A DNA stretch of 64,000 nt from NCBI RefSeq assembly GCF_945957525.1, contig NZ_CAMFLA010000005.1, positions 1-64,000 of the forward strand, in the 5' to 3' direction. Made by a program: the position numbers and the translations under genes. The DNA comes from an uncultured Aquitalea sp. (GTDB lineage: Bacteria > Pseudomonadota > Gammaproteobacteria > Burkholderiales > Chromobacteriaceae). The notes under the pieces are model-generated. The model made no database searches, was not told the DNA's origin, and saw nothing but the letters and a program-made list of their open reading frames with translations. This document shows, one piece after another, positions 1 through 64,000 of this stretch; the first letter of the stretch is position 1; every line of letters starts with the position of its first letter.

Positions 1-1
1 C

Positions 2-31
2 ACGGAGAAAACCGGCATCGAGTGGTATTGA
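2..31 (+). CDS. C-terminal tail of an upstream gene (partial, unidentified)
   Basis: The window opens inside a possible reading frame that ends in TEKTGIEWY and a TGA at 29-31. A strong palindrome follows at 83-106, as expected after the last gene of a transcription unit. Nine residues are too few to name the protein, and the frame is chosen only because the tail looks protein-like. Confidence 0.25.
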   Translation, partial: TEKTGIEWY

Positions 32-82
32 TGCGGTAGTGAGCGACCTGTCCAGCGGGACGGGTTGCGCAGTGTGAATGGC

Positions 83-106
83 AAGGGCCGCCCTAGGGCG
101 GCCCTT
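83..106. terminator. 24-bp perfect palindrome, probable terminator
   Basis: AAGGGCCGCCCT is followed directly by its exact reverse complement. There is no T-run after it, so this is a GC-rich hairpin, possibly Rho-assisted or bidirectional, closing the gene upstream of the gcv locus. Confidence 0.5.
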
Positions 107-185
107 GTGCTGTCTGAAAACGACCGGAATTCAAGTTGCGGCGTCAGAATTATCCAGTGCGTGGATCAGTCACTGCGTGTCGGAT

Positions 186-196
186 GTTGGCCGAAG
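186..196 (+). repeat. intergenic copy of the GTTGGCCGAAG word
   Basis: Exact copy of an 11-mer found 23 times in the window. This copy lies in non-coding DNA between the upstream terminator and the gcv promoter, so codon use cannot explain it. Confidence 0.6.
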
Positions 197-344
197 GCTG
201 GCGTTATCGGGAGAGCAGTTTTAAGCAAGCTGATAAAACTGGCTGAAATTGTGAGAAATTGGTGACGATGCGAATAAAATAATGCGCGAAATTTTTCATT
301 TGAAAACAAAAGCCTGATTGTCTTTGCTTGAAGATATTCTGGGC

Positions 345-373
345 TTGCCTTTGCCGGGGTCAACTACGATAAT
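345..373 (+). promoter_or_regulatory. gcv operon promoter (-35 TTGCCT, -10 GATAAT)
   Basis: TTGCCT at 345-350 and GATAAT at 368-373 are separated by exactly 17 bases, a good sigma-70 arrangement. Transcription would start near 380, just before the first glycine aptamer. The 250 bp upstream are AT-rich and hold no gene. Confidence 0.6.
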
Positions 374-382
374 CCGCCCATC

Positions 383-577
383 GTGCAGGAGAGAGCGGCC
401 CCGAGCCGCCGCCGAAGGCGCAAGCGCACCCGCAATCGCTCAGGCAAAAGGACTGCATCATCGGATAGTCATATCTGCTTTACTCTGGAGAGCGGCGCCC
501 TGTGAGGCGCCCACCGAAGGGGCTAACGGCGGCCAACAGTGCCCGCCGGAAAATCTCAGGTGTCAGGACAGAGGGGT
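383..577 (+). promoter_or_regulatory. tandem glycine riboswitch
   Basis: Two glycine aptamers lie in series in the gcvT leader. Aptamer 1 (about 383-456) has GGAGAGAGCGG, CGCCGAAGGCGCAA, AATCGCTCAGGCAAAAGG and a closing GCAG/CTGC stem. Aptamer 2 (about 483-577) has CTCTGGAGAGCGGC, CACCGAAGGGG, AAATCTCAGGTGTCAGG and ACAGAGGGG. These match the known gcvT motif. In this class glycine binding normally turns the cleavage operon on. The expression platform lies between 577 and the start codon at 621, around the ribosome site AAGGA (609-613); no clear intrinsic terminator is visible there, so control of translation is the likelier mode (inference). Confidence 0.93.
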
Positions 578-620
578 GTTGTACCAGCGGTAAACCACCC
601 TTAAATCCAAGGACGCACTG

Positions 621-1709
621 ATGACGGCCCCGAAACGCACCCCCCTGTTCGACGCCCATATCGCCTCCGGCGCCAAGATGGTCGACTTTGCCGGCTGGGA
701 AATGCCTATCCACTATGGCTCCCAACTGAAAGAGCACGAGATCGTCCGCAGCGATGCCGGCATGTTCGACGTGTCCCACATGACCGTCATCGACATCACC
801 GGCGCCGACGCCAAGTCCTGGTTGCGCCAGCTGATCGCCAACGATGTGGCCAAGCTGGGCTTCGAGGGCAAGGCGCTGTACTCCGGCATGCTGACCGAAA
901 ACGGCACCGTGGTGGATGACTTGATCGTCTACCTCACCGCCTGGGGCTACCGCATGGTGGTCAACGCCGGCACTACCGATAAAGATCTGGCCTGGATGGA
1001 CGCGCACAAGGCTGGTTTTGACGTCAGCCTGAACGTGCGTCGCGATCTGGCCATGCTGGCCGTGCAAGGTCCTAGCGCCATCGACAAGGTCTGTGCCGTG
1101 AAGCCCGCGCTGGCGGACGCCATCCGCGCGCTCAAGGTGTTCCAGGGTTTGCCGAACGACGAATGGTTCTACGCCCGTACCGGCTACACCGGCGAAGACG
1201 GCTTGGAAATCATGATTCCCGCCGCCGAGGCCATTACCTTTTTCAATCAGCTCAAGGACGCCGGCGTAGCGCCGATCGGCCTGGGCGCGCGCGACACCCT
1301 GCGCCTGGAAGCCGGCATGAACCTGTACGGCCACGACATGGACGAAACCGTGTCGCCGCTGCAGGCCGGCATGGGTTGGACCATTGCCTGGGAACCCGCC
1401 GACCGCAACTTCATCGGCCGCAAGGCGCTGGAAGCGCAAAAAGCCGCCGGCGTGCCCATGAAGCAAGTGGGTCTGGTGCTGGAAGGCCGCGGCGTGCTGC
1501 GCGAAGGCCAGACTGTGGTAGTGGAAGGCCACGGCGAAGGCATCATCACCAGCGGTACCTTCTCGCCGACCCTGAAACACTCCATCGCCATTGCCCGCGT
1601 GCCGGCCTCGACCGGCGACAACGCGCAAGTGGATTTGCGTGGTACGCTCACGCCTGTCCGCGTGGTGAAAATGCCGTTCGTCCGCAATGGCAAAAAAGTA
1701 TTCGACTGA
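621..1709 (+). CDS. gcvT: glycine cleavage system T protein (aminomethyltransferase)
   Basis: The 362-residue T protein moves the methylene group from the aminomethyl-lipoyl arm of GcvH to tetrahydrofolate and releases ammonia. It opens with the family signature [27 protein letters not shown] near residue 98 contains the folate-contacting aspartates, and [10 protein letters not shown] lies near 188. The C-terminal barrel ends in [10 protein letters not shown]. Length is normal for the family. ATG 621 follows AAGGA by seven bases and is the first gene behind the glycine riboswitch, so glycine should set its expression. gcvH begins 70 bp downstream in the same direction. Confidence 0.97.
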
Positions 1710-1779
1710 TCAAACGGCTGGATCGCGCCGTCGGTCGGCCTCCTTATCTGAATCTGAATAATCGACTGGAGAAGCATCA

Positions 1780-2163
1780 ATGAGCATTCCTGCAGACCTG
1801 AAATATGTTGCCAGCCACGAATGGCTGCGTCTGGAAGCCGACGGCAGCGTCACCGTGGGCATTACCGAGCACGCTCAAGAGCTGCTGGGTGACATCGTGT
1901 TTGTTGAGCTGCCGAAAGTGGGCGCCGTACTGGCCGCCGACGAGCAGGCCGGCGTGGTGGAATCGGTCAAGGCCGCTTCCGACGTGTATTCGCCGATCGC
2001 CGGCGAAGTGCTGGAAGTGAACAGCGAGCTGGAAGCCGCCCCCGAGTTGGCCAACAGCGAGCCCTACGCCGCCGGCTGGTTCTTCAAGATCAAGCCGGCC
2101 AACGCTGCCGATCTGGACAGCCTGATGGATGCCGCTGCTTACGCCAAGGAAATCGGCGCCTGA
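1780..2163 (+). CDS. gcvH: glycine cleavage system H protein (lipoyl carrier)
   Basis: This 127-residue carrier shuttles the aminomethyl intermediate between GcvP, GcvT and lipoamide dehydrogenase. The lipoylation site is Lys64 in the motif [10 protein letters not shown], in the usual place. The N-terminus [14 protein letters not shown] is characteristic. A GGAG site stands ten bases before ATG 1780. It shares the riboswitch-controlled transcript of gcvT; a terminator hairpin lies directly after its stop, so transcription into gcvP may be reduced. Confidence 0.97.
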
Positions 2164-2178
2164 GCCAGACAAGTGAAA

Positions 2179-2213
2179 AGCCCTGCGATGCGACGCCATC
2201 CGGGGCTTTTTTT
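2179..2213 (+). terminator. intrinsic terminator between gcvH and gcvP
   Basis: AGCCC (2179-2183) pairs with GGGCT (2203-2207), with an inner GATG/CATC stem, and seven Ts follow. It lies 36 bp before gcvP, so it should work as a partial terminator inside the operon unless gcvP has its own promoter. Confidence 0.7.
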
Positions 2214-2248
2214 CTTTCAGGACCGCCACCCACCACCGGACACAAGAC

Positions 2249-5101
<2,853 letters not shown>

Positions 5102-5147
5102 TCTAGCCGCGCTGCCGTGCTACAGTGCGCGGCGGTGGTATTTCGCC

Positions 5148-5184
5148 ACCCCCTTGCCCATTGCGGCGAGGGGGTTTTGTTTTA
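5148..5184 (+). terminator. gcvP intrinsic terminator
   Basis: ACCCCC(TTGC) at 5148-5157 pairs with (GCGA)GGGGGT at 5166-5175, followed by TTTTGTTTTA. The 210 bp after it are AT-rich and carry no gene; they should contain the promoter of the next gene. Confidence 0.85.
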
Positions 5185-5406
5185 TGTCATGGTAATGAAT
5201 CCTGGCATGTTGTCTTATGAGCCCATGCAACTCATATAATGGATGTGTTCTTTATTTGGTTTAAAAAAATGCATAAATTATGTGGCTATTTGTTACAATT
5301 CGCGACTGCTTGCCTCTGGCCGCGATGAGGCGATGCGCTGCCGCCAGCCGCGCGTTTCCAGCCGTGTCAGGGGGAATCACTGTTTTCTTCATTCTTGAAA
5401 GACTGT

Positions 5407-7398
5407 ATGCCACGCAGCGTGTCGGCTACCGCCGAACCTGATTTTTCGCTTCTCGAACGCTTGAGCCATGCTGTCTGGGTGTTCGACATAGACGCCGGTC
5501 GGGTGCGCTGGGCCAATCGCGAGGCATTGCTGCTGTGGCGGGCCGAGTCGCTGGAGGATTTGCGGCAGCGGGATATGGCGACCGACATGTCCGAGTCGGT
5601 CGCCCGGCGCTTGCGCCAGTATCAGGCGGACTTCGAGCGCTACGACAGTCGTTTTTCCGAATCCTGGACCCTGTACCCGCAAGGCAGCCCCCGTACCATG
5701 CTGGTGGAATTCAGCGGCATTCGGGTGGCGGGGCGCATGATGATGCTGTGCGAGTGTCAGGGGCAGTTGCAGCTGGACGCCGACACGCTGATGCGCGCGG
5801 AGGGGCTGCTGCATACCTCCGCCATGATCAGCATGTACGGCGAAGACGGCATGCCCTTGTATCGCAATCCGGCGGCGCGGGAAAAAGTGCTCGATCCTTC
5901 GGCCGGCTGGCGCGAGCGACTGCTGGACCCGCAGGACGCGGCGCGGCTGGAAGCGCAACTGGATCAGGACGGGCAGGGACGTCTTGTGGCCCGCGTGCTC
6001 ACCCGCAAGGGCGAGCGCTGGCATGAACTGGCGGCGCGTCGTTGCCGCGACGCCGTATCCGGCAAGTCCAGCCTGCTGTTCAGCGAGATGGATATCAGCG
6101 AGCTGAAGGAGGCGGAGGCGAGGGCGCATTACCTAGCCAACCACGATACGCTTACCGGGCTGCCCAACCGCCATTACGTGATGCAGGCGTTTCAGGCGCT
6201 GCTGACCAGGGCTGCTGCGCAGGGCTTGCCCACAGCTTTGTTGTTTGTCGATCTGGACCGGTTCAAGTACGTGAATGATTCGCTGGGGCACTCCTTCGGC
6301 GATCAGTTGCTGGTGCAAATGAGCGAGCGCCTCAAGGGGCTGGTGGGCGCGCGTGCCCATCTGGCGCGCTTGGGCGGCGACGAGTTTCTGCTCTTGTTGG
6401 CCGAAGACGAGGCTGAAAGCGCCGCCCGCGCATTGGCGCTGGCGATCCGCGAGGCGGTGGCGCGTCCGGTACGGCTGGGCGGCATGGAAGTGCAGGTGAC
6501 GGCCTCGGTCGGCATCAGCCTGGGGCGCGACGGCGAACAGGATATCCAGACGCGCATGCGCCATGCGGATCTGGCGATGTACGCCGCCAAGGACGCCGGC
6601 CGCGACGACGTGATGTGCTACACCCCGGAAATGGGCGAGCGCGCCCGCGCGCGCCTGTCGCTGGAGAACGAAATCCGTCGTGGACTGGAGAACGGTGAGT
6701 TCCTGCCGTATTACCAGCCGCAGGTGGATTGCGGCAGCGGCCGCATCGTCGGTGCGGAGGCGCTGGTGCGCTGGCAGCACCCGGAGCGCGGCTTGTTGCT
6801 GCCCGGCGCTTTCATTTCCGTGTGCGAGGAAAGCGGCTTGATCCGCGAGCTGGACTTGCGGATTTTCCGCGAGGCCGCTCATCAGCTGGCGGACTGGCGC
6901 GCGCGCGGCTGGGCGCTGACGGTGTCGGTCAATTTGTCTGCCCGCCAGTTCACCCATCCCAGCCTGCTGCCCGATTTGTGCGAGATCCTTCGGCAAACAG
7001 GCTGCAAGGCGGACTGGATCGAGCTGGAAATCACCGAATCCCTGTTGCTGGGCCGCGATCAGGCTACCTTGCAAACCCTGACCGCGCTGCGCGAAGCCGG
7101 TTTTGCCATCGCCATCGACGATTTCGGCACCGGCTACAGCAATTTGGGCTATTTGCAGCAATATCCGCTGACCACGCTCAAGATCGACCGCTCCTTCATC
7201 AGCCGCTTGCCGGAAGATGCCGCCATCGCCGAATTGGTGATCACCTTGTGCCGATTGCTCAAACTCAGCATCGTGGCCGAAGGGGTGGAGCGGCAGGCCC
7301 AGCTGGACTGGTTGCGCGGCATGCAGTGTGAGCAGTATCAGGGCTTTCTGTGCAGCCCTGCCTTGCCGGTGAAGCACTTCGAGGAGCTGCTGGACTGA
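5407..7398 (+). CDS. PAS-GGDEF-EAL cyclic-di-GMP signalling protein
   Basis: About 663 residues with no obvious membrane segment, hence probably cytosolic. Two PAS-like regions (roughly 10-125 and 135-235) precede a GGDEF domain and an EAL domain. The diguanylate cyclase motif GGDEF is intact at 323-327, after DLDRFKYVNDSLGH. I see no RxxD product-inhibition site at the usual place before it. The phosphodiesterase motif EAL is intact at 451-453, with NLSARQF, EITESLL, IDDFGTGYSNLGYL and KIDRSFI following. Both activities are therefore possible, and the net direction cannot be read from sequence. TTG 5395 is an alternative start. It carries a GTTGGCCGAAG copy at 6396. It is monocistronic. Confidence 0.92.
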   Translation: MPRSVSATAEPDFSLLERLSHAVWVFDIDAGRVRWANREALLLWRAESLEDLRQRDMATDMSESVARRLRQYQADFERYDSRFSESWTLYPQGSPRTMLVEFSGIRVAGRMMMLCECQGQLQLDADTLMRAEGLLHTSAMISMYGEDGMPLYRNPAAREKVLDPSAGWRERLLDPQDAARLEAQLDQDGQGRLVARVLTRKGERWHELAARRCRDAVSGKSSLLFSEMDISELKEAEARAHYLANHDTLTGLPNRHYVMQAFQALLTRAAAQGLPTALLFVDLDRFKYVNDSLGHSFGDQLLVQMSERLKGLVGARAHLARLGGDEFLLLLAEDEAESAARALALAIREAVARPVRLGGMEVQVTASVGISLGRDGEQDIQTRMRHADLAMYAAKDAGRDDVMCYTPEMGERARARLSLENEIRRGLENGEFLPYYQPQVDCGSGRIVGAEALVRWQHPERGLLLPGAFISVCEESGLIRELDLRIFREAAHQLADWRARGWALTVSVNLSARQFTHPSLLPDLCEILRQTGCKADWIELEITESLLLGRDQATLQTLTALREAGFAIAIDDFGTGYSNLGYLQQYPLTTLKIDRSFISRLPEDAAIAELVITLCRLLKLSIVAEGVERQAQLDWLRGMQCEQYQGFLCSPALPVKHFEELLD

Positions 7399-7525
7399 GA
7401 CGAGGGGACTGGCGTCCTGAATAAGGATATGCGAAATTCATCATTTGATTTTCCGGCGTGTTCGCTTACCCTGTCTCGCATCCGGGGCCCCGAAACGACA
7501 TCGGCCCCTCCCCGAGGAGAAGATC

Positions 7526-9112
7526 ATGATGACCCGATATGGCGCCCTGGCGCTGCTCGTCTGTTCCCCGCTGGCGTTGGCCGCCGGCAAACCCCTGACT
7601 GTTTGCACCGACGCCAATCCGGAAGGCTTCGACGTTGTGCAATACAACTCGCTGGTCACCACCAATGCTTCGGCCGACGTACTGATGAACCGTCTGGTGG
7701 AGTATGACGCCCAGGCGCACAAACTTGTCCCGGGCCTGGCCGCCAGCTGGCAGGTCAGTGCCGACGGCCTGAATTACACCTTCAAGTTGCGTCCCGGCGT
7801 GACTTTCCACACTACCGATTATTTCAAGCCGGGCCGCAAGCTCAACGCCGATGACGTAGTGTTCACTTTCCAGCGCATGCTGGATCCGGAACACCCCTGG
7901 TACAAGACTGCCCCCAACGGCTATCCGCATGCGCAGTCCATGCAGTTTCCCAAGTTGATCAAGGCGGTGTCCAAGGTGGATGATCTGACCGTCCGCTTTG
8001 AGCTCAACTACCCGGAAGCCACCTTCCTGTCCTCGTTGAGCATGGGTTTCGCCTCCATTTACTCCGCTGAGTACGCCGCGCAGTTGCAAGCGGCCGGCAA
8101 ACAGGCCGACCTCAACAGCAAGCCGGTGGGTACCGGCCCCTTCGTGCTCAAGAGCTTCCAGAAGGACAGCGTGGTGCGCTATGTGGCCAACCCCGCTTAC
8201 TGGGGCGCCAAGCCCAAGGTGCCGGCGCTGGTGTACGCCATCACGCCGGACGCCTCGGTACGGGTGCAAAAACTCAAGGCCGGCGAGTGCCAGCTGGCCC
8301 TGTCCGCCAAGCCGCAGGACGTGCTTGCGGTGAAGGGCGACAGCGCGGTGAAAGTGCTGGAAACCCCGGCCTTCATGACCGCCTTTGTCGGCATCAACAG
8401 TCAGAAGAAGCCGTTCGACAACGCCCTGGTGCGCCAGGCAATCAATCTGGCCTTTGATCGCGCCACTTATCTCAAAACGGTGTTCGACGGAACCGCTACC
8501 GCCGCTACGCTGCCGTACCCGCCCAACACCTGGAGCTACAACAAAGCGGTGAAGCCCTATTCGCTGGATGTGGCCAAGGCGAAAAAACTGCTGGCGCAAG
8601 CGGGCTACCCCAATGGTTTTGATACCACGGTCTGGGTGCGTTCCAGCAGCAGCACGCTGAACCCCAACCCCAAGGCGGGCGCGGAGTTGCTGCAGGCCGA
8701 TCTGGCCAAGGTAGGTATCCGCGCGCAAATCCGCGTGCTGGAGTGGGGTGAGTTGATCAAACGCGGCAAGGCTGGCGAACATGACTTGCTGTTCATGGGC
8801 TGGGCCGGCGACAACGGCGATCCGGACAACTTCCTTACGCCGCAATTCTCCTGCGCGGCGGTGCAGTCCGGCACCAACTTCTCCCGCTACTGCGATCCGA
8901 AACTCGACAAGCTGATTGCCGATGGCAAGAAAACCAGCGATTTCGCCGTGCGCACCAAGCTGTACTTGCAAGCGCAGAAGCTGATCAGCGACCAGGCGGT
9001 CTGGCTGCCGCTGGCGCATCCCACCGCTTACGCTCTGACGCGCAAGGAAGTGAGCGGTTTTGCCGTCAACCCGTTTGGCCGGGTCAACTTCAACAGCGTC
9101 GCCGTGCAGTAA
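7526..9112 (+). CDS. DppA-like peptide ABC transporter substrate-binding protein
   Basis: A 528-residue periplasmic binding protein of the SBP_bac_5 family. A Sec signal peptide covers roughly residues 1-20 (hydrophobic core ALALLVCSPLALAA). Strong resemblance to dipeptide-binding DppA is visible in PEGFDVVQYNS, NRLVEYDA, LNADDVVFTFQRM, PVGTGPFVLKSFQKDS, ITPDASVRVQKLKAGECQ and MGWAGDNGDPDNF. No permease or ATPase gene lies nearby, so it must share a transporter encoded elsewhere. The start is set by GAGGAG (7514-7519) before ATG 7526. A clean terminator follows at 9133. Confidence 0.9.
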   Translation: MMTRYGALALLVCSPLALAAGKPLTVCTDANPEGFDVVQYNSLVTTNASADVLMNRLVEYDAQAHKLVPGLAASWQVSADGLNYTFKLRPGVTFHTTDYFKPGRKLNADDVVFTFQRMLDPEHPWYKTAPNGYPHAQSMQFPKLIKAVSKVDDLTVRFELNYPEATFLSSLSMGFASIYSAEYAAQLQAAGKQADLNSKPVGTGPFVLKSFQKDSVVRYVANPAYWGAKPKVPALVYAITPDASVRVQKLKAGECQLALSAKPQDVLAVKGDSAVKVLETPAFMTAFVGINSQKKPFDNALVRQAINLAFDRATYLKTVFDGTATAATLPYPPNTWSYNKAVKPYSLDVAKAKKLLAQAGYPNGFDTTVWVRSSSSTLNPNPKAGAELLQADLAKVGIRAQIRVLEWGELIKRGKAGEHDLLFMGWAGDNGDPDNFLTPQFSCAAVQSGTNFSRYCDPKLDKLIADGKKTSDFAVRTKLYLQAQKLISDQAVWLPLAHPTAYALTRKEVSGFAVNPFGRVNFNSVAVQ

Positions 9113-9132
9113 GGCAGCTCGCTGGATTCGGC

Positions 9133-9161
9133 AAAAAAGGCAGCGTTTTGCTGCCTTTTTG
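9133..9161 (+). terminator. intrinsic terminator after the DppA-like gene
   Basis: AAAGGCAGC, loop GTTTT, GCTGCCTTTTT: a 7-8 bp stem with flanking A and T runs. Confidence 0.9.
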
Positions 9162-9239
9162 CTTTGTCTTGATCAGAGTGGATGACGCTGGCGGGCGATG
9201 GCGGTAAAGTGCCGACTGGCCAATCAGGAGTCAAAAGAG

Positions 9240-9896
9240 ATGAGCGCCAAGGAAGGCAGAAGCCAGACCTTCAACCGTATCGTGGAAGCCAGCCTCAACC
9301 TGTTCAACCAGCAGGGCGAGCGGGTGATCACCACCAACCACATCGCCCGTTACATGAACATCAGCACGGGCAATCTCTACTACCACTTCCGCAGCAAGGA
9401 AGAGATCATCAACGAATTGCACCGACGCTATGCCAAGGGCATGGCGGAGTGCCTGAATGCCGCTGGGGAGCTCAGTGCCTCGATTGACGGCATGGTGGCG
9501 GTGATGGAAAAAACCCTGCGCCATCTGTGGCAGTTCCGCTTCCTGCAGCAGGGCATTCCCAGCATGTTTCCGGTGAACAAGGCCTTGGAAGAAAACCACC
9601 GCGACTTCACCCATTTCCAGGTGGCCAACGGCGTGCAGAAGCTGTTCATGCGCCTGCGCGAGCAGGAAATGCTGGAGGGCGATGATGAGCAGATCAATTT
9701 CCTTGCCAAGCACTTCTTGCTGATCCAGTGGGGCTGGATCGTCCGTCCGGATATCACCGACTGTCCGCAAGAAGACCGCAGCATCGTGCGCGAAGGTTGC
9801 CGCAGCCTGCTGCATTTCCTCTCGCCCTATGTCAGCCCGCGCTTTCGCGCGCCGTTCCAGCGCACGCTGGCTTCGCTGGAGCTGCAACCGGCATGA
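9240..9896 (+). CDS. TetR-family transcriptional regulator
   Basis: A 218-residue regulator with an N-terminal TetR helix-turn-helix at about 10-60: the pattern TTNHIARYMNISTGNLYYHF followed by RSKEEIINEL is typical. The C-terminal ligand domain has no motif that names an effector. Of two in-frame ATGs (9198 and 9240), the second has AGGAG nine bases upstream and is chosen. The stop overlaps the start of the GFA-domain gene by ATGA, so the two are co-translated, which makes that gene the first candidate target. Confidence 0.88.
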   Translation: MSAKEGRSQTFNRIVEASLNLFNQQGERVITTNHIARYMNISTGNLYYHFRSKEEIINELHRRYAKGMAECLNAAGELSASIDGMVAVMEKTLRHLWQFRFLQQGIPSMFPVNKALEENHRDFTHFQVANGVQKLFMRLREQEMLEGDDEQINFLAKHFLLIQWGWIVRPDITDCPQEDRSIVREGCRSLLHFLSPYVSPRFRAPFQRTLASLELQPA

Positions 9897-10285
9897 GCCA
9901 ATACCACGTCCGCTGCGAATGCGGCGGCGTCAGCCTGACGATTCACGGCCAGCCCTTGCGGGTGTCGGTCTGTCACTGTCTGGCTTGCCGGCGCCGCACC
10001 GGCAGCGTGATGAGCGTGCAGGCGCGTTTTCTTGCGGCCGATCTCCAGCTGCAAGGCGAAACGCGCGAATACACCCGGCTGGCAGATAGCGGCAACGCCA
10101 TCCGCCAGCTATTCTGCTCCCGCTGCGCGGGCATCATCTGTTACTACAACAGCGCCTTGCCGACGCTGGCCATCGTGCCGGCCGGCATGTTGGCCGAAGC
10201 GCTACCGCCGCCCGATGTGTCCGTCTACGAGTGCCGCAAGGCCGGCTGGCTCAGCCTCTGCGGCGACATGCAGCATCTGGACTAA
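9893..10285 (+). CDS. GFA-family (CENP-V/GFA) zinc-binding protein
   Basis: A 130-residue protein with the cysteine pattern of the GFA fold: CECGG (residues 8-12), CHCLACRRRTG (about 28-38) and FCSRCAG (about 77-83), which would bind structural and catalytic zinc. The family includes glutathione-dependent formaldehyde-activating enzyme, but most members have no known substrate. It starts inside the stop codon of the preceding TetR gene (ATGA). One GTTGGCCGAAG copy (10189-10199) encodes Leu-Ala-Glu. Confidence 0.85.
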   Translation: MSQYHVRCECGGVSLTIHGQPLRVSVCHCLACRRRTGSVMSVQARFLAADLQLQGETREYTRLADSGNAIRQLFCSRCAGIICYYNSALPTLAIVPAGMLAEALPPPDVSVYECRKAGWLSLCGDMQHLD

Positions 10286-10480
10286 GAACGGCTAAGCAAC
10301 CCCTTGCTGCTGTGTTGCGCCTTCTTGCCGTGGTACTGATTTTTGTCAGCCGTCCCAAGCCTTCGGCTCGCCATCACCCGGGCAGCGACATCCAGCACTT
10401 GCTTTTTATCGTCCAGTCGCGCGGCATGGCGGCTTGGCGTATCATCCGGTGTGGCTGCACGCTCCGAGAATAAAAAGCAC

Positions 10481-11152
10481 ATGCAAATCCAGACTGAATC
10501 CAAACCAGCACGAAGAACCCAGCAAAGCCGCCGAGACAGCACTATCGGCAAACTGGTGGAGGCCGCCATCGAATGCCTGATGGAGTTCGGCTACCACGGT
10601 ACCAGCGTACAAATCATTTGCAGCCGGGCCGGCATGTCGCAGGGGGCCTTGTTCCGGCATTTCGCCACCAAAAACGAACTGATGATGCCGGTAGCGCGCA
10701 AAGTGGTGGACGACATCTTTGCCGACGGCGCGGCGCTGGCCGACAGTTTGCCGAAGGACATGCCTGACGCAGAGCGCATGGTGGCGCTGATGAAGGCGCT
10801 GGTGCTGGCGCCGCGCCATGTGGTGTTGATGGAACTCTTGATGGCCGCGCGAACCACGGAAGACCTGCGGCTGTTGTTGTGCAAGCCCTCGGAGAATTAT
10901 TTCCGCGACCGCTTCGTGGCCATGATGGCCGGCTGCTTTCCGCGCTACGCGGTGCATAGCGGCTTCTTTGCCACCTTGCTCACCATGATGACCACCTTCC
11001 ACGGCATTGCGTTGTATCGCAGCGTGCACATGAACGAAGTAGGTGAGTCCATGCGCGAGCAGTGGCTGCTGAGCGCCTTGCGCGGCGAGCTGGAGGCCAT
11101 TCGCGCCCAGGGTGGCGACGCCGACAATCCGCTGTATCGCCTGCCTTTCTGA
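10481..11152 (+). CDS. TetR-family transcriptional regulator
   Basis: A 223-residue TetR regulator with DNA-binding helices at about 20-70 (GYHGTSVQIICSRAGMSQGA then LFRHFATKNELM). ATG 10481 is preferred to upstream in-frame codons because it leaves a normal-length N-terminal arm rich in Lys and Arg; the ribosome site is weak (GAGAAT). The 195 bp before it are non-coding. It ends convergent with the sensor kinase gene, and no clear target gene adjoins it. Confidence 0.87.
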   Translation: MQIQTESKPARRTQQSRRDSTIGKLVEAAIECLMEFGYHGTSVQIICSRAGMSQGALFRHFATKNELMMPVARKVVDDIFADGAALADSLPKDMPDAERMVALMKALVLAPRHVVLMELLMAARTTEDLRLLLCKPSENYFRDRFVAMMAGCFPRYAVHSGFFATLLTMMTTFHGIALYRSVHMNEVGESMREQWLLSALRGELEAIRAQGGDADNPLYRLPF

Positions 11153-11183
11153 AACGATTCCAAACCCGAACCTGCTTTGTACT

Positions 11184-11202
11184 CGCCGCCTGACCGGCGG
11201 CG
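11184..11202. terminator. GC-rich hairpin between convergent genes
   Basis: CGCCGCC, loop TGACC, GGCGGCG, lying between the TetR stop and the sensor-kinase stop. There is no T-run on either side, so this is a weak call. Confidence 0.35.
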
Positions 11203-11204
11203 GG

Positions 11205-12614
11205 CTAGCCCCCGGTAGGGGGGAACATCACCCGCACTGTCAGGCCGCCGCCTCGGGTTGGCCGAAGCGACACTTCCGCGCCATGCAGCCGCGCAATCTC
11301 GCGCACAATGGCTAAGCCCAGCCCGGTGCCGGCCACGGTATTGCCGCGTAAGCGGTAGAAGCGCTGGAATACTTTTTCCCGCTCTTCTGGCGGAATGCCC
11401 GGGCCGTTGTCTTCCACCTCCAACCAGGGGCAGTCGTCGCATCCCACTCGCACCGTGACTTGAGCGCCGTCGCGCCCGCCGGCGTAACGGATGGCGTTGT
11501 CCACAAGATTGCCCGCCAGCTCCTGCAGCAGCATGGGATGCCCTTCGATCAGGCAGGGTGCGGCGGCGGTACTGTCGTCAAAACCCAGATCCACTTGCCG
11601 TTGATGCGCCACCACCGCCCATTCCAGTGCGCCGTCGCGCGCCAGCGCCGGCAGGTCGACGCTTTCCAGCGTGACCGAGTGCCCGCTGTCCGGCTCCAGT
11701 CGCGAAAGCGACAGTAATTGTTCCACGCCGTGGGAGGCCTGTTTCAGCGTGGCTAGTGCCAGCGACTGCTGCTTGCGGCGCTGTGCCGGGTCGGTTTCGC
11801 GCTGGGCCAGCTCCAGTTGGGCCTGCATCACCGCCAGCGGTGTTTTCAATTGATGCGCGGCGTCGGCGAAGAAGCGCCGCCTCGCAGCCAGCATGCGCTG
11901 CAGGCGGCTGGTGTATTGATTGAAGCCCGCCACCAGCGGACGGATTTCGCGCGGCAGCGCGCCGGCGTCCAGTGGGGAGAGGTCGTCTTCGCCGCGTTCC
12001 GCCATCCGTTGCGACAGGCCGTGCAGCGGCCGCAGGGCGAAGGTGATGCCGACCAGTACGATGGCGAGCATGCACGCCACCAGCAAGCCCTCCTGCCGCA
12101 AGGCGCCCAGCAGGATGCCCTGGGCCAGTTGATGACGCGATTCCGGCGTTTCCGCCACCAGCACCCACACGCGGGCCGAGCCCAGCGTGAGAATGTCGCG
12201 CGCCAGGCAGGGCAGGGCCACCAGCCGCAGGGCTTCATCGCGGTAGCGGATATCGTAGAAGCGGGCTTGCGGTTTGGCCGGCCAGTCGGCGTTTGGCAGC
12301 GGCAAGTCTTCGTAACCGGTCAGTTGCTTGCCGTCCGCCTGCAGCACGCGGTAAAACACTCGGCCATTGGCGTTGCTCTCGAACATCTCCAAGGCAAAGT
12401 AAGGGATATCCACCTCCACGCCGCCCTGCCGCAGTGTGACGCCCTCGGCGATGGCGCGCGCAGAGGTGGCCAGCATGCGGTCGAAGGCGGCGTCTGCGGC
12501 CTGTCTTGCCCGGTGATAGGTGAGCCAGGCATCCAGCGCCAGCAGACTGAGCAGTGGCGCCAGCAGCCAGATCACCAGCCGGCGTCGCAGGCTGCTGGAC
12601 CGCAGTGCGCTCAC
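11205..12614 (-). CDS. TctE-like sensor histidine kinase
   Basis: A 469-residue inner-membrane kinase. TM1 is near residues 13-35 and TM2 near 165-190, enclosing a periplasmic sensor of the 2CSK/TctE type. HAMP follows, then the phosphoacceptor His254 in DAAHQLKTPL, and a HATPase domain with NLVDNAIRYAG, VEDNGPGIPPEE and GTGLGLAIVREI. It starts at GTG 12614, overlapping the regulator's stop as GTGA, so the pair is translationally coupled. The ligand is probably related to the cargo of the divergent ABC importer (inference). A GTTGGCCGAAG copy lies near its 3' end (11257), coding Leu-Arg-Pro-Thr on the minus strand. Confidence 0.92.
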   Translation of the reverse strand: MSALRSSSLRRRLVIWLLAPLLSLLALDAWLTYHRARQAADAAFDRMLATSARAIAEGVTLRQGGVEVDIPYFALEMFESNANGRVFYRVLQADGKQLTGYEDLPLPNADWPAKPQARFYDIRYRDEALRLVALPCLARDILTLGSARVWVLVAETPESRHQLAQGILLGALRQEGLLVACMLAIVLVGITFALRPLHGLSQRMAERGEDDLSPLDAGALPREIRPLVAGFNQYTSRLQRMLAARRRFFADAAHQLKTPLAVMQAQLELAQRETDPAQRRKQQSLALATLKQASHGVEQLLSLSRLEPDSGHSVTLESVDLPALARDGALEWAVVAHQRQVDLGFDDSTAAAPCLIEGHPMLLQELAGNLVDNAIRYAGGRDGAQVTVRVGCDDCPWLEVEDNGPGIPPEEREKVFQRFYRLRGNTVAGTGLGLAIVREIARLHGAEVSLRPTRGGGLTVRVMFPPTGG

Positions 12615-13279
12615 TCGCCGGCCTCCAGCAGATAGCCCAGCCCGCGAAGGGTGACGATGGCTACCGGGCTGCCGGCCAGTTTCTTGCGCAGCCGGTGCAC
12701 GTAGATTTCGATGGCGTCAGCGCTGCCGCTTTCATTGAGGCCCATGATTTTCTCCATCAGCATGTCCTTGCTGATGGCGCGACCACTGCGCAGGATGAGG
12801 ATTTCCAGCACGGCGTGTTCGCGCGGCGTCAGTGCCAGCGTCTTGCCGGCCAGGGTGAACTGGCGGGCCAGAGAGTCGTAGGCGAGCTGGCCGCACTGTA
12901 CCTGTGCCTGTTCTTGTCCTTGGCTGCGACGGATCAGCGCGCGCACGCGGGCTTCCAGTTCCGCCAGTTCGAAAGGCTTGGCCAGATAGTCGTCTGCGCC
13001 CAGATCCAGCCCCTTTACACGGTCTTCCACCGAACCGTGAGCGGTGAGAATCAGCACCGGTACCCGGTTGCGGCGAGCGCGCAGGCGGCGCAGCACTTCC
13101 CAGCCGTCCAGCCGCGGCAGCGCCAGGTCCAGAATCACCAGCGCGTAATCCTGGGTGCGCAGCACATGGTCGGCGGCCGCGCCGTCCAGCATCGCGTCGG
13201 GGGTGAAACCGGCCTGACGCAGGGCATGGGACAGCGAGTCGGCGAGGGCCGGATTGTCTTCCACCAGAAGGATGCGCAT
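12611..13279 (-). CDS. TctD-like OmpR-family response regulator
   Basis: A 222-residue regulator: receiver domain 1-115 with acidic pocket ED (7-8), phospho-accepting Asp51 in VILDLALPRLDGW and YLAKPF for the conserved lysine. A winged-helix DNA-binding domain occupies about 125-220 (LTPREHAVLEILILRSGR, YVHRLRKKL). ATG 13279 begins exactly at the receiver (MRILLVED); an upstream extension of the frame is ignored. It is encoded head-to-head with the ABC importer at 13401 across 121 bp, the usual layout for a system controlling a divergent transporter. Confidence 0.93.
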   Translation of the reverse strand: MRILLVEDNPALADSLSHALRQAGFTPDAMLDGAAADHVLRTQDYALVILDLALPRLDGWEVLRRLRARRNRVPVLILTAHGSVEDRVKGLDLGADDYLAKPFELAELEARVRALIRRSQGQEQAQVQCGQLAYDSLARQFTLAGKTLALTPREHAVLEILILRSGRAISKDMLMEKIMGLNESGSADAIEIYVHRLRKKLAGSPVAIVTLRGLGYLLEAGE

Positions 13280-13354
13280 GGTAACTGAAAGCGAGTTGAA
13301 AGCTTCACTCTTTACCATGCCTCGCATACCGGTGCCAACAGAGCGTCGGAGCGA

Positions 13355-13374
13355 GGCCGCCCGTCCGGGCGGCC
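13355..13374. promoter_or_regulatory. inverted repeat upstream of the ABC importer
   Basis: GGCCGCCCG and CGGGCGGCC form a 9-bp perfect dyad with a two-base centre, 27 bp before the importer's first ATG. It could be an mRNA leader hairpin or an operator for the adjacent response regulator; sequence alone does not decide. Confidence 0.4.
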
Positions 13375-13400
13375 GTGAGAAAATATGAGGAGATTCAGCA

Positions 13401-14498
13401 ATGAAAGCATTCGGCAAACTGGCGTTCGCCGCTTTTACTCTCAGCGCCTCGGCTGCCGCCTTGGCCGCGTCCGCGCCGGCCGGTTATCCCGCTGGTTATC
13501 AAAGCCTGGTGGACGGCGCGGTGAAGGAAGGCAAGCTGGTGATCTATTCCACTACCGACAGCGCGGCCGCCCGGCCGTTGATCAAGGACTTCGAGGCCTT
13601 GTATCCCGGGGTGAAGGTGGAATACAACGACATGAACAGCACCGAAATCTATAACCGGTTTCTCAGCGAAAACGCCGCCGGCAGCACCAGCGCCGACGTG
13701 GTGTGGAGCTCGGCGATGGATTTGCAGGTGAAATTCGTCAATGACGGCTTCGCCGCCAGTTACGCTTCGCCCGAAGTACCGGCTATTCCCACCTGGGCGC
13801 ATTACCAGCAGCAGGCTTACGGCACCACTTACGAACCACTGGCCATCGTTTACAACAAGCGCCTGATCAATGCCAAGGAAGTGCCGCAGAACCGCGCCGA
13901 GCTAATCCGCCTGCTGAAGTCCGATCCGGCCCGCTTCAAAGGCAAGGTCACCACTTACGATATCGAGAAATCCGGCGTCGGCTTCAACTATCTCACTCAG
14001 GATTTCCGCGTCAGCGGCAATGCCATCTGGGATCTGGTCAGCACGCTGGGCCAGTCCGGCGCCAAGTTGCAGACCTCCACCGGCGCGATGATGGAGCGGA
14101 TTTCCTCGGGCGAGAATCTGATCGGCTACAACATTCTCGGCTCCTACGCTTTCGCCAAGGCCAAGAAGGATCCGTCCATCGCTTATGTCTACCCCAAGGA
14201 CTACACCCAGATCGTCAGCCGGCTGGTGATCATCAACAAGAAGGCCCGCAGTCCCGGCGCGGCTCGCTTGTGGGTGGACTATCTGCTGTCCAAGCGGGGA
14301 CAGACCATTCTCGCCAATCAGTCCGATCTCTTTTCCATCCGCGCCGACGTCAGCGGGGAAACGTCCATGAGCGGGCTGACGCGCCAGTTGGGCAATGCGG
14401 CCCGTCCGATCCAGGTGGGCAGCGGCCTGCTGGTGTATCTGGATCAGGCCAAGCGACTGGAATTCATGCGCAACTGGCAGAAGTCCCTGCGCAACTGA
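13401..14498 (+). CDS. AfuA/FbpA-like ABC transporter substrate-binding protein
   Basis: A 365-residue periplasmic binding protein, signal peptide about 1-22 (KLAFAAFTLSASAAALAAS). GKLVIYSTTDSAAARPLIKD and YNDMNSTEIYNRFLSEN are typical of the family that includes ferric-iron binders and the sugar-phosphate binder AfuA. I do not see a clear tyrosine pair for iron. Together with its kinase/regulator partner this favours a phosphorylated organic ligand over iron (inference from described AfuABC systems). Its ribosome site is GAGGAG before ATG 13401. A group of hairpins separates it from its permease gene. Confidence 0.88.
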   Translation: MKAFGKLAFAAFTLSASAAALAASAPAGYPAGYQSLVDGAVKEGKLVIYSTTDSAAARPLIKDFEALYPGVKVEYNDMNSTEIYNRFLSENAAGSTSADVVWSSAMDLQVKFVNDGFAASYASPEVPAIPTWAHYQQQAYGTTYEPLAIVYNKRLINAKEVPQNRAELIRLLKSDPARFKGKVTTYDIEKSGVGFNYLTQDFRVSGNAIWDLVSTLGQSGAKLQTSTGAMMERISSGENLIGYNILGSYAFAKAKKDPSIAYVYPKDYTQIVSRLVIINKKARSPGAARLWVDYLLSKRGQTILANQSDLFSIRADVSGETSMSGLTRQLGNAARPIQVGSGLLVYLDQAKRLEFMRNWQKSLRN

Positions 14499-14508
14499 TG
14501 AGTCGGAC

Positions 14509-14613
14509 GCCGCCGCCTTGCGCGGCGGTTGTCGGGCCATGTCTCAGCCCCGGCGGCAGCCTGCCGCCATGTCGGGCCGTTTCCTGAATCCCCTGCCGGG
14601 CGGTGCGCCGCCC
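14509..14613 (+). repeat. three consecutive GC-rich hairpins between binding protein and permease
   Basis: Hairpins lie at about 14510-14528 (CCGCCGC/GCGGCGG type), 14552-14568 (GGCGGCA/TGCCGCC) and 14598-14613 (GGGCGG/CCGCCC). The word GTCGGGCC occurs twice between them. Such structures between a binding-protein gene and its permease often protect the 3' end of the first cistron, so that more binding protein is made than membrane protein. That role is inferred. Confidence 0.55.
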
Positions 14614-14655
14614 GCATGACGCCGGCCCGCGCTTGCTCGCCGGCAAGGAGTTCTC

Positions 14656-16404
14656 ATGTCCAATTCAGCCGTTTCTTCGTCGGCGTCCCGGCCGCGCGAT
14701 GCGGCAACCAGATGCGCTCCGCGCCTTGGCTTGGGCCAAGCTTTGCGTTGGCTGGTGATTGCCGTCGTGTGCGTGGTGGTGCTGGCGCCGCTGTCGCTGG
14801 TGCTGTACCAAAGCTTGCTCTCAGCGCCTTTTTTCATGCAGGACAAAGCCTTGGGACTGGATGCCTATCGTTTTGTCTTCGAAGACCCGGATTTCTGGCA
14901 GTCGTTGTACAACTCGCTGGCCATTGCCGGCGGCATGGTGCTGATCGCCGTGCCGCTGGGCGGCGTGCTGGCTTTCCTGATGGTGCGCACCGACCTGCCG
15001 GGTCGCCGCTGGATAGAGCCCCTGCTGCTGACGCCGGTGTTCGTCTCGCCGATGGTGCTGGCTTTCGGCTATGTGGTGGCGGCCGGGCCGGTAGGGTTTT
15101 ATTCGCAGTGGTTCAAGGCCTTGTTCGGACTGGATGCCGTGCCGTGGAATATCTACTCGCTCACCAGCATCGCTGTCATTGCCGGCCTGACGCATGTGCC
15201 GCATATCTATCTTTACGCCTCGGCCGCTTTGCGCAATCTGGGTTCGGACGTGGAGGAGGCCGCCCGCATTGCAGGCGCCAGCCCTTTCCGTGTGGCGCGC
15301 GATGTCAGCTTGCCGATGGTAATGCCGTCCATGCTGTTTTCCGGTGTGTTGGTGCTGTTTCTCGGTTTCGAGATCTTCGGCCTGCCGCTGGTGCTGGGCG
15401 ATCCGGAAGGCCATCTGGTGCTGGCTACCTATCTGTACAAGCTCACCAACAAGCTGGGCATCCCGTCTTATCACCTGATGGCGGCGGTGGCGGTATGCCT
15501 GATCGCCATCACTTTCCCGCTGGTTCTGGCGCAGCGCGCCTTGCTCAAGCGCGCCAACCGCTTTGTCACCGTCAAGGGCAAGGCGGGCCGGCAGCATGCG
15601 CTGTCCTTGGGGCCGTGGCGCTGGTTGGCGCTGGCCATCGTTGGTCTGTGGCTGTTGCTGACCGTGGCCTTGCCGATTTCCGGCATCGCGCTGCGCTCGG
15701 TGGTGAGTCACTGGGGCGAGGGAGTGACCCTGACGGACAGCCTGACGCTGGATCACTTCCGCATGGTGCTGGAGGAGGACAATCTGGTGCGCGCCATTCT
15801 CAATACCCTGGGAGTGGGCGTGATCGGCGGTGCGCTGGCGGTGGGCTTTTATACGCTGGTGGGGTTTGCCGGCCATCGGCGGCATGATTTCGCCAGCCGT
15901 CTGATCGACTATCTGGTGCTGTTGCCGCGCGCGGTGCCGGGCATCCTTGCGGGCCTCGCCTTTCTGTGGGTATTCCTGTTTGTGCCCGGTCTGCAGGACG
16001 TAAAAAGCTCGATGTTTTCAATCTGGATTGCCTACACCGTGGTGTGGCTGGCCTACGGCATGCGGCTGGTGCAAAGCGCGCTGCTGCAAGTGGGGCCGGA
16101 ACTGGAAGAGGCTGCGCGCAGCGTGGGGGCCAGCCGCGCCCGCGCCAGTCTGGATGTGACCCTGCCGCTGATCCGCTTCGGGCTGATCTCCAGCTGGTTG
16201 CTGATCTTCATGATTTTCGAGCGCGAATACTCGACGGCGGTGTACCTGCTGTCGCCCGGCACCGAGGTGATCGGTTCGCTGCTGGTGTCGCTGTGGGCCA
16301 CCGGCGCGGTGGATGCCGTCGCCGCGCTGTCCGTCATCAATATCCTCATGGTGGGCGTCGGTCTCGCCGTGGCTTTGCGTCTGGGAGTGAAACTGCATGA
16401 CTAA
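14656..16404 (+). CDS. ABC transporter permease, fused FbpB/AfuB-like double permease
   Basis: A 582-residue inner-membrane protein with about 12 transmembrane helices in two BPD_transp_1 halves. Each half has its own EAA loop that docks on the ATPase: EEAARIAGASPFRVARD in the first, EEAARSVGASRARASLD in the second. Fusion of the two permease halves is normal for this transporter family. ATG 14656 has AAGGAG nine bases upstream. Its last eight bases overlap the start of the ATPase gene, showing translational coupling. Confidence 0.92.
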   Translation: MSNSAVSSSASRPRDAATRCAPRLGLGQALRWLVIAVVCVVVLAPLSLVLYQSLLSAPFFMQDKALGLDAYRFVFEDPDFWQSLYNSLAIAGGMVLIAVPLGGVLAFLMVRTDLPGRRWIEPLLLTPVFVSPMVLAFGYVVAAGPVGFYSQWFKALFGLDAVPWNIYSLTSIAVIAGLTHVPHIYLYASAALRNLGSDVEEAARIAGASPFRVARDVSLPMVMPSMLFSGVLVLFLGFEIFGLPLVLGDPEGHLVLATYLYKLTNKLGIPSYHLMAAVAVCLIAITFPLVLAQRALLKRANRFVTVKGKAGRQHALSLGPWRWLALAIVGLWLLLTVALPISGIALRSVVSHWGEGVTLTDSLTLDHFRMVLEEDNLVRAILNTLGVGVIGGALAVGFYTLVGFAGHRRHDFASRLIDYLVLLPRAVPGILAGLAFLWVFLFVPGLQDVKSSMFSIWIAYTVVWLAYGMRLVQSALLQVGPELEEAARSVGASRARASLDVTLPLIRFGLISSWLLIFMIFEREYSTAVYLLSPGTEVIGSLLVSLWATGAVDAVAALSVINILMVGVGLAVALRLGVKLHD

Positions 16405-17464
16405 GCTTGTCGTCGACCAACTGCAATTGAGCTATGACAGCACGCCGATTCTCAAAGGCGTTTCGTTTGAACTGGCCGCCGGGCAAGTCGTGTCTTTGCT
16501 GGGTGCCTCCGGCAGTGGCAAGACCACGCTGCTGCGGGCCATCGCCGGGCTGGAATCGCCGTCAGCCGGCCGCATCCTGCTGGACGGACAGCCGCTGTAC
16601 GATGCTTCGGCCAACTTCAATTTGCCCGTGGAACACCGCTCGCTGGGCCTGGTATTCCAGTCTTACGCGCTGTGGCCGCATCGCACTGTGGCGCAAAACG
16701 TGGGCTACGGCTTGCAGTTGCGCAAGACGGGCAAGGCTGAAATCCGCGAACGAGTGCAGCAGGTGTTGGACCAGCTGGGTCTGGGCGCGCTGGCCGAGCG
16801 CTACCCCTATCAGCTGTCTGGCGGCCAGCAGCAGCGGGTCGCCATTGCGCGGGCGCTGGTGTACAACCCGCCGGTGATCCTGCTGGACGAGCCCCTGTCC
16901 AATCTGGACGCCAAGCTGCGGGAAGAGGCCCGCGCCTGGCTGCGCGAGCTGATTGTGTCGCTCAACCTGTCCGCCTTGTGCGTCACGCATGACCAGAGCG
17001 AAGCCATGGCCATGTCCGATCGCATTCTTTTGCTGCGCAACGGCCGCATCGAACAGGCCGGCGCGCCGGCCGAGCTGTATGGCTCTCCGGTCAGTCTGTA
17101 CGCCGCCGAGTTCATGGGCGCCAATAACCGGCTGCAGGCCCGGGTTGGCCGAAGAGAAGGCGACAAGGTGCTGCTGCAGGGCGAAGGCTGGCAGGTGGCC
17201 GGCCAGGCCCGGGGGGCGTTGAGCGAAGGCGGCCATGCCGATGTGGTGGTGCGGCTGGAAAAACTGCGCGTGCTGGATGCGCCCGCCGACAACGCCATCC
17301 GCGCACGACTGGTCACGTCCATGTATCTGGGCGACCGCTGGGAGTATCTGTTCCACCAGGGGGATTTGCGCCTGCGCGCCTACGGGGCAGAAGCGCGCGC
17401 GCCGGGAGATTACTGGGTGGCGTTTCCGCCCGGTGACACCTGGGCGTTTGCCGCCGAGGCGTAA
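16397..17464 (+). CDS. ABC transporter ATP-binding protein, FbpC/AfuC-like
   Basis: A 355-residue ATPase: Walker A GASGSGKTT at 36-44, Q-loop in LGLVFQSYALWPH, signature LSGGQQQRVAIARAL near 140, Walker B VILLDEPLSNLD near 160 and the switch histidine in CVTHDQSEAM. The C-terminal third (about 240-355) is a TOBE-like regulatory region as in iron and sugar-phosphate importers. It holds two GTTGGCCGAAG words, one per strand (16605 minus, 17144 plus). It is the last gene of the importer operon. Confidence 0.93.
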   Translation: MTKLVVDQLQLSYDSTPILKGVSFELAAGQVVSLLGASGSGKTTLLRAIAGLESPSAGRILLDGQPLYDASANFNLPVEHRSLGLVFQSYALWPHRTVAQNVGYGLQLRKTGKAEIRERVQQVLDQLGLGALAERYPYQLSGGQQQRVAIARALVYNPPVILLDEPLSNLDAKLREEARAWLRELIVSLNLSALCVTHDQSEAMAMSDRILLLRNGRIEQAGAPAELYGSPVSLYAAEFMGANNRLQARVGRREGDKVLLQGEGWQVAGQARGALSEGGHADVVVRLEKLRVLDAPADNAIRARLVTSMYLGDRWEYLFHQGDLRLRAYGAEARAPGDYWVAFPPGDTWAFAAEA

Positions 17465-17470
17465 AGCATG

Positions 17471-17500
17471 AAAAAGGGCCTGCGTGAGCAGGCCCTTTTG
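17471..17500. terminator. bidirectional terminator between ABC operon and porin
   Basis: AAAAAGGGCCTGC, loop GTGA, GCAGGCCCTTTT. Runs of A on one side and T on the other let the same stem end the importer operon on + and the porin gene on -. Confidence 0.9.
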
Positions 17501-17524
17501 CTTGGCGCGAAATCAGCGCAAGGC

Positions 17525-18574
17525 TTAGAAGCTGTGAATCATGTTCACGCCGAAGGCCTTGATCTTGTTTTCGTCCGGGTTGGCCAGGTTGTAGCCGTCG
17601 TACTTCAGTTCGCCGTACTGCGCGCCCAGCGTGGTGCGCTTGGACAGGGCGTAGTCCACGCCGAGGATCCACTGCTTGTAGCCAGTGCCGTCGATGGAGT
17701 TGCCGTTGCGTTCCACGTCGTCACCTTGTGCGTAGGTGATCTTCGGAGTCAGTGCGCCGAAGCTGTAACCGGCGGTCAGTGCGTATTCCTTGGACTTGTA
17801 CTTGTCGTTGGAGGCGGCGCTGTTCGGATCGGTGTCGATGTTGCTCAGCATCGGCAGAGCGGTAACAGAGTAGTCGCCCTTGTTCTGCTGATAGCCCAGC
17901 GCCACGTACAGGTTGTTGGCGTTGTAGCCGGCTTCCAGACGATGCTTGTCGTTGGACGGGCCGTTGCTCAGCGCGGTTTCATGGGTGTAAGCGTACTTGC
18001 CGAAGAAGCCGCTGTTTTCATAGCTCAGACCCAGGTTGTAGGTCTCACGGTCTTTGGACTGGTTGCTCAGGTCTTCCTTGGTGCCGTACAGGAAGGCGCC
18101 CTTGAAGCCGCCGAAGTTGGCGGTGTCGATGCGCACGGCATTCTTGATGCGGGTGTCGTCACGGGTAAAGACGCCCAGGCCCAGTGCGTTGCTGTTGTAT
18201 TCCCAGTAGTCAACCTGAGCCATGTCGCTGTCCTGGAAGTTGGACAGGTTACCCATGCGCAGGGAGCCGTACGCGCTACCCAGACCGACGAAGCTTTCGC
18301 GGTTGGCGAAAGTGCCGCTGGAGGAGGTGCCGTCCTTGCCGGTGCCGTCGAGCGCGAAGCCGGTTTCCACCTGCCAGATGGCCTTCAGACCGTTGCCCAG
18401 GTCTTCAGTGCCCTTGAAGCCCAGACGGGAGCCCAGGTCGTCGACATTGGTCTTGTTGATGTTGCCGTTGTCTACGTTTTCAATGCCGCCCTTGAGGGTG
18501 CCGTAGATGGTGACATCGGCCATGGACACAGCCGGCAGACCTGCAACGGCCAGTGCGATCAGAGTTTTTTTCAT
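17525..18574 (-). CDS. neisserial-type general porin
   Basis: A 349-residue outer-membrane beta-barrel porin forming a trimeric diffusion channel. The signal peptide is 1-19 (MKKTLIALAVAGLPAVSMA), followed by DVTIYGTLKGGIE, the standard first strand of Gram-negative porins. FKGTEDLGNGLKAIWQVE is a family hallmark, and the chain ends in phenylalanine (MIHSF), the outer-membrane assembly signal. ATG 18574 with AAGGGA upstream is chosen; the frame's 17-residue extension is ignored. It is monocistronic, with the promoter proposed at 18612-18640. Confidence 0.95.
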   Translation of the reverse strand: MKKTLIALAVAGLPAVSMADVTIYGTLKGGIENVDNGNINKTNVDDLGSRLGFKGTEDLGNGLKAIWQVETGFALDGTGKDGTSSSGTFANRESFVGLGSAYGSLRMGNLSNFQDSDMAQVDYWEYNSNALGLGVFTRDDTRIKNAVRIDTANFGGFKGAFLYGTKEDLSNQSKDRETYNLGLSYENSGFFGKYAYTHETALSNGPSNDKHRLEAGYNANNLYVALGYQQNKGDYSVTALPMLSNIDTDPNSAASNDKYKSKEYALTAGYSFGALTPKITYAQGDDVERNGNSIDGTGYKQWILGVDYALSKRTTLGAQYGELKYDGYNLANPDENKIKAFGVNMIHSF

Positions 18575-18611
18575 GTTGCGTTCCCTTGCGAGTTTATTAG
18601 AAAGCAAACAA

Positions 18612-18640
18612 ATGCTATCTAACATGTTTCATTCTTGCAA
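18612..18640 (-). promoter_or_regulatory. candidate porin promoter
   Basis: On the minus strand TTGCAA (18640-18635) and TAGCAT (18617-18612) are 17 bases apart. The -35 lies in a small palindrome, CTTGCA-AC-TGCAAG (18634-18647), which could serve as an operator. Confidence 0.4.
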
Positions 18641-18754
18641 CTGCAAGCACTATGTGTTGTATTTTAGCAATCAGTAATGTTGCTTAGTTTCAACACTGTT
18701 GTAGCACTGACTACATCTGTTTTGGAAAGTTTCCACGTAATTTTTAATTTTTAT

Positions 18755-18783
18755 GAAAAAAAACGCCCTCTCGGGGAGGGCGT
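18755..18783 (-). terminator. strong orphan intrinsic terminator on the minus strand
   Basis: Read on the minus strand: ACGCCCTC, loop, GAGGGCGT, then eight Ts. No minus-strand protein gene ends here: the next one upstream, the BLUF gene, stops at 20518 behind its own terminator. It therefore implies an unannotated minus-strand transcript. Confidence 0.8.
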
Positions 18784-18900
18784 AAAGAGAGTGACTTGAA
18801 GGTGCAGTACTGCAGCGATGAACAGCAATACGTACAAATTGCAATTTAAAAGAAAGTGGTAGCTATGTAAAGTTGTAATGGTGGGCGAAGTGTTGCATTG
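18755..18900 (-). ncRNA. candidate small RNA (3' end defined by terminator)
   Basis: The strong terminator at 18755-18783 needs a transcript coming from the right. The 18784-18900 stretch is AT-richer than its neighbours and has no convincing coding frame. I could not find a clear minus-strand promoter, so the 5' end is a guess. The position between a porin and metY recalls porin-regulating small RNAs, but no target pairing has been tested. Confidence 0.3.
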
Positions 18901-19185
18901 TGTTGCGGCTAGGCCGAGGGGCGTCAGGCTTGGGCGCTCCTGGTGGGCCAATGATAGGCTCGGGCTTGGAACGATTAACAAAACCACGGAGAGGCCTTGA
19001 GTTAGGACACGCCGATGCAGGCGGTGCGCGCAGTGCGACCAGGTGGCGCAACGCAGGATCGAGGATCCGCTTGGCGGGTCTTATCGCAATCGTCGATAAG
19101 CAAACCATGACAACATGCTTGGCAGGGTCTTTGACGGCGGGTAAGGTGGGGTGTTTCGGGACGAGAACTCTACAAAGGAGAAAAC
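18901..19185 (+). promoter_or_regulatory. long non-coding leader/upstream region of metY
   Basis: There is no convincing gene here. It contains GCAGGATCGAGGATCCGC (19053-19070) and an inverted repeat CTTATCG...CGATAAG (19080-19100). I compared it by eye with SAM and SAH riboswitch motifs and found no match. The ribosome site AAGGAG lies just before ATG 19186. Methionine or sulfur control is expected but not shown. Confidence 0.35.
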
Positions 19186-20460
19186 ATGAAGCTGGAAACA
19201 TTGGCGGTGCACGGCGGCTACAGTCCGGACCCGACCACCAAGGCGGTAGCGGTGCCGCTGTACCAGACCACCAGTTACGCTTTCGACAGCACGCAGCATG
19301 GTGCGGACCTGTTCGATCTCAAGGTGCAGGGCAATATCTACACCCGCATCATGAACCCCACCACGGATGTGCTGGAAAAGCGCGTGGCGGCGCTGGAGGG
19401 CGGTATTGGCGCGCTGGCGGTGGCTTCCGGCATGGCGGCGATTGCCTACGCCATCCAGACCATCGCCGAGGCGGGCGACAACATCATTGCCACCAGTACG
19501 CTGTACGGTGGCACTTACAACCTGTTTGCGCATACTTTCCCGCAACTGGGCATTGAAGTGCGCTTCATTGATTACAAGGACCCAGCGTCCATTGCCGGCC
19601 TGGTGGATGGCCGGACCCGCGCCGTGTTCTGCGAATCCATTGGCAACCCGCTGGGCAATGTGGTGGATTTCGCCGCCTTTGCCGAGGAAGCGCACAAGCA
19701 CGGCTTGCCGCTGATTGTCGACAATACCGTGCCGTCGCCCTACCTGTGCCGGCCTTTCGAGCACGGTGCGGACATCGTGGTGCACAGCCTGACCAAGTAC
19801 TTGGGCGGTCACGGCACCAGCATCGGCGGCATCATCGTGGATTCCGGCAAATTCCCTTGGGGCGATCACAAAGACCGCTTTGTGCGCCTGAATACGCCGG
19901 ATGTGAGCTATCACGGCGTCAACTATGTGGAAGCGCTGGGCGCGGCAGCCTATATCGCCCGCGCGCGAGTGGTGCCGCTGCGCAATATGGGCGCGGCCAT
20001 TTCGCCGTTCAATGCCTTCCTGATCCTGCAGGGCATCGAAACCCTGGCTTTGCGGCTGGATCGCATCAGCGACAATGCGCTGAAGGTGGCTGAGCATCTG
20101 AAGAAGAATGCTGCTGTTGCCTGGGTGGAGTACGCCGGCCTGGCCGACAGCCCCAGCCGTCCGCTGGTGGACAAATACCTGGGTGGTCGCGCTTCCGGCA
20201 TCTTGTCCTTTGGCATCAAGGGCGGCGTAGAGGCGGGCGGTCGTTTCATCGACGCGCTGCAGTTGGTGACGCGTCTGGTGAATATCGGCGACGCCAAGTC
20301 GCTGGCTTGCCATCCGGCCTCCACCACTCACCGTCAGTTGTCGTCGGAAGAGCAACTCAAAGCCGGCGTACGTCCAGAGCTGATTCGTCTCTCCATCGGC
20401 ATCGAGCATATCGACGATATCCTCGCCGATATCGATCAGGCCTTGCAGGCTGCCGCCTGA
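19186..20460 (+). CDS. metY: O-acetylhomoserine sulfhydrylase (aminocarboxypropyltransferase)
   Basis: A 424-residue PLP enzyme of the Cys/Met metabolism family that makes homocysteine from O-acetylhomoserine and sulfide. The N-terminus ETLAVHGGYSPDPTT and VPLYQTTSYAFDS are typical. The PLP lysine is Lys204 in SLTKYLGGHG, with the cofactor-ring aspartate in LPLIVDNTVPSPYL. Length near 425 distinguishes it from cystathionine gamma-synthase and beta-lyase (about 390). It is monocistronic, closed by a perfect terminator. Confidence 0.95.
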   Translation: MKLETLAVHGGYSPDPTTKAVAVPLYQTTSYAFDSTQHGADLFDLKVQGNIYTRIMNPTTDVLEKRVAALEGGIGALAVASGMAAIAYAIQTIAEAGDNIIATSTLYGGTYNLFAHTFPQLGIEVRFIDYKDPASIAGLVDGRTRAVFCESIGNPLGNVVDFAAFAEEAHKHGLPLIVDNTVPSPYLCRPFEHGADIVVHSLTKYLGGHGTSIGGIIVDSGKFPWGDHKDRFVRLNTPDVSYHGVNYVEALGAAAYIARARVVPLRNMGAAISPFNAFLILQGIETLALRLDRISDNALKVAEHLKKNAAVAWVEYAGLADSPSRPLVDKYLGGRASGILSFGIKGGVEAGGRFIDALQLVTRLVNIGDAKSLACHPASTTHRQLSSEEQLKAGVRPELIRLSIGIEHIDDILADIDQALQAAA

Positions 20461-20472
20461 TGGGGTGATGTG

Positions 20473-20502
20473 AAAAGGGCTGACCGCGGTCAGCCCTTTT
20501 TT
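20473..20502. terminator. bidirectional terminator between metY and BLUF gene
   Basis: AAAAGGGCTGACC and GGTCAGCCCTTTTTT form a perfect stem with a two-base centre, with A and T runs on either side. It serves the two convergent genes. Confidence 0.93.
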
Positions 20503-20517
20503 ATGGCGGGGCGCCGC

Positions 20518-20976
20518 TTAATGGCGGCGAACCACTTGCGGGTTGGTGCCGTTGGCGAGGTGATGGTGCCACTTGCCGTTGATGAACTCCTGCACGAAGC
20601 GGCGCGCAGCCTCGCTGCGATCCAGTTCGCCGTGTTGCGCGATATTGGACAGATGCACCGGGTGGCCCAGCTTGCGCGTCAATTCTTCTGTGTCGATGAA
20701 CAGCAAGGAGTGGCCGGCAAACGCCGGGGCGTCGATGTTCTCGCGAGACAGCAAGGTGAGCTGCAAATGGTGGCGATCTTGCTGGATCAGCTGGTAAATG
20801 CGCTCGACGGCTTCTTCTTCGCCTTCCAGCACCTGCAGGAAGTCCCCGTTCATGAACAGAAGCAGGCTGCAGATGCCAAGCTGCTGATTGCGCTGGCGAT
20901 AGTGGGACAGCAGTCGCTGCAATTCGCCTTGGTGGAAGGTCGGATTGACGGCGCTGGAATAGATCAGGCGTATCAT
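20518..20976 (-). CDS. BLUF-domain blue-light photoreceptor
   Basis: A 152-residue protein that binds FAD and senses blue light. The key residues are in register with AppA: Tyr6 (RLIYSS), Asn30 (QRNQQLG) and Gln48 (GDFLQVLEG) reproduce its Tyr21/Asn45/Gln63 spacing exactly. The last 50 residues form a short helical tail with no output domain, so it must act through a partner protein. ATG 20976 follows GGAGGAG. No candidate partner lies next to it, although the window encodes a GGDEF-EAL protein. Confidence 0.9.
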   Translation of the reverse strand: MIRLIYSSAVNPTFHQGELQRLLSHYRQRNQQLGICSLLLFMNGDFLQVLEGEEEAVERIYQLIQQDRHHLQLTLLSRENIDAPAFAGHSLLFIDTEELTRKLGHPVHLSNIAQHGELDRSEAARRFVQEFINGKWHHHLANGTNPQVVRRH

Positions 20977-21038
20977 TATGGTCTCCTCCGGCCTGAAGTC
21001 ATGAGACCAGTATATCCCGTCTGGATGAAGCGAGTGGC

Positions 21039-21962
21039 TCAGGATATACCCAGCTTCAGCCAGGCGATGAACGCAATCACGCCTGCTGCTGCGTGCAGCC
21101 AAGCGCGCAGGCGGTACCAGCGTGCAGTGTCGCGCGGCGAGCGGGTGTCTATCAGGTAGGGCCGGCCGTCGTCGGGGCGGCGCATCAGCAGCGTCGGCGG
21201 CGCTTCGGCCAACTCTTTGTAGGTTTGCCTCACTTCGCGCTCGGCGGCGGCGCGCGCCGCCAGCCATTCCTGCTCGTCGATGCTGCCGTTGCCGTCAAGG
21301 TCGAAGCGGCGTTTCAGCCAGTCCGGGTCTGCTTTCCATTCCGCCAGTTTCTGGCCGACATCGCGGCGAAACTGCGAGGCGTCCGGTATCGGCCCGGCGC
21401 TGCTTTCCAGTTGCCCGGTCACATATAACGGGTCGCCTTCGGCAATCCACTCCTCCACCAGGGTATCGTTGCCATCGCGTTGGCTTTCCCGGTGCGGCGC
21501 CTGCACCTCCGCGCCGTCCGGCTGCACGATCACTTCATGCTTGCCGTCGATCAGGCGGAACGACCACTCACTGACTTCGCTTTGCATTTCTCGGCTGAGC
21601 GCAAGGTCGGCGGGGTCTAGCTGGCTGCGACTGTCGTTACGATAACGCCAGCAGCGATACCAGACGCAGCGCTTGCCTGTCAGTGGGCTGTAGATGGGGG
21701 CGCTGTCGTGGCAACGGGCGGTGCCGTACAGCTCTACCCGTCCTAGTGCGGCGGAGCCGAGTCGTGAGGTGGGGGTGTCGGCCACCAGTCGGTAGCGGCG
21801 GTAAGCCAGCCACCAGCCGATGACGCCGGCCACGCTCATGGCGGGCAGGGCGAAGCGGGTGAAGTCGTGATGGCCCAGTCGCAGGCTGATCCAGCCCAAG
21901 ATGAGATAGATGGAAAAGCCGGCCCAGCCGTTGCGCAGCCAGGGTGAGGTCAGCCAGTTCAT
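21039..21962 (-). CDS. GIDE-domain membrane protein with an EF-hand
   Basis: A 307-residue protein with two N-terminal membrane helices (about 14-32 and 38-55) and one near the C-terminus (about 287-303). The central region (AALGRVELYGTARCHDSAPIYSP, split here by function into entry ELYGTAR and SPLTGKRCVWYR) resembles the GIDE domain known from mitochondrial MULAN. DLDGNGSIDEQEW (about 220-232) is a complete EF-hand calcium loop, unusual in a bacterial membrane protein. It stops short of RING elements, so ligase activity is not implied. It lies three bases after lemA, its usual partner. It carries GTTGGCCGAAG at 21203. Confidence 0.75.
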   Translation of the reverse strand: MNWLTSPWLRNGWAGFSIYLILGWISLRLGHHDFTRFALPAMSVAGVIGWWLAYRRYRLVADTPTSRLGSAALGRVELYGTARCHDSAPIYSPLTGKRCVWYRCWRYRNDSRSQLDPADLALSREMQSEVSEWSFRLIDGKHEVIVQPDGAEVQAPHRESQRDGNDTLVEEWIAEGDPLYVTGQLESSAGPIPDASQFRRDVGQKLAEWKADPDWLKRRFDLDGNGSIDEQEWLAARAAAEREVRQTYKELAEAPPTLLMRRPDDGRPYLIDTRSPRDTARWYRLRAWLHAAAGVIAFIAWLKLGIS

Positions 21963-21965
21963 GCG

Positions 21966-22538
21966 TCAGCTCTGGCGGAATAGCGCCTGCATGTCCACAT
22001 CGCGCTTTTCTTCCGTGCTGAATTGCAGTGCTCGGGCGGTGGGGAAGCCGAACATGCGGGCAATCAGTACGTCCGGAAATTGCTCGATGCGCACATTGTT
22101 GTTGTTGACGGCTTCGTTGTAGAGCTCGCGGCGGTCGGCGATGGTTTCTTCCAGCTGGCTGATGCGGCTGGACAGATGAGAAAACTGCTCGTCGGCTTTC
22201 AGTTCCGGGTAGGCCTCGGCCACGGCGAACACTTGGCCAAGCAGGCCGCGGAGCTTGCTTTCCTCGCGGCCCAGTCCTTCCATGTTGCGGTTTTGCGCGT
22301 GTTGCGCCACGGCGCTGCGCGCTTCCATCACCCGCGCCAGCGTAGCCTGCTCAAACTGCGCGTATTGCTTGCACACCTCCACCAGTTTGGGCAGCTCGTC
22401 ATGACGCTGCTTGAGCACTACGTCGATATTGGACCAGCTCTTGCTCACTTCATGCTTCAGGCTCACCAGCGCGTTGTAGAGCGTGACGAAATAGAGGCCG
22501 ATGACGGCGATGACGCCGAAGAAGATCGCCAGTTTCAT
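21966..22538 (-). CDS. lemA: LemA family protein
   Basis: A 190-residue protein: one N-terminal membrane helix (LAIFFGVIAVIGLYFVTLYN), then a long helical bundle with the family signature NALVSLKHEVSKSWSNIDVV, QRHDELPKLVEVCKQYA and the end motif FPDVLIARMFGF. The molecular function of LemA is unresolved; it is often paired with GIDE or TPM-domain proteins, as here with the downstream gene. ATG 22538 follows AGGGAG, and a longer upstream reading frame is not used. Confidence 0.92.
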   Translation of the reverse strand: MKLAIFFGVIAVIGLYFVTLYNALVSLKHEVSKSWSNIDVVLKQRHDELPKLVEVCKQYAQFEQATLARVMEARSAVAQHAQNRNMEGLGREESKLRGLLGQVFAVAEAYPELKADEQFSHLSSRISQLEETIADRRELYNEAVNNNNVRIEQFPDVLIARMFGFPTARALQFSTEEKRDVDMQALFRQS

Positions 22539-22680
22539 TGCTGACTCCCTGAAAGGGCCGTTGTGGAGCGGCCTTGTTGGTATGCGATATAGTGGGCCAG
22601 TTTTCGTATCCGGCCGGGCTGTTGTCATGCTTTGCGGCATGGTCAGACAAGGCTGAGCGGGTGTCAAGAAAGATCATGAC

Positions 22681-23535
22681 ATGTACAAATTAAGCATTAT
22701 CGGCGCGGGGCGGTTGGGCAAGACGCTGGGGAGGCTGGCGCAGTTGTCGGGCCAGTGCCGCATTGTGGATTGTGTCGCGCGCAGCGCGGCATCGGCGGAG
22801 CAGGCTGCGGGCTTTATCGGCGCAGGCCGTCCGCTGGCGGGTTTGAGGGATTTGGCGGCAGCGGATCTTTATCTGCTGTCGGTGCCGGATGCGGCCATCG
22901 CCGCAGCGGCCAGTGAGCTGGCTGCGCAAGGTTTGCCGAAGGGCGCGCTGGTGTTTCATGCCAGCGGGGCGGGCGAGTTGTCCTTGCTGTTGCCGCTGGC
23001 CGAGGCGGGTTGCCGCGTAGGCAGCTTGCATCCGGCGTTTTCTTTCGCCGAGCCGACGCGCGCTGCGCAAAACTTCGCCGGCACCTTGTGCGCGCTGGAG
23101 GGCGATGCGGCGGCCTTGCGGGAGCTGGAGTCGTTTGCGCGCTTGTTGGGCGGGCGGCCGTTTGTGCTGGCTGCCGGCGGCAAGGCGCGTTATCACGCTG
23201 CCTTGTCGGTAGCCTCCAATTATCTGGTGGCAATCAACGATATGGCCTTGCGGCTGGCGGATTCTGCTGGCGTGCCGGAGGCGCTGGCGGGGGATCTGGT
23301 GAACGCGCTGATGAGGCAGACGCTGGAGAATGCGGCGGCGCTGGGGCCGGCCGCCGCGCTGACCGGGCCGATTGTGCGCGGCGATGCTGAGACGGTGGCG
23401 CGACATCTGGCGGCGATGCCGGACGCCGAACTGGCTGCGGCCTATCGTGCGCTGGGGCGGCAAACGCTGGCGTTGGCTGGTGGCCGGCCAGGCCTGGCGG
23501 CGGCGCGGCTGTGCGCCCTGTTGGCCGAAGACTGA
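22681..23535 (+). CDS. Rossmann-fold protein with DUF2520 domain
   Basis: A 284-residue putative NAD(P)-dependent reductase. Dinucleotide motif GAGRLGKTL is at 8-16. The C-terminal all-helical DUF2520 half contains YHAALSVASNYLVAI and LTGPIVRGDAETVARHL, as in 6-phosphogluconate-dehydrogenase-like folds. Substrate unknown; families with this layout have been linked to pantothenate-type chemistry without proof here. The GTTGGCCGAAG copy at 23520 encodes its last Leu-Ala-Glu. Its stop touches that of convergent pncB with no bases between. Confidence 0.85.
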   Translation: MYKLSIIGAGRLGKTLGRLAQLSGQCRIVDCVARSAASAEQAAGFIGAGRPLAGLRDLAAADLYLLSVPDAAIAAAASELAAQGLPKGALVFHASGAGELSLLLPLAEAGCRVGSLHPAFSFAEPTRAAQNFAGTLCALEGDAAALRELESFARLLGGRPFVLAAGGKARYHAALSVASNYLVAINDMALRLADSAGVPEALAGDLVNALMRQTLENAAALGPAAALTGPIVRGDAETVARHLAAMPDAELAAAYRALGRQTLALAGGRPGLAAARLCALLAED

Positions 23536-24750
23536 TCAGGCGGACGGCGCAGCCTGCACCTGAAACACTTGGCGCAAGTAAGCGAGGAAGGTTTCGTCGC
23601 TGCACATGGTCTTGCCGGCGCTGTCCGAGAGTTTGGCCACCGGCTGGCCGTTGCAGCTCACCAGTTTCAGCACGATTTGCAGCGGCTCCAAGCCCATGTC
23701 GTTGGTGAAGTGGGTGCCGATGCCGAAGCTTACCTGAATCTGCGGACTGAAGTGGCGATGCAGCGCCAGCGCGCTGTCCACGCTGAGACCGTCGCTGAAA
23801 GTGAGCATCTTGCTGGCCGGGTCGATGCGCAGCCGGCGGTAGTGCTGGATGGCCTTGTCGCCCCAGAGATAAGGGTCGCCGCTGTCGTGGCGCAGGCCGT
23901 CGAACAGCTTGGCGAAGTACAGATCGAAGTCCGCCAGGAAAGCGTCCATGTTCACCACGTCGGTCAAGGCAATGCCCAGATCGCCCCGGTATTCCTGCAC
24001 CCAGGATTCCAGCGCGGCGGTCTGGAAGTCGCGCAGGCGCACGCCCAGCGCCTGAAAAGCCTGGAAGAACTCGTGCGCCATGGTGCCGATGGGGGTGATG
24101 CCCAGCTTGTGCGCCAGCCAGACGTTGCTGGTGCCGCGAAAGATGGTGGGCAGTTGCCGGTTGAGGGTTTCGATGACGTGCTGTTGCCACTCGCGGCTGT
24201 AGCGGCGGCGAGTGCCGAAGTCGGCAATCAACAGCGGGAAGCGCTGTCCGCCGGCTTCTTCCTCGGCAAACCTTTGCAGGGTGGCGATCTTGGCGTCCAG
24301 CCGGCGTTGGCCTTCGACGCGCACTTCAGCGTTGTCCAGTCGGCGGAAATACAGCTCGTTGACAATGGCCAGCACGAAGATTTCAAAGAACATCGCTTGC
24401 ACCAGCGGGCCTTCGATGCGGATGTCCAGGCCCTCGTCATCCGCGGTCACCTCGATGAAACGCCGTTGCAGGTGGAACAGTTCCAGGTAGTCGACAAAGT
24501 CGCTCTTGATGAAGCGCAAGCTACGCAGATAGGCCAGCTCAGGCTGGGTGAAGTGCAGCTGGCAGAGAAAATCCAGCTGGGCCTCCAGCTCTTGTTTCAG
24601 CTGCGCCAGCGGGTAGCTGGTGGCATTGCGGCATTTGAAGCGGTATTGCCCGTGCGCCGCCGGAAACTGATGCAGGATGGCCTGCAGCATGGTGAACTTG
24701 TACAGGTCGGTATCCAGCAGCGAGTGAATCAGCGGCGGCGTCTTGGGCAT
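23536..24750 (-). CDS. pncB: nicotinate phosphoribosyltransferase
   Basis: A 404-residue enzyme of the NAD salvage pathway joining nicotinate and [20 protein letters not shown] at the N-terminus, [29 protein letters not shown] and [15 protein letters not shown] are diagnostic, and [15 protein letters not shown] gives the phosphate-binding segment. ATG 24750 opens the chain at [15 protein letters not shown]. The RsmI-like methylase gene lies upstream on the same strand, with its stop (24756) only five bases before this start, so they probably share a transcript. Confidence 0.95.
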
Positions 24751-24755
24751 GAGTG

Positions 24756-25460
24756 TTATCCGGCGTGGACGATAAAGATGGCGGGGCGTTTGTGGAAGTC
24801 CGGCGCGTCTTGCGGCCAGTCTTTCACGCGGCGGCTGACGATGGTTTGCGTCGGCAGCGTCAGGTCGCAGGCCACGGCCAGTCGGGTGGCGGGGTTCAGT
24901 GTTTCGCGCAATTGTTGCAGCAGCGCGTTGTTGCGATAGGGCGTTTCGATGAACACCTGGGTTTCATTGCGCTGACGCGAACGCTGTTCCAGCTCCTTGA
25001 TCGCCTTGGCTTTTTCCGCTGCGTCCACCGGCAGATAGCCGTGGAAGGCGAAGCACTGGCCATTGGCGCCGGAGGCCATCAAGGCCAGCAGGATGGAAGA
25101 GGGGCCGATCAGCGGCTCCACTCGATAGCCGCGCTCATGCGCCAGCGCGACCAGTTGCGCGCCAGGGTCGGCCACCGCCGGGCAGCCTGCTTCGGAAATC
25201 AGCCCGATATCCTCCCCCTCAGTCAGGGGTGCAAGCAGGGCGGCTACGTCTTCGGCGCGCGTGTGCTCGTTGAGGGTGCTCATCGCCAATTCGCGAATCG
25301 GCGTACTTACGCCCAGCGCTTTCAGATGTTTGCGCGCGGTCTTCTCCGCCTCCACCACAAAATGGCGGATGTGCAGCACCTTGGCGGCTTCGGCGTCGGG
25401 CAGCCAGGCGATGGTTTCGTCGCCCAGCGGCGCGGGAATCAGAAACAGGGTGCCGGCCAT
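24756..25460 (-). CDS. RsmI-like SAM-dependent methyltransferase (tetrapyrrole methylase fold)
   Basis: A 234-residue protein related to rRNA 2'-O-methyltransferase RsmI. It keeps [28 protein letters not shown] and [17 protein letters not shown] but is about 45 residues shorter than classical RsmI, so it is probably a paralogue with another RNA target. ATG 25460 overlaps the stop of the Maf gene (TAATG). Operon order is maf, this gene, pncB. Confidence 0.88.
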
Positions 25461-26038
25461 TACAGTACCTCCAGGCCTTCTTCGGCCAACATGCGCACCA
25501 GTGCGAACAGCGGCACGCCGATCAGGGAATTGGGGTCGTCGGACTCCACCTTCTCCAGCAGCGCGCCGCCCAGGCCTTCGCTCTTGGCGCTGCCGGCGCA
25601 ATGCAGGGCATCGGGCTCGCGTTCCAGATAATGACGAATCTGGTTCTCGCTGAGCTGGCGCAGTGTGACGCGGGTAATGCCCACCGTCTCGCGCAAGGAG
25701 CCGGTGGCGGTATTGAGCAGTGCTAGCGCTGAGTGGAACACCACGGTGCGGCCGCTCATCCATGTGAGCATGGCTACGCCGTTTTCAAACGAGCCGGGCT
25801 TGCCGATCTGCCGACCGTCCAGCAGCGCTACCTGATCGGAACCGATGATCAGCGCGCCCGGGTAAGCCGTCGCCAGCGATTGGGCCTTGGCGCGCGCCAG
25901 GCGCACGGCAGTGTCCAGCGCGCTCTCGCCGGGGTGTGGCGTTTCGTCACAGACGGGCGGAACCGCCTCAAAAGGAAGCCCGAGGCGGCTGATGATTTCC
26001 TTGCGGTACGGCGAAGTGGAGGCGAGCACGATCTGCAT
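25460..26038 (-). CDS. Maf-family nucleoside triphosphate pyrophosphatase (YceF type)
   Basis: A 192-residue house-cleaning pyrophosphatase that removes non-canonical nucleotides. Motifs: LASTSPYRKEIISRLGLPF at 5-23, CDETPHPGE, GSDQVALLDG with the catalytic aspartate, and SAKSEGLGGALLEKVES. Position beside yceD-rpmF-plsX is a conserved arrangement for the YceF subtype, reported to favour m7GTP. It diverges from yceD across 60 bp. It contains GTTGGCCGAAG at 25480 (Leu-Ala-Glu). Confidence 0.92.
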   Translation of the reverse strand: MQIVLASTSPYRKEIISRLGLPFEAVPPVCDETPHPGESALDTAVRLARAKAQSLATAYPGALIIGSDQVALLDGRQIGKPGSFENGVAMLTWMSGRTVVFHSALALLNTATGSLRETVGITRVTLRQLSENQIRHYLEREPDALHCAGSAKSEGLGGALLEKVESDDPNSLIGVPLFALVRMLAEEGLEVL

Positions 26039-26059
26039 GGCGGAATATGGCGGATTGTT

Positions 26060-26087
26060 TTGACAAGTCAGGGGCCGCGATTATATC
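26060..26087 (+). promoter_or_regulatory. promoter of the yceD-rpmF-plsX-fab cluster
   Basis: TTGACA at 26060-26065 (a perfect -35) and TATATC at 26082-26087 are 16 bases apart. The predicted start near 26094 leaves only about five leader bases before ATG 26099, so the first cistron may be nearly leaderless. Confidence 0.6.
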
Positions 26088-26098
26088 ATGCGAGGTTT

Positions 26099-26602
26099 AT
26101 GTCTAACCCGATTTTGATCGATCCGCTCAAGTTCGCCCGGGAGGGCCGTTCGCTGTCCGGCAAATTGCCCGTCAGCGAGCTCGACGAGCGTGTGCACGAA
26201 GACCTGTCCGGAACCGCCGGCGAGGTGGAATACCACCTCGAAGGATTCCGCGACCCTCTGTCCCGTCTCAGTCTTCGCCTGAAGCTGAGCGCTCAGGTGA
26301 CGGTAAGCTGTCAGCGTTGTCTGGAGCCCATGCCGTTCAAAGTGGAGACCGATTCGGTCGTCACCTTGTTCACCCAGCAGGAAAAGCTGGAGGACGCCTG
26401 TGAGCAGGACGAGGAACTGGATGCCATTCTCGCCGAACCCGAACTGGACGTTTCGGCGCTGATCGAAGACGAAATCATCATGGGCTTGCCGCTTTCGCCG
26501 AAACACGACGAATGCGGCTCGGAAGCTCTGACGCGCGCCAAGGCTGACAAGCCTAACCCTTTCGCGGTGCTGGCGACGCTGAAGAAATCCAGGCCCGAGT
26601 AA
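26099..26602 (+). CDS. yceD: YceD/DUF177 protein (23S rRNA accumulation protein)
   Basis: A 167-residue protein of the YceD family, needed in other bacteria and plants for normal 23S rRNA levels. The zinc-like CQRC motif (SCQRCLEPM, about residue 75) and the distal C of KHDECGSEA fit the family, as does the acidic middle and the tail PNPFAVLATLKK. It is first in the conserved yceD-rpmF-plsX-fab order. An upstream in-frame extension overlaps the divergent maf promoter and is rejected. Confidence 0.92.
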   Translation: MSNPILIDPLKFAREGRSLSGKLPVSELDERVHEDLSGTAGEVEYHLEGFRDPLSRLSLRLKLSAQVTVSCQRCLEPMPFKVETDSVVTLFTQQEKLEDACEQDEELDAILAEPELDVSALIEDEIIMGLPLSPKHDECGSEALTRAKADKPNPFAVLATLKKSRPE

Positions 26603-26634
26603 CCGATACACGCGATTTTCCTTAGGAGTCGACC

Positions 26635-26814
26635 ATGGCTGTTCAACAGAACAAAAAGTCCCCGTCCAAGCGCGGCATGCACCGTGCCCACGATTTTCTG
26701 ACCGCACCGTCCCTGGCCAAAGAGCCGACCACCGGTGAAACCCATCTGCGTCACCACATCAGCCCGAACGGCTTCTACCGTGGTCGCAAGGTCGTAAAGG
26801 CCAAGGGCGAGTAA
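26635..26814 (+). CDS. rpmF: 50S ribosomal protein L32
   Basis: A 59-residue ribosomal protein: [19 protein letters not shown] is the invariant N-terminus of L32, followed by a middle rich in conserved [18 protein letters not shown] 26635 has TAGGAG eight bases before it. The gene sits 32 bp after yceD and 68 bp before plsX, the standard order linking ribosome and lipid synthesis. Confidence 0.97.
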
Positions 26815-26882
26815 TTTTTCGCTCCTCCCTCCTCAAGACACTACCTCTATAACTACAGGTAGGTTCACTACCGTACACGTTG

Positions 26883-27920
26883 ATGACTATCACCGTCGCG
26901 GTTGACGCAATGGGCGGTGACGTTGGCCTCAAGGTCACCGTCCCGGCGTCGATCCAATTCCTTAAAGACCATCCCCAAACCAGTCTGATTCTTGTCGGCG
27001 ACAAGGCTGCTATCGAAGCAGAACTTGCCAGCCATCAGGAAGGCCTGTCCGCGCGCATTCGCATCCATCACGCCACGCAAGTGGTGGGCATGGACGAGTC
27101 GCCGCAGCTCGCCCTGAAAAACAAGAAAGACTCGTCAATGCGGGTGGCGATCGATCTGGTCAAGGCTGGCGAAGCCCAGGCCGCCGTTTCCGCCGGCAAT
27201 ACCGGCGCGTTGATGGCGACTGCGCGCTTCGTCCTTAAAATGATTCCCGGCATCGAGCGCCCGGCCATCGCCAAGATGATGCCGTCGGTAACCGGCAGCA
27301 CCTGCATGCTTGATCTTGGCGCCAATGTGGACTGTTCTCCGGAGCAGCTGGTGCAGTTCGGCATCATGGGCTCCGAGCTGGTGGCTTCCGTCACCGGTCA
27401 GGCCAATCCGCGCGTCGGCTTGCTCAATATCGGTTCGGAAGACATCAAGGGCAACGAAAGCGTCAAGCGCGCCGGCGAGCTCCTGCGTCATTCCGACCTC
27501 AATTTCCACGGCAACGTTGAAGGCAACGACGTCTACAAAGGCACGGTAGATGTGGTAGTCTGCGACGGTTTTACCGGCAACGTGGCGCTCAAATCAGCTG
27601 AGGGGCTGGCGCACATGATTGCCGTGTTCCTGCGGCAAGAGTTCACCCGGAACTGGTGGACGCGCCTGTGCGCGTTGGCCGCCATGCCCGTTCTCAAGCA
27701 CTTCCGCGCGCGAGTGGATCCGAGACGCTACAACGGCGCCAGTCTGCTGGGTTTGCGCGGCATCGTGGTGAAGAGTCATGGTGGGACCGATGCCGTCGGG
27801 TTCCGTTACGCGCTGGAGCAGGCTTGCGAGGAAGTCGGCGCCAACGTGATTGGTCACATTACCGACCGGGTTGCCGAACAAATCAATAATCTGCGGCAGC
27901 CAGAGTCGGAAGCTAACTGA
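26883..27920 (+). CDS. plsX: phosphate acyltransferase PlsX
   Basis: A 345-residue peripheral membrane enzyme that turns acyl-ACP into acyl-phosphate for phospholipid synthesis. [11 protein letters not shown] at the N-terminus, [22 protein letters not shown] and [13 protein letters not shown] are family landmarks. ATG 26883 is preferred to the TTG one codon earlier; the ribosome site is poor (no clear GGAG). It is followed after six bases by fabH. Confidence 0.96.
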
Positions 27921-27926
27921 TAATAC

Positions 27927-28886
27927 ATGGCCCACTCCCGCATTCTCGGCACGGGCAGCTATCTGCCCGCCAATGTGCTCACGAATGCGATGCTGGCCGA
28001 GCGCGTGGAAACCAGTGACGAATGGATTGTTTCGCGCACTGGCATCCATGCCCGCCACATCGCCTCCGATGAGGAAACCACCAGCGACCTCGCGCTGAAA
28101 GCGGCTCAGGCCGCCATCAGCAACGCCGGGATCGACAAGGGCGAGATCGACCTGATCATCGTCGCCACCACTACCCCCGACATGGTATTCCCCAGCACGG
28201 CATGCCTGCTGCAGGAAAAACTGGGCATTCCCGGCTGTCCCGCCTTTGACGTGCAGGCGGTGTGCGCCGGTTTCATGTTTGCGCTGACCACCGCTCACAA
28301 CTACATCCGCACCGGCATGGCCAAAAAGGCTTTGGTCGTGGGGGCGGAAATCATGTCGCGCGTGCTGGACTGGGAAGATCGCCGCACTTGCGTGCTGTTT
28401 GGCGATGGCGCCGGCGCCGTGGTGCTGGGCGAGTCCGACGAGCCTGGCATCCTGCACGCCAAGCTGGCCGCCGATGGCCGCTACAAGGACATTCTGAATA
28501 CTCCTGCGCAGATTTCCGGCGGCAAGATTCAGGGCATGCCTTATCTGCACATGGATGGTCCGGCGGTATTCAAGTTCGCCGTCAAGGCGCTGTCCGACAT
28601 CGCCGGCAAAACGTTGGCCGAAGCCGGCGTGCCGCAGGACGATGTGGACTGGCTGGTGCCGCACCAGGCCAATTTGCGCATCATTGAATCCACCGCCAAG
28701 CATCTGGGCTTGCCGATGGAGCGCGTCATCGTTACCCTGCCGCAGCAAGGCAATACCTCCGCCGCTTCCATCCCGCTGGCGCTGGACGCCGCGGTGCGCG
28801 ATGGCCGCATCCGGCGCGGCCAGACCGTGCTGCTGGAAGGCATAGGCGGTGGTTTCGCCTGGGGCGCAGTGCTGTTGCGCTACTGA
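27927..28886 (+). CDS. fabH: 3-oxoacyl-ACP synthase III
   Basis: A 319-residue condensing enzyme starting fatty acid elongation from acetyl-CoA and malonyl-ACP. The catalytic triad is complete: Cys113 (VQAVCAGF), His246 (VPHQANLR) and Asn276 (QGNTSAAS). The N-terminus [13 protein letters not shown] and [12 protein letters not shown] are characteristic. A GTTGGCCGAAG copy at 28613 encodes Leu-Ala-Glu. It lies between plsX and fabD in the fab operon. Confidence 0.97.
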
Positions 28887-28953
28887 TCACACCCGGCGGG
28901 GCGCTTGCAGCGGCCCGCCGATTATCATTCCGTTGTTGTCACGGAGACTGTCT

Positions 28954-29883
28954 ATGGCGTTTGCCTTTCTCTTTCCCGGTCAGGGCTCGCAAAGCCTGAA
29001 GATGATGGATGGCTTTGCCAACCTGCCGGTGGTAAAGCATACCTTCGATGAAGCTTCCGCCGTGCTGGGCGTGGACCTGTGGGCCATGCTGCAGGCCGAC
29101 AGCGCCGACGAGATCAATGCCACCGTCAATACCCAGCCCATCATGCTGTCCGCCGGCGTGGCCACTTATTTGGCCTGGCAGGAGCTGAACGGCGTGCAGC
29201 CGGCCGTCGTGGCCGGTCACAGCCTGGGTGAGTACACCGCACTGGTGGCTGCCGGCGCCTTGCCGTTTGCCGAAGCCGTGAAGCTGGTGCGCCTGCGCGC
29301 TGAAGCGATGCAGAGCGCCGTGCCTGCCGGTGTGGGCGCAATGGCCGCCATTCTCAACCTGGCGGACGACGATGTCCGCGCCGCCTGCGCCGAAGCTGCG
29401 CAGGGCGAGGTGGTGGAGGCGGTCAATTTCAACTCCCCAGGTCAGGTTGTCATTGCCGGCAACAAGGCCGCCGTCGAGCGCGCCATGGAAGCCTGCAAGG
29501 CGCGCGGCGCCAAACGCGCGTTGGCGCTGCCGGTATCGGTGCCGTCGCACTGTTCTCTGATGAAGCCGGCCGCCGACAAGTTGGCCGAAGCGCTGCAGTC
29601 GGTGCACATCAACCTGCCGGCCATCCCGGTGTTGCACAATGCCGACGTGGTGAGCCACGCCAGCGCAGACGCTATTCGCGACGCGCTGGTGCGCCAGCTG
29701 TACAGCCCGGTGCGCTGGACGGAAACCATTCAGAAGCTGGCCGGCGACGGCATTGTGTCCATGGCCGAATGCGGCCCCGGCAAAGTGCTGGCTGGTCTGG
29801 CCAAGCGCATTGACGGCAACGTCAAATGCCTCGCGCTGACCGATGAGGCTGCCCTGCAGGCCGCTCGCGAAGAGCTGAACTGA
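28954..29883 (+). CDS. fabD: malonyl-CoA:ACP transacylase
   Basis: A 309-residue enzyme moving malonyl from CoA to ACP. FLFPGQGSQ opens the fold, the nucleophile is Ser90 in GHSLGEYT, and His199 in SVPSHCSLM completes the dyad. ATG 28954 is chosen because it starts exactly at the domain and follows CGGAG. It carries GTTGGCCGAAG at 29580 (Leu-Ala-Glu). Confidence 0.97.
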   Translation: MAFAFLFPGQGSQSLKMMDGFANLPVVKHTFDEASAVLGVDLWAMLQADSADEINATVNTQPIMLSAGVATYLAWQELNGVQPAVVAGHSLGEYTALVAAGALPFAEAVKLVRLRAEAMQSAVPAGVGAMAAILNLADDDVRAACAEAAQGEVVEAVNFNSPGQVVIAGNKAAVERAMEACKARGAKRALALPVSVPSHCSLMKPAADKLAEALQSVHINLPAIPVLHNADVVSHASADAIRDALVRQLYSPVRWTETIQKLAGDGIVSMAECGPGKVLAGLAKRIDGNVKCLALTDEAALQAAREELN

Positions 29884-29951
29884 TCTATGCCGACCCGGCG
29901 GCGCCGGGTCGACCGGCCGGCTTGACCGGCCCATTACAAGGAGTGAGACAT

Positions 29952-30689
29952 ATGAGTCTGCAAGGCAAAGTGGCTCTGGTGACCGGCGCATCGCGCGGCA
30001 TCGGCGCAGCCATCGCCGACGCGCTGGCCGCCGACGGCGCGCTGGTGATCGGCACCGCCACTTCGGAATCCGGCGCGGCCGCCATTCACGAGCGCCTGTC
30101 CGCCAAGGGCGGCGCTGGCCGCGTGCTGAACGTGACCGAAGACGGCGCGATCGAAGCGCTGGTGGACGCCATCGAGAAAGAATTCGGCGCGGTCACCATT
30201 CTGGTGAACAATGCCGGCATCACCCGCGACGGTCTGCTGATGCGCATGAAGGACGACGACTGGGACGCCATCATGGACACCAACCTCAAGTCGGTGTTCA
30301 AGGCGTCCAAGGCCGTGATGCGCGGCATGATGAAGGCCCGCTGGGGCCGCATCGTCAACATCGCTTCCGTGGTGGGCGCGATGGGCAATGCCGGTCAGGC
30401 CAACTACGCCGCCGCCAAGGCGGGCATCATGGGCTTCACCAAGTCCATGGCGCGTGAAGTGGGCAGCCGCAATATCACCGTCAACTGCGTGGCGCCGGGC
30501 TTTATCGATACCGACATGACCCGCGCGCTGCCTGAAGCGCAACGCGAGATGCTGGTGGGTCAGATCGCCCTGGGCCGTCTGGGCGATGCCGGCGATATCG
30601 CCGACGCCGTGGCCTTCCTGTCGTCTGATCGCGCTGCCTACATTACCGGTCAAACCTTGCATGTAAACGGCGGGATGTTGATGCCTTAA
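29952..30689 (+). CDS. fabG: 3-oxoacyl-ACP reductase
   Basis: A 245-residue NADPH-dependent reductase of the short-chain family. Cofactor motif TGASRGIG is at 12-19, NNAG near 87, and the catalytic set is Ser139, Tyr152 and Lys156. ATG 29952 follows AAGGAG. It comes before acpP, separated by a 251-bp regulatory gap. Confidence 0.97.
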   Translation: MSLQGKVALVTGASRGIGAAIADALAADGALVIGTATSESGAAAIHERLSAKGGAGRVLNVTEDGAIEALVDAIEKEFGAVTILVNNAGITRDGLLMRMKDDDWDAIMDTNLKSVFKASKAVMRGMMKARWGRIVNIASVVGAMGNAGQANYAAAKAGIMGFTKSMAREVGSRNITVNCVAPGFIDTDMTRALPEAQREMLVGQIALGRLGDAGDIADAVAFLSSDRAAYITGQTLHVNGGMLMP

Positions 30690-30940
30690 AGCCAGTTCTC
30701 GATCTGCTGCGCGTTGGCGATGCGGCGTTGAAAACGACTTCGGAATGTTTATTTGTGCTGTGTAAACTCCGCTTCCTCAGCCGTTTTTGCCTTGTATCGC
30801 CCTGGCTTGCAAGATCGTGAACACGCTCTTAAGCCCCTTCTCGTGTATAAAGACGAGATTTAGGTGGGCTACTCTAATTTTTTTTTGTAGAATAGTCGGG
30901 TTTTGTTATCCCGAATCAGAAAGGTCAAGGGTTAAAACAA
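30690..30940 (+). promoter_or_regulatory. upstream region of acpP
   Basis: 251 bp without a gene, much more AT-rich than its surroundings, with an oligo-T tract and a TAGAAT hexamer (30888-30893) that could be a -10 with a weak -35. A dedicated promoter is expected because acyl carrier protein is needed in large amounts. AGAAAGG lies ahead of ATG 30941. Confidence 0.4.
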
Positions 30941-31180
30941 ATGGAAAATATCGAAGCGCGCGTTAAAAAGATCGTTGCCGAACAACTGGGCGTGAACGAA
31001 GCCGAAGTGAAACTGGAATCTTCCTTCGTTGACGATCTGGGCGCTGACTCCCTCGACACCGTTGAGCTGGTTATGGCTCTGGAAGAAGAGTTCGAGTGCG
31101 AAATCCCGGACGAAGAAGCTGAAAAGATCACTACCGTTCAGCAAGCCGTGAACTACGTCAGCGCTCACCTGAACAAGTAA
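30941..31180 (+). CDS. acpP: acyl carrier protein
   Basis: A 79-residue acidic four-helix carrier for growing fatty acids. The 4'-phosphopantetheine attaches to Ser37 in [12 protein letters not shown]. Codon use is strongly biased to preferred codons, as for an abundant protein. A terminator-like hairpin follows the stop, before fabF. Confidence 0.98.
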
Positions 31181-31198
31181 TTCATTCAGGTTCACAGG

Positions 31199-31243
31199 AC
31201 CTCTGCGTGGTGCAGCCATGGCTCGCCGGCAGAGGTTCTTTTG
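31199..31243 (+). terminator. terminator/attenuator between acpP and fabF
   Basis: ACCTCTGC (31199-31206) pairs with GCAGAGGT (31229-31236), followed by TCTTTTGTT. The loop contains a further palindrome, AGCCATGGCT. Partial termination here would yield an abundant short acpP mRNA and less fabF. Confidence 0.65.
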
Positions 31244-31343
31244 TTAAGAGGATTCCAAACGGGCGTTTGAGTTGTCATCAAACTCCAACGCAAGTCGTGG
31301 AATCATCGGGAGACTGCCCTCCCACCTCTCACGGAGATTCTTC

Positions 31344-32585
31344 GTGTCCAAACGCAGAGTTGTAGTAACCGGCCTGGGCCACGTGGCTCCCGTCGGCAAT
31401 GATGTCGCCACCGGCTGGGCCAATTTGCTGGCCGGCAAGAGCGGCATCGGCAAAATTACCCGATTCGACGCCAGCGACCTGGCCTGCCAGATTGCAGGCG
31501 AAGTCAAAGACTTCGACATCAGCCAGTACATTTCGCCCAAAGAAGCGCGTCGCAGCGACGTGTTCATCCATTACGGCATCGCCGCAGCCTTGCAGGCCGT
31601 GACCGATTCCGGTCTGGATGACATGCCGGGTCTGGACAAGACCCGCGTCGGCGTGAATATCGGTTCCGGTATCGGCGGCCTGCCGCTGATCGAGGATACC
31701 GGCGTTGATCTGATCAACGGCGGTCCGCGCAAGATTGGCCCGTTCTTCATTCCGGGTTCGCTGATCAACCTGATCGCCGGTCATGTATCCATCATCAAGG
31801 GATATCAAGGCCCGTCGTACGGCATCGTGTCCGCCTGCACCACCGGCGCGCACTGCATCGGCGACGCCGCGCGCATCATCCAGTATGGCGATGCCGACGT
31901 GATGGTGGCGGGCGGTGCGGAAGGTGCGATCTCCCGTCTGGGCATTGGCGGTTTCGCCGCCATGAAGGCGCTGTCCACCCGCAACGACGATCCGGCTACC
32001 GCCTCCCGTCCGTGGGACAAGGGCCGCGACGGCTTCGTGATGGGCGAGGGCGCCGGCGTGCTGGTGCTGGAAGAGTATGAGCACGCCGTGAAGCGCGGCG
32101 CGCGCATCTATGCGGAGCTGATCGGCTTTGGTATGAGCTCCGACGCGCACCACATCACTGCGCCCAACGCGGAAGGTCCGGCTCGCGGCGTCATCAACGC
32201 GCTGCGCGATGCCGGCATCAACGCCGACCAGGTGCAGTATGTGAACGCGCACGGCACATCCACCCCGCTGGGCGACGCCAACGAAACCAACGCGCTGAAA
32301 ATCGCCCTGGGCGATCACGCCAAAAAGGTAGCTGTGAACTCGACCAAGTCGATGACCGGCCACTTGCTGGGCGGCGCGGGCGGCGTGGAGGCCATCTACT
32401 CCATCCTGGCCGTGTACAACCAGGTATCTCCGCCCACCATCAACCTGCACGAGCAGGATGTGGAAAGCGGTTGCGATCTGGACTACGTGGCCAACACCGC
32501 GCGCGACATGAAGATCGACATCGCCATCTCCAACTCCTTCGGATTTGGCGGCACCAACGGCACGCTGGTCTTCAAGCGCGTTTGA
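31344..32585 (+). CDS. fabF: 3-oxoacyl-ACP synthase II
   Basis: A 413-residue elongating condensing enzyme. The nucleophile is Cys165 in [12 protein letters not shown], with histidines in [12 protein letters not shown] and [15 protein letters not shown]. It starts at GTG 31344 ([11 protein letters not shown]), which follows ACGGAG; the upstream in-frame ATG at 31272 would add 24 residues not typical of the family. It closes the fab cluster ahead of a terminator at 32623. Confidence 0.96.
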
Positions 32586-32622
32586 TGACCACAGGCGGTC
32601 GCCTGAAGTCATTGACACCACG

Positions 32623-32657
32623 AACCGCTGCGATACACTCGCGGCGGTTTTCTTTTG
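32623..32657 (+). terminator. terminator of the fab cluster
   Basis: AACCGCTGCG, loop ATACACT, CGCGGCGGTT with one G-U pair, then TTCTTTTG. It lies 37 bp after the fabF stop and before pabB. Confidence 0.75.
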
Positions 32658-32679
32658 TCTTGCCGCTGCGCCTACTGCC

Positions 32680-33969
32680 ATGTTCACCACCCGACTCGAC
32701 TACCTGCCCGACCTGCTGGCGCTGCACGCCGCCCACCGTGAAGCGCTGCCTTATCTCCTGATGTCCTCGGGCGACCAGGGCTGGGACATGCTGTTTGCCC
32801 AGAGCGAACGCACCGTCTACCGCGAAGGCGAGGGCGAAGCCTTTCTGGACGCACTGCGCGCCTTGCCGCTGCAGCCGGCGGCGAGGCGCGCAGATGTGCC
32901 ATTCATTGGTGGCTGGTTTGTATATCTTGCTTACGATTTGCTGTCGCATTTCGAAACCACCGTCCCTGCCGCTTTGCCCGACAGTTTTCCGCTGGCGGCC
33001 CTCTCTCGCGTGCCGGCGGCGGTGCTGATAGATCGGCGCGAGCAACAGGCCTGGGTGGTGGCGGAAACCGAAGCCGACGGTGAGGAGCTGTTGCGCAAAA
33101 CTCACCGCGCCGAGGCCTTCAGCGCACAACCGGTCGCCATTGCCGCACTGGAGGAAGACCCGCCGCACTGGTATACCGACGCCGTGCTGCGGCTGAAAAA
33201 CTACATCTATGAAGGCGATGTGTTCCAGGTGAACATTTCGCGTGGTTGGCGCGCAACCTTGGCCGAAGGCCTGCGCGCTACCGACCTCTTTGCCGCGCTG
33301 CGGCGCGCCAATCCGGCGCCGTTTTCCGCGCTGGCCGATTTGGGCGAGGCGCAGATTGTCAGCTCTTCGCCGGAACGGCTGGTGCGGGTGCGCGACGGTG
33401 TGGCCGACACCCGTCCCATCGCCGGCACCCACCCGCGCTCACCCGACCCGGCGGAAGACGCCGCGCTCAAAGAGCGGCTGATCAGCAGCGTCAAGGAACG
33501 CGCCGAGCATGTGATGCTGATCGATCTGGAGCGCAACGATCTGGGCCGCATCAGCCAGCCCGGCAGCGTGGAAGTGGATGAGCTGATGGCGGTGGAAAGC
33601 TACGCCTTTGTCCATCACATCGAATCCAACATCCGCGGCCGCCTGCGGGACGGGGTTGGCCCGGCCGACGTCATTCGCGCACTGTTTCCCGGCGGCACCA
33701 TTACCGGCTGCCCCAAGGTGCGCACCATGCAGATCATCCGCGAGCTGGAAAACAGCGCCCGCCGCGCATATACCGGCAGTCTGGGTTACATCAACCGCGA
33801 CGGCAGCATGGACCTCAACATCCTGATTCGCACCTTCATGCAAGAAGGCGACAAGCTGCGCTTCCGCGCCGGTGGCGGCATCGTGGCGGATTCCGACCCG
33901 GAACGCGAATTGCAGGAAACCCGCCACAAGGCGCGCGGCCTGTTGCGCGCGCTGGGCGTGCAGCAATAG
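32680..33969 (+). CDS. pabB: aminodeoxychorismate synthase component I
   Basis: A 429-residue chorismate-binding enzyme that aminates chorismate for p-aminobenzoate and folate synthesis. Family motifs are IYEGDVFQVNISR, RPIAGTHPRS, LIDLERNDLGRI, FPGGTITGCPKVR and AYTGSLGYI. The KxTP-like signature of anthranilate synthase is replaced by the PIAGT form, and pabC lies downstream, which favours PabB over TrpE. Start ATG 32680 matches the family N-terminus; an extension overlaps the fabF terminator. Confidence 0.93.
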   Translation: MFTTRLDYLPDLLALHAAHREALPYLLMSSGDQGWDMLFAQSERTVYREGEGEAFLDALRALPLQPAARRADVPFIGGWFVYLAYDLLSHFETTVPAALPDSFPLAALSRVPAAVLIDRREQQAWVVAETEADGEELLRKTHRAEAFSAQPVAIAALEEDPPHWYTDAVLRLKNYIYEGDVFQVNISRGWRATLAEGLRATDLFAALRRANPAPFSALADLGEAQIVSSSPERLVRVRDGVADTRPIAGTHPRSPDPAEDAALKERLISSVKERAEHVMLIDLERNDLGRISQPGSVEVDELMAVESYAFVHHIESNIRGRLRDGVGPADVIRALFPGGTITGCPKVRTMQIIRELENSARRAYTGSLGYINRDGSMDLNILIRTFMQEGDKLRFRAGGGIVADSDPERELQETRHKARGLLRALGVQQ

Positions 33970-33976
33970 CTCCGCC

Positions 33977-34432
33977 ATGTGGACGATGGCCCCCTGTGAT
34001 CCGACCGCGCCTGAGGCGCAAGCCCTGCTGACCGATTTGAGCGCCGCTTTGCGCGCCATCACCGGCAGCGGGGGCGAGGCCTCGTTCCGGGCGGAGGACA
34101 TGCGCGGCGAAGGCGCATTGTTCTTGCTGGCGCGCGATGCCAACGGCGCACCCGCGGGTTGCGGCGCGATTCGCCCTCTGGCTGGCCGCATGGCGGAACT
34201 CAAGCGCATGTATGCCGCACCCGGACAGGCCGGGCTGGGATCGGCCCTGCTGTCGCAACTGGAAACAGAGGCGGCGCGCATGGGCTATCGCTGCCTGTAC
34301 CTGGAAACGCGCCGCGTCAATCAGCGAGCCGTGCGTTTTTATCGCCGGCACGGCTATCGGCTGACCGCCAATTTCGGCCGCTATGCCGGCCGCGCCGAGG
34401 CGGTGTGCTTCATGAAGGAGTTGTCATGCTGA
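33977..34432 (+). CDS. GNAT-family N-acetyltransferase
   Basis: A 151-residue acetyltransferase with the acetyl-CoA pattern AELKRMYAAPGQAGLGSALL (about 73-92; here AGLGSAL is the pyrophosphate loop) and the final NQRAVRFYRRHGYRL motif. Substrate unknown. It is tightly inserted between pabB (8 bp) and pabC (7-bp overlap), so it is made together with the folate enzymes. Confidence 0.85.
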   Translation: MWTMAPCDPTAPEAQALLTDLSAALRAITGSGGEASFRAEDMRGEGALFLLARDANGAPAGCGAIRPLAGRMAELKRMYAAPGQAGLGSALLSQLETEAARMGYRCLYLETRRVNQRAVRFYRRHGYRLTANFGRYAGRAEAVCFMKELSC

Positions 34433-35244
34433 TCAACGGACAGTCGGGCGAGCATATTGCCGCGCAGGATCGCGGGCTGGCTTACGGCGATGGCGTGTAC
34501 CGCACGCTGGAGTGCCGCTTCGGCGAACCCTTGCTGTGGTCTTACCAGTGGGCAAGGTTGGCCGAAGACGCGGCGCGCTTGCGTTTGCCGGCGCCGGACG
34601 AGGCGCAACTGCTGGACGAGCTGGCGCGGGAGGCCGGCGCGCTGCCGCGCGCGGTGGCCAAGATTGTGCTGACGCGCGGCGTGGGCGCGCGCGGTTACGC
34701 CATTCCGGAAGCAGCATTGCCGACGCGCATCGTCAGCGCTGCGCCTTGGGCGGGTTATCCGTCAGCCTTGGCCGAAGAGGGTGTGCGCGTGCGCTGGTGC
34801 GACACCCTGCTGGGCTGCCAGCCGGCGCTGGCGGGCATCAAGCATCTCAATCGGCTGGAAAACGTGCTGGCGCGCTCTGAGTGGCGCGACGAAGCCATCC
34901 GCGAAGGCCTGATGCGGGATACGCGCGGCCTGGTGATTGAAGGCACCATGAGCAATCTGTTTTTGATCGAGGGCGAGTCGCTGCTGACGCCCCGGCTGGA
35001 TCAGAACGGCGTCAGCGGCATGGCGCGCGCCTGGTTGCTGGATACGGCGGCGCGTTTGGGCGTGCCTGCGGCCGAGGCGGATATCACCCCGCAGCGACTG
35101 CTGGCGGCGGACGGGCTGATGCTTTGCAACAGCCTGATTGGCATCTGGCCGGTAGCGGCGCTCGGGAGTGAATGGCGCGCTGCGCCGCATCCCCTGTGCC
35201 GTCACCTGCAGGACGAGTGGCGGCTGGCGATTATGCTCAAGTAG
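34426..35244 (+). CDS. pabC: 4-amino-4-deoxychorismate lyase
   Basis: A 272-residue PLP fold-type IV enzyme splitting aminodeoxychorismate into p-aminobenzoate and pyruvate. QDRGLAYGDGVYRTL, the PLP lysine Lys139 in GIKHLNRLEN, and VIEGTMSNLFLIEG are the diagnostic motifs. It overlaps the GNAT gene by seven bases. The usual next gene, mltG, is absent; a disrupted small gene follows instead. It contains one GTTGGCCGAAG (34557) and one near copy (34768). Confidence 0.94.
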   Translation: MLINGQSGEHIAAQDRGLAYGDGVYRTLECRFGEPLLWSYQWARLAEDAARLRLPAPDEAQLLDELAREAGALPRAVAKIVLTRGVGARGYAIPEAALPTRIVSAAPWAGYPSALAEEGVRVRWCDTLLGCQPALAGIKHLNRLENVLARSEWRDEAIREGLMRDTRGLVIEGTMSNLFLIEGESLLTPRLDQNGVSGMARAWLLDTAARLGVPAAEADITPQRLLAADGLMLCNSLIGIWPVAALGSEWRAAPHPLCRHLQDEWRLAIMLK

Positions 35245-35347
35245 GACTGAACCGGCTTGGCAGCCGTTACGACTGGTTGCGGCAGGGGGCACCCCCATTT
35301 GCTTATGGGGCGCATATGAGCATGAAGTCTCGATGTGAGGAGATGCT

Positions 35348-35734
35348 TTGATTCACCGGACCGGAAAGGGCTATTTGGCCCTGGCGCTTCCCGTCGCGAT
35401 AGCGTCAGTGGGGTGTGCCATCAATGAATTTGTGTTTCATAGACGATTGTCTGACGAGCGCATCTCAAGTGACTCGTTGCTGGGCTCCGCGTTTATTTTG
35501 TAATTGCTGATTAACCGGTTTCCTGAGCTGCGTATGAGAGAGCTGCAAAGCGGCCAATCGAAGAGCGCCCCCTCATCGGCTAGCTTTGGCAAAGTCGAGA
35601 CCACTGCCGAGCGCATTGGCCGCTTTCTGAAAGCGAAGCGGTCTGTACCACATACGTTTATTTGGGTGCCGCTCAGTCTCTACCCGTTCATCTGGGGAGG
35701 TATTGGCCTGTGGCAGATGATTTCGCTGCGATAA
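35348..35734 (+). pseudogene. small two- or three-helix membrane protein interrupted by a TAA codon
   Basis: A good ribosome site GAGGAG (35337-35342) precedes TTG 35348. The frame runs 51 codons (GKGYLALALPVAIASVG forms a helix), meets TAA at 35501-35503 in the middle of a second hydrophobic stretch (LLGSAFIL*LLINRF), then stays open in the same frame for 77 more codons to 35734. The second part contains HTFIWVPLSLYPFIWGGIGL, another membrane segment. One nonsense change in a gene of about 129 codons explains this better than two adjacent genes. Alternatives are two separate peptides (with restart at TTG 35504 or ATG 35534) or stop readthrough. Confidence 0.55.
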
Positions 35735-35892
35735 GGGGTAGGCCCAAGCCGACAGGTGTTGAGGCCTACGGGTAAAGTCGCGCGGGCTGATGATTTTACC
35801 TATTTGGAAGCTTTTCACTCACTGGGCTCGGTAGGTATAAATGGGCTCCGGGCCTAGTGGCGCGTCCGGCCAGCAAACGCAAGCAGCCGCAC

Positions 35893-36162
35893 TCAGTCGG
35901 TATCGACAAACCACTCCTCGTGCCGCTCCCCTTCCAGTAGCGGCATCATCGACCCGGCCGCCTCGCGCAGCGCTTCGGCAAACCCGCTGTCTGTCGGCAC
36001 ATCGCGGTAGATTTCCATCCAGGTATGCGGATCGTCGCGACGGCGCTGCAAGACCGCTTGTACGTCCCAGATCGCCAGCTGCGCCTGTTGCGCCGCAAAT
36101 GCCGCCTTCAGCGCAGCCCCGTCGGCCTGCGAGCGGTAATAAACATAAAGATGGCAAGCCAT
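35893..36162 (-). CDS. DUF4936 family protein
   Basis: An 89-residue protein beginning MACHLYVYYRSQ, with RDDPHTWMEIYRDV and the tail ERHEEWFVD, which fits the DUF4936 family of small betaproteobacterial proteins. Function unknown. ATG 36162 follows AAAGGA. It diverges from tyrA across about 100 bp; a longer antisense frame through tyrA is a shadow. Confidence 0.7.
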   Translation of the reverse strand: MACHLYVYYRSQADGAALKAAFAAQQAQLAIWDVQAVLQRRRDDPHTWMEIYRDVPTDSGFAEALREAAGSMMPLLEGERHEEWFVDTD

Positions 36163-36264
36163 GTTTTCCTTTCCGGCCAAAGCGCGTTGCGCAGCGTCAA
36201 AATCGCTTATGATAGACGTTTGCCGAAACGGCGTGGAATAGCGCAGCCATAGGGAAAGGGGAGC

Positions 36265-37158
36265 GTGGTGCAGCAGGGAATTGCCACTCTGGTGGTGGTG
36301 GGTGTGGGGCTGATCGGCGGTTCGTTCGCCTTGTCCTTGAAGCGGGCGGGGCTGGTGGGCCATGTCATCGGCGTGGGCCGCACCCGCGACAACCTGTTGC
36401 GCGCGCTGGAACTGGGCGTGGTGGATGAAATCAGCCAGGACCTGGCCGCTGTCGCCCCTCGCGCCGACGTTGTCCTGCTGGCCTCGCCGGTTGGCCAGAT
36501 GGGGCGGCTGATGCAGTCCATGGCCGGCAAACTGCCGGCTCACGCCATCGTCACCGATGCCGGCAGCACCAAGAGCGATGTCGCCGCGCTGTTTCGCCAG
36601 TTTCTGCCCGATCATCTTCCCCGTTGTGTGCCGGCGCACCCCATCGCCGGCTCCGAACTCTCGGGCGCCGCCGCCGCCCAGTACGGCCTCTACGAAAAAC
36701 GCAAGGTAGTGCTGACCCCGCTGCCGGAAACCGAAGAAGACGCCTGCGAAGGCATTGCCGCCTTGTGGCGCGCATGCGGCGCGGTCATCCACCGCATGAG
36801 CCCCGCCGAGCACGACGCCGTGTTCGCCACGGTCAGCCACCTGCCGCACCTGCTGGCTTTTGCCTATGTGGGCATGGTGGCCGGCAAGGACGACGCCCAG
36901 CGGTGTTTCGATTTTGCCGCCACCGGTTTTCGCGATTTCACCCGCATTGCCGGCGGTCACCCGGAGATGTGGCGCGATATCAGCCTGGCCAACCGCGAGG
37001 CGTTGCTGGTAGAGCTGGAGCGCTTCCGCCAGCAACTGGACACCATCACCCAACAGGTGCGCGACAGCAACGAAGCCGGCCTCGCCGACAGTTTCGACAA
37101 GGCTCGCGCCGCCCGCGTGGCCTGGCATCAGAAATTCCTGCGCGAAGGACAAACATGA
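36265..37158 (+). CDS. tyrA: prephenate dehydrogenase
   Basis: A 297-residue NAD-dependent enzyme making 4-hydroxyphenylpyruvate for tyrosine. Rossmann motif VGVGLIGGSFALSLKRAG is at 12-29; TDAGSTKSDV, VPAHPIAGSE and VSHLPHLLAF follow. No chorismate mutase or ACT domain is attached, so it is the short monofunctional form. It starts at GTG 36265 after AAAGGGGA. The stop overlaps the SDR gene as ATGA. Confidence 0.94.
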   Translation: MVQQGIATLVVVGVGLIGGSFALSLKRAGLVGHVIGVGRTRDNLLRALELGVVDEISQDLAAVAPRADVVLLASPVGQMGRLMQSMAGKLPAHAIVTDAGSTKSDVAALFRQFLPDHLPRCVPAHPIAGSELSGAAAAQYGLYEKRKVVLTPLPETEEDACEGIAALWRACGAVIHRMSPAEHDAVFATVSHLPHLLAFAYVGMVAGKDDAQRCFDFAATGFRDFTRIAGGHPEMWRDISLANREALLVELERFRQQLDTITQQVRDSNEAGLADSFDKARAARVAWHQKFLREGQT

Positions 37159-37901
37159 GCAGGGTGCTGCTGATCACCGGCGCTTCGCGCGGCATCGGCG
37201 CCGCCACGGCGCTGCTGGCGGCCAGGGATGGCTGGACCGTCGCCCTCAACTATCGGCAGGATCGCGCCGCCGCCGAGGCAGTGCGCGAACGCATCTTGGC
37301 CGATGGCGGTCGGGCGGCGCTGTTTCAGGCCGATGTGTCGCAAGAGGCAGAGATCGTCCGCCTGTTTCAGGCCGTGGCTGCGGCCTTCGGCCAACTGCAC
37401 GGCTTGGTCAACAACGCCGGCGCCACCGCTCCGATGGGGCGCTTTGACAGCTTCGACGCCGAACGCTTGCAGCACATGCTCTCGCTCAATGTGTTGGGCC
37501 CCATGCTGTGTTGCCGCGAGGCGGTGCGCCGCCTGTCCACCCTGCATGGCGGGCAGGGCGGGGTGATCGTCAATGTCTCATCCGCCGCCTCCCGTCTTGG
37601 GTCCGCCGGCGAATACGTAGACTATGCCGCCTGCAAGGGCGCGATCGACAGCCTGACCCTGGGCTTGGCGCGCGAGGTGGCGGCCGAAGGCGTGCGCGTC
37701 AACGCCGTGCGTCCGGGCCTGATCGACACCGAAATTCACGCCCTCAGCGGCGAACCGGGCCGGGTAGCGCGCCTGTCGGCCAGCGTGCCCATGCAGCGCG
37801 GCGGCCGCGCCGACGAAGTAGCGGCAGCCATCGTCTGGCTGCTGTCCGATGCGGCTTCCTTCTGTACCGGCAGTGTGCTGGACGTATCCGGCGGTCGCTG
37901 A
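37155..37901 (+). CDS. short-chain dehydrogenase/reductase
   Basis: A 248-residue SDR oxidoreductase: cofactor motif TGASRGIG at 8-15, NNAGATAP near 88, catalytic serine in VNVSSAAS and YVDYAACK with Tyr and Lys four apart. Substrate not recognisable; it resembles YgfF-type glucose-dehydrogenase-like members. It is translationally coupled to tyrA by ATGA. It carries GTTGGCCGAAG on the minus strand at 37385, here coding Phe-Gly-Gln. Confidence 0.88.
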   Translation: MSRVLLITGASRGIGAATALLAARDGWTVALNYRQDRAAAEAVRERILADGGRAALFQADVSQEAEIVRLFQAVAAAFGQLHGLVNNAGATAPMGRFDSFDAERLQHMLSLNVLGPMLCCREAVRRLSTLHGGQGGVIVNVSSAASRLGSAGEYVDYAACKGAIDSLTLGLAREVAAEGVRVNAVRPGLIDTEIHALSGEPGRVARLSASVPMQRGGRADEVAAAIVWLLSDAASFCTGSVLDVSGGR

Positions 37902-38124
37902 GCGGCCTGCTGTTCCTTTTGTGTTTGTGATCTGGTTGTGCCTTGTTTCGCCTTCCGGGTAACGAATCGCCGTCTCATTTGCTGATCGTCTTCTTTCTCG
38001 CAGGGCTTTCGTCCGCCGTTGCGCCGTCTTGTCGCGCTGTCCGGCCGAGAGTAAGGTCGGGAGCTGTCTGAGCCGGTCTTGCCGGCTGGCTTTTCTATCC
38101 CGACAGCTTGTCCAAGGAGTGCGC

Positions 38125-39162
38125 ATGCAAATCCGTCAACAGCAGCTACAACAGGCGGTGAGTCGCGGCCTGATCAGCGGCGCACAGGCGGAGGCGCTGT
38201 GGGCGATGTTGGCCGAAGACAGCCAGCACACACCGACTTTCCGCGCTAGCCATGTGCTGTATTACTTTGGCGGCCTGCTGGCCATCGGGGCCATGACGCT
38301 GTTCATGAATCTGGGGTGGGAGCGTTTTGGCGGTTGGGGGCTGTTCTTCCTGGCTTTGTTCTATGCCGGCGCGGGCTTGTGGCTGGGGGAGCGCTTGCTG
38401 TTCGGCAAACGGCTGGCGATTCCGGCCGGCATCCTCATCACTTTCGCCGTGGCGCTGACGCCGCTGGCGGTGTACGGCCTGCAGCAGGCGCTGGGCTTGT
38501 GGGCCGAGGGCATGAGCTATCGCGATTACCACGTTTTTATCGACTGGCGCTGGATGCTGATGGAATTGGCCACGCTGGTCGCCGCTGCCGTGGCTTTGTG
38601 GCGTTACCGCCTGCCTTTCATCATGCTGCCGGTGGCGGTGACGCTGTGGTACATGAGCATGGATCTGGCGCCGTGGCTGGCCGGCGAGGAGGGCATGAGC
38701 TGGGAATTGTCGCGGCTGGTGTCGCTGTATTTCGGGCTGGCGATGACGCTGCTGGCGTTTTGGGTGGATGTGCGCAGCCGTCGTTCGCCCGACTATGCTT
38801 TCTGGCTTTATCTGTTTGGTGTGGCGGCGTTCTGGGGCGGTTTGAGCTTTCAGTCTTCCGATAGCGAACTCAACAAATTGCTTTATTGCTGCATCAACCT
38901 GGCGCTGATTGCGGTGGGTACTTTGTTGTCGCGGCGAGTGTTTGCGGTGTTTGGCGCGCTGGGCGTGGCAGGGTATCTGGGTCACCTGGCGTGGACGGTA
39001 TTCCGCGACAGCCTGGGCTTTCCCTTTGCCCTGACGGTGATTGGCCTCGGCATTGTCTGGCTGGGCATTGTCTGGCAGCGGCATGAGGAGGCGATTCGTT
39101 GCCGCTGGCAGGCCAGATTGCCGGCGGCGCTGCGCGAGTTGCTGCAGCGCGACGCCGGATAA
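38125..39162 (+). CDS. polytopic membrane protein, DUF2157-like
   Basis: A 345-residue integral membrane protein. A soluble N-terminal helix pair (residues 1-40, QQLQQAVSRGLISGAQAEAL) precedes about nine or ten membrane helices beginning with VLYYFGGLLAIGAMTLFMNL. This layout fits the DUF2157 group; function unknown. ATG 38125 follows AAGGAG. The 220 bp before it hold no gene. It contains GTTGGCCGAAG at 38208 (Leu-Ala-Glu) and ends convergent with the decarboxylase gene 42 bp away. Confidence 0.75.
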   Translation: MQIRQQQLQQAVSRGLISGAQAEALWAMLAEDSQHTPTFRASHVLYYFGGLLAIGAMTLFMNLGWERFGGWGLFFLALFYAGAGLWLGERLLFGKRLAIPAGILITFAVALTPLAVYGLQQALGLWAEGMSYRDYHVFIDWRWMLMELATLVAAAVALWRYRLPFIMLPVAVTLWYMSMDLAPWLAGEEGMSWELSRLVSLYFGLAMTLLAFWVDVRSRRSPDYAFWLYLFGVAAFWGGLSFQSSDSELNKLLYCCINLALIAVGTLLSRRVFAVFGALGVAGYLGHLAWTVFRDSLGFPFALTVIGLGIVWLGIVWQRHEEAIRCRWQARLPAALRELLQRDAG

Positions 39163-39204
39163 GGCACGGCGGGGCCTGAGGTTCCGCCGCATTGTGGCGC
39201 AACG

Positions 39205-40362
39205 CTAGTTGTCTTCGCATACCACCACGCGCGGTGCCGGCATGCCGTTGAAACCGGTTACCAGATTCTGGGTGTAGACCCCGGTGTGATAGAACCACAG
39301 CTTGTCGCCTTCGCGCAGATGGCGCGGCAGCGGCATGGCTTCGCACAGTACATCGCAGCTGTCGCAGGTGGGGCCGGCCAGGATGGCGGCATCCGGCAGC
39401 CCGGGTGTTTCGCCGTTGAGTTCCAGCGGGTAGAAAAAGCCGTCCATCAGTTCGTAGAGGCCGGAGAACATGCCGGCGTCGGCGTACACCCAGCGCTTGC
39501 CGTGCTTGCGCTGCACATTGATGACTTCGCAGATGAACAAGCCGGCCGGTCCGCTCATATAACGGCCGGGCTCCACCACCACCTCGCAGGTTTCGGGCAG
39601 CGAGGCCAGCCTGGGCGACAGCGCCGTGCCGATGTGGGCGATGTCCGGCGCGGTTTTGTCGTAGGTGATGGGAAAACCGCCGCCCAGATTGAGCAGGCGC
39701 GGGCGGAAGCCGGCTTCGGCCAACAGGGTCATTACCGGCCACACTTCGTCCACTGCCCGGTTCCACGCTTGCGCGTCCCGGCACTGGCTGCCCACATGCA
39801 GATGCACGCCGGCCAGATCCACCTTGTGCTGGCGGGCGGCGGCGAAAACATCGGGCAGCGCGGCGCGAGCCAAGCCGAATTTGACGCCCAGCGGATAGTC
39901 GCTGCTGGCGTTGTCCACCTCCAGCCGCAAGTATTGCGCTGCATCCGGGGCCTCTTCGGCCAACTTCACCGTTTCCTCCACGCTGTCGCTGGCAAACCAG
40001 CGCACGCCGCGCGCATAGGCATAGCGGATGGCGCGCCGGGCCTTGATGGGGTTGGAATAGAGAATGCGCGCCGGGTCCACGCCCAGCGCCAGCAGCTGGT
40101 CCAGCTCTTGTTCCGAGGCGATTTCAAAATCACTGCCTTGCCGCAGCAGCGCGCGCAGGATGGCCGGGTGCGGATTGGCCTTGACGGCGTAATGCACGCG
40201 GGCGCGCGGCAGGGCGGCGCGCAGGGCCTGATACTGCGCCACGGCGATGGCCGGGTCGATGATCCACAGCGGGCCGTTGTAGTCGCTGTCGGCCAGCGCG
40301 GCCTTGGCGGCCGCTTTAAGGCGCTGATAAGCGGGGAGCGTGGCGATGGGGTGGGTGGTCAT
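39205..40362 (-). CDS. type III PLP-dependent ornithine/lysine decarboxylase
   Basis: A 385-residue decarboxylase of the eukaryote-like alanine-racemase fold, producing putrescine (or cadaverine). The PLP lysine is Lys61 in HYAVKANPHP; GVHLHVGSQ and LNLGGGFPI bind cofactor phosphate. The ornithine-decarboxylase motif GPTCDSCDVL with catalytic Cys333 is present, separating it from diaminopimelate and carboxynorspermidine decarboxylases. It is not homologous to fold-I SpeC. ATG 40362 follows GAGGAG. It has two GTTGGCCGAAG copies 240 bp apart (39714, 39954). Confidence 0.88.
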   Translation of the reverse strand: MTTHPIATLPAYQRLKAAAKAALADSDYNGPLWIIDPAIAVAQYQALRAALPRARVHYAVKANPHPAILRALLRQGSDFEIASEQELDQLLALGVDPARILYSNPIKARRAIRYAYARGVRWFASDSVEETVKLAEEAPDAAQYLRLEVDNASSDYPLGVKFGLARAALPDVFAAARQHKVDLAGVHLHVGSQCRDAQAWNRAVDEVWPVMTLLAEAGFRPRLLNLGGGFPITYDKTAPDIAHIGTALSPRLASLPETCEVVVEPGRYMSGPAGLFICEVINVQRKHGKRWVYADAGMFSGLYELMDGFFYPLELNGETPGLPDAAILAGPTCDSCDVLCEAMPLPRHLREGDKLWFYHTGVYTQNLVTGFNGMPAPRVVVCEDN

Positions 40363-40373
40363 GGCAAGGCTCC

Positions 40374-41681
40374 TCAAAAGCTGATGCCGGGAATGGCGTA
40401 ATCGCGCAGGCGGTAATAGAACATGCCGCCGGCTTGCAACGGCACGCGCAGCAAGTCGCCGCCGGGAAAGGCCGGGTTGGAGAGGCGCATGAATTGTCGC
40501 AGCAAGTGGTCCTCGCCTAGGATGGCGTCGGCCAGCACCTTGCCGGCGGCGCAGGTGGGCACCACGCCGTGGCCGGAAAACCCCTGCGCCCAATACACGT
40601 TGCCGCGCTGACCGAGATCCGGCGTGCGGTTGACGGTGATGTCGATATGCCCGCCCCAGGTGTGACTGATGCGCGTTCCTTTCAGTTGAGGAAACACACG
40701 CAGCATGTCGGCGCGCATGCTTTCGGTGAGGTTGGCCGGCGTGCGGCCGGAGTAGGTGCATTTGCCGCCAAACAGCAGGGTGTTGTCGGCGGTGAGGCGG
40801 AAGTAGTCGAGGACGAACTGGTTGTCGCATACCGCCATATTGCTGGGCAGCAGCTGGCGGGCCAGCGAGACCGGCAGTGGTTCGGTGGCAATCATGTAGG
40901 TGCCCACCGGCATGACGCGACGGTGCAGTGTGGGATCGAGCTTGTCGATATAGGCGTTGGCCGCCAGCACCAGCTTGCGGCAACGGATCACGCCGTGTTC
41001 GGTCTCTACCGTGCAGCCGTCGCCGTGGTCGCGATAGGACAGGGCGCGGGTGTTTTCGTAGATGGGCACGCCCTTGGCTTCCAGCGCGGCAGCCAGGCCC
41101 AGAATGTATTTGAGCGGGTGCAGGTGGCCGCCTTCCGGGTCGATCAGGCCGGCCACGTAGCGCTCGGAGCCGACATGGTCGGGCAGTTCGCGGCGGGTGA
41201 GGAACTGCAGCTTGTCATAACCGTAGTGGCGCGCGGCTTCTTCCTGCCAGTCGCACAAAAGCTTGATGCGTTGCCAGAGAATGGAGGTCCACAAAAAACC
41301 GTCAGCCAGCTCGCAATCAATGGCGTGGCGCTGGATCTTGTGGCGGATTTCGCCGCCGGCCCAGCGCAGCAGGTCCCACACTTCCCGTGCGCCGTCCCGG
41401 CCCAGCGCGGCCTCGATCGGCCCCATGTCGCAGGACAGTCCGAGAATAATCTGGCCGCCGCAACGACCGCTGGCGGCCCAGCCCACGCGGCTGGCTTCGA
41501 TCACCGCTACCGATTGGCCCTTGTCGGCCAGATTGTGCGCGGTGTAGAGGCCGCTGAAGCCTGCACCCACCACCAGCACATCCACGTCGCGGTCGCCGGG
41601 CAGCGGCGCGCGTTCTGTCTGCCGGTCGCGGCTGGTGGCGGCGTACCAGGTATCGGGGTATTGCTTGCCTGAGTCGAACAT
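40374..41681 (-). CDS. puuB: FAD-dependent oxidoreductase, gamma-glutamylputrescine oxidase-like
   Basis: A 435-residue DAO-fold flavoprotein. The dinucleotide motif VVGAGFSGLYTAHNLAD is at 37-53, ASGRCGGQI near 70 and WAQGFSGHGVV near 375. It resembles PuuB, which oxidises gamma-glutamylputrescine in putrescine breakdown. The PuuR-like regulator upstream and the decarboxylase downstream support a polyamine role. No puuA, puuC, puuD or puuP is in the window, so the pathway is incomplete here. The product name rests partly on context. Confidence 0.82.
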   Translation of the reverse strand: MFDSGKQYPDTWYAATSRDRQTERAPLPGDRDVDVLVVGAGFSGLYTAHNLADKGQSVAVIEASRVGWAASGRCGGQIILGLSCDMGPIEAALGRDGAREVWDLLRWAGGEIRHKIQRHAIDCELADGFLWTSILWQRIKLLCDWQEEAARHYGYDKLQFLTRRELPDHVGSERYVAGLIDPEGGHLHPLKYILGLAAALEAKGVPIYENTRALSYRDHGDGCTVETEHGVIRCRKLVLAANAYIDKLDPTLHRRVMPVGTYMIATEPLPVSLARQLLPSNMAVCDNQFVLDYFRLTADNTLLFGGKCTYSGRTPANLTESMRADMLRVFPQLKGTRISHTWGGHIDITVNRTPDLGQRGNVYWAQGFSGHGVVPTCAAGKVLADAILGEDHLLRQFMRLSNPAFPGGDLLRVPLQAGGMFYYRLRDYAIPGISF

Positions 41682-41861
41682 GCTTCCTCCTTGATGGTTT
41701 GCCGCAGTTTCCCGCTCTTGCCGGAGGGGAGTTGTCTCCTTCTCCGGCGGGGGCGGTTGTGCGGCGGCTGGCCGGTTTCTCCAGAGCGGCTTGTGCCGCT
41801 TCTGTATTGGGTATGACTGTATCCAGCCGCCAGAACAGGCGTGCCGGGCGGGCGCGGCGCG

Positions 41862-42449
41862 CTACGGGTTGACCGTATAGGCCCACACCACCTGGGTTTC
41901 CGTCTCGCCGGGATTGCGGTAGCGGTGCGGGCGGTGACTGGGGTAGCTGAAGCTGTCGCCGGCTTGCAGCACATGGCACTGCTCGTCCACCCACAGCTCC
42001 AGCTGACCGCTGAGCACCAGCCCGCTTTCATCGCCGCCGTGCGCCAGATCCTGCCCGCCCGAATCCGCTCCGGGCGCAAAACTGGTGAGAATCAGTTGCA
42101 GGCCGCCGGCAAACCCCGGCGACAGCAAGGCATCGCTCACGCCGTTGGCGTAAGCCAGTTGCGGCCGGTGGGCCTTGCGCACCACCACGCCGCGTTCATG
42201 CTGCGGCGCCTGGCTGAAGAACACGCTGTAGGGTACGCCGAGGATGCCGGCCAGCCGGATCAGATCGGTCACCGTGGGCTGGCTTTTGCCGCGTTCCAGC
42301 TGCGACAGGAAGCCAACGGAACGTTCGGCGCGTTCGGCCAACTGTTGCAGGGACAGGCGTCGCATGCGACGCAAGTGGCGCAATTGCTCGCCCAGCCAGA
42401 GCGGGTCGGGCAGGGCGGAGGGGGGCGTCGTGTCGGGATCGAAAGTCAT
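41862..42449 (-). CDS. puuR: PuuR-like XRE-cupin transcriptional regulator
   Basis: A 195-residue repressor: helix-turn-helix at about 20-75 (LSLQQLAERAERSVGFLSQL, ERGKSQPTVTDL) and a C-terminal cupin sensor with GDESGLVLSGQLELWVD and AGDSFSYPSHRPHRYRN. PuuR family members bind putrescine and repress its breakdown genes. It is followed after 180 bp by the PuuB-like gene. That gap has small hairpins only (for example AGCGGC/GCCGCT at 41785-41800). A dyad in its promoter suggests self-repression. Confidence 0.85.
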   Translation of the reverse strand: MTFDPDTTPPSALPDPLWLGEQLRHLRRMRRLSLQQLAERAERSVGFLSQLERGKSQPTVTDLIRLAGILGVPYSVFFSQAPQHERGVVVRKAHRPQLAYANGVSDALLSPGFAGGLQLILTSFAPGADSGGQDLAHGGDESGLVLSGQLELWVDEQCHVLQAGDSFSYPSHRPHRYRNPGETETQVVWAYTVNP

Positions 42450-42472
42450 GCCGGCTAGTTTAGGGTTTGTTG

Positions 42473-42496
42473 TGAAAAAAAATCACTATTTTTTCA
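42473..42496. promoter_or_regulatory. candidate operator upstream of the PuuR-like gene
   Basis: TGAAAAAA (42473-42480) and TTTTTTCA (42489-42496) form a perfect 8-bp dyad around an 8-base centre, 24 bp before the regulator's start codon. It is a likely autoregulatory site. Confidence 0.5.
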
Positions 42497-42599
42497 CCAT
42501 TTCAGAATATGGCTGTTGTATTTTCATAGAGAGGTCTCCGGCATGACTGCTGCCGGAGGGTAAGTAGCCAAGATGCGCGATCAAAGAAAAGGAGATCAC

Positions 42600-43238
42600 A
42601 TGGGGCAAGACGATGTGCTGAAACAGCTTTGCGCGCATTTGCGCGCCATCGGTGTCCATACGGCCTTGCTGTATGGTTCACGCGCCAACGATACGGCGGG
42701 CCCGGACAGCGACTACGACATTCTTGCGTTTGCTAATCAAGATCGCGTGGTGCGGGATGCCAGAGTGGTGGCAGGGGCGTTTCTGGATGTGTTCATCTAC
42801 CCGGAGACAATGCTGGCTGATCCACCGGAAGAGTTGATTCGCGCCGTGGGTGGCAAAGTACTGTTTCAGCGCTTGGCCGAAGGGGACGGGTTATTGGCGC
42901 GGCTGCAGGCAATGCAGGCTGCACCCTTGCCGGTCTTGCCGGAGGATGAGGTCCAGGCCATGAAAGCGTGGGCCTGGAAGATGCTGGCTCGCAGCCGTCG
43001 TCAGGATGCGGAAGGCTTGTACAGGAGGGTGTGGTTGTTGACGGCGTTGCTGGAAGACTATTTCACGCTCAAGCGCATGCGCTATCCCGGCCCGAAGAAA
43101 GCCTTGCGCTGTCTGGAGCTGGCGGAGCCTGAGGTGTTCGCCTCGTATCTGACAGCCTTGCAGCCGGGCGCGGACGAACAGGATTTGGAGCGCTTGGTGA
43201 GGATGGTGGCGGGTGAGTCGCCCGAGGTCGATGGATAA
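42600..43238 (+). CDS. nucleotidyltransferase-domain protein
   Basis: A 212-residue protein. The N-terminal half is a minimal nucleotidyltransferase fold: GSRANDTAGPDSDYDI (residues 26-41) is the catalytic GSx10DxD pattern, with a third acidic residue expected in FLDVFIY. The helical C-terminal half (about 115-205) is fused rather than encoded as a separate HEPN toxin, and I see no RxxxxxH motif. So this is not an obvious MntA/HepT toxin-antitoxin pair; antibiotic nucleotidyltransferase-like chemistry is possible but unproven. AAGGAG precedes ATG 42600. Confidence 0.75.
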   Translation: MGQDDVLKQLCAHLRAIGVHTALLYGSRANDTAGPDSDYDILAFANQDRVVRDARVVAGAFLDVFIYPETMLADPPEELIRAVGGKVLFQRLAEGDGLLARLQAMQAAPLPVLPEDEVQAMKAWAWKMLARSRRQDAEGLYRRVWLLTALLEDYFTLKRMRYPGPKKALRCLELAEPEVFASYLTALQPGADEQDLERLVRMVAGESPEVDG

Positions 43239-43262
43239 AAAAACAGCCAGCGCAAGGCTGGC
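43239..43262 (-). terminator. distal intrinsic terminator of the fru operon
   Basis: On the minus strand GCCAGC, loop, GCTGGC is followed by TG and seven Ts. It stands 115 bp beyond a first hairpin at 43378 and would also protect the nucleotidyltransferase gene from antisense transcription. Confidence 0.7.
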
Positions 43263-43377
43263 CCGAGAGAGAAACTGAGAGGACACAGATCAGAGAAGCG
43301 CCGAACAGGCGGTTCAGACGGGATTGTGCATGTGCAGCATGACGACTTCTTGACGCTTGTCTTGCCGTCTTGTGAAA

Positions 43378-43399
43378 CCCCGCCCGACAGGGGGCGGGG
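43378..43399 (-). terminator. proximal terminator hairpin of the fru operon
   Basis: CCCCGCC and GGCGGGG form a 7-bp GC stem just after the fruA stop, with only a short T-run (TTTCA) on the minus strand. Confidence 0.55.
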
Positions 43400-43418
43400 C
43401 GTCCTGTCGCGCCATGAC

Positions 43419-45128
43419 TCAGGCGGTTACCGGTTTTTTCAGCACGCGCAGCGCTACGGCGGTGATGACGGTGCCGACCACCAGCGCGGCAATGTAGGCC
43501 CCCAGGCCGCTGACAGCGTTGGGGATGGGCAGCACGAACACGCCGCCGTGCGGCACTTTCAGTTCCACGCCCATGGCCATGGACATGGCGCCGGCAACCG
43601 CGGAGCCCAGCATCAGCGAGGGGATCACGCGCAGCGGATCGCGAGCGGCAAAGGGGATGGCGCCTTCGCTGATGAAGGATATGCCCAGCACCCCGGCGGC
43701 CTTGCCGGCTTCGCGTTCATCGGTGGTGAAGCGGTCGGCAAACAGCTTGGTGGCCAGCGCAATGCCCAGCGGCGGCGTCATGCCGGCCGCCATCACGGCC
43801 GCCATCGGCGTGTATACCTGACTGGCGATCAGGCCGGTGGCGAAGGCGTAGGCCGCCTTGTTGACCGGGCCGCCCATGTCGAAGGCCATCATCGCGCCGA
43901 GAATGGCGCCCAACAGCAGCGCGCTGCCGCCTTGCATGCTCTTGAGCGCGCCGGTGAGCGCGGCCAGCAGATGGGCTACCGGGTCGCCAATCACATAAAT
44001 CATCAGTAGGCCCACCAGCAGCGAACCCAGCACCGGCAGGATCAGTACCGGCTTGAGGCCGTCCAGATGCTTGCCCAGGCGGATGTTGCGGTTCATCCAG
44101 TCCGTACCGTAACCGGCGATGAAACCGGCCAGGATGCCGCCGAGGAAGCCGGCGCCCAGGCTGCCGGCCAGCATGCCGCCCACCATGCCCGGGGCGATGC
44201 CGGGGCGGTTGGCGATGGAGTAGGCAATATAGCCGGACAGGATGGGCACCATGAGCGCGAAGGCGGATTTGGCGCCGATCTGGAACAAGGCCCAGGCGAG
44301 CGTACCTTTGTGGGCGTCGTCAAAGGCGTAGATGCCGCCCAGCGCGAACGCCAGCGCAATCAGGATGCCGCCGGCAGTGACAAACGGCAGCATGAAGGAC
44401 ACGCCGGTCATCAGGTGCTTGTAGGCGCCGCTGCGTTGTTCGGCCGTCGGAGTCGCGCTGCCGGCGGCGGCGCTCTGACCGGCCGGCGCATAGGGCGCGG
44501 CTTCGCGGAGGGCTTGCTCCACCAGCGCGCGGCCATTGTTGATGGCGGGCTTGGTGCCGCTCTGGAACAGTCGTTTGCCGACAAAGCGCGACAAATCCAC
44601 TTGCGTGTCGGCGGCGATGATCACCAGGTCCGCATCGCGGATTTCCTCGGCGCTGAGGGTGTCCTGCGCGCCCACCGAGCCCTGGGTTTCCACCCGGGCC
44701 AGATGGCCCAGTTGTTGGGCGGCCTGGCTCAGCCCTTCGGCGGCCATGAAGGTGTGGGCAATGCCGGTGGGGCAGGAGGTGATGCCGACGATGCGCAGGC
44801 CGGCTGCGGCGGCCTGGGCCGGCGCTGGCTTGCCGCCCAGCGCGGCGGCGATGGCGGCATCGGTGGCGTTCAGCACCGTCTCCAGCGAGGCGACATGCGT
44901 GGCAAGGCGGACGAAACGGCCGTCCTGCGGCACGTTGCCCACCAGCAGCACCGCGTCGGCTTGCTGGATGTCGCTGTCGCTCAAGGGCTGTTGCACGCCT
45001 TGGGCGGTGTGAATTTCTACCTCGATATGATGCTTGAGGCGGGCAGCCGCCTGGCGCAGGGCTTCGCCAGCCAGCAATGATTGGGTGCTGCGATCCGGGG
45101 CAGCAATGACTGCCAGCAGATTGGCCAT
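43419..45128 (-). CDS. fruA: fructose PTS permease, EIIB'BC
   Basis: A 569-residue membrane permease that imports fructose as fructose-1-phosphate. Order: degenerate IIB' domain (1-95), IIB domain with phospho-Cys119 in [19 protein letters not shown], a linker, then the IIC domain with about nine helices ([48 protein letters not shown]). ATG 45128 follows GGAG and matches the family start; the frame extends further upstream but that part overlaps an intergenic hairpin. It is the third gene of fruB-fruK-fruA. Confidence 0.95.
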
Positions 45129-45159
45129 GTGAGTCTCCTTCTCCTCTGGGTGGTAGAGG

Positions 45160-45197
45160 CCGCTTCGGGGTGTTGTGGGTGGTGTTGGCCGAAGCGG
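45160..45197 (-). repeat. intercistronic hairpin containing a GTTGGCCGAAG word
   Basis: CCGCTTCGG (45160-45168) and CCGAAGCGG (45189-45197) pair over nine bases between fruK and fruA. The right arm overlaps the intergenic GTTGGCCGAAG at 45184-45194. It may tune fruA expression or stabilise the upstream mRNA. Confidence 0.5.
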
Positions 45198-45205
45198 TCC
45201 GTTGC

Positions 45206-46159
45206 TTACAACGTTTCGATGTGCACGCTGTCCGCCAGCGCTTGCACGGTATCGGGCGAGGGCAGATGCGGGCCGATGGCGGCCAGCTTGGCGGAGGCGA
45301 ATGCCACCGCCAGCCGCGAGCAGCGCTCGGGCGACAGGTTTTGCCGTAGGCCGGCACACAACCCGGCCACCAGCGCGTCGCCCGCGCCTACCGTGCTGAC
45401 CGGGTTTTGTACCGGCAACCTGGCCAGCAGCGCCGGGCCCGTGTCCAGCACAAACAGCGCGCCGTCCTCGCCCAGCGACACCACCACTTGCGCCACGCCT
45501 GCAGCCTGCAGTTGACGGGCGGTGGTCAGTACTTCCGCGGTATCGGCCAGCGGCTTGCCGACCCATTGCGCCAACTCTTGGCGGTTGGGCTTGATGCAAT
45601 GCGGCAGCGCTTCGCGCGGCGCAGCCAGCGCGGCGCTCAACGCCGGGCCGCTGGTGTCCAGGACGACGCGCGCGCCCCATTGGCGCAGCTTGCCGGTCAG
45701 GCGGGCGTAGCTGTCGGTCGGCAGGCCGTTCGGCAAACTGCCGGCCAGCACGATCAGGCTGTCCGGGTTGGTGTCGGCGGCCAGTACGGTCAGCAGCTTG
45801 TCCCAGTGGCGCTCTTCAATGCTGAGGCCGGGCAGGTTGATGTCGGTGGTGCCGCCGCCGGCGCTGTCCGCCAGCTTGATATTTACCCGGGTATCGCCGC
45901 CCACGCGGATGAAGCGGTCGGCGATGCCCTTGTCGCGAAACAGCGCTTCAAAGCTTTCGCTGTTGTGTTTGCCCAAGAGGCCGGTGGCGATGACCGGTGC
46001 GCCCCAGTCGGCCAGGCAGCTGGCTACATTCACGCCCTTGCCGCCGGCGTTGCTGGCGCCGCCGCTGGCCAGATTCACCTCGCCCGGCCGCAGCGCGGGC
46101 AGGGTGACGGTGAAATCGATGGCCGGATTAAGGGTAACGGTGATGACGGGCTGGCTCAT
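45206..46159 (-). CDS. fruK: 1-phosphofructokinase
   Basis: A 317-residue ribokinase-family (PfkB) enzyme that phosphorylates fructose-1-phosphate to the 1,6-bisphosphate. [13 protein letters not shown] at the N-terminus, [11 protein letters not shown] near 44 and the ATP/catalytic motif [16 protein letters not shown] near 250 are diagnostic. The start ATG 46159 overlaps the fruB stop (ATGA). Confidence 0.95.
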
Positions 46160-48657
46160 GACAGCTGGCCTTGCAGGGCGCGCACTTCCTCCGCGCTGTC
46201 GCAGTCCAGCGCCTGGCGCGCCAGTTCTTGCAGGCGGCTCAAGTCGGCGCTGCGCAGGCGCGCCTTCACCGAGGCGATGTCGCGCGGGCTCATGGACAGC
46301 TCCTGCACTCCGAGGCCCGTCAGCAACGCCGCGCCGAAGGGGTCGCCGGCGATGCCGCCGCACACGCCCACCCAGCGCTGGAAGCGCGCCGCGCCTTCAA
46401 CAGTCTGATGAATCAGGCGCAGTACGGCCGGGTGCAGGCTGTCGGCCTCGGCGGCCAGTTCGGGATGCTGGCGGTCGATGGCCAGCGCGTACTGGGTGAG
46501 GTCGTTGGTGCCGATGGAAAAGAAATCCACGTACTCGGCCAGTTTGTCCGCCAGCATGGCGGCGGCCGGCACTTCCACCATGATGCCGATCGGAACCTCC
46601 GGTGCTTGCAGCTCCCGGCGGATGCCTTCGCACAGGCCCTTGAGGCGGGTGATTTCCTTCAGCGAAGTAATCATCGGAAACATGATGGCCAGCGGCTGGC
46701 CGGAACGGGCGGCGCGGTACAGCGCGCGCAGTTGCGGTTCCAGCAGATCGCGGCGGCGCAGCAGCAAACGAGCGCCGCGCATGCCGAGGAAGGGGTTTTC
46801 TTCTTGTGGCAGGTTGAGGTAGGACACCTGCTTGTCGCCGCCGATGTCCAGCGTGCGCACGATCAGCGGCTTGCCGTCCAGCGCCTGTTGCATGCCCTGA
46901 TAGGTAGCGAATTGTTCTTCTTCGTCTGGCGCGGTGTCGCGTTCCAGGTAAAGGAATTCGGTGCGCATCAGGCCCACGCCTTCCGCGCCGGCGGACAGTG
47001 CGCCGGGCACTTGGTCCGGGCGGTTGACGTTGGCGGCGATTTCCACGGCGTGGCCGTCGCGGGTGACTGCCGGCAGGCTGCGCTGTTCTTCCTCGCGCGC
47101 CTTGCGCGCATGCTGCTCTTCCTGCCAGCGGCGCGCCGAGGCCAGGTCGCTGTCGCTGGGTGCGAGATACAGGCGGCCGCCCTGACCATCCAGAATCGCC
47201 AGTGTGCCGTTGTCTACGCCGGTGATGCCGGGGCCGCCTGCCACCATGGCCGGCAGGCCGAGGGTGCGCGCCAGGATGGCGGTGTGCGAGGTGGGGCCGC
47301 CCTGGGCGGTGGCCAGGCCGATCACCTTGCTGGTGTCTAGGCTGGCGGTGTCGGACGGCGACAAATCCGCCGCCAATAGAATGCAGTTGTCCGGCAGATC
47401 GGCCAGGGTGCTACTGCGCAGCGCCGGGTCGATATGGCCCAGCACGCGGCGGCCCACATCGCGCAAATCGGCGGCGCGGGCGGCCAGAAGGGGGTTGCCC
47501 AGCGCCGCCAGACGGTCCGCCAACCGTGCGACGGCAGTGTGCCAGGACCAGGCCACGCCGCGGCCTTCCACCATCAGCTGGCAGGTGAGGGTGATCAAGT
47601 CGGTGTCGCTCAACAATTCGGCCTGGGCCTTGAAAATGGCGGCCTCCGCCGCGCCAAGGCGGGCGGCGGTGTCTTCGGCCAGGCCGGCCAGCTCGGCACG
47701 GGTGGTGGCCAGCGCGGCATGCAGGCGGTCTCCGCCTTCGGCGAGACCCTGCGGGTGATCCGGCACCACCGGCTCGCCCTGGGTCAACACGTGCACCGTG
47801 CCGATGGCGAGGCCGGGGCTGGCGGCGATGCCGGCCATCATCAAGGGATGGCCCGGTGGCTGCCACAGGTTTTCGCCTTTCATGGCTTGCGCTTTTTGCG
47901 CAGCCAGCGCGGCGTCGGTCTGTTCTTGAGAAGTGAGGCGCAGCATCACGCCGCGCAGTTGTTCCAGCAACAAACGCGCGTCCGCGCCTTCGGCCGACAC
48001 CACGATGCGGTCGCCGCGTTGCAGGCCCAGTTGCAACAGGGAAATCATGTTCTTGCCGTCGGCGGCATGGTGGCCGTGGCGAATCTGTACCTGCGCGGCA
48101 AACTGGCGGGCGGTTTCCACCCACAGCGTGGCCGGGCGGGCGTGCAGGCCGTTGGGGTAGTCCACCTGCAACTCGAACTTCTCGCTCAGGTCTTCGCTGG
48201 GTTGCGTCGGTGCAACCGGCGCAGCGCCTTCGTCCAGCGCAGCGATCAGCTGCTGCGGGTCTTGCGTGTTGTACAGCGCCTGCAACTGGCTTTCGTCCTG
48301 CAACAGGCGGGTGAGGCGGCGCAGCAGGCGTATGTGCTCGTCGGATTGCGCGGCAATGGCAAACAGCAGATGAATGCGCTGACCAGGGTTCCATTCCAAA
48401 CCCTGCGGAATCTGCAGGATGGCGATGCCGGTGCGGTGAATCAGGTGACGGTCTTCAATCATGCCGTGCGGAATGGCCACGCCATGTCCGAGGAAGGTGT
48501 TGGCCACCGCTTCGCGGGCCAGCAGGCTGTCAATGTAGGCGGGGGCGATGCAGCCGGCGTCCGCCAGCAGGCGGCCGGCTTCGCGAATGGCTTCTTCCTT
48601 GCTGGCCGGCTGGCTGGCCAGACGGATGAGATCCGGATGAATGAGCGCTTGGGTCAT
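46156..48657 (-). CDS. fruB: multiphosphoryl transfer protein, EIIA(Fru)-HPr-EI
   Basis: An 833-residue cytosolic fusion that carries phosphate from PEP to FruA. Three modules: EIIA(Fru) 1-145 with phospho-His64 (GVAIPHGM), an HPr-like module 158-245 with His172 (NGLHARPA), and enzyme I from about 270 with His458 (GGPTSHTAILAR) and the PEP-binding end SIGTNDLTQYALAIDRQHP. A full EI fused to EIIA-HPr is the Pseudomonas/Xanthomonas/Chromobacterium form, so fructose uptake does not depend on general PTS proteins. ATG 48657 is used; a frame extension upstream covers the promoter. Confidence 0.95.
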   Translation of the reverse strand: MTQALIHPDLIRLASQPASKEEAIREAGRLLADAGCIAPAYIDSLLAREAVANTFLGHGVAIPHGMIEDRHLIHRTGIAILQIPQGLEWNPGQRIHLLFAIAAQSDEHIRLLRRLTRLLQDESQLQALYNTQDPQQLIAALDEGAAPVAPTQPSEDLSEKFELQVDYPNGLHARPATLWVETARQFAAQVQIRHGHHAADGKNMISLLQLGLQRGDRIVVSAEGADARLLLEQLRGVMLRLTSQEQTDAALAAQKAQAMKGENLWQPPGHPLMMAGIAASPGLAIGTVHVLTQGEPVVPDHPQGLAEGGDRLHAALATTRAELAGLAEDTAARLGAAEAAIFKAQAELLSDTDLITLTCQLMVEGRGVAWSWHTAVARLADRLAALGNPLLAARAADLRDVGRRVLGHIDPALRSSTLADLPDNCILLAADLSPSDTASLDTSKVIGLATAQGGPTSHTAILARTLGLPAMVAGGPGITGVDNGTLAILDGQGGRLYLAPSDSDLASARRWQEEQHARKAREEEQRSLPAVTRDGHAVEIAANVNRPDQVPGALSAGAEGVGLMRTEFLYLERDTAPDEEEQFATYQGMQQALDGKPLIVRTLDIGGDKQVSYLNLPQEENPFLGMRGARLLLRRRDLLEPQLRALYRAARSGQPLAIMFPMITSLKEITRLKGLCEGIRRELQAPEVPIGIMVEVPAAAMLADKLAEYVDFFSIGTNDLTQYALAIDRQHPELAAEADSLHPAVLRLIHQTVEGAARFQRWVGVCGGIAGDPFGAALLTGLGVQELSMSPRDIASVKARLRSADLSRLQELARQALDCDSAEEVRALQGQLS

Positions 48658-48736
48658 GATGGCAGGGGCTCCGCAGTGGTTGTCTCCGTCCGCCCGGCAT
48701 GGCCGCGACGGCGCTGTTATGTGTTTTCCGATTTGC

Positions 48737-48765
48737 ATTGAAAACGATTACATAACCACTGTCAA
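48737..48765 (-). promoter_or_regulatory. fruBKA promoter overlapped by a FruR operator
   Basis: On the minus strand -35 TTGACA (48765-48760) and -10 TTCAAT (48742-48737) are 17 bases apart. The -10 and spacer contain TTGAAAACGATTA (48738-48750), a LacI/FruR-type half-palindromic site also found before fruR. Bound repressor would block RNA polymerase. Confidence 0.7.
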
Positions 48766-48871
48766 TATCGTCAGCAACGGTCGAAGAAAAGCCAAGAGGT
48801 TGTTTTGATGAAGATAAAGCCAGACAAGGCTTGCAATGGGTTTGAGCTTGGTGCAGCATCTGGGCAACATC

Positions 48872-48888
48872 AATGAAAACGATTGCAA
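48872..48888 (+). promoter_or_regulatory. FruR operator next to the fruR start codon
   Basis: AATGAAAACGATTGCAA shares TGAAAACGATT with the site before fruB. It ends one base before ATG 48890, leaving no room for a normal ribosome site, and points to tight self-repression and possibly leaderless translation. Confidence 0.65.
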
Positions 48889-48889
48889 A

Positions 48890-49873
48890 ATGACTGCACG
48901 CATCAAGGATGTCGCCTTGGCTGCCGGCGTATCGGTGGCCACGGTGTCGCGCGTATTGAGCAACGGCCCGGTGAGCGAGGAGCTGCGCCGCAAGGTGCTG
49001 GCCGCGGTGGAGGCCACCGGCTATCTGCCCAACCTGTCCGCCCGCCGTTTGCGTTCCCGCCACAGCCACACCATCGGGCTGATTGTGTCGGACATCCGCA
49101 ACCCCTTCTTTACCGCGGTGAGCCGCGCCGTGGAGGACGCCGCCTACGAAGTGGGCATGCGCGTCATTCTCTGCAATACCGATGAAAATCCGGACAAGGA
49201 AGCGCTCTATCTGCGGTTGATGCAGGAAGAGCGTGTCACCGGCGTCATTCTCGCCCCTACCGGCGCCACGGCCCAGCAGCTGGACCCGGTGGCGCTGGGC
49301 TTTCCGGTGGTGCTGATCGACAGAGCCGCCTTGCCTGGTCAGGCGGATGCGGTGGTGCTGGACAATGCCGACGCCGCCAGCATGCTGGTGGAACACTTGT
49401 TGCAGCAGGGTTATCGCCGCATTGGCGGGCTATTCGGCAAAACCAGCACTACTGGCGCGGAGCGCTGCGCCGGCATGGAGGCGGCGCTGCGCAAGCATGA
49501 TCTGCCCGGCGACGCGCGTTTTATCTTGCCCACGCCGGAAGCGGCCGAGCTGGCCTTGCTTTCATGGTTGGCCGAAGAGAACCGGCCGGATGCGCTGCTG
49601 GCGAGTAATGGCCTGATACTGCTGGGCATGTTGCGCGCCGCGAGAAGGGCGGGCATCCGTATTCCGGAGGATATCGCCATCGCCGGTTTCGACAACGACA
49701 ACTGGACCGAGCTGGCCGGCCCCGGTCTGACGGTGATCGAACAACCGGTATACGACATTGGCCGCACGGCCATGCGCATGCTGCTGGAGCGACTGGACGA
49801 CACCGGGCGCAGCGCGCGCAAAGTGGTGCTGTCAGGACGGCTGGTGGTGAGGGGTTCTACTGCCTCGCGTTGA
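48890..49873 (+). CDS. fruR: LacI-family fructose repressor
   Basis: A 327-residue repressor. The DNA-binding domain RIKDVALAAGVSVATVSRVL (residues 4-23) and hinge (about 45-60, NLSARRLRSRHS) are followed by a periplasmic-binding-like sensor with TIGLIVSDIRNPFF and AIAGFDNDNW. Divergent placement to fruBKA and the shared operators identify it as FruR. ATG 48890 puts the HTH at its usual distance; the in-frame ATG 48836 would translate through the operator. It carries GTTGGCCGAAG at 49567. The 190 bp after it hold nothing recognisable. Confidence 0.93.
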   Translation: MTARIKDVALAAGVSVATVSRVLSNGPVSEELRRKVLAAVEATGYLPNLSARRLRSRHSHTIGLIVSDIRNPFFTAVSRAVEDAAYEVGMRVILCNTDENPDKEALYLRLMQEERVTGVILAPTGATAQQLDPVALGFPVVLIDRAALPGQADAVVLDNADAASMLVEHLLQQGYRRIGGLFGKTSTTGAERCAGMEAALRKHDLPGDARFILPTPEAAELALLSWLAEENRPDALLASNGLILLGMLRAARRAGIRIPEDIAIAGFDNDNWTELAGPGLTVIEQPVYDIGRTAMRMLLERLDDTGRSARKVVLSGRLVVRGSTASR

Positions 49874-50067
49874 GCGTTTTTGCGCGAGGCCCCGCTAACA
49901 AAAAACTGATGCTGGCTTGCGCTTCTTTTAGTCGTGCTCCGTGTACTGCCCGCCTTGCCGCGTCTTGGTTCAGGATATCTACCAGGCTTTGTTGGCGGAC
50001 TGGCCTGGCGATGCCGCTTCTGGCTGCGGAAAAGGCGGGGCGTCATCAGCTATTTCGCCTTGTCTTT

Positions 50068-50487
50068 TTACCCTGCGGAAAAAGGCGCTGACTCAGCGCT
50101 TTGGTAGAGATCCCATCGGTTGCCATACAAATCCTCGAATACAACGACGGTCCCGTATTCTTCTTCTCGCGGCTCTTCGCAGAACGTGACGCCCTTGGCC
50201 TTCATGGTCTGGTAGTCGCGCCAAAAATCATCGGTCTGCAAAAACAGAAAAACGCGTCCCCCGGCCTGATTGCCAATGCATCCGGATTGCCGCTCGTTTG
50301 AAGCACGGGCGAGCAGCAGCCTGCAATCACTATCAATCGCCGGCGTCACGACAACCCAGCGTTTTCCTGGCTGGGGGGTGTCTTCAAGCAGCGTAAATCC
50401 CAATTTCTGGGTGTAGTACGCGATGGCCCGGTCATAGTCATCAACGACGATGGCCACATATCCCAAGCATTTTTTTTGTGTTCGCAT
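50068..50487 (-). CDS. VOC-family (glyoxalase-like) protein
   Basis: A 139-residue vicinal-oxygen-chelate protein with paired beta-alpha-beta-beta-beta modules: KCLGYVAIVVDDYDRAIAYY at the N-terminus and TVVVFEDLYGNRWDLYQ at the end, giving candidate metal ligands including the glutamate in VFEDLYG. Substrate unknown; members include glyoxalases and resistance proteins. ATG 50487 follows AAGGA. Its base composition is slightly less GC-rich than its neighbours. Confidence 0.82.
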   Translation of the reverse strand: MRTQKKCLGYVAIVVDDYDRAIAYYTQKLGFTLLEDTPQPGKRWVVVTPAIDSDCRLLLARASNERQSGCIGNQAGGRVFLFLQTDDFWRDYQTMKAKGVTFCEEPREEEYGTVVVFEDLYGNRWDLYQSAESAPFSAG

Positions 50488-50692
50488 GGTTTTCCTTTGA
50501 CGCTTTCCACTGGTTCGGAGCGGAAGGGTGAATTACGGCAAGCAATACTGCACGAGACGGTTTTGCTTGGGCGGGTTGATTGGGCATGCAAGCAGAACCG
50601 CGGCCGCGGTTCGGTCTCACAGCGGTTTGTGCCTTATCTGTTCTGCTGCATCCCGGTGGTGGGTGGGTTTGCATCCGAGTGAGACAATAAAA

Positions 50693-50725
50693 ATGCCGTT
50701 CACCAACAGGGTGAACGGCATGGAA
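50693..50725 (-). terminator. terminator of the cytochrome b561 gene
   Basis: ATGCCGTTCACC and GGTGAACGGCAT form a perfect 12-bp stem (50693-50704 with 50710-50721), followed on the minus strand by TTTTATTG. Confidence 0.88.
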
Positions 50726-50741
50726 CGATACCGCGAGGGGA

Positions 50742-51287
50742 TCAGCGCAGCGGGCCGGTCAGGCGGGTCAGCGTATCGTCCTTGACGAAGCGATGGTGCC
50801 AGATGGCGGCGCCGGCATGCAGGATCACCAGCCACAACATCACATTGCCCAGCGTTTCATGCAGCTCTTTCAGATCGCGGGCGCTGGCGGGGTCGATATG
50901 GAAGATCACCGGCAGCGTCATGCCCAGCAGCACAACATCCTTGCCATTGCCTTGCAGAATGGCGATACCCAGCAGCGGCAGCGCGGCCATCAGCGCGTAC
51001 AGCGCCCAGTGCGCGGCGTGGGCCAGTAGCATGGCGTGGCGATGCGGCGCGGGGGAGATGTCCGGCACGCGATTGCCCAAGCGCCACAGCAAGCGCGGCA
51101 ACAGCAGCAACAGCACGATCAGGCCGGCCTGAAAGTGGCCGGATTTCATGAAGTCGCGCAGCGGGGTGCCCTTGGGGGCGATACCCTTGAATTCGATAAA
51201 GGCTAGCGCGGCAATCACCGCCAGCGCGGACAGCCAGTGAAAAGCGCGCGCGAGGCGGCCATAACTGTGTTGGGAATTTTTAAGCAT
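50742..51287 (-). CDS. cytochrome b561
   Basis: A 181-residue inner-membrane dihaem protein with four helices. Histidines expected to bind the haems occur in RAFHWLSALAV (helix 1), KSGHFQAGLIVLLLLLPRLL (helix 2), HAAHWALYALM (helix 3) and HETLGNVMLWLVILHAGAA (helix 4). It resembles CybB-type superoxide:ubiquinone oxidoreductases. It is monocistronic and ends at a strong terminator. Confidence 0.9.
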   Translation of the reverse strand: MLKNSQHSYGRLARAFHWLSALAVIAALAFIEFKGIAPKGTPLRDFMKSGHFQAGLIVLLLLLPRLLWRLGNRVPDISPAPHRHAMLLAHAAHWALYALMAALPLLGIAILQGNGKDVVLLGMTLPVIFHIDPASARDLKELHETLGNVMLWLVILHAGAAIWHHRFVKDDTLTRLTGPLR

Positions 51288-51375
51288 GGTGTCAGCGTCC
51301 TTTTTGTGGATTCTTCAGCGCCTAGCATAACGCTGCTTTATTAAATCGGACTTAATCCTGACCAAACTTCATGCA

Positions 51376-51795
51376 TCAAGGCAAGGCGGCGCGGATGACG
51401 CCCAGCTTGTCCGCCGCTTGCCAACCATCCGGTTTCAGTACTTTGCCGTCGGCGCGGCGCACCACTTTGCCATCCACCATCTTGCGCAAATTGGCATCGT
51501 GGATGGCCTGGGTCATCGCCTCCAGCGGCAAGCCTTGCGATAGCAGCAGGCCGCAAACAATGTTGAGCACGTCCACACCTTCCGCTGTCAACTCGGCCAT
51601 GGCGGCCAACTGCTGCTCGGTGTCGAGGCTGGCTGAGGCATGGTAGTCGGCCAGCGCCTGGCGAAATTCCGCTACCTCTTCGGCCAACATGGTCTCCCAC
51701 ATGTCCAGCGCCTGTTCATTGCGCTGCGGGCTGGCGGGCGGGGCCATGTCGAAGCGCTGCATGAAGTCGCGGCGGATAGCGAAGAGGTTGGTCAT
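51376..51795 (-). CDS. MazG-like nucleoside triphosphate pyrophosphohydrolase
   Basis: A 139-residue all-alpha NTP pyrophosphatase. The metal-binding helices show EEVAEFRQAL (about 39-48) and ELTAEGVDVLNIVCGL (about 68-83), the ExxE...ExxD layout of the superfamily; AIHDANLRKMVDGKVV follows. It is shorter than MazG and lacks HisE signatures, so the nucleotide it hydrolyses is unknown. It contains GTTGGCCGAAG at 51678 (Leu-Ala-Glu). Confidence 0.8.
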   Translation of the reverse strand: MTNLFAIRRDFMQRFDMAPPASPQRNEQALDMWETMLAEEVAEFRQALADYHASASLDTEQQLAAMAELTAEGVDVLNIVCGLLLSQGLPLEAMTQAIHDANLRKMVDGKVVRRADGKVLKPDGWQAADKLGVIRAALP

Positions 51796-51877
51796 GATGT
51801 GGGCCTTTGATGATGTTTATTGTCTATATATTGTGTTTTATTGGGTTTATTGTGGCAAGGGTTGTGTTTCAGTCATG

Positions 51878-51907
51878 AAAAAAGCGCCGTCTGAGCACGG
51901 CGCTTTT
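51878..51907 (-). terminator. terminator of aroA
   Basis: AAAAGCGCCGT, loop CTGAGC, ACGGCGCTTTTT. On the minus strand six Ts follow the stem, 22 bp after the aroA stop. Confidence 0.9.
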
Positions 51908-51928
51908 TCGGGGTGGTTCAGCTTGAGG

Positions 51929-53215
51929 TCAGGCCTGCAGGGTGGCCAGTACCTCGAAGTAGTCCGGGAAGGTCTTGGCCACGCACTTGGGATCGTTGAT
52001 CACCACCGGCACGCCCAGCAGCGATACCAGCGAGAAGCACATCGCCATGCGGTGATCATCGTAAGTATCGATTTGCGCATCCGGCGTCAGCGCCGATGGC
52101 GGCGTGATGCGGATGTAGTCCTGGCCTTCCTCTACCGTGGCGCCCACTTTGCGCAACTCGGTGGCCATGGCGGCCAGGCGATCGGTTTCCTTCACGCGCC
52201 AGCTTTCGATATTGCGCAGCGTGGTGGTGCCGTCTGCGGCCAGCGCGGCCACCGCCAGCGTCATGGCGGCGTCCGGGATGTGGTTGAGATCCGCGTCGAT
52301 GGCGCGCAACGGGCCATTGGCGCGGGCTTCAATCCAGTTGTCGCCCATGGTGATCTCCACACCCATCAATGCCAGCGCTTCGGCAAACTTCACATCGCCC
52401 TGAATGCTGGAGCGGCCTACGCCTTCCACGCGGACCGGTCCGCCGGCCAGCGCTCCGGCGGCCAGGAAGTAGGACGCGCTGGAGGCGTCGCCTTCCACAT
52501 GGACTTCGCCCGGGGAGATGTAATGCTGACCGCCCGGGATGATGAAGCGTTGCCAGCCCTGGCGCTCCACTTGCACGCCGAAGCACGCCATCAGATTGAG
52601 CGTGATTTCGATATACGGCTTGGAAATGAGCTCGCCCACCACTTCTATGGTGACGGTCTCGCCAGTCAGTGGCAGAGCCATCAGCAGGGCGGTGAGGAAC
52701 TGGCTGGATACATTGCCCTTCACCGGAATCACCTGGCCGGCGGTGACGCTGGCCGGGGAGATGCTCAACGGCGGGTAGCCCGGGTTGCCCCGGTACTGGA
52801 TATCCGCGCCGGCAATGCGCAGCGCATCCACCAGGTCGCCGATCGGACGTTCGTGCATGCGGGGCACGCCGGAGAGCTGGTAATGGCCCTGCATCAGCGC
52901 CAGCGCGGCGGTCAGCGGGCGAAAAGCCGTGCCGGCGTTGCCCAGAAAAAGATCAGCGCTTTTTACCGGAAACTCACCGCCCACGCCCTGAACGCGGAAA
53001 TCGCGGCTGTCGCCGATTTGCTCCACTTCAACGCCCAGCAGGCCCAGCGCGGCCAGCATGTGACGAATGTCGTCCGAATCCAGCAGATCGCGCACCAGCG
53101 TCGAACCGCTGGACAGCGCGGCCAGCAGCAGGGTGCGGTTGGAAATGCTCTTGGAGCCGGGAAGTTTGATGGTGCCGGAGAGGCGCGGAGTCGGGGTAAG
53201 GCGAAGCTGTTCCAT
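51929..53215 (-). CDS. aroA: 3-phosphoshikimate 1-carboxyvinyltransferase (EPSP synthase)
   Basis: A 428-residue shikimate-pathway enzyme joining PEP to shikimate-3-phosphate. [17 protein letters not shown] is at 19-35, [15 protein letters not shown] near 90 and the segment [12 protein letters not shown] near 380. The GNAGTA-type loop corresponds to the glyphosate-sensitive class I enzyme. It diverges from cmk across about 390 bp; in many betaproteobacteria aroA instead precedes cmk on the same strand. Confidence 0.95.
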
Positions 53216-53606
53216 GGCGATTGGGCGGTGTCTCTGTTGCGTGTCAGGATGGTCCGTCGGTGTGCTTGTCTTTGGCGAATCGCCAACGTCGCCTCGCCGC
53301 GTCAGCCCGGCTGCGGCGCTGTCGGGCGCGGCTGGAGGGTGAAGCATGACGCGGAGGAGGGCGGGCGATTCTTTAATATCATCACGCGCGGACGACCCGG
53401 CCCGGCGTTGCCATGCCACTGTAAAGCCCTAGGGGTCTTTCTGCCAACCATTGCGGCGCTTTTTCTGTTGCGAGGCAGCAAAAGTCATCGCGCTTAATCG
53501 TGTCGCACAGCCGGGCGCTGGGGTAAAATCAACAGTTTGCCGAAGATGGCCCCGCTGGCCCTTTGGCCAAGCTCAACATACCGCAATCCGGACTCCGAAC
53601 CCCATC
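53216..53606. other. 391-bp intergenic region between aroA and cmk
   Basis: There is no convincing gene. It must hold divergent promoters; TTGGCG-AAT-CGCCAA (53273-53287) is a perfect short dyad and the stretch around 53370 (TTCTTTAATATCATC) is AT-rich. No GTTGGCCGAAG copy is present. Confidence 0.5.
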
Positions 53607-54275
53607 ATGACCGTACCCGTCATCACCATCGACGGCCCTTCCGCCTCCGGCAAGGGCACCGTCGCCGCGCTCGTCGCCCAGCGATTGGGCTTCCATTACC
53701 TCGACTCCGGCTCGCTTTACCGGCTGCTGGCGCTGCATGCGCGCAACAAGGCCATCGACTGGGCGGATGAAGCCGCGCTGGCGGCCGAAGCATTGCATCT
53801 GCCGGTAGTATTCAACGAGGCGGGCGTATGGCTGGACGGCGTCGAGTCGGGCGCGCTGATTCGAGCCGAAGCCATTGGCAACGGCGCTTCCCGCGTGGCG
53901 TCCCTGCCCGCCGTGCGCGCCGCCTTGCTGCAGCGTCAGCGCGATTTTGCCGTCGGACCGGGCCTGGTGACTGATGGTCGGGACATGGGTTCAGTGGTGT
54001 TTCCCGCCGCCGCGCTCAAGGTTTTTCTCACCGCCAGCGCGGAAGAGCGCGCCGAGCGGCGCTATAAGCAGTTGATCGGCAAAGGAGAATCTGCTAACCT
54101 CCCGCAGATTAAGCAGGACATCATTGAACGGGACGAGCGCGACGCCGCCCGATCAGTAGCCCCGCTGAGGCACGAGCCGGACGCCTTGCTGCTTGACACC
54201 ACCCGTCTCTCCATCGACCAAGCTGTCGATGCCGTCATGGGCTGGTTTGACGAGCGACAAGCCGCCGGCCTCTGA
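53607..54275 (+). CDS. cmk: cytidylate kinase
   Basis: A 222-residue kinase phosphorylating CMP and dCMP. The P-loop GPSASGKGT is at 10-18, [12 protein letters not shown] replaces the more common DSGAMYR form, and [12 protein letters not shown] and [10 protein letters not shown] are conserved. ATG 53607 matches the family start. It leads the cmk-rpsA-ihfB block. Confidence 0.95.
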
Positions 54276-54336
54276 TTTTTTGTAGCGGTTCGATTTGCTG
54301 CAATGCGAAAAGAACCGGTTGTTCAACCCTAACCCC

Positions 54337-54354
54337 GCACGCCGTGAGGTGTGC
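54337..54354 (+). promoter_or_regulatory. hairpin in the rpsA leader
   Basis: GCACGCC, loop GTGA, GGTGTGC (one G-U pair): a 7-bp stem capped by a GNRA-type tetraloop, 16 bases before the rpsA start. The leader has only a weak ribosome site, as in other rpsA genes where S1 controls its own translation. Confidence 0.45.
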
Positions 54355-54370
54355 ACCGAGAGTAAGCTTG

Positions 54371-56062
54371 ATGACTACCCTCTCCATGGAAAACTTTGCC
54401 CAGCTGTTCGAAGAAAGCCTGACCCTTCACGACATGCGCGTGGGCGAGGTGATCACTGCCGAAGTCGTGGCAGTTGACTCCAACTTCGTTACTGTTAATG
54501 CCGGCCTCAAGTCCGAATCCCTGATTCCGGCCGAAGAATTCAAGAACGACCAAGGCGTTGTTGAAGTTGCCATCGGCGACTTCGTGACCGTAGCGATCGA
54601 CGCTCTGGAAAACGGCTTTGGCGAAACCAAGCTGTCCCGCGAAAAAGCCAAGCGCTTGGCTGCTTGGGTTGAGCTGGAAGAAGCTCTGGAAACCGGCAAG
54701 ATCCTGTCTGGCCTGATCAGCGGCAAGGTCAAGGGCGGCCTGACCGTCATGGTCAACGGCATCCGCGCCTTCCTGCCGGGTTCCCTGGTTGACGTGCGTC
54801 CGGTGAAAGACACCACCCCGTACGAAAACAAGAACATCGAATTCAAGGTTATCAAGCTGGACCGCAAGCGCAACAACGTTGTCGTGTCCCGCCGTTCCGT
54901 ACTGGAAGAAACCCTGGGCGAAGAGCGCAAGGCTCTGCTGGAAACCCTGAAAGAGGGCGCAGTGGTCAAGGGTATCGTCAAGAACATCACCGACTACGGT
55001 GCGTTCGTTGACCTGGGCGGCATCGATGGCCTGCTGCACATCACCGACCTGGCATGGCGCCGCGTGAAGCACCCGTCCGAAGTTCTGGCCGTGGGCGACG
55101 AAGTGGAAGCCAAGGTACTGAAGTTCGACCAAGAGAAGAACCGCGTATCCCTGGGCCTGAAGCAACTGGGCGAAGATCCGTGGGTGGGCCTGTCCCGCCG
55201 CTACCCGGCCAGCACCCGTCTGTTCGGCAAGGTAACCAACCTGACCGACTACGGCGCGTTCGTTGAAATCGAACAAGGCATCGAAGGCCTGGTACACGTG
55301 TCCGAAATGGACTGGACCAACAAGAACGTACACCCGTCCAAGGTAGTTCAGGTTGGCGACGAAGTGGAAGTCATGATCCTGGAAATCGACGAAGACCGTC
55401 GTCGTATCTCCCTGGGCATGAAGCAGTGCCTGGCCAACCCGTGGAACGAGTTTGCCGACAACTTCCACAAGGGCGACAAGATCAAGGGCGCCATCAAGTC
55501 CATCACCGACTTCGGCGTGTTCGTTGGTCTGCCGGGCGGCATCGACGGCCTGGTTCACCTGTCCGACCTGTCCTGGAACGAAGCTGGCGAAGAAGCCGTG
55601 CGCAAGTTCAAGAAGGGCGATGAGGTTGAAGCCGTTGTTCTGTCCATCGACGTTGAAAAAGAACGCATCTCCCTGGGCATCAAGCAGCTGGAAGGCGATC
55701 CGTTCAACAACTTCGTTGCCATGAACGACAAGGGCGCTCTGGTCAAGGGCACCGTGAAGGCAGTTGACGCCAAGGGCGCAGTAGTCGCTCTGGACAGCGA
55801 CGTTGAAGGCTACCTGCGCGCTTCCGAACTGTCCCGCGACCGCGTGGAAGATGCTCGCACCATCCTGAAGGATGGCGAAGAAGTGGAAGCCGTGATCATT
55901 GCCGTGGATCGCAAGTCCCGCAATATCAGCCTGTCCATCAAGGCCAAGGACGCTCAGGACGACAGCGCCGCCATGAAGAACCTGGCTGTTGACAGCGCTT
56001 CCGCTGGCACCACCAATCTGGGCGCTCTGCTGAAGGCCAAGCTGTCCGGCTCCAACGAGTAA
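54371..56062 (+). CDS. rpsA: 30S ribosomal protein S1
   Basis: A 563-residue protein with six S1 RNA-binding domains. Repeats are visible as [20 protein letters not shown] (domain 1), [16 protein letters not shown] (2), [20 protein letters not shown] (3), [20 protein letters not shown] (4), [19 protein letters not shown] (5) and [16 protein letters not shown] (6). It unfolds mRNA for initiation on the 30S subunit. ATG 54371 ([16 protein letters not shown]) is preferred; ATG 54386 is possible. Codon use is that of a highly expressed gene. ihfB follows after seven bases. Confidence 0.97.
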
Positions 56063-56069
56063 TTGCATC

Positions 56070-56384
56070 ATGACCAAATCTGAGCTGATCGCGAGGCTGG
56101 CAGAACGACTTGCCGAGCGCAATTCTCAGTTGGTCTACAAAGATGCTGAGCTGGCCGTCAAAACCATTCTGGATGCGATGGCCAGCAACCTGGCACAGGG
56201 TAGCCGCATTGAAATCCGCGGCTTTGGTAGCTTCGATCTGAACTACCGTCCGCCGCGAGTTGGGCGGAACCCGAAATCGGGTAGCAGTGTCTCGGTTCCT
56301 GAGAAATATGTGCCGCACTTCAAGGCGGGCAAGGAACTGCGGGAACGCGTGGATCAGTCTCTTCTGGAGCAGCTCCAGGCGTAA
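56070..56384 (+). CDS. ihfB: integration host factor subunit beta
   Basis: A 104-residue DNA-bending HU/IHF protein. [12 protein letters not shown] starts the fold, [20 protein letters not shown] carries the conserved core and the proline-tipped beta arm, and [14 protein letters not shown] ends it. Linkage rpsA-ihfB is conserved in proteobacteria. It ends at a terminator at 56416. Confidence 0.96.
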
Positions 56385-56415
56385 CGGCAGTGATGCCGGC
56401 CTCGTTAAGCCAAAT

Positions 56416-56445
56416 CAAAAGCGCCGCGTCATGCGGCGCTTTTTC
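56416..56445 (+). terminator. terminator after ihfB
   Basis: AAAAGCGCCGC, loop GTCAT, GCGGCGCTTTTT with flanking A and T runs. Confidence 0.93.
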
Positions 56446-56526
56446 GTTATTTGACACGGCCCGGCTTGGGTTGGCGGGGACTATCGTTTACACTTGCACT
56501 CCGAAATCAAGCCTCAGAGGAAGATC

Positions 56527-56817
56527 ATGCGCTATATCGTGCGTATCATCGAAGTGGCACTGCTGGTGTTCCTGATCGCGGTCACCGTGCAAAACAGCCA
56601 CATGGTGGAATTCAAGCTGTTCTTCGGCCAGGTCTGGTCTGCGCCGCTGATCGTCTTCCTGCTGGTGTTCTTCGTTGCCGGCGCCGCCGTCGGCCTATTG
56701 GCCACCTTCACCTACTACCTGCGCATGCGCAGGGAACTGACGCAATTGAAAAAAGAATTGCGCACCCGTCCCGCCAGCAAAGTGGCGGTGGACCCGAGCG
56801 ACGCCATCGCTGACTGA
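56527..56817 (+). CDS. lapA: LapA-domain inner-membrane protein
   Basis: A 96-residue protein with two membrane helices (about 6-24 and 40-62) and a charged cytosolic helix, RRELTQLKKELRTR. VQNSHMVEFKLFFGQV is the LapA hallmark. LapA works with LapB in regulating lipopolysaccharide assembly. It follows its own promoter region after the ihfB terminator and leads the lapA-lapB-pyrF unit. Confidence 0.92.
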   Translation: MRYIVRIIEVALLVFLIAVTVQNSHMVEFKLFFGQVWSAPLIVFLLVFFVAGAAVGLLATFTYYLRMRRELTQLKKELRTRPASKVAVDPSDAIAD

Positions 56818-56887
56818 TAGACCGGCCCGCCTCTGAAGGGAGCGGGCTGTTGCCGATTCCAATCAAATCAAGAACAAGGAAAGCCAT

Positions 56888-58048
56888 TTGGAACTGGATC
56901 TGTGGTGGCTATTGCTGTTTCCGGCCTTTTTCGGCCTGGGCTGGCTGGCCGCGCGCGTAGACATGCGCACCGTATTGAAGCAGGCCAAGGCGGTGCCGAC
57001 TGGTTTTTATCGCGGACTGGATGCGCTGGTGGACGACAAGACCGACGTCGCGGCTGGTGCGTTGGCCGAAGTGTCCCGTCAGCAGGGCTCTGCGGTGGAG
57101 TTGCAACTGACGCTGGGCAAGCTGTATCGCAAACGCGGCGAGAATGATCGCGCTATCCGCTTGCACCAGCGCATGCTGGAGTCTTCCGATCTGCCGGGCG
57201 ATCAGCGCGATATTGTGCGCAACGAGCTGGCGCAGGATTTTCGCAAAGCCGGGCTGGTGGATCGCGCCGAAGAAATTCTGTTGAAATTGTTGACCGGCAA
57301 TATGGCGCTGGCGGCCCGCCGTCAGCTGCTGGATATCTACCAGCAGGATCGCGACTGGAAAAAAGCCATTGAAACCGCCAAGGAACTGCGCAGCGATGCG
57401 CACTCCTTTCAGCATGAAGTGGCGCAGTTTTATTGTGAACTGGCGCAAGGCGAGTTGTACCGTTCCAATCATGCCGCCGCTCGTGCGCTGGTGGATGAAG
57501 CCTTCGCCGCCAATCGCAAATGCGTGCGCGCCAGCCTGATCCTGGGCGACATCGAGTTTGCCGAAGGCCGCATTCACGAAGCGATCGCCGCCTGGCAGAA
57601 CATCGAGAAACAGAATTTCGACTATCTCACCATGGCTGCCGAACGCTTGTTCGATGCATACGAGAAGCTGGACAAGCCGATGGAAGGCATCGCCTTGCTG
57701 CGTGGTTATCAAAAAACCTTTCCGCAGCTTGAATTGACCGATCTGCTGTATCAGAAGCTCTGCGCCTACGAGGGCGAGGAACGCGCGCTGGAAGTGGCGC
57801 GCGAAGCGGTGCATGCGCGCCCCAACCTGATGGGCGTGTACCGCCTGATCGAAGCGCAGATGGACGAACTGTCGCCCGAAGGGCGCATGGATGCCGAAGT
57901 GGCGCGCGCGCTGGTGCAAAAGCATGCCCAGCGACTGACCGTGCATCGCTGCAAATGCTGCAATTTCCGCTCCCGGGCCTTCTTCTGGCACTGCCCGGCT
58001 TGCGGCGAGTGGGAGAGCTTCACGCCCAACCGCTCGGAAACCCATTGA
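56888..58048 (+). CDS. lapB: lipopolysaccharide assembly protein LapB
   Basis: A 386-residue protein that couples lipopolysaccharide supply to LpxC degradation in E. coli. An N-terminal membrane helix ([20 protein letters not shown]) anchors TPR repeats (about 45-340), and a C-terminal rubredoxin-like zinc site has CKCCNF and CPACGEW. It starts at TTG 56888, after AAGGA with good spacing; no ATG lies close enough to include the helix. It carries GTTGGCCGAAG at 57061. Confidence 0.94.
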
Positions 58049-58067
58049 AACGTTTCAGGATAGTGTT

Positions 58068-58814
58068 ATGAATCCTCTGGTTGCGGCCGGCCTTGACCTG
58101 GCGCCGGCGTCTCCCGTCATCGTGGCATTGGACTTTGCCGATGCTCCTGCAGCGCTGGATTTCGCTGCCCGGCTCGACCCCGCCGAGTGCCGCGTAAAAG
58201 TCGGCAAGGAACTGTTTACCGCCAGCGGCCGCTCGCTGGTGGAAAGCCTTGCCGCTCGCGGTTTTCAGGTTTTTCTCGATCTCAAGTTCCATGACATCCC
58301 CAATACGGTTGCTCACGCCTGCAAAACGGCGGCCGACGCCGGCGTGTGGATGGTGAATGTGCACGCCTCCGGCGGTCGCCGCATGATGGAAGCCGCGCGC
58401 GAAGGCCTGGCGCACTACAGCCAGCGCCCGCTGCTGATTGCGGTAACCGTGCTCACCAGCATGGAAGCGGCGGATTTGGCCGAGGTGGGCATCACCGTAT
58501 CGCCGCAAGAGCATGTGCTGCGTCTGGCTACCTTGACGCGCGATTGCGGGCTGGATGGCGTGGTGTGCTCCGCTCAGGAAGCGCCGGCCTTGAAAGCCAC
58601 GCTGGGTCAGGCCTTCAGTCTGGTGACGCCGGGCATTCGCCTGGCGGACAGCGCCGCGGACGACCAGCGTCGCGTGATGACGCCTGTGGCCGCGCTGGAA
58701 GCCGGCTCGGATTATCTGGTGATTGGTCGTCCGATTACCCGCGCCGATGATCCACTGGCTGCGCTGCGCAAGATCAACGGCGACATCGCCCAGTTCCGGG
58801 CGGCCAGATCATGA
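58068..58814 (+). CDS. pyrF: orotidine 5'-phosphate decarboxylase
   Basis: A 248-residue pyrimidine enzyme turning OMP into [13 protein letters not shown] opens the barrel; the catalytic D-K-D set is in [13 protein letters not shown] (about 71-83), and VTPGIRL and [14 protein letters not shown] bind phosphate. Coupling lapB-pyrF is conserved in proteobacteria. It overlaps the ugd start by ATGA. Confidence 0.96.
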
Positions 58815-60130
58815 AAATCACCGTGATCGGCTCCGGTTATGTCGGTCTTGTCACCGGCACTTGCCTCGCCGAAGTGGGCAACCATGTCTGCTGTCTGGAC
58901 GTGGATCCGGACAAGATCGCTACTTTGCAGGCGGGCGGCATTCCCATTTACGAACCCGGTCTGGACGATATGGTGCGCCGCAATGTGGCGGCAGGTCGTC
59001 TGAGCTTCACCACGGACGTGGCGGAGTCGGTCGCCTTTGGCGACATCCAGTTCATAGCCGTCGGCACGCCGCCGGACGAGGACGGCTCCGCAGACCTGCA
59101 ATACGTGCTGGCCGCCGCGCGCAATATCGGCCGCCATATGCAGGGCTACAAGGTGGTGGTGGACAAGTCCACGGTGCCGGTGGGTACGGCCGACAAGGTG
59201 CGCGCCGCCATTGCAGAGACCTTGGCCGAGCGCGGCGAAGACCTGCCTTTCAGCGTGGTGTCCAATCCGGAATTCCTCAAGGAAGGCGCGGCTATCGAAG
59301 ACTTCATGAAGCCGGACCGCATCGTGGTGGGCGTGGAGGATGAGCGTTCGGTGGAGTTGATGCGCCGTCTGTACGCGCCGTTCCAGCGCAATCACGAGCG
59401 TATCCTGTTCATGGACCTGCGCTCCGCGGAGCTGACCAAATACGCCGCCAACGCCATGCTGGCCACGCGCATTTCCTTCATGAACGAGCTGGCCAATCTG
59501 GCCGAGACGCTGGGCGCGGATATCGAGCTGGTGCGCAAGGGCATCGGTTCGGATCCGCGCATCGGCTATCACTTCCTCTATCCCGGCGCCGGTTACGGCG
59601 GCTCCTGCTTCCCCAAGGACGTCAAGGCGCTGGTGGCGACGGGCCGTGAGAACGGCCACGCCATGCGCGTGCTAACGGCGGTGGAAGAGGCCAACGATAG
59701 CCAGAAACGCCGCCTGGCGGACAAGCTGGTGGCAAGGCTGGGCGAGGACCTGACTGGCCGCCGCATCGCACTGTGGGGCCTGGCTTTCAAGCCCAATACC
59801 GACGATATGCGCGAAGCGCCCAGTCGGGTGCTGGTGGACGAACTGACCCGGCGCGGCGCGCAGGTGGCGGCATATGACCCGGTGGCGATGGAAGAGGCCG
59901 CCCGGGTGATGGGCGACAATTCGCGCCTGACGTTTGCCGAAGACATGATGCAAGCAGTGCAGGGCGCCGACGCGCTGATCATTGTTACGGAGTGGAAGAT
60001 GTTCCGCGCTCCGGATGTCGACGCCATCAAGGCCGCGCTCAAGCAGCCCTTGCTGATAGACGGCCGCAATATGTACGACCCGGCCTGGATGCGCGAGCAA
60101 GGCTTCGATTATCTGGCCATCGGCCGCTGA
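58811..60130 (+). CDS. ugd: UDP-glucose 6-dehydrogenase
   Basis: A 439-residue enzyme oxidising UDP-glucose to UDP-glucuronate for surface polysaccharide or lipid A modification. The NAD motif [16 protein letters not shown] is at 5-20, [11 protein letters not shown] near 119, and the catalytic Cys266 is in [30 protein letters not shown]-type sequence (here [19 protein letters not shown]) starts the C-terminal domain. It overlaps pyrF, and hldA follows after seven bases. Confidence 0.96.
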
Positions 60131-60137
60131 GGTAGGC

Positions 60138-61100
60138 ATGAACCTTCTGCAAAAACTGAATCTGCAGCCCGCCGAACTGGCGGCCAGGCTGGCCGGCGCC
60201 CGTGTATTGGTGGTGGGCGACGTGATGCTGGACCGCTACTGGTTTGGCGATGTGTCCCGCATCTCGCCCGAGGCTCCGGTGCCGGTGGCCAGGATCGCCC
60301 GTATGGAAGAGCGGGCCGGCGGCGCCGCCAACGTGGCGCGCAACATCGCCAGCCTGGGCGGCAAAGCCACCTTGCTGTCGGTGGTGGGAGACGATGAAGC
60401 GGCCGGCGCTTTGCAACGCCTGCTGGAGGCGGACGGCATTACGGCTTCCCTCAAGCGCGACCCGCACATTGCCACTACGGTAAAATTGCGCGTGGTGGCG
60501 CGTCAGCAGCAGCTGATCCGGCTGGATTTTGAAGACGCGCCCAGCCGAGAGGTGCTGGCCGACAAGCTGGAAGACTATCAGGCCGTGCTGGCCAATCACG
60601 ATGTGGTGATCCTGTCCGATTACGGCAAGGGCGGGCTGACTCACGTCAGCCGCATGATCGAGCTGGCGCGCGCGGCCGGCAAACCGGTGCTGATCGATCC
60701 CAAAGGCGACGATTACGCCAAATACGCCGGTGCTACCTTGCTGACGCCCAACCGCAGCGAATTCCGCCAAGTGGCGGGCAGCTGGAGCAGCGAAGAGAAG
60801 CTGGCCGAAAAAGCCGAGAGCCTGCGCAGCGAGCTGGCGCTGGACGCCTTGCTGGTAACGCGCAGCGAAGAGGGGATGACCCTGTTCCGCGCCGACGGCG
60901 CTTTGCACCAGCCTACGCTGGCTCGCGAGGTGTACGACGTTTCCGGCGCGGGCGATACGGTTATCGGCACACTGGGGCTGGCCATGGCGGCCGGTCTGCC
61001 CTTGCCGGTGGCGATGAGCCTGGCCAATGCGGCGGCTGGTATCGTGGTGGCCAAGCTTGGCACCGCTGTTTGCCATCAGGATGAACTGTTTGCACTCTGA
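60138..61100 (+). CDS. hldA: D-glycero-beta-D-manno-heptose-7-phosphate kinase
   Basis: A 320-residue PfkB-family kinase, the RfaE domain I type, without the nucleotidyltransferase half found in bifunctional HldE. VLVVGDVMLDRYWFGDV, RAGGAANVARNIASLGG and YDVSGAGDTVIGTL (catalytic Asp) are conserved. It acts in the ADP-heptose route for inner-core lipopolysaccharide. The matching HldC is not in the window, while HldD is encoded two genes later. Confidence 0.93.
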   Translation: MNLLQKLNLQPAELAARLAGARVLVVGDVMLDRYWFGDVSRISPEAPVPVARIARMEERAGGAANVARNIASLGGKATLLSVVGDDEAAGALQRLLEADGITASLKRDPHIATTVKLRVVARQQQLIRLDFEDAPSREVLADKLEDYQAVLANHDVVILSDYGKGGLTHVSRMIELARAAGKPVLIDPKGDDYAKYAGATLLTPNRSEFRQVAGSWSSEEKLAEKAESLRSELALDALLVTRSEEGMTLFRADGALHQPTLAREVYDVSGAGDTVIGTLGLAMAAGLPLPVAMSLANAAAGIVVAKLGTAVCHQDELFAL

Positions 61101-61101
61101 C

Positions 61102-61683
61102 ATGACGCCCCCCGAGCTGCTTGATGTGCTGACGGTATGGTTTGGCGGCACGGACCAAGAGCAACTGGGCCGCGTGCGCCAGAGCTGGTTTCGCAAGGAC
61201 CCGGTCTTTGACGACATGCTGCGCCAACGTTTTCTCGGTCTGTGGCAGGACGCCTGCGACGGCAAGATCGCGCCGCAGGCCGATGATGCCTTGTCGATGC
61301 TGGCCTGGGTGGTGCTGACCGATCAGTTGCCGCGCAATATGTTTCGCGGCGATGCCCGTTCCTTCGCGACCGATGCGCTGGCGCTCCGCGCCGCCAACGC
61401 CATGGTCGCTGCCGGCCAGGACCAGGTTTTGCCGCTGCCCGCCAAGGTCTTCGTTTACCTGCCGTTCGAACACAGCGAACAACTGGCCGATCAGGATCGC
61501 GCCATCGTCTTGTTCGATGCGCTGGGCGAGGGCGAGCTGGCTGCCGGCTATCAGGATTATGCCCGCCGGCATCGGGACATCATTGTGACGTTCGGCCGCT
61601 TCCCGCACCGCAACGCCGTGCTGGGGCGCGACAATACCCCTGAAGAGACTGCGTTTTTGCAAACGCCGGGCTCTTCTTTCTGA
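61102..61683 (+). CDS. DUF924 family protein
   Basis: A 193-residue helical protein of the DUF924 (YheS-like TPR-fold) family: WFRKDPVFDDMLRQRF, VLTDQLPRNMFRGDARSFATD, LPFEHSEQLADQD and FGRFPHRNAVLGR are conserved blocks. No biochemical role is established. ATG 61102 begins one base after the hldA stop; an earlier ATG at 61081 would overlap it. Its place between hldA and hldD suggests co-expression with heptose synthesis only. Confidence 0.85.
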   Translation: MTPPELLDVLTVWFGGTDQEQLGRVRQSWFRKDPVFDDMLRQRFLGLWQDACDGKIAPQADDALSMLAWVVLTDQLPRNMFRGDARSFATDALALRAANAMVAAGQDQVLPLPAKVFVYLPFEHSEQLADQDRAIVLFDALGEGELAAGYQDYARRHRDIIVTFGRFPHRNAVLGRDNTPEETAFLQTPGSSF

Positions 61684-61696
61684 GTAGAGGTTTGCT

Positions 61697-62698
61697 ATGA
61701 CTATCGTGGTGACCGGCGCAGCCGGCTTTATCGGTTCCAACATCGTCAAGGCGCTGAACCAGCGCGGCATCACCGACATTATCGCGGTGGACAATCTCAC
61801 CAGCGGCGACAAGTTCCGCAATCTGGTGGACTGTGAAATCGCCCACTATCTGGACAAGCATGATTTCCTCAATCTGCTGCTGGAAGGCGAGTTCGAGGGC
61901 GAGATTTCCGCCATCCTGCATCAGGGCGCCTGCTCGGACACCATGAATCATGACGGCAAGTACATGATGGACAACAACTACCAGTACACACTGGCCTTGT
62001 TCGATTACTGCCAGCATGAAGAAATCCAGTTTCTGTTCGCTTCCAGCGCCGCCACTTACGGCAAGGGCACGGTGTTCAAAGAGGAGCGCCAGTACGAAGG
62101 CCCGCTCAATGTGTATGGCTACTCCAAGTTCCTGTTTGATCAGGTGCTGCGCCAGCGCATGAAAGAAGGCCTGAGCGCCCAGGCAGTGGGTTTCCGTTAT
62201 TTCAATGTCTACGGTCCGCAAGAGCAGCACAAGGGCCGCATGGCCTCGGTGGCTTTCCACAACTTCAACCAGTACCGCGAGCATGGCAAGGTAAAGCTGT
62301 TCGGCAGCAACGACGGCTGGGGCAACGGCATGCAGAGCCGCGACTTTGTCTCGGTGGAAGATGTGGTCAAGGTCAACCTGTACTTCCTGGACAATCCGGG
62401 CAAGAGCGGCATTTTCAATCTGGGCTCCGGTCGCGCCCAGCCCTTCAACGATGTGGCGGTGTCCACCGTCAACGCCTGTCGTCGCCATGAAGGCAAGCCG
62501 GCGCTGTCGCTGGACGAACTGGTGGCCCAGGGCGTCATCGAGTACATCGACTTCCCCGATGCGCTCAAGGGCAAATACCAGAGCTTCACCCAGGCCGATA
62601 TTGGTCGACTGCGCGAGGCGGGCTACACCGACGCCATGCTGACGGTGGAGCAGGGCGTGGATCGCTATGTGGACTGGCTGATGTCGCGTCAGGGCTGA
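61697..62698 (+). CDS. hldD: ADP-L-glycero-D-manno-heptose 6-epimerase
   Basis: A 333-residue NADP-dependent epimerase of the extended SDR type, final step of the ADP-heptose pathway. [19 protein letters not shown] is at 5-23, SSAATYGKG supplies the catalytic serine region, and YGYSKFLFD contains the Tyr-x3-Lys pair. [13 protein letters not shown] and [19 protein letters not shown] are typical of HldD. It ends at a strong terminator. Confidence 0.96.
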
Positions 62699-62728
62699 TG
62701 CCTGCCGGCCCGGCTATCGGGCTGTCAA

Positions 62729-62766
62729 AGCATAAACCCCGCTTTCTAGCGGGGTTTATGCTTTTT
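62729..62766 (+). terminator. terminator after hldD
   Basis: GCATAAACCCCGCT, loop TTCT, AGCGGGGTTTATGC: a perfect 14-bp stem, then TTTTT. It ends the lapA-hldD transcription unit. Confidence 0.95.
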
Positions 62767-62831
62767 GCGGATAAGGATTTCGAGTTATTTGATTAGATAA
62801 ATCGGTTCGCTACGGCGGCTCGGACAGTTCG

Positions 62832-62837
62832 TATAAT
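62832..62837 (+). promoter_or_regulatory. -10 element of the cysM promoter
   Basis: TATAAT, a perfect -10; the -35 is weak (GCTACG at 17-base spacing), suggesting an activator. Its position excludes ATG 62836 as the cysM start codon because the mRNA would begin near 62844. Confidence 0.6.
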
Positions 62838-62862
62838 GACCGGCTGTTCAGGAGAATATACC

Positions 62863-63750
62863 GTGTTCAAGCATCTGGAAGACTTTGTCGGCCATACCCC
62901 GCTGGTGAAGCTGAAGCGCATGCCCGGTCAGACCAGCAATATCGTGCTGGTGAAGCTGGAAGGCAACAACCCCGCCGGCTCGGTGAAAGACCGTCCGGCC
63001 CTGTCCATGATCCGGCGCGCCGAGGCGCGCGGCGATATTCGCCCTGGCGACACGCTGATCGAACCGACCAGCGGCAATACCGGCATCGCGCTGGCGATGG
63101 CCGCCGCCATGATGGGTTACAAGCTGATCCTGATCATGCCGGAAAACTCTAGCGCCGAACGGGTGCAGACCATGCGCGCCTACGGCGCGGAAGTGGTGCT
63201 CACCCCCAAGGAAACCTCCATGCCGGGCGCCATCGATGAAGCGCACCGCTTGCGCGACCAGGGGCGCGGCGTCATCCTCGACCAGTTTTCCAACCCGGAC
63301 AACCCGCTGGCGCATTACGAAACCACCGGCCCGGAAATCTGGGCCGACACCCAGGGCCGGGTCACACACTTCGTTTCCAGCATGGGGACCACCGGCACCA
63401 TCATGGGCAACAGCCGTTTCCTCAAGGAAATGAATCCGGCGATTCAGATCATTGGCGTGCAGCCGGAAACCGGCAGCCAGATTCCCGGCATCCGCAAATG
63501 GGAAGACGCTTACCTGCCGAAGATTTGTGATTTCTCCCGTATCGACGATCTGCAATACGTGGGTCAGGACGAGGCGGAAGAAACGGCGCGCCGGCTGGCG
63601 AGGGAGGAGGGCATTCTGGCCGGCCCCTCGTCGGGCGGGGCGTTGGCGGTGGCATTGCGCCTGAACCAGCAACTGGAAAACGCCGTCATTGTGTCCATTG
63701 TTTGCGACCGGGGCGATCGCTATTTGTCTACCGGTTTGTTCCCCCTGTAA
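62863..63750 (+). CDS. cysM: cysteine synthase B
   Basis: A 295-residue PLP enzyme making cysteine from O-acetylserine and sulfide or thiosulfate. The PLP lysine is Lys42 in NPAGSVKDRPAL; the substrate loop is EPTSGNTGIAL and the phosphate cradle GTTGTIMGNSR. The P-A-L-S-M and length fit CysM rather than CysK. GTG 62863 is chosen because AGGAG lies eight bases before it and the ATG nine codons upstream falls inside the -10 box. Weak -35 suggests CysB-type activation (inference). Confidence 0.95.
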   Translation: MFKHLEDFVGHTPLVKLKRMPGQTSNIVLVKLEGNNPAGSVKDRPALSMIRRAEARGDIRPGDTLIEPTSGNTGIALAMAAAMMGYKLILIMPENSSAERVQTMRAYGAEVVLTPKETSMPGAIDEAHRLRDQGRGVILDQFSNPDNPLAHYETTGPEIWADTQGRVTHFVSSMGTTGTIMGNSRFLKEMNPAIQIIGVQPETGSQIPGIRKWEDAYLPKICDFSRIDDLQYVGQDEAEETARRLAREEGILAGPSSGGALAVALRLNQQLENAVIVSIVCDRGDRYLSTGLFPL

Positions 63751-63812
63751 CAGTCTGTCCGGGACGGCGCGCCGGGTGGCGCGACGCCGCCGGCAAGGCG
63801 CAAGCAGGGTTT

Positions 63813-63840
63813 CTTCGGCCAACCTCAGGGTTGGCCGAAG
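63813..63840. repeat. inverted pair of GTTGGCCGAAG words downstream of cysM
   Basis: CTTCGGCCAACC (63813-63824) and GGTTGGCCGAAG (63829-63840) form a perfect 12-bp stem with loop TCAG, 62 bp after the cysM stop. No T-run follows. In Neisseria, uptake-sequence pairs of this shape double as terminators. Two exact 11-mers within 28 bases make this the densest site in the window. Confidence 0.75.
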
Positions 63841-63983
63841 CGCTTTCTCCGCGCATCAAACCTGATGTCGCGCTGCAAAAAGGTTATGATTAGGCGATAA
63901 ACGGCTGCCCGGCAGCCCATCATAACAACGCCTTGTCTCCCCCGCGCCGGGCCGGGACGGGCCTGACAGACAGTTCGCACATC

Positions 63984-64000
63984 ATGTCCCAACATACCTT
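63984..64000 (+). CDS. start of the next gene (partial, unidentified)
   Basis: ATG 63984 reads M-S-Q-H-T before the window ends. There is no clear ribosome site, so this is only a possible start. The region 63841-63983 holds no other gene. Confidence 0.2.

Follow-up and report, generated by a model that had tools for sequence, protein, structure and literature searches.

A candidate DNA uptake word of the Chromobacteriaceae and its putative ComP-type reader

Uptake words have been described in two families only, the Neisseriaceae and the Pasteurellaceae, according to the available part of PMC12616744, which gives ComN/PpdA, not ComP, as the predicted receptor of the Pasteurellaceae USS. Neisserial DNA uptake sequences (DUSs), as characterized in the available sections of PMC3630211, PMC12061091 and PMC4906244, are words of 10-12 bp present in hundreds to thousands of copies on both strands, with dialects that differ at one or a few positions, an AG/AA left flank, inverted pairs and a ComP-type minor pilin; every dialect described there has a CTG core at +6 to +8. 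A 2013 survey reports, in its available text, no obvious DUS in Chromobacterium, Pseudogulbenkiania or Laribacter (PMC3630211). Neither the word described below nor a DUS in these genera is named among the literature matches listed, although Table S1D of PMC3630211, a partly available source, lists over-represented 10-mers for these genomes and may include the word unlabelled. Here, we analyse a 64,000-nt stretch of DNA from an uncultured Aquitalea sp. (the window) together with its genome and relatives, and find a word that shares the above features of neisserial DUSs but not their core. We consider it probable (roughly 0.75) that this word, GTT[G/T]GCCGAA, is a DUS with a ComP-type pilin as its reader and belongs to a set of dialects that several genera of the family use (GTTGGCCGAA, GTTGGCCGAG and GTTGGCCGCA), which would best be read as sister to the neisserial dialects. 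The word is over-represented beyond codon effects, occurs in dialects, is restricted to the family in our sample and is accompanied by homologues of ComP and ComEC.

The word in the window and its genome

An exact search of both strands of the window returned 23 copies of GTTGGCCGAAG, every one at the position and on the strand given in the original prediction. On the plus strand they lie at 186..196, 6396..6406, 10189..10199, 11257..11267, 17144..17154, 23520..23530, 28613..28623, 29580..29590, 34557..34567, 38208..38218, 45184..45194, 49567..49577, 57061..57071 and 63830..63840, and on the minus strand at 3480..3490, 16605..16615, 21203..21213, 25480..25490, 37385..37395, 39714..39724, 39954..39964, 51678..51688 and 63813..63823. 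Dinucleotide shuffles of the window contained 0.06 copies on average and 1 at most, close to the chance expectation of about 0.05 estimated earlier. The enrichment stands, but the 11-mer proposed as its unit does not: the real unit is the 10-mer GTT[G/T]GCCGAA, of which the window holds 40 copies where 0.38 would be expected. These comprise the 23 copies with an 11th G, three copies of GTTGGCCGAA without it (4147..4156, 4582..4591 and 42333..42342, all minus) and, likewise from the 10-mer search, 14 copies of a second form, GTTTGCCGAA (1147..1156, 10746..10755, 22931..22940, 29265..29274, 36218..36227, 53535..53544, 57556..57565 and 59932..59941, plus; 6989..6998, 13410..13419, 35974..35983, 38401..38410, 45729..45738 and 52379..52388, minus). 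In a 448-kb sample of the window's genome, 76% of copies have G as the 11th base, and the second form is found 81 times against 158 for GTTGGCCGAA. The genome-wide count that had been proposed as a check gave 1,069 copies of GTTGGCCGAAG (520 and 549 on the two strands) in 4,045,770 bases; a reversed control word has 5 (1 and 4).

Automatic gene calls place 11 of the 23 exact copies, among them 6396..6406, in a Leu-Ala-Glu frame, fewer than the 14 first claimed. They agree on the four intergenic copies (at 186, 10189, 63813 and 63830), with the qualification that at 186 an ORF running off the left end, of a kind the gene caller ignores, is possible. Leucine is indeed always TTG in this frame, but this is no independent evidence because TTG is built into the word itself (GTTGGCC contains it in the Leu-Ala-Glu frame). 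In the 448-kb sample, TTG-GCC-GAA makes up 74 of 183 Leu-Ala-Glu triplets, despite leucine codon counts of 9,322 for CTG and 2,345 for TTG. The CTG-GCC-GAA variant CTGGCCGAA, first reported only at 60801, occurs three times in the window (60801, plus; 47674 and 56623, minus).

The word is often preceded by A at -2 and G at -1. Over 13 genomes, A at -2 ranges from 39 to 90%, G is the commonest base at -1 (38 to 85%), and some of these genomes also carry information in A at -3 and at +11/+12. In the window's genome, the flanks between -8 and +18 hold at most 0.15 bit per position beyond -2 and +11, and over this range we found no conserved sequence well beyond the word of the kind expected of a REP/BIME or mobile-element repeat. 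Because so little information lies beyond the word and its near flank, it is a candidate binding site rather than a dispersed element. The intergenic inverted pair at 63813..63840, a minus copy (63813-63823) followed by a plus copy (63830-63840), forms a 12-bp perfect stem with a 4-base loop, and the fold of 63800-63870 has an energy of -33.3 kcal/mol (z -4.30). Its proposed likeness to a terminator holds for the stem; the pair does not fit the intrinsic-terminator consensus because it has no T-run. Neighbours less than 30 bp apart number 33 over the 13 genomes, against about 14 expected, and 32 of them are in opposite orientation. The window's genome alone shows no excess (4 close pairs, with 4 to 5 by random placement).

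Dialects within the family and likeness to neisserial words

Among 61 genomes of the GTDB family Chromobacteriaceae, where a search had also been suggested, the core GTTGGCCG is over-represented in 23. The dialects GTTGGCCGAA, GTTGGCCGAG and GTTGGCCGCA have the endings AA, AG and CA, and the window's genome also shows G/T at +4. GTTGGCCGAG is the top word in both genomes of genus g160, and GTTGGCCGCA ranks first in five of six sampled genomes of genus g2 and second in the other (G312); the +10 base is A in the AA and CA endings and G in g160. Crenobacter oryzisoli and G436 are among the genomes cited in the dialect evidence. As a control, the word-finding method was applied to Neisseriaceae-like genomes, and in all three that were readable it recovered the known DUS. 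Inside the family, AGGTTGGCCG reaches 442 to 1,267 copies in eight genomes; outside it, there are at most 64 in any of 386 sampled genomes of the same order. Within the sampled genomes, the candidate uptake word is confined to the Chromobacteriaceae, and there are several Neisseria relatives whose genomes each hold about a thousand copies of such a word, or more.

The family also contains word-less members. Its genera include Pseudogulbenkiania, Gulbenkiania, Crenobacter and Chromobacterium, and the genus of the window (g1) also includes Aquitalea magnusonii and A. aquatica. No word with z >=10 was found in the samples of Chromobacterium G411 (160 kb) and G410 (80 kb), Aquitalea G223 (180 kb) and G341 (80 kb), G430 and G433 of genus g162 (80 kb each) or G422 of g159 (20 kb only). 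The word-less state of the Aquitalea and Chromobacterium samples is real, since GTTGGCCG lies below the codon null there (10/20.9, 4/10.2, 16/23.8 and 9/13.8, observed/expected). CTGGCCGA, which lies within several weak top words of word-less genomes, is not a clear dialect because it reaches only 1.3 to 1.6 times the codon-null expectation in the samples of Chromobacterium and Aquitalea (four in all) and 0.9 times in G430.

Conservation of copies between two g2 species is modestly better than that of control words: 24 of 29 copies are kept (24 of 30 from the other side), against 63% of CTGGCCG words (p 0.03, where every aligned pair enters the control count two times). In a small Pseudogulbenkiania sample, 6 of 8 sites are kept; the corresponding figures are 62% for 10-mers and 8 of 22 for control words.

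As had been claimed, the neisserial core is absent: CTG occurs on neither strand of GTTGGCCGAA, and +6 to +8 read CCG, not CTG, in all dialects found. Compared with six neisserial dialects, as given in the available parts of their sources, the word further differs by T at +2 and G at +5, and by G at +10 in g160. Contrary to what had been supposed, the two are nevertheless probably not unrelated. Aligned in register, AGGTTGGCCGAA and simDUS are identical at 9 of 12 positions (A-2, G-1, G+1, T+3, G+4, C+6, G+8, A+9 and A+10, by the partial source for simDUS); shuffles reach this in 0.8% of cases in any register or strand and in 0.3% in a fixed register. The USS word of the Pasteurellaceae differs from the Chromobacteriaceae word and is not known to be related to it. 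The USS resembles it in being a genome-wide self word, often in inverted pairs, in the available account of PMC12616744. According to the part of PMC10715097 that is available, the Kingella AA-king3DUS AAGCAGCCTGCA has C at +9, as does the g2 dialect AAGGTTGGCCGCA, but its core is CTG where that of g2 is CCG.

A ComP homologue as candidate reader

A ComP-like minor pilin, which the original prediction had proposed to look for, is encoded in the window's genome. The gene, L025, lies on contig C9 as the last of a fimT-pilV-pilW-pilX-comP cluster adjoining polA, and among solved structures its product is closest to ComP, the uptake receptor of Neisseria (2m3k, 5hz7 and 2nba, at 2e-10 to 3e-10; the next pilin follows at 4e-5). 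The same test on the three other small, non-major pilins examined from this genome gave no ComP among the matches listed; in all, the genome has 18 N_methyl pilin matches, 16 of them above the cut-off. A profile of the family's ComPs finds its best matches outside the family in the ComPs of f44, which we infer from its DUS and ComP to be the Neisseriaceae; in the ComP tree the two group together, separate from the paralogues, at a support of 88/79, below the usual mark. These comparisons suggest that L025 is a ComP orthologue, and we regard ComP as the likely reader of the word. The Pfam model PF16732 ('ComP_DUS') was rejected as proof because the paralogues L009, L012 and L015 match it too, and L012 scores highest; it is the comparison with the solved ComPs that tells them apart. 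An NCBIfam search of the pilins returned general pilin models only.

One loop residue of ComP follows the word across the family: it is K or R in 22 of the 23 word-bearing genomes and in none of the 32 word-less ones, a pattern that by the tree may go back to as few as two or three separate losses and does not amount to 55 independent cases. The position holds K in 10 of 11 Neisseriaceae and is a gap in 5 of the 32 word-less genomes; the ComP of the window's own genome has T. Since ComP homologues are present in all 32 word-less family genomes read, ComP alone does not predict the word. The cysteine at the C76 position is found in 9 of 11 Neisseriaceae ComPs and in none of the 55 from Chromobacteriaceae, that of the window's genome included. 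In the tree, the two Neisseriaceae ComPs without it (G168 and G089) are placed apart, a placement that carries a long-branch warning. Unlike Neisseriaceae ComP, as the partly available sources present it, the Chromobacteriaceae protein thus lacks the cysteine of the C76-C125 disulfide and has a short DD region.

These differences bear on the strongest alternative, which accepts an uptake word but assigns it to another pilin or surface protein, or to an origin independent of the neisserial DUS, with the ComP homologue as a general pilus-tip minor pilin. It draws on the homologues in word-less genomes, the joint absence of the CTG core and the DD disulfide, the missing loop lysine in the window's genome and the cross-matching of the Pfam model. 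The in-register identity to simDUS, flank included, and the loop pattern argue against it. The paralogue L015, rejected as a receptor, has no match at E 1e-12 in the word carriers G283, G428, G429 and G436 and is also present in many genomes without the word. We consider this alternative unlikely.

If ComP is the reader, the ComP-type minor pilin would sit in the type IV pilus and bind outside double-stranded DNA carrying the word, and pilus retraction together with ComEC would bring the bound DNA in, giving preferential uptake in a presumably competent cell. Homologous recombination would then spread and keep the word (molecular drive), so that it would come to occupy both strands throughout the genome, at all places where the encoded protein tolerates it. 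A ComEC homologue is present in the window's genome (PF03772, 180 bits); its match is no proof of competence because the same model matches in 10 of 14 control genomes.

Other origins and a possible ancestry

A motif of chromosome maintenance unrelated to uptake (a Chi-like hot spot, a KOPS-like FtsK signal or a nucleoid-protein site) would suit dispersed sites with fairly even spacing, and there is on average one site per 1.6-1.8 kb, with a coefficient of variation of 0.77-0.80. However, the copies show no strand bias with GC skew: the G-rich strand carries 130 of 239 (p 0.20, in a draft genome of which 11% was sampled), in keeping with the claim that both strands are used without strong bias. 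Chromosome-maintenance systems are generally conserved among close relatives, whereas GTTKGCCGAAG has 1,518 copies in the window's genome and 17 to 33 in nine other genomes of the same genus, and sister genera show dialect changes; we judge this origin very improbable. Least probable is that codon-pair or dinucleotide bias produced the word incidentally, or that it is the footprint of restriction-modification. Despite the many Leu-Ala-Glu copies in the window, shuffling synonymous codons across the 384 genes that automatic calling placed in 448,542 bases of the genome, the codon-aware null that had been called for, yielded a mean of 8.9 copies of GTTGGCCGAA (largest of 40 runs 15; in a 30-run repeat, mean 8.2, largest 15) against 125 observed. 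Each of the six frame/strand contexts contains copies, and intergenic DNA, 13% of the 448-kb sample, holds 32 of the 158; restriction avoidance is expected to deplete, not enrich.

The genome count, the codon-aware null and the use of both strands thus support an uptake sequence in a member of the Neisseriales outside the Neisseriaceae, as originally proposed. So do the pairing of inverted copies, the existence of dialects in other genera and a ComP homologue that closes a type IV minor-pilin cluster. For a DUS read by ComP, we give even odds to the following history as a whole. The common ancestor of Neisseriaceae and Chromobacteriaceae would have had an AAGG-TG-C-GAA word, making the DUS-ComP system older than thought, and its reader would have been a ComP that had one disulfide only and carried a basic amino acid in its alpha1-beta1 loop. 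The cores would then have diverged, CTG becoming fixed in one family and CCG in the other. The DD region would have arisen later, inside the Neisseriaceae, together with the second disulfide, and Chromobacterium and most Aquitalea would have lost the word and kept a loop-changed ComP. If so, DUS reading would need neither the second disulfide nor the CTG core.

A second dialect set with another core, together with 55 ComPs from word-bearing and word-less genomes, provides a natural experiment on how ComP reads DNA and on the origin, switching and loss of uptake words. Environmental strains, for example of Pseudogulbenkiania or Gulbenkiania, may transform more readily with DNA to which the word has been added. 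For the bacteria themselves, the word is probably a 'self' tag by which they recognize their own DNA during gene uptake.

Selection on the word and its arrangement

All 23 places of the 11-base word GTTGGCCGAAG in the original prediction are correct. Across the 4.05-Mb draft genome (G000; 35 contigs, including the window), the word occurs 520 and 549 times on the two strands, and its reversed form 1 and 4 times. A codon-aware comparison, as earlier proposed, was made in a sample of G000: 40 runs in which synonymous codons were shuffled across genes predicted automatically yielded a mean of 8.9 coding copies (maximum 15) against 125 observed. Coding copies occur in each of the six combinations of frame and strand, encoding Leu-Ala-Glu, Phe-Gly-Gln, Ser-Ala-Asn, Val-Gly-Arg, Arg-Pro-Thr and Trp-Pro-Lys, and 32 of the 158 copies in the sample lie between genes, within 13% of the sequence. 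Because the word fills six contexts, is in excess between genes and far exceeds the codon null, the selection maintaining it in G000 acts on DNA, as predicted. Strong strand bias is absent, also as predicted: the G-rich strand carries 130 of 239 sampled copies (p 0.20), and orientation shows no tie to GC skew. Copies are spaced 1.6–1.8 kb apart on average (coefficient of variation near 0.8).

The unit is the 10-mer GTTKGCCGAA (K, G or T). In G000, position +4 is G in 158 copies and T in 81, +11 is G in 76%, and the left flank has A at −2 in 49% and G at −1 in 41%. A second form, GTTTGCCGAA, has 14 places in the window (1147–59941); it accounts for one in three copies across the sampled portion of G000, is rare in the other word-bearing genomes sampled, and may reflect two dialects side by side or a receptor that tolerates both. 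In Gulbenkiania mobilis (G283, stretches L047–L051), CTTGGCCGAA is over-represented (14 versus 0.6), possibly as a +1 variant of the word.

Conservation at orthologous sites, another proposed check, modestly favours the word in one of two comparisons. In a species pair of g2, another genus of the family, exact copies were kept at 24 of 29 sites from G027 (24 of 30 from G441); words that contain CTGGCCG were retained at 63% and 10-mers overall at 66% (p 0.03 to 0.04). A Pseudogulbenkiania pair kept 6 of 8 sites (62% of 10-mers, 8 of 22 control words), numbers too small to judge.

The inverted pair at 63813–63840, earlier likened to uptake-sequence terminators, forms a fully paired stem of 12 bp closed by a loop of four bases but has no T-run, so that the likeness holds for the stem only. 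Across 13 genomes, 33 neighbours lie less than 30 bp apart (about 14 expected), 32 of them in opposite orientation; G000 alone has four close pairs, about the chance number, all four opposite. An inverted pair is dispersed in g2, where a 1,500-base G027 query gave 77 matches in G441 and 73 in G367, nearly all of those listed covering one 45-base piece on both strands.

Distribution and dialects

Across 399 evenly sampled genomes of the GTDB order (386 outside the family), only G000 (1,069 copies) and G283 (753) have high counts of GTTGGCCGAAG; the next genome has 18. AGGTTGGCCG reaches 442 to 1,267 copies in eight genomes, all within the family; the maximum among the 386 others is 64, and the several-fold excess over the reversed control in some of these perhaps arises because the word is built of common codons. 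In 23 of 61 family genomes (G000; G283; G426, G427; G428, G429; G436; G437–G439; and all 13 of g2), the core GTTGGCCG exceeds its reversed control 2.5- to 25-fold; in the other 38, which include the nine further members of the genus of G000 (g1), the ratio is 0.9 to 2.4. G438, with the smallest excess among the 23 (643 versus 255), just reaches the top of the background range and is included because it has 124 copies of GTTKGCCGAAG versus 2. G000 is the sole word-bearing genome among the ten examined of its genus.

Counts of GTTKGCCGAA against its reversed control are 2,190/29 in JH1-16, 1,281/10 in G. mobilis, 1,132/14 in Pseudogulbenkiania ferrooxidans 2002 (which we take to be Lutiella nitroferrum 2002), 922/27 in P. 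subflava, 604/36 in Crenobacter oryzisoli and 205/17 in a Pseudogulbenkiania MAG. In the Chromobacterium group, the counts are 32–58 versus 17–25 in five genomes, of which four are Chromobacterium and one carries the label Xenophilus, and 'Neisseriaceae bacterium TC5R-5' has 39 versus 19. Six named Aquitalea have 36–90 versus 13–43, about two to three times the control, perhaps decayed remnants or codon use.

De novo word counts placed GTTGGCCGAA top in seven genomes, GTTGGCCGAG top in both g160 genomes, and GTTGGCCGCA first in five of the six g2 genomes sampled and second in the other; samples of Chromobacterium, Aquitalea, g162 and g159 gave no word at a z of 10 or more. The same script recovered ATGCCGTCTGAA, AGGCCGTCTGAA and AGGCAGCCTGAA/AGGCTGCCTGAA in three genomes of f44, the family taken as Neisseriaceae (a fourth control stretch consisted of N and was excluded). 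In four Aquitalea and Chromobacterium samples (G223, G341, G410, G411), GTTGGCCG falls under the codon null and CTGGCCGA shows a weak excess of 1.3 to 1.6 times, which may come from codon-pair bias or from a very faint dialect.

Relation to neisserial uptake sequences

The word is almost certainly an uptake word of some kind. In the reading with most support, it would be kept in the genome through biased uptake and recombination, by a route involving a ComP-type pilin as predicted reader and ComEC; the ComEC family PF03772 is matched in G000 and in 10 of 14 control genomes, and hence is no proof of competence. We give a probability of roughly 0.75 to the full statement, a DNA uptake sequence (DUS) with the family's ComP as its reader, in which binding, uptake and competence are inferred.

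According to passages of PMC3630211, Laribacter, Lutiella nitroferrum 2002, Pseudogulbenkiania NH8B and two Chromobacterium have no obvious DUS, and DUS evolved after the split from a shared ancestor, with Chromobacterium violaceum as outgroup. The 1,132 copies in P. ferrooxidans 2002 speak against the former for that genome. A section of PMC12616744 names uptake words for two families only, and literature text searches returned, among the matches listed, no report of the word as an uptake sequence.

The simDUS AGGCTGCCTGAA and the flanked word AGGTTGGCCGAA are identical in register at 9 of 12 positions, a figure that includes the flank A−2 G−1, the commonest in G000 but not universal; AG-DUS, kingDUS and eikDUS share 8, AT-DUS 7 and king3 6. 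Nine matches arose in 0.8% of 20,000 shuffled words and 1.2% of random window 12-mers in any register or strand, and in 0.3% of either in fixed register. The key difference lies at +7, where the neisserial core reads CTG and the family's word CCG. According to part of PMC3630211, the CTG core is required for meningococcal transformation and common to every described dialect. Because this core, one of the features that define neisserial DUS, was tested for and is absent, we file the word as a sister variant that would work like DUS, set apart from the described dialects.

A candidate ComP reader

A pilin N-terminal model gave 18 matches in G000, 16 above the cut-off. Among the small pilins searched against solved chains (major pilins L010 and L011 left out), only L025 (contig C9, 75204–75599) has ComP as best relative (2m3k, 2.1e-10; 5hz7, 2.5e-10; 2nba, 2.9e-10), followed by a major pilin at 3.8e-5; ComP is not among the relatives listed for its paralogues L009, L012 and L015. 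L025 is the candidate for the ComP-like minor pilin sought by the original prediction. ComP is likewise the best solved relative of the homologues in JH1-16 (9.1e-11) and, more weakly, in Chromobacterium piscinae (1.2e-7) and Aquitalea palustris (1.3e-5), both genomes without the word.

L025 ends a cluster that follows polA and encodes GspH/FimT-type, PilV-like (no Pfam match), PilW-like (N_methyl only), PilX (PF13681) and ComP proteins. Among 18 named comP loci, 17 have a fimT homologue upstream of comP (the remaining locus is at a contig end), 16 a pilX homologue and 12 polA, one a fragment; pilX and comP are about 3 kb apart in Pseudogulbenkiania and Gulbenkiania. G000 has four separate type IV minor-pilin clusters (C6:152456–158335, C14:124806–131344, C12:16229–19584 and C9:72858–75599).

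ComP homologues were read from 55 of 61 family genomes (matches in G432 and G434 were left out); in the four g159 genomes the homologue was absent or only weak pilin matches were found. The best match of the family profile outside the family is the ComP of f44, matched in 11 of 11 genomes, and L194, a protein so retrieved, contains the 2nba core. In a tree built from 77 pilins, the ComPs of both families fall on one side and the paralogues and other pilins on the other, with support (88/79) below the usual mark. G436 has two tandem ComP-like pilins (C3, 1518681 and 1519217; L264), one of them grouping with the paralogues.

At the site equivalent to the neisserial Lys of '[FY]K.xST.WP', the 23 word-bearing genomes have K in 21, R in one and T in one, G000 itself; none of the 32 genomes without the word has K or R (five have a gap), and 10 of 11 Neisseriaceae have K. 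Because word labels cluster on the tree, this association perhaps represents two or three independent changes rather than 55. By position, the residue lies in the α1–β1 loop, which docking described in part of PMC12061091 puts on DNA.

Of 11 Neisseriaceae, 9 have the cysteine of the C76–C125 bond that creates the DD region; none of the 55 ComPs of the family has it. L188, the ComP of G168 (f44), also lacks the cysteine at the C76 position, and king and sim DUS words are present in that genome, which may point to an origin of the DD region within Neisseriaceae. A passage of PMC4906244 describes the DD region as ComP's distinctive DNA-binding feature. If the family's ComPs read DNA, the second disulfide would be dispensable.
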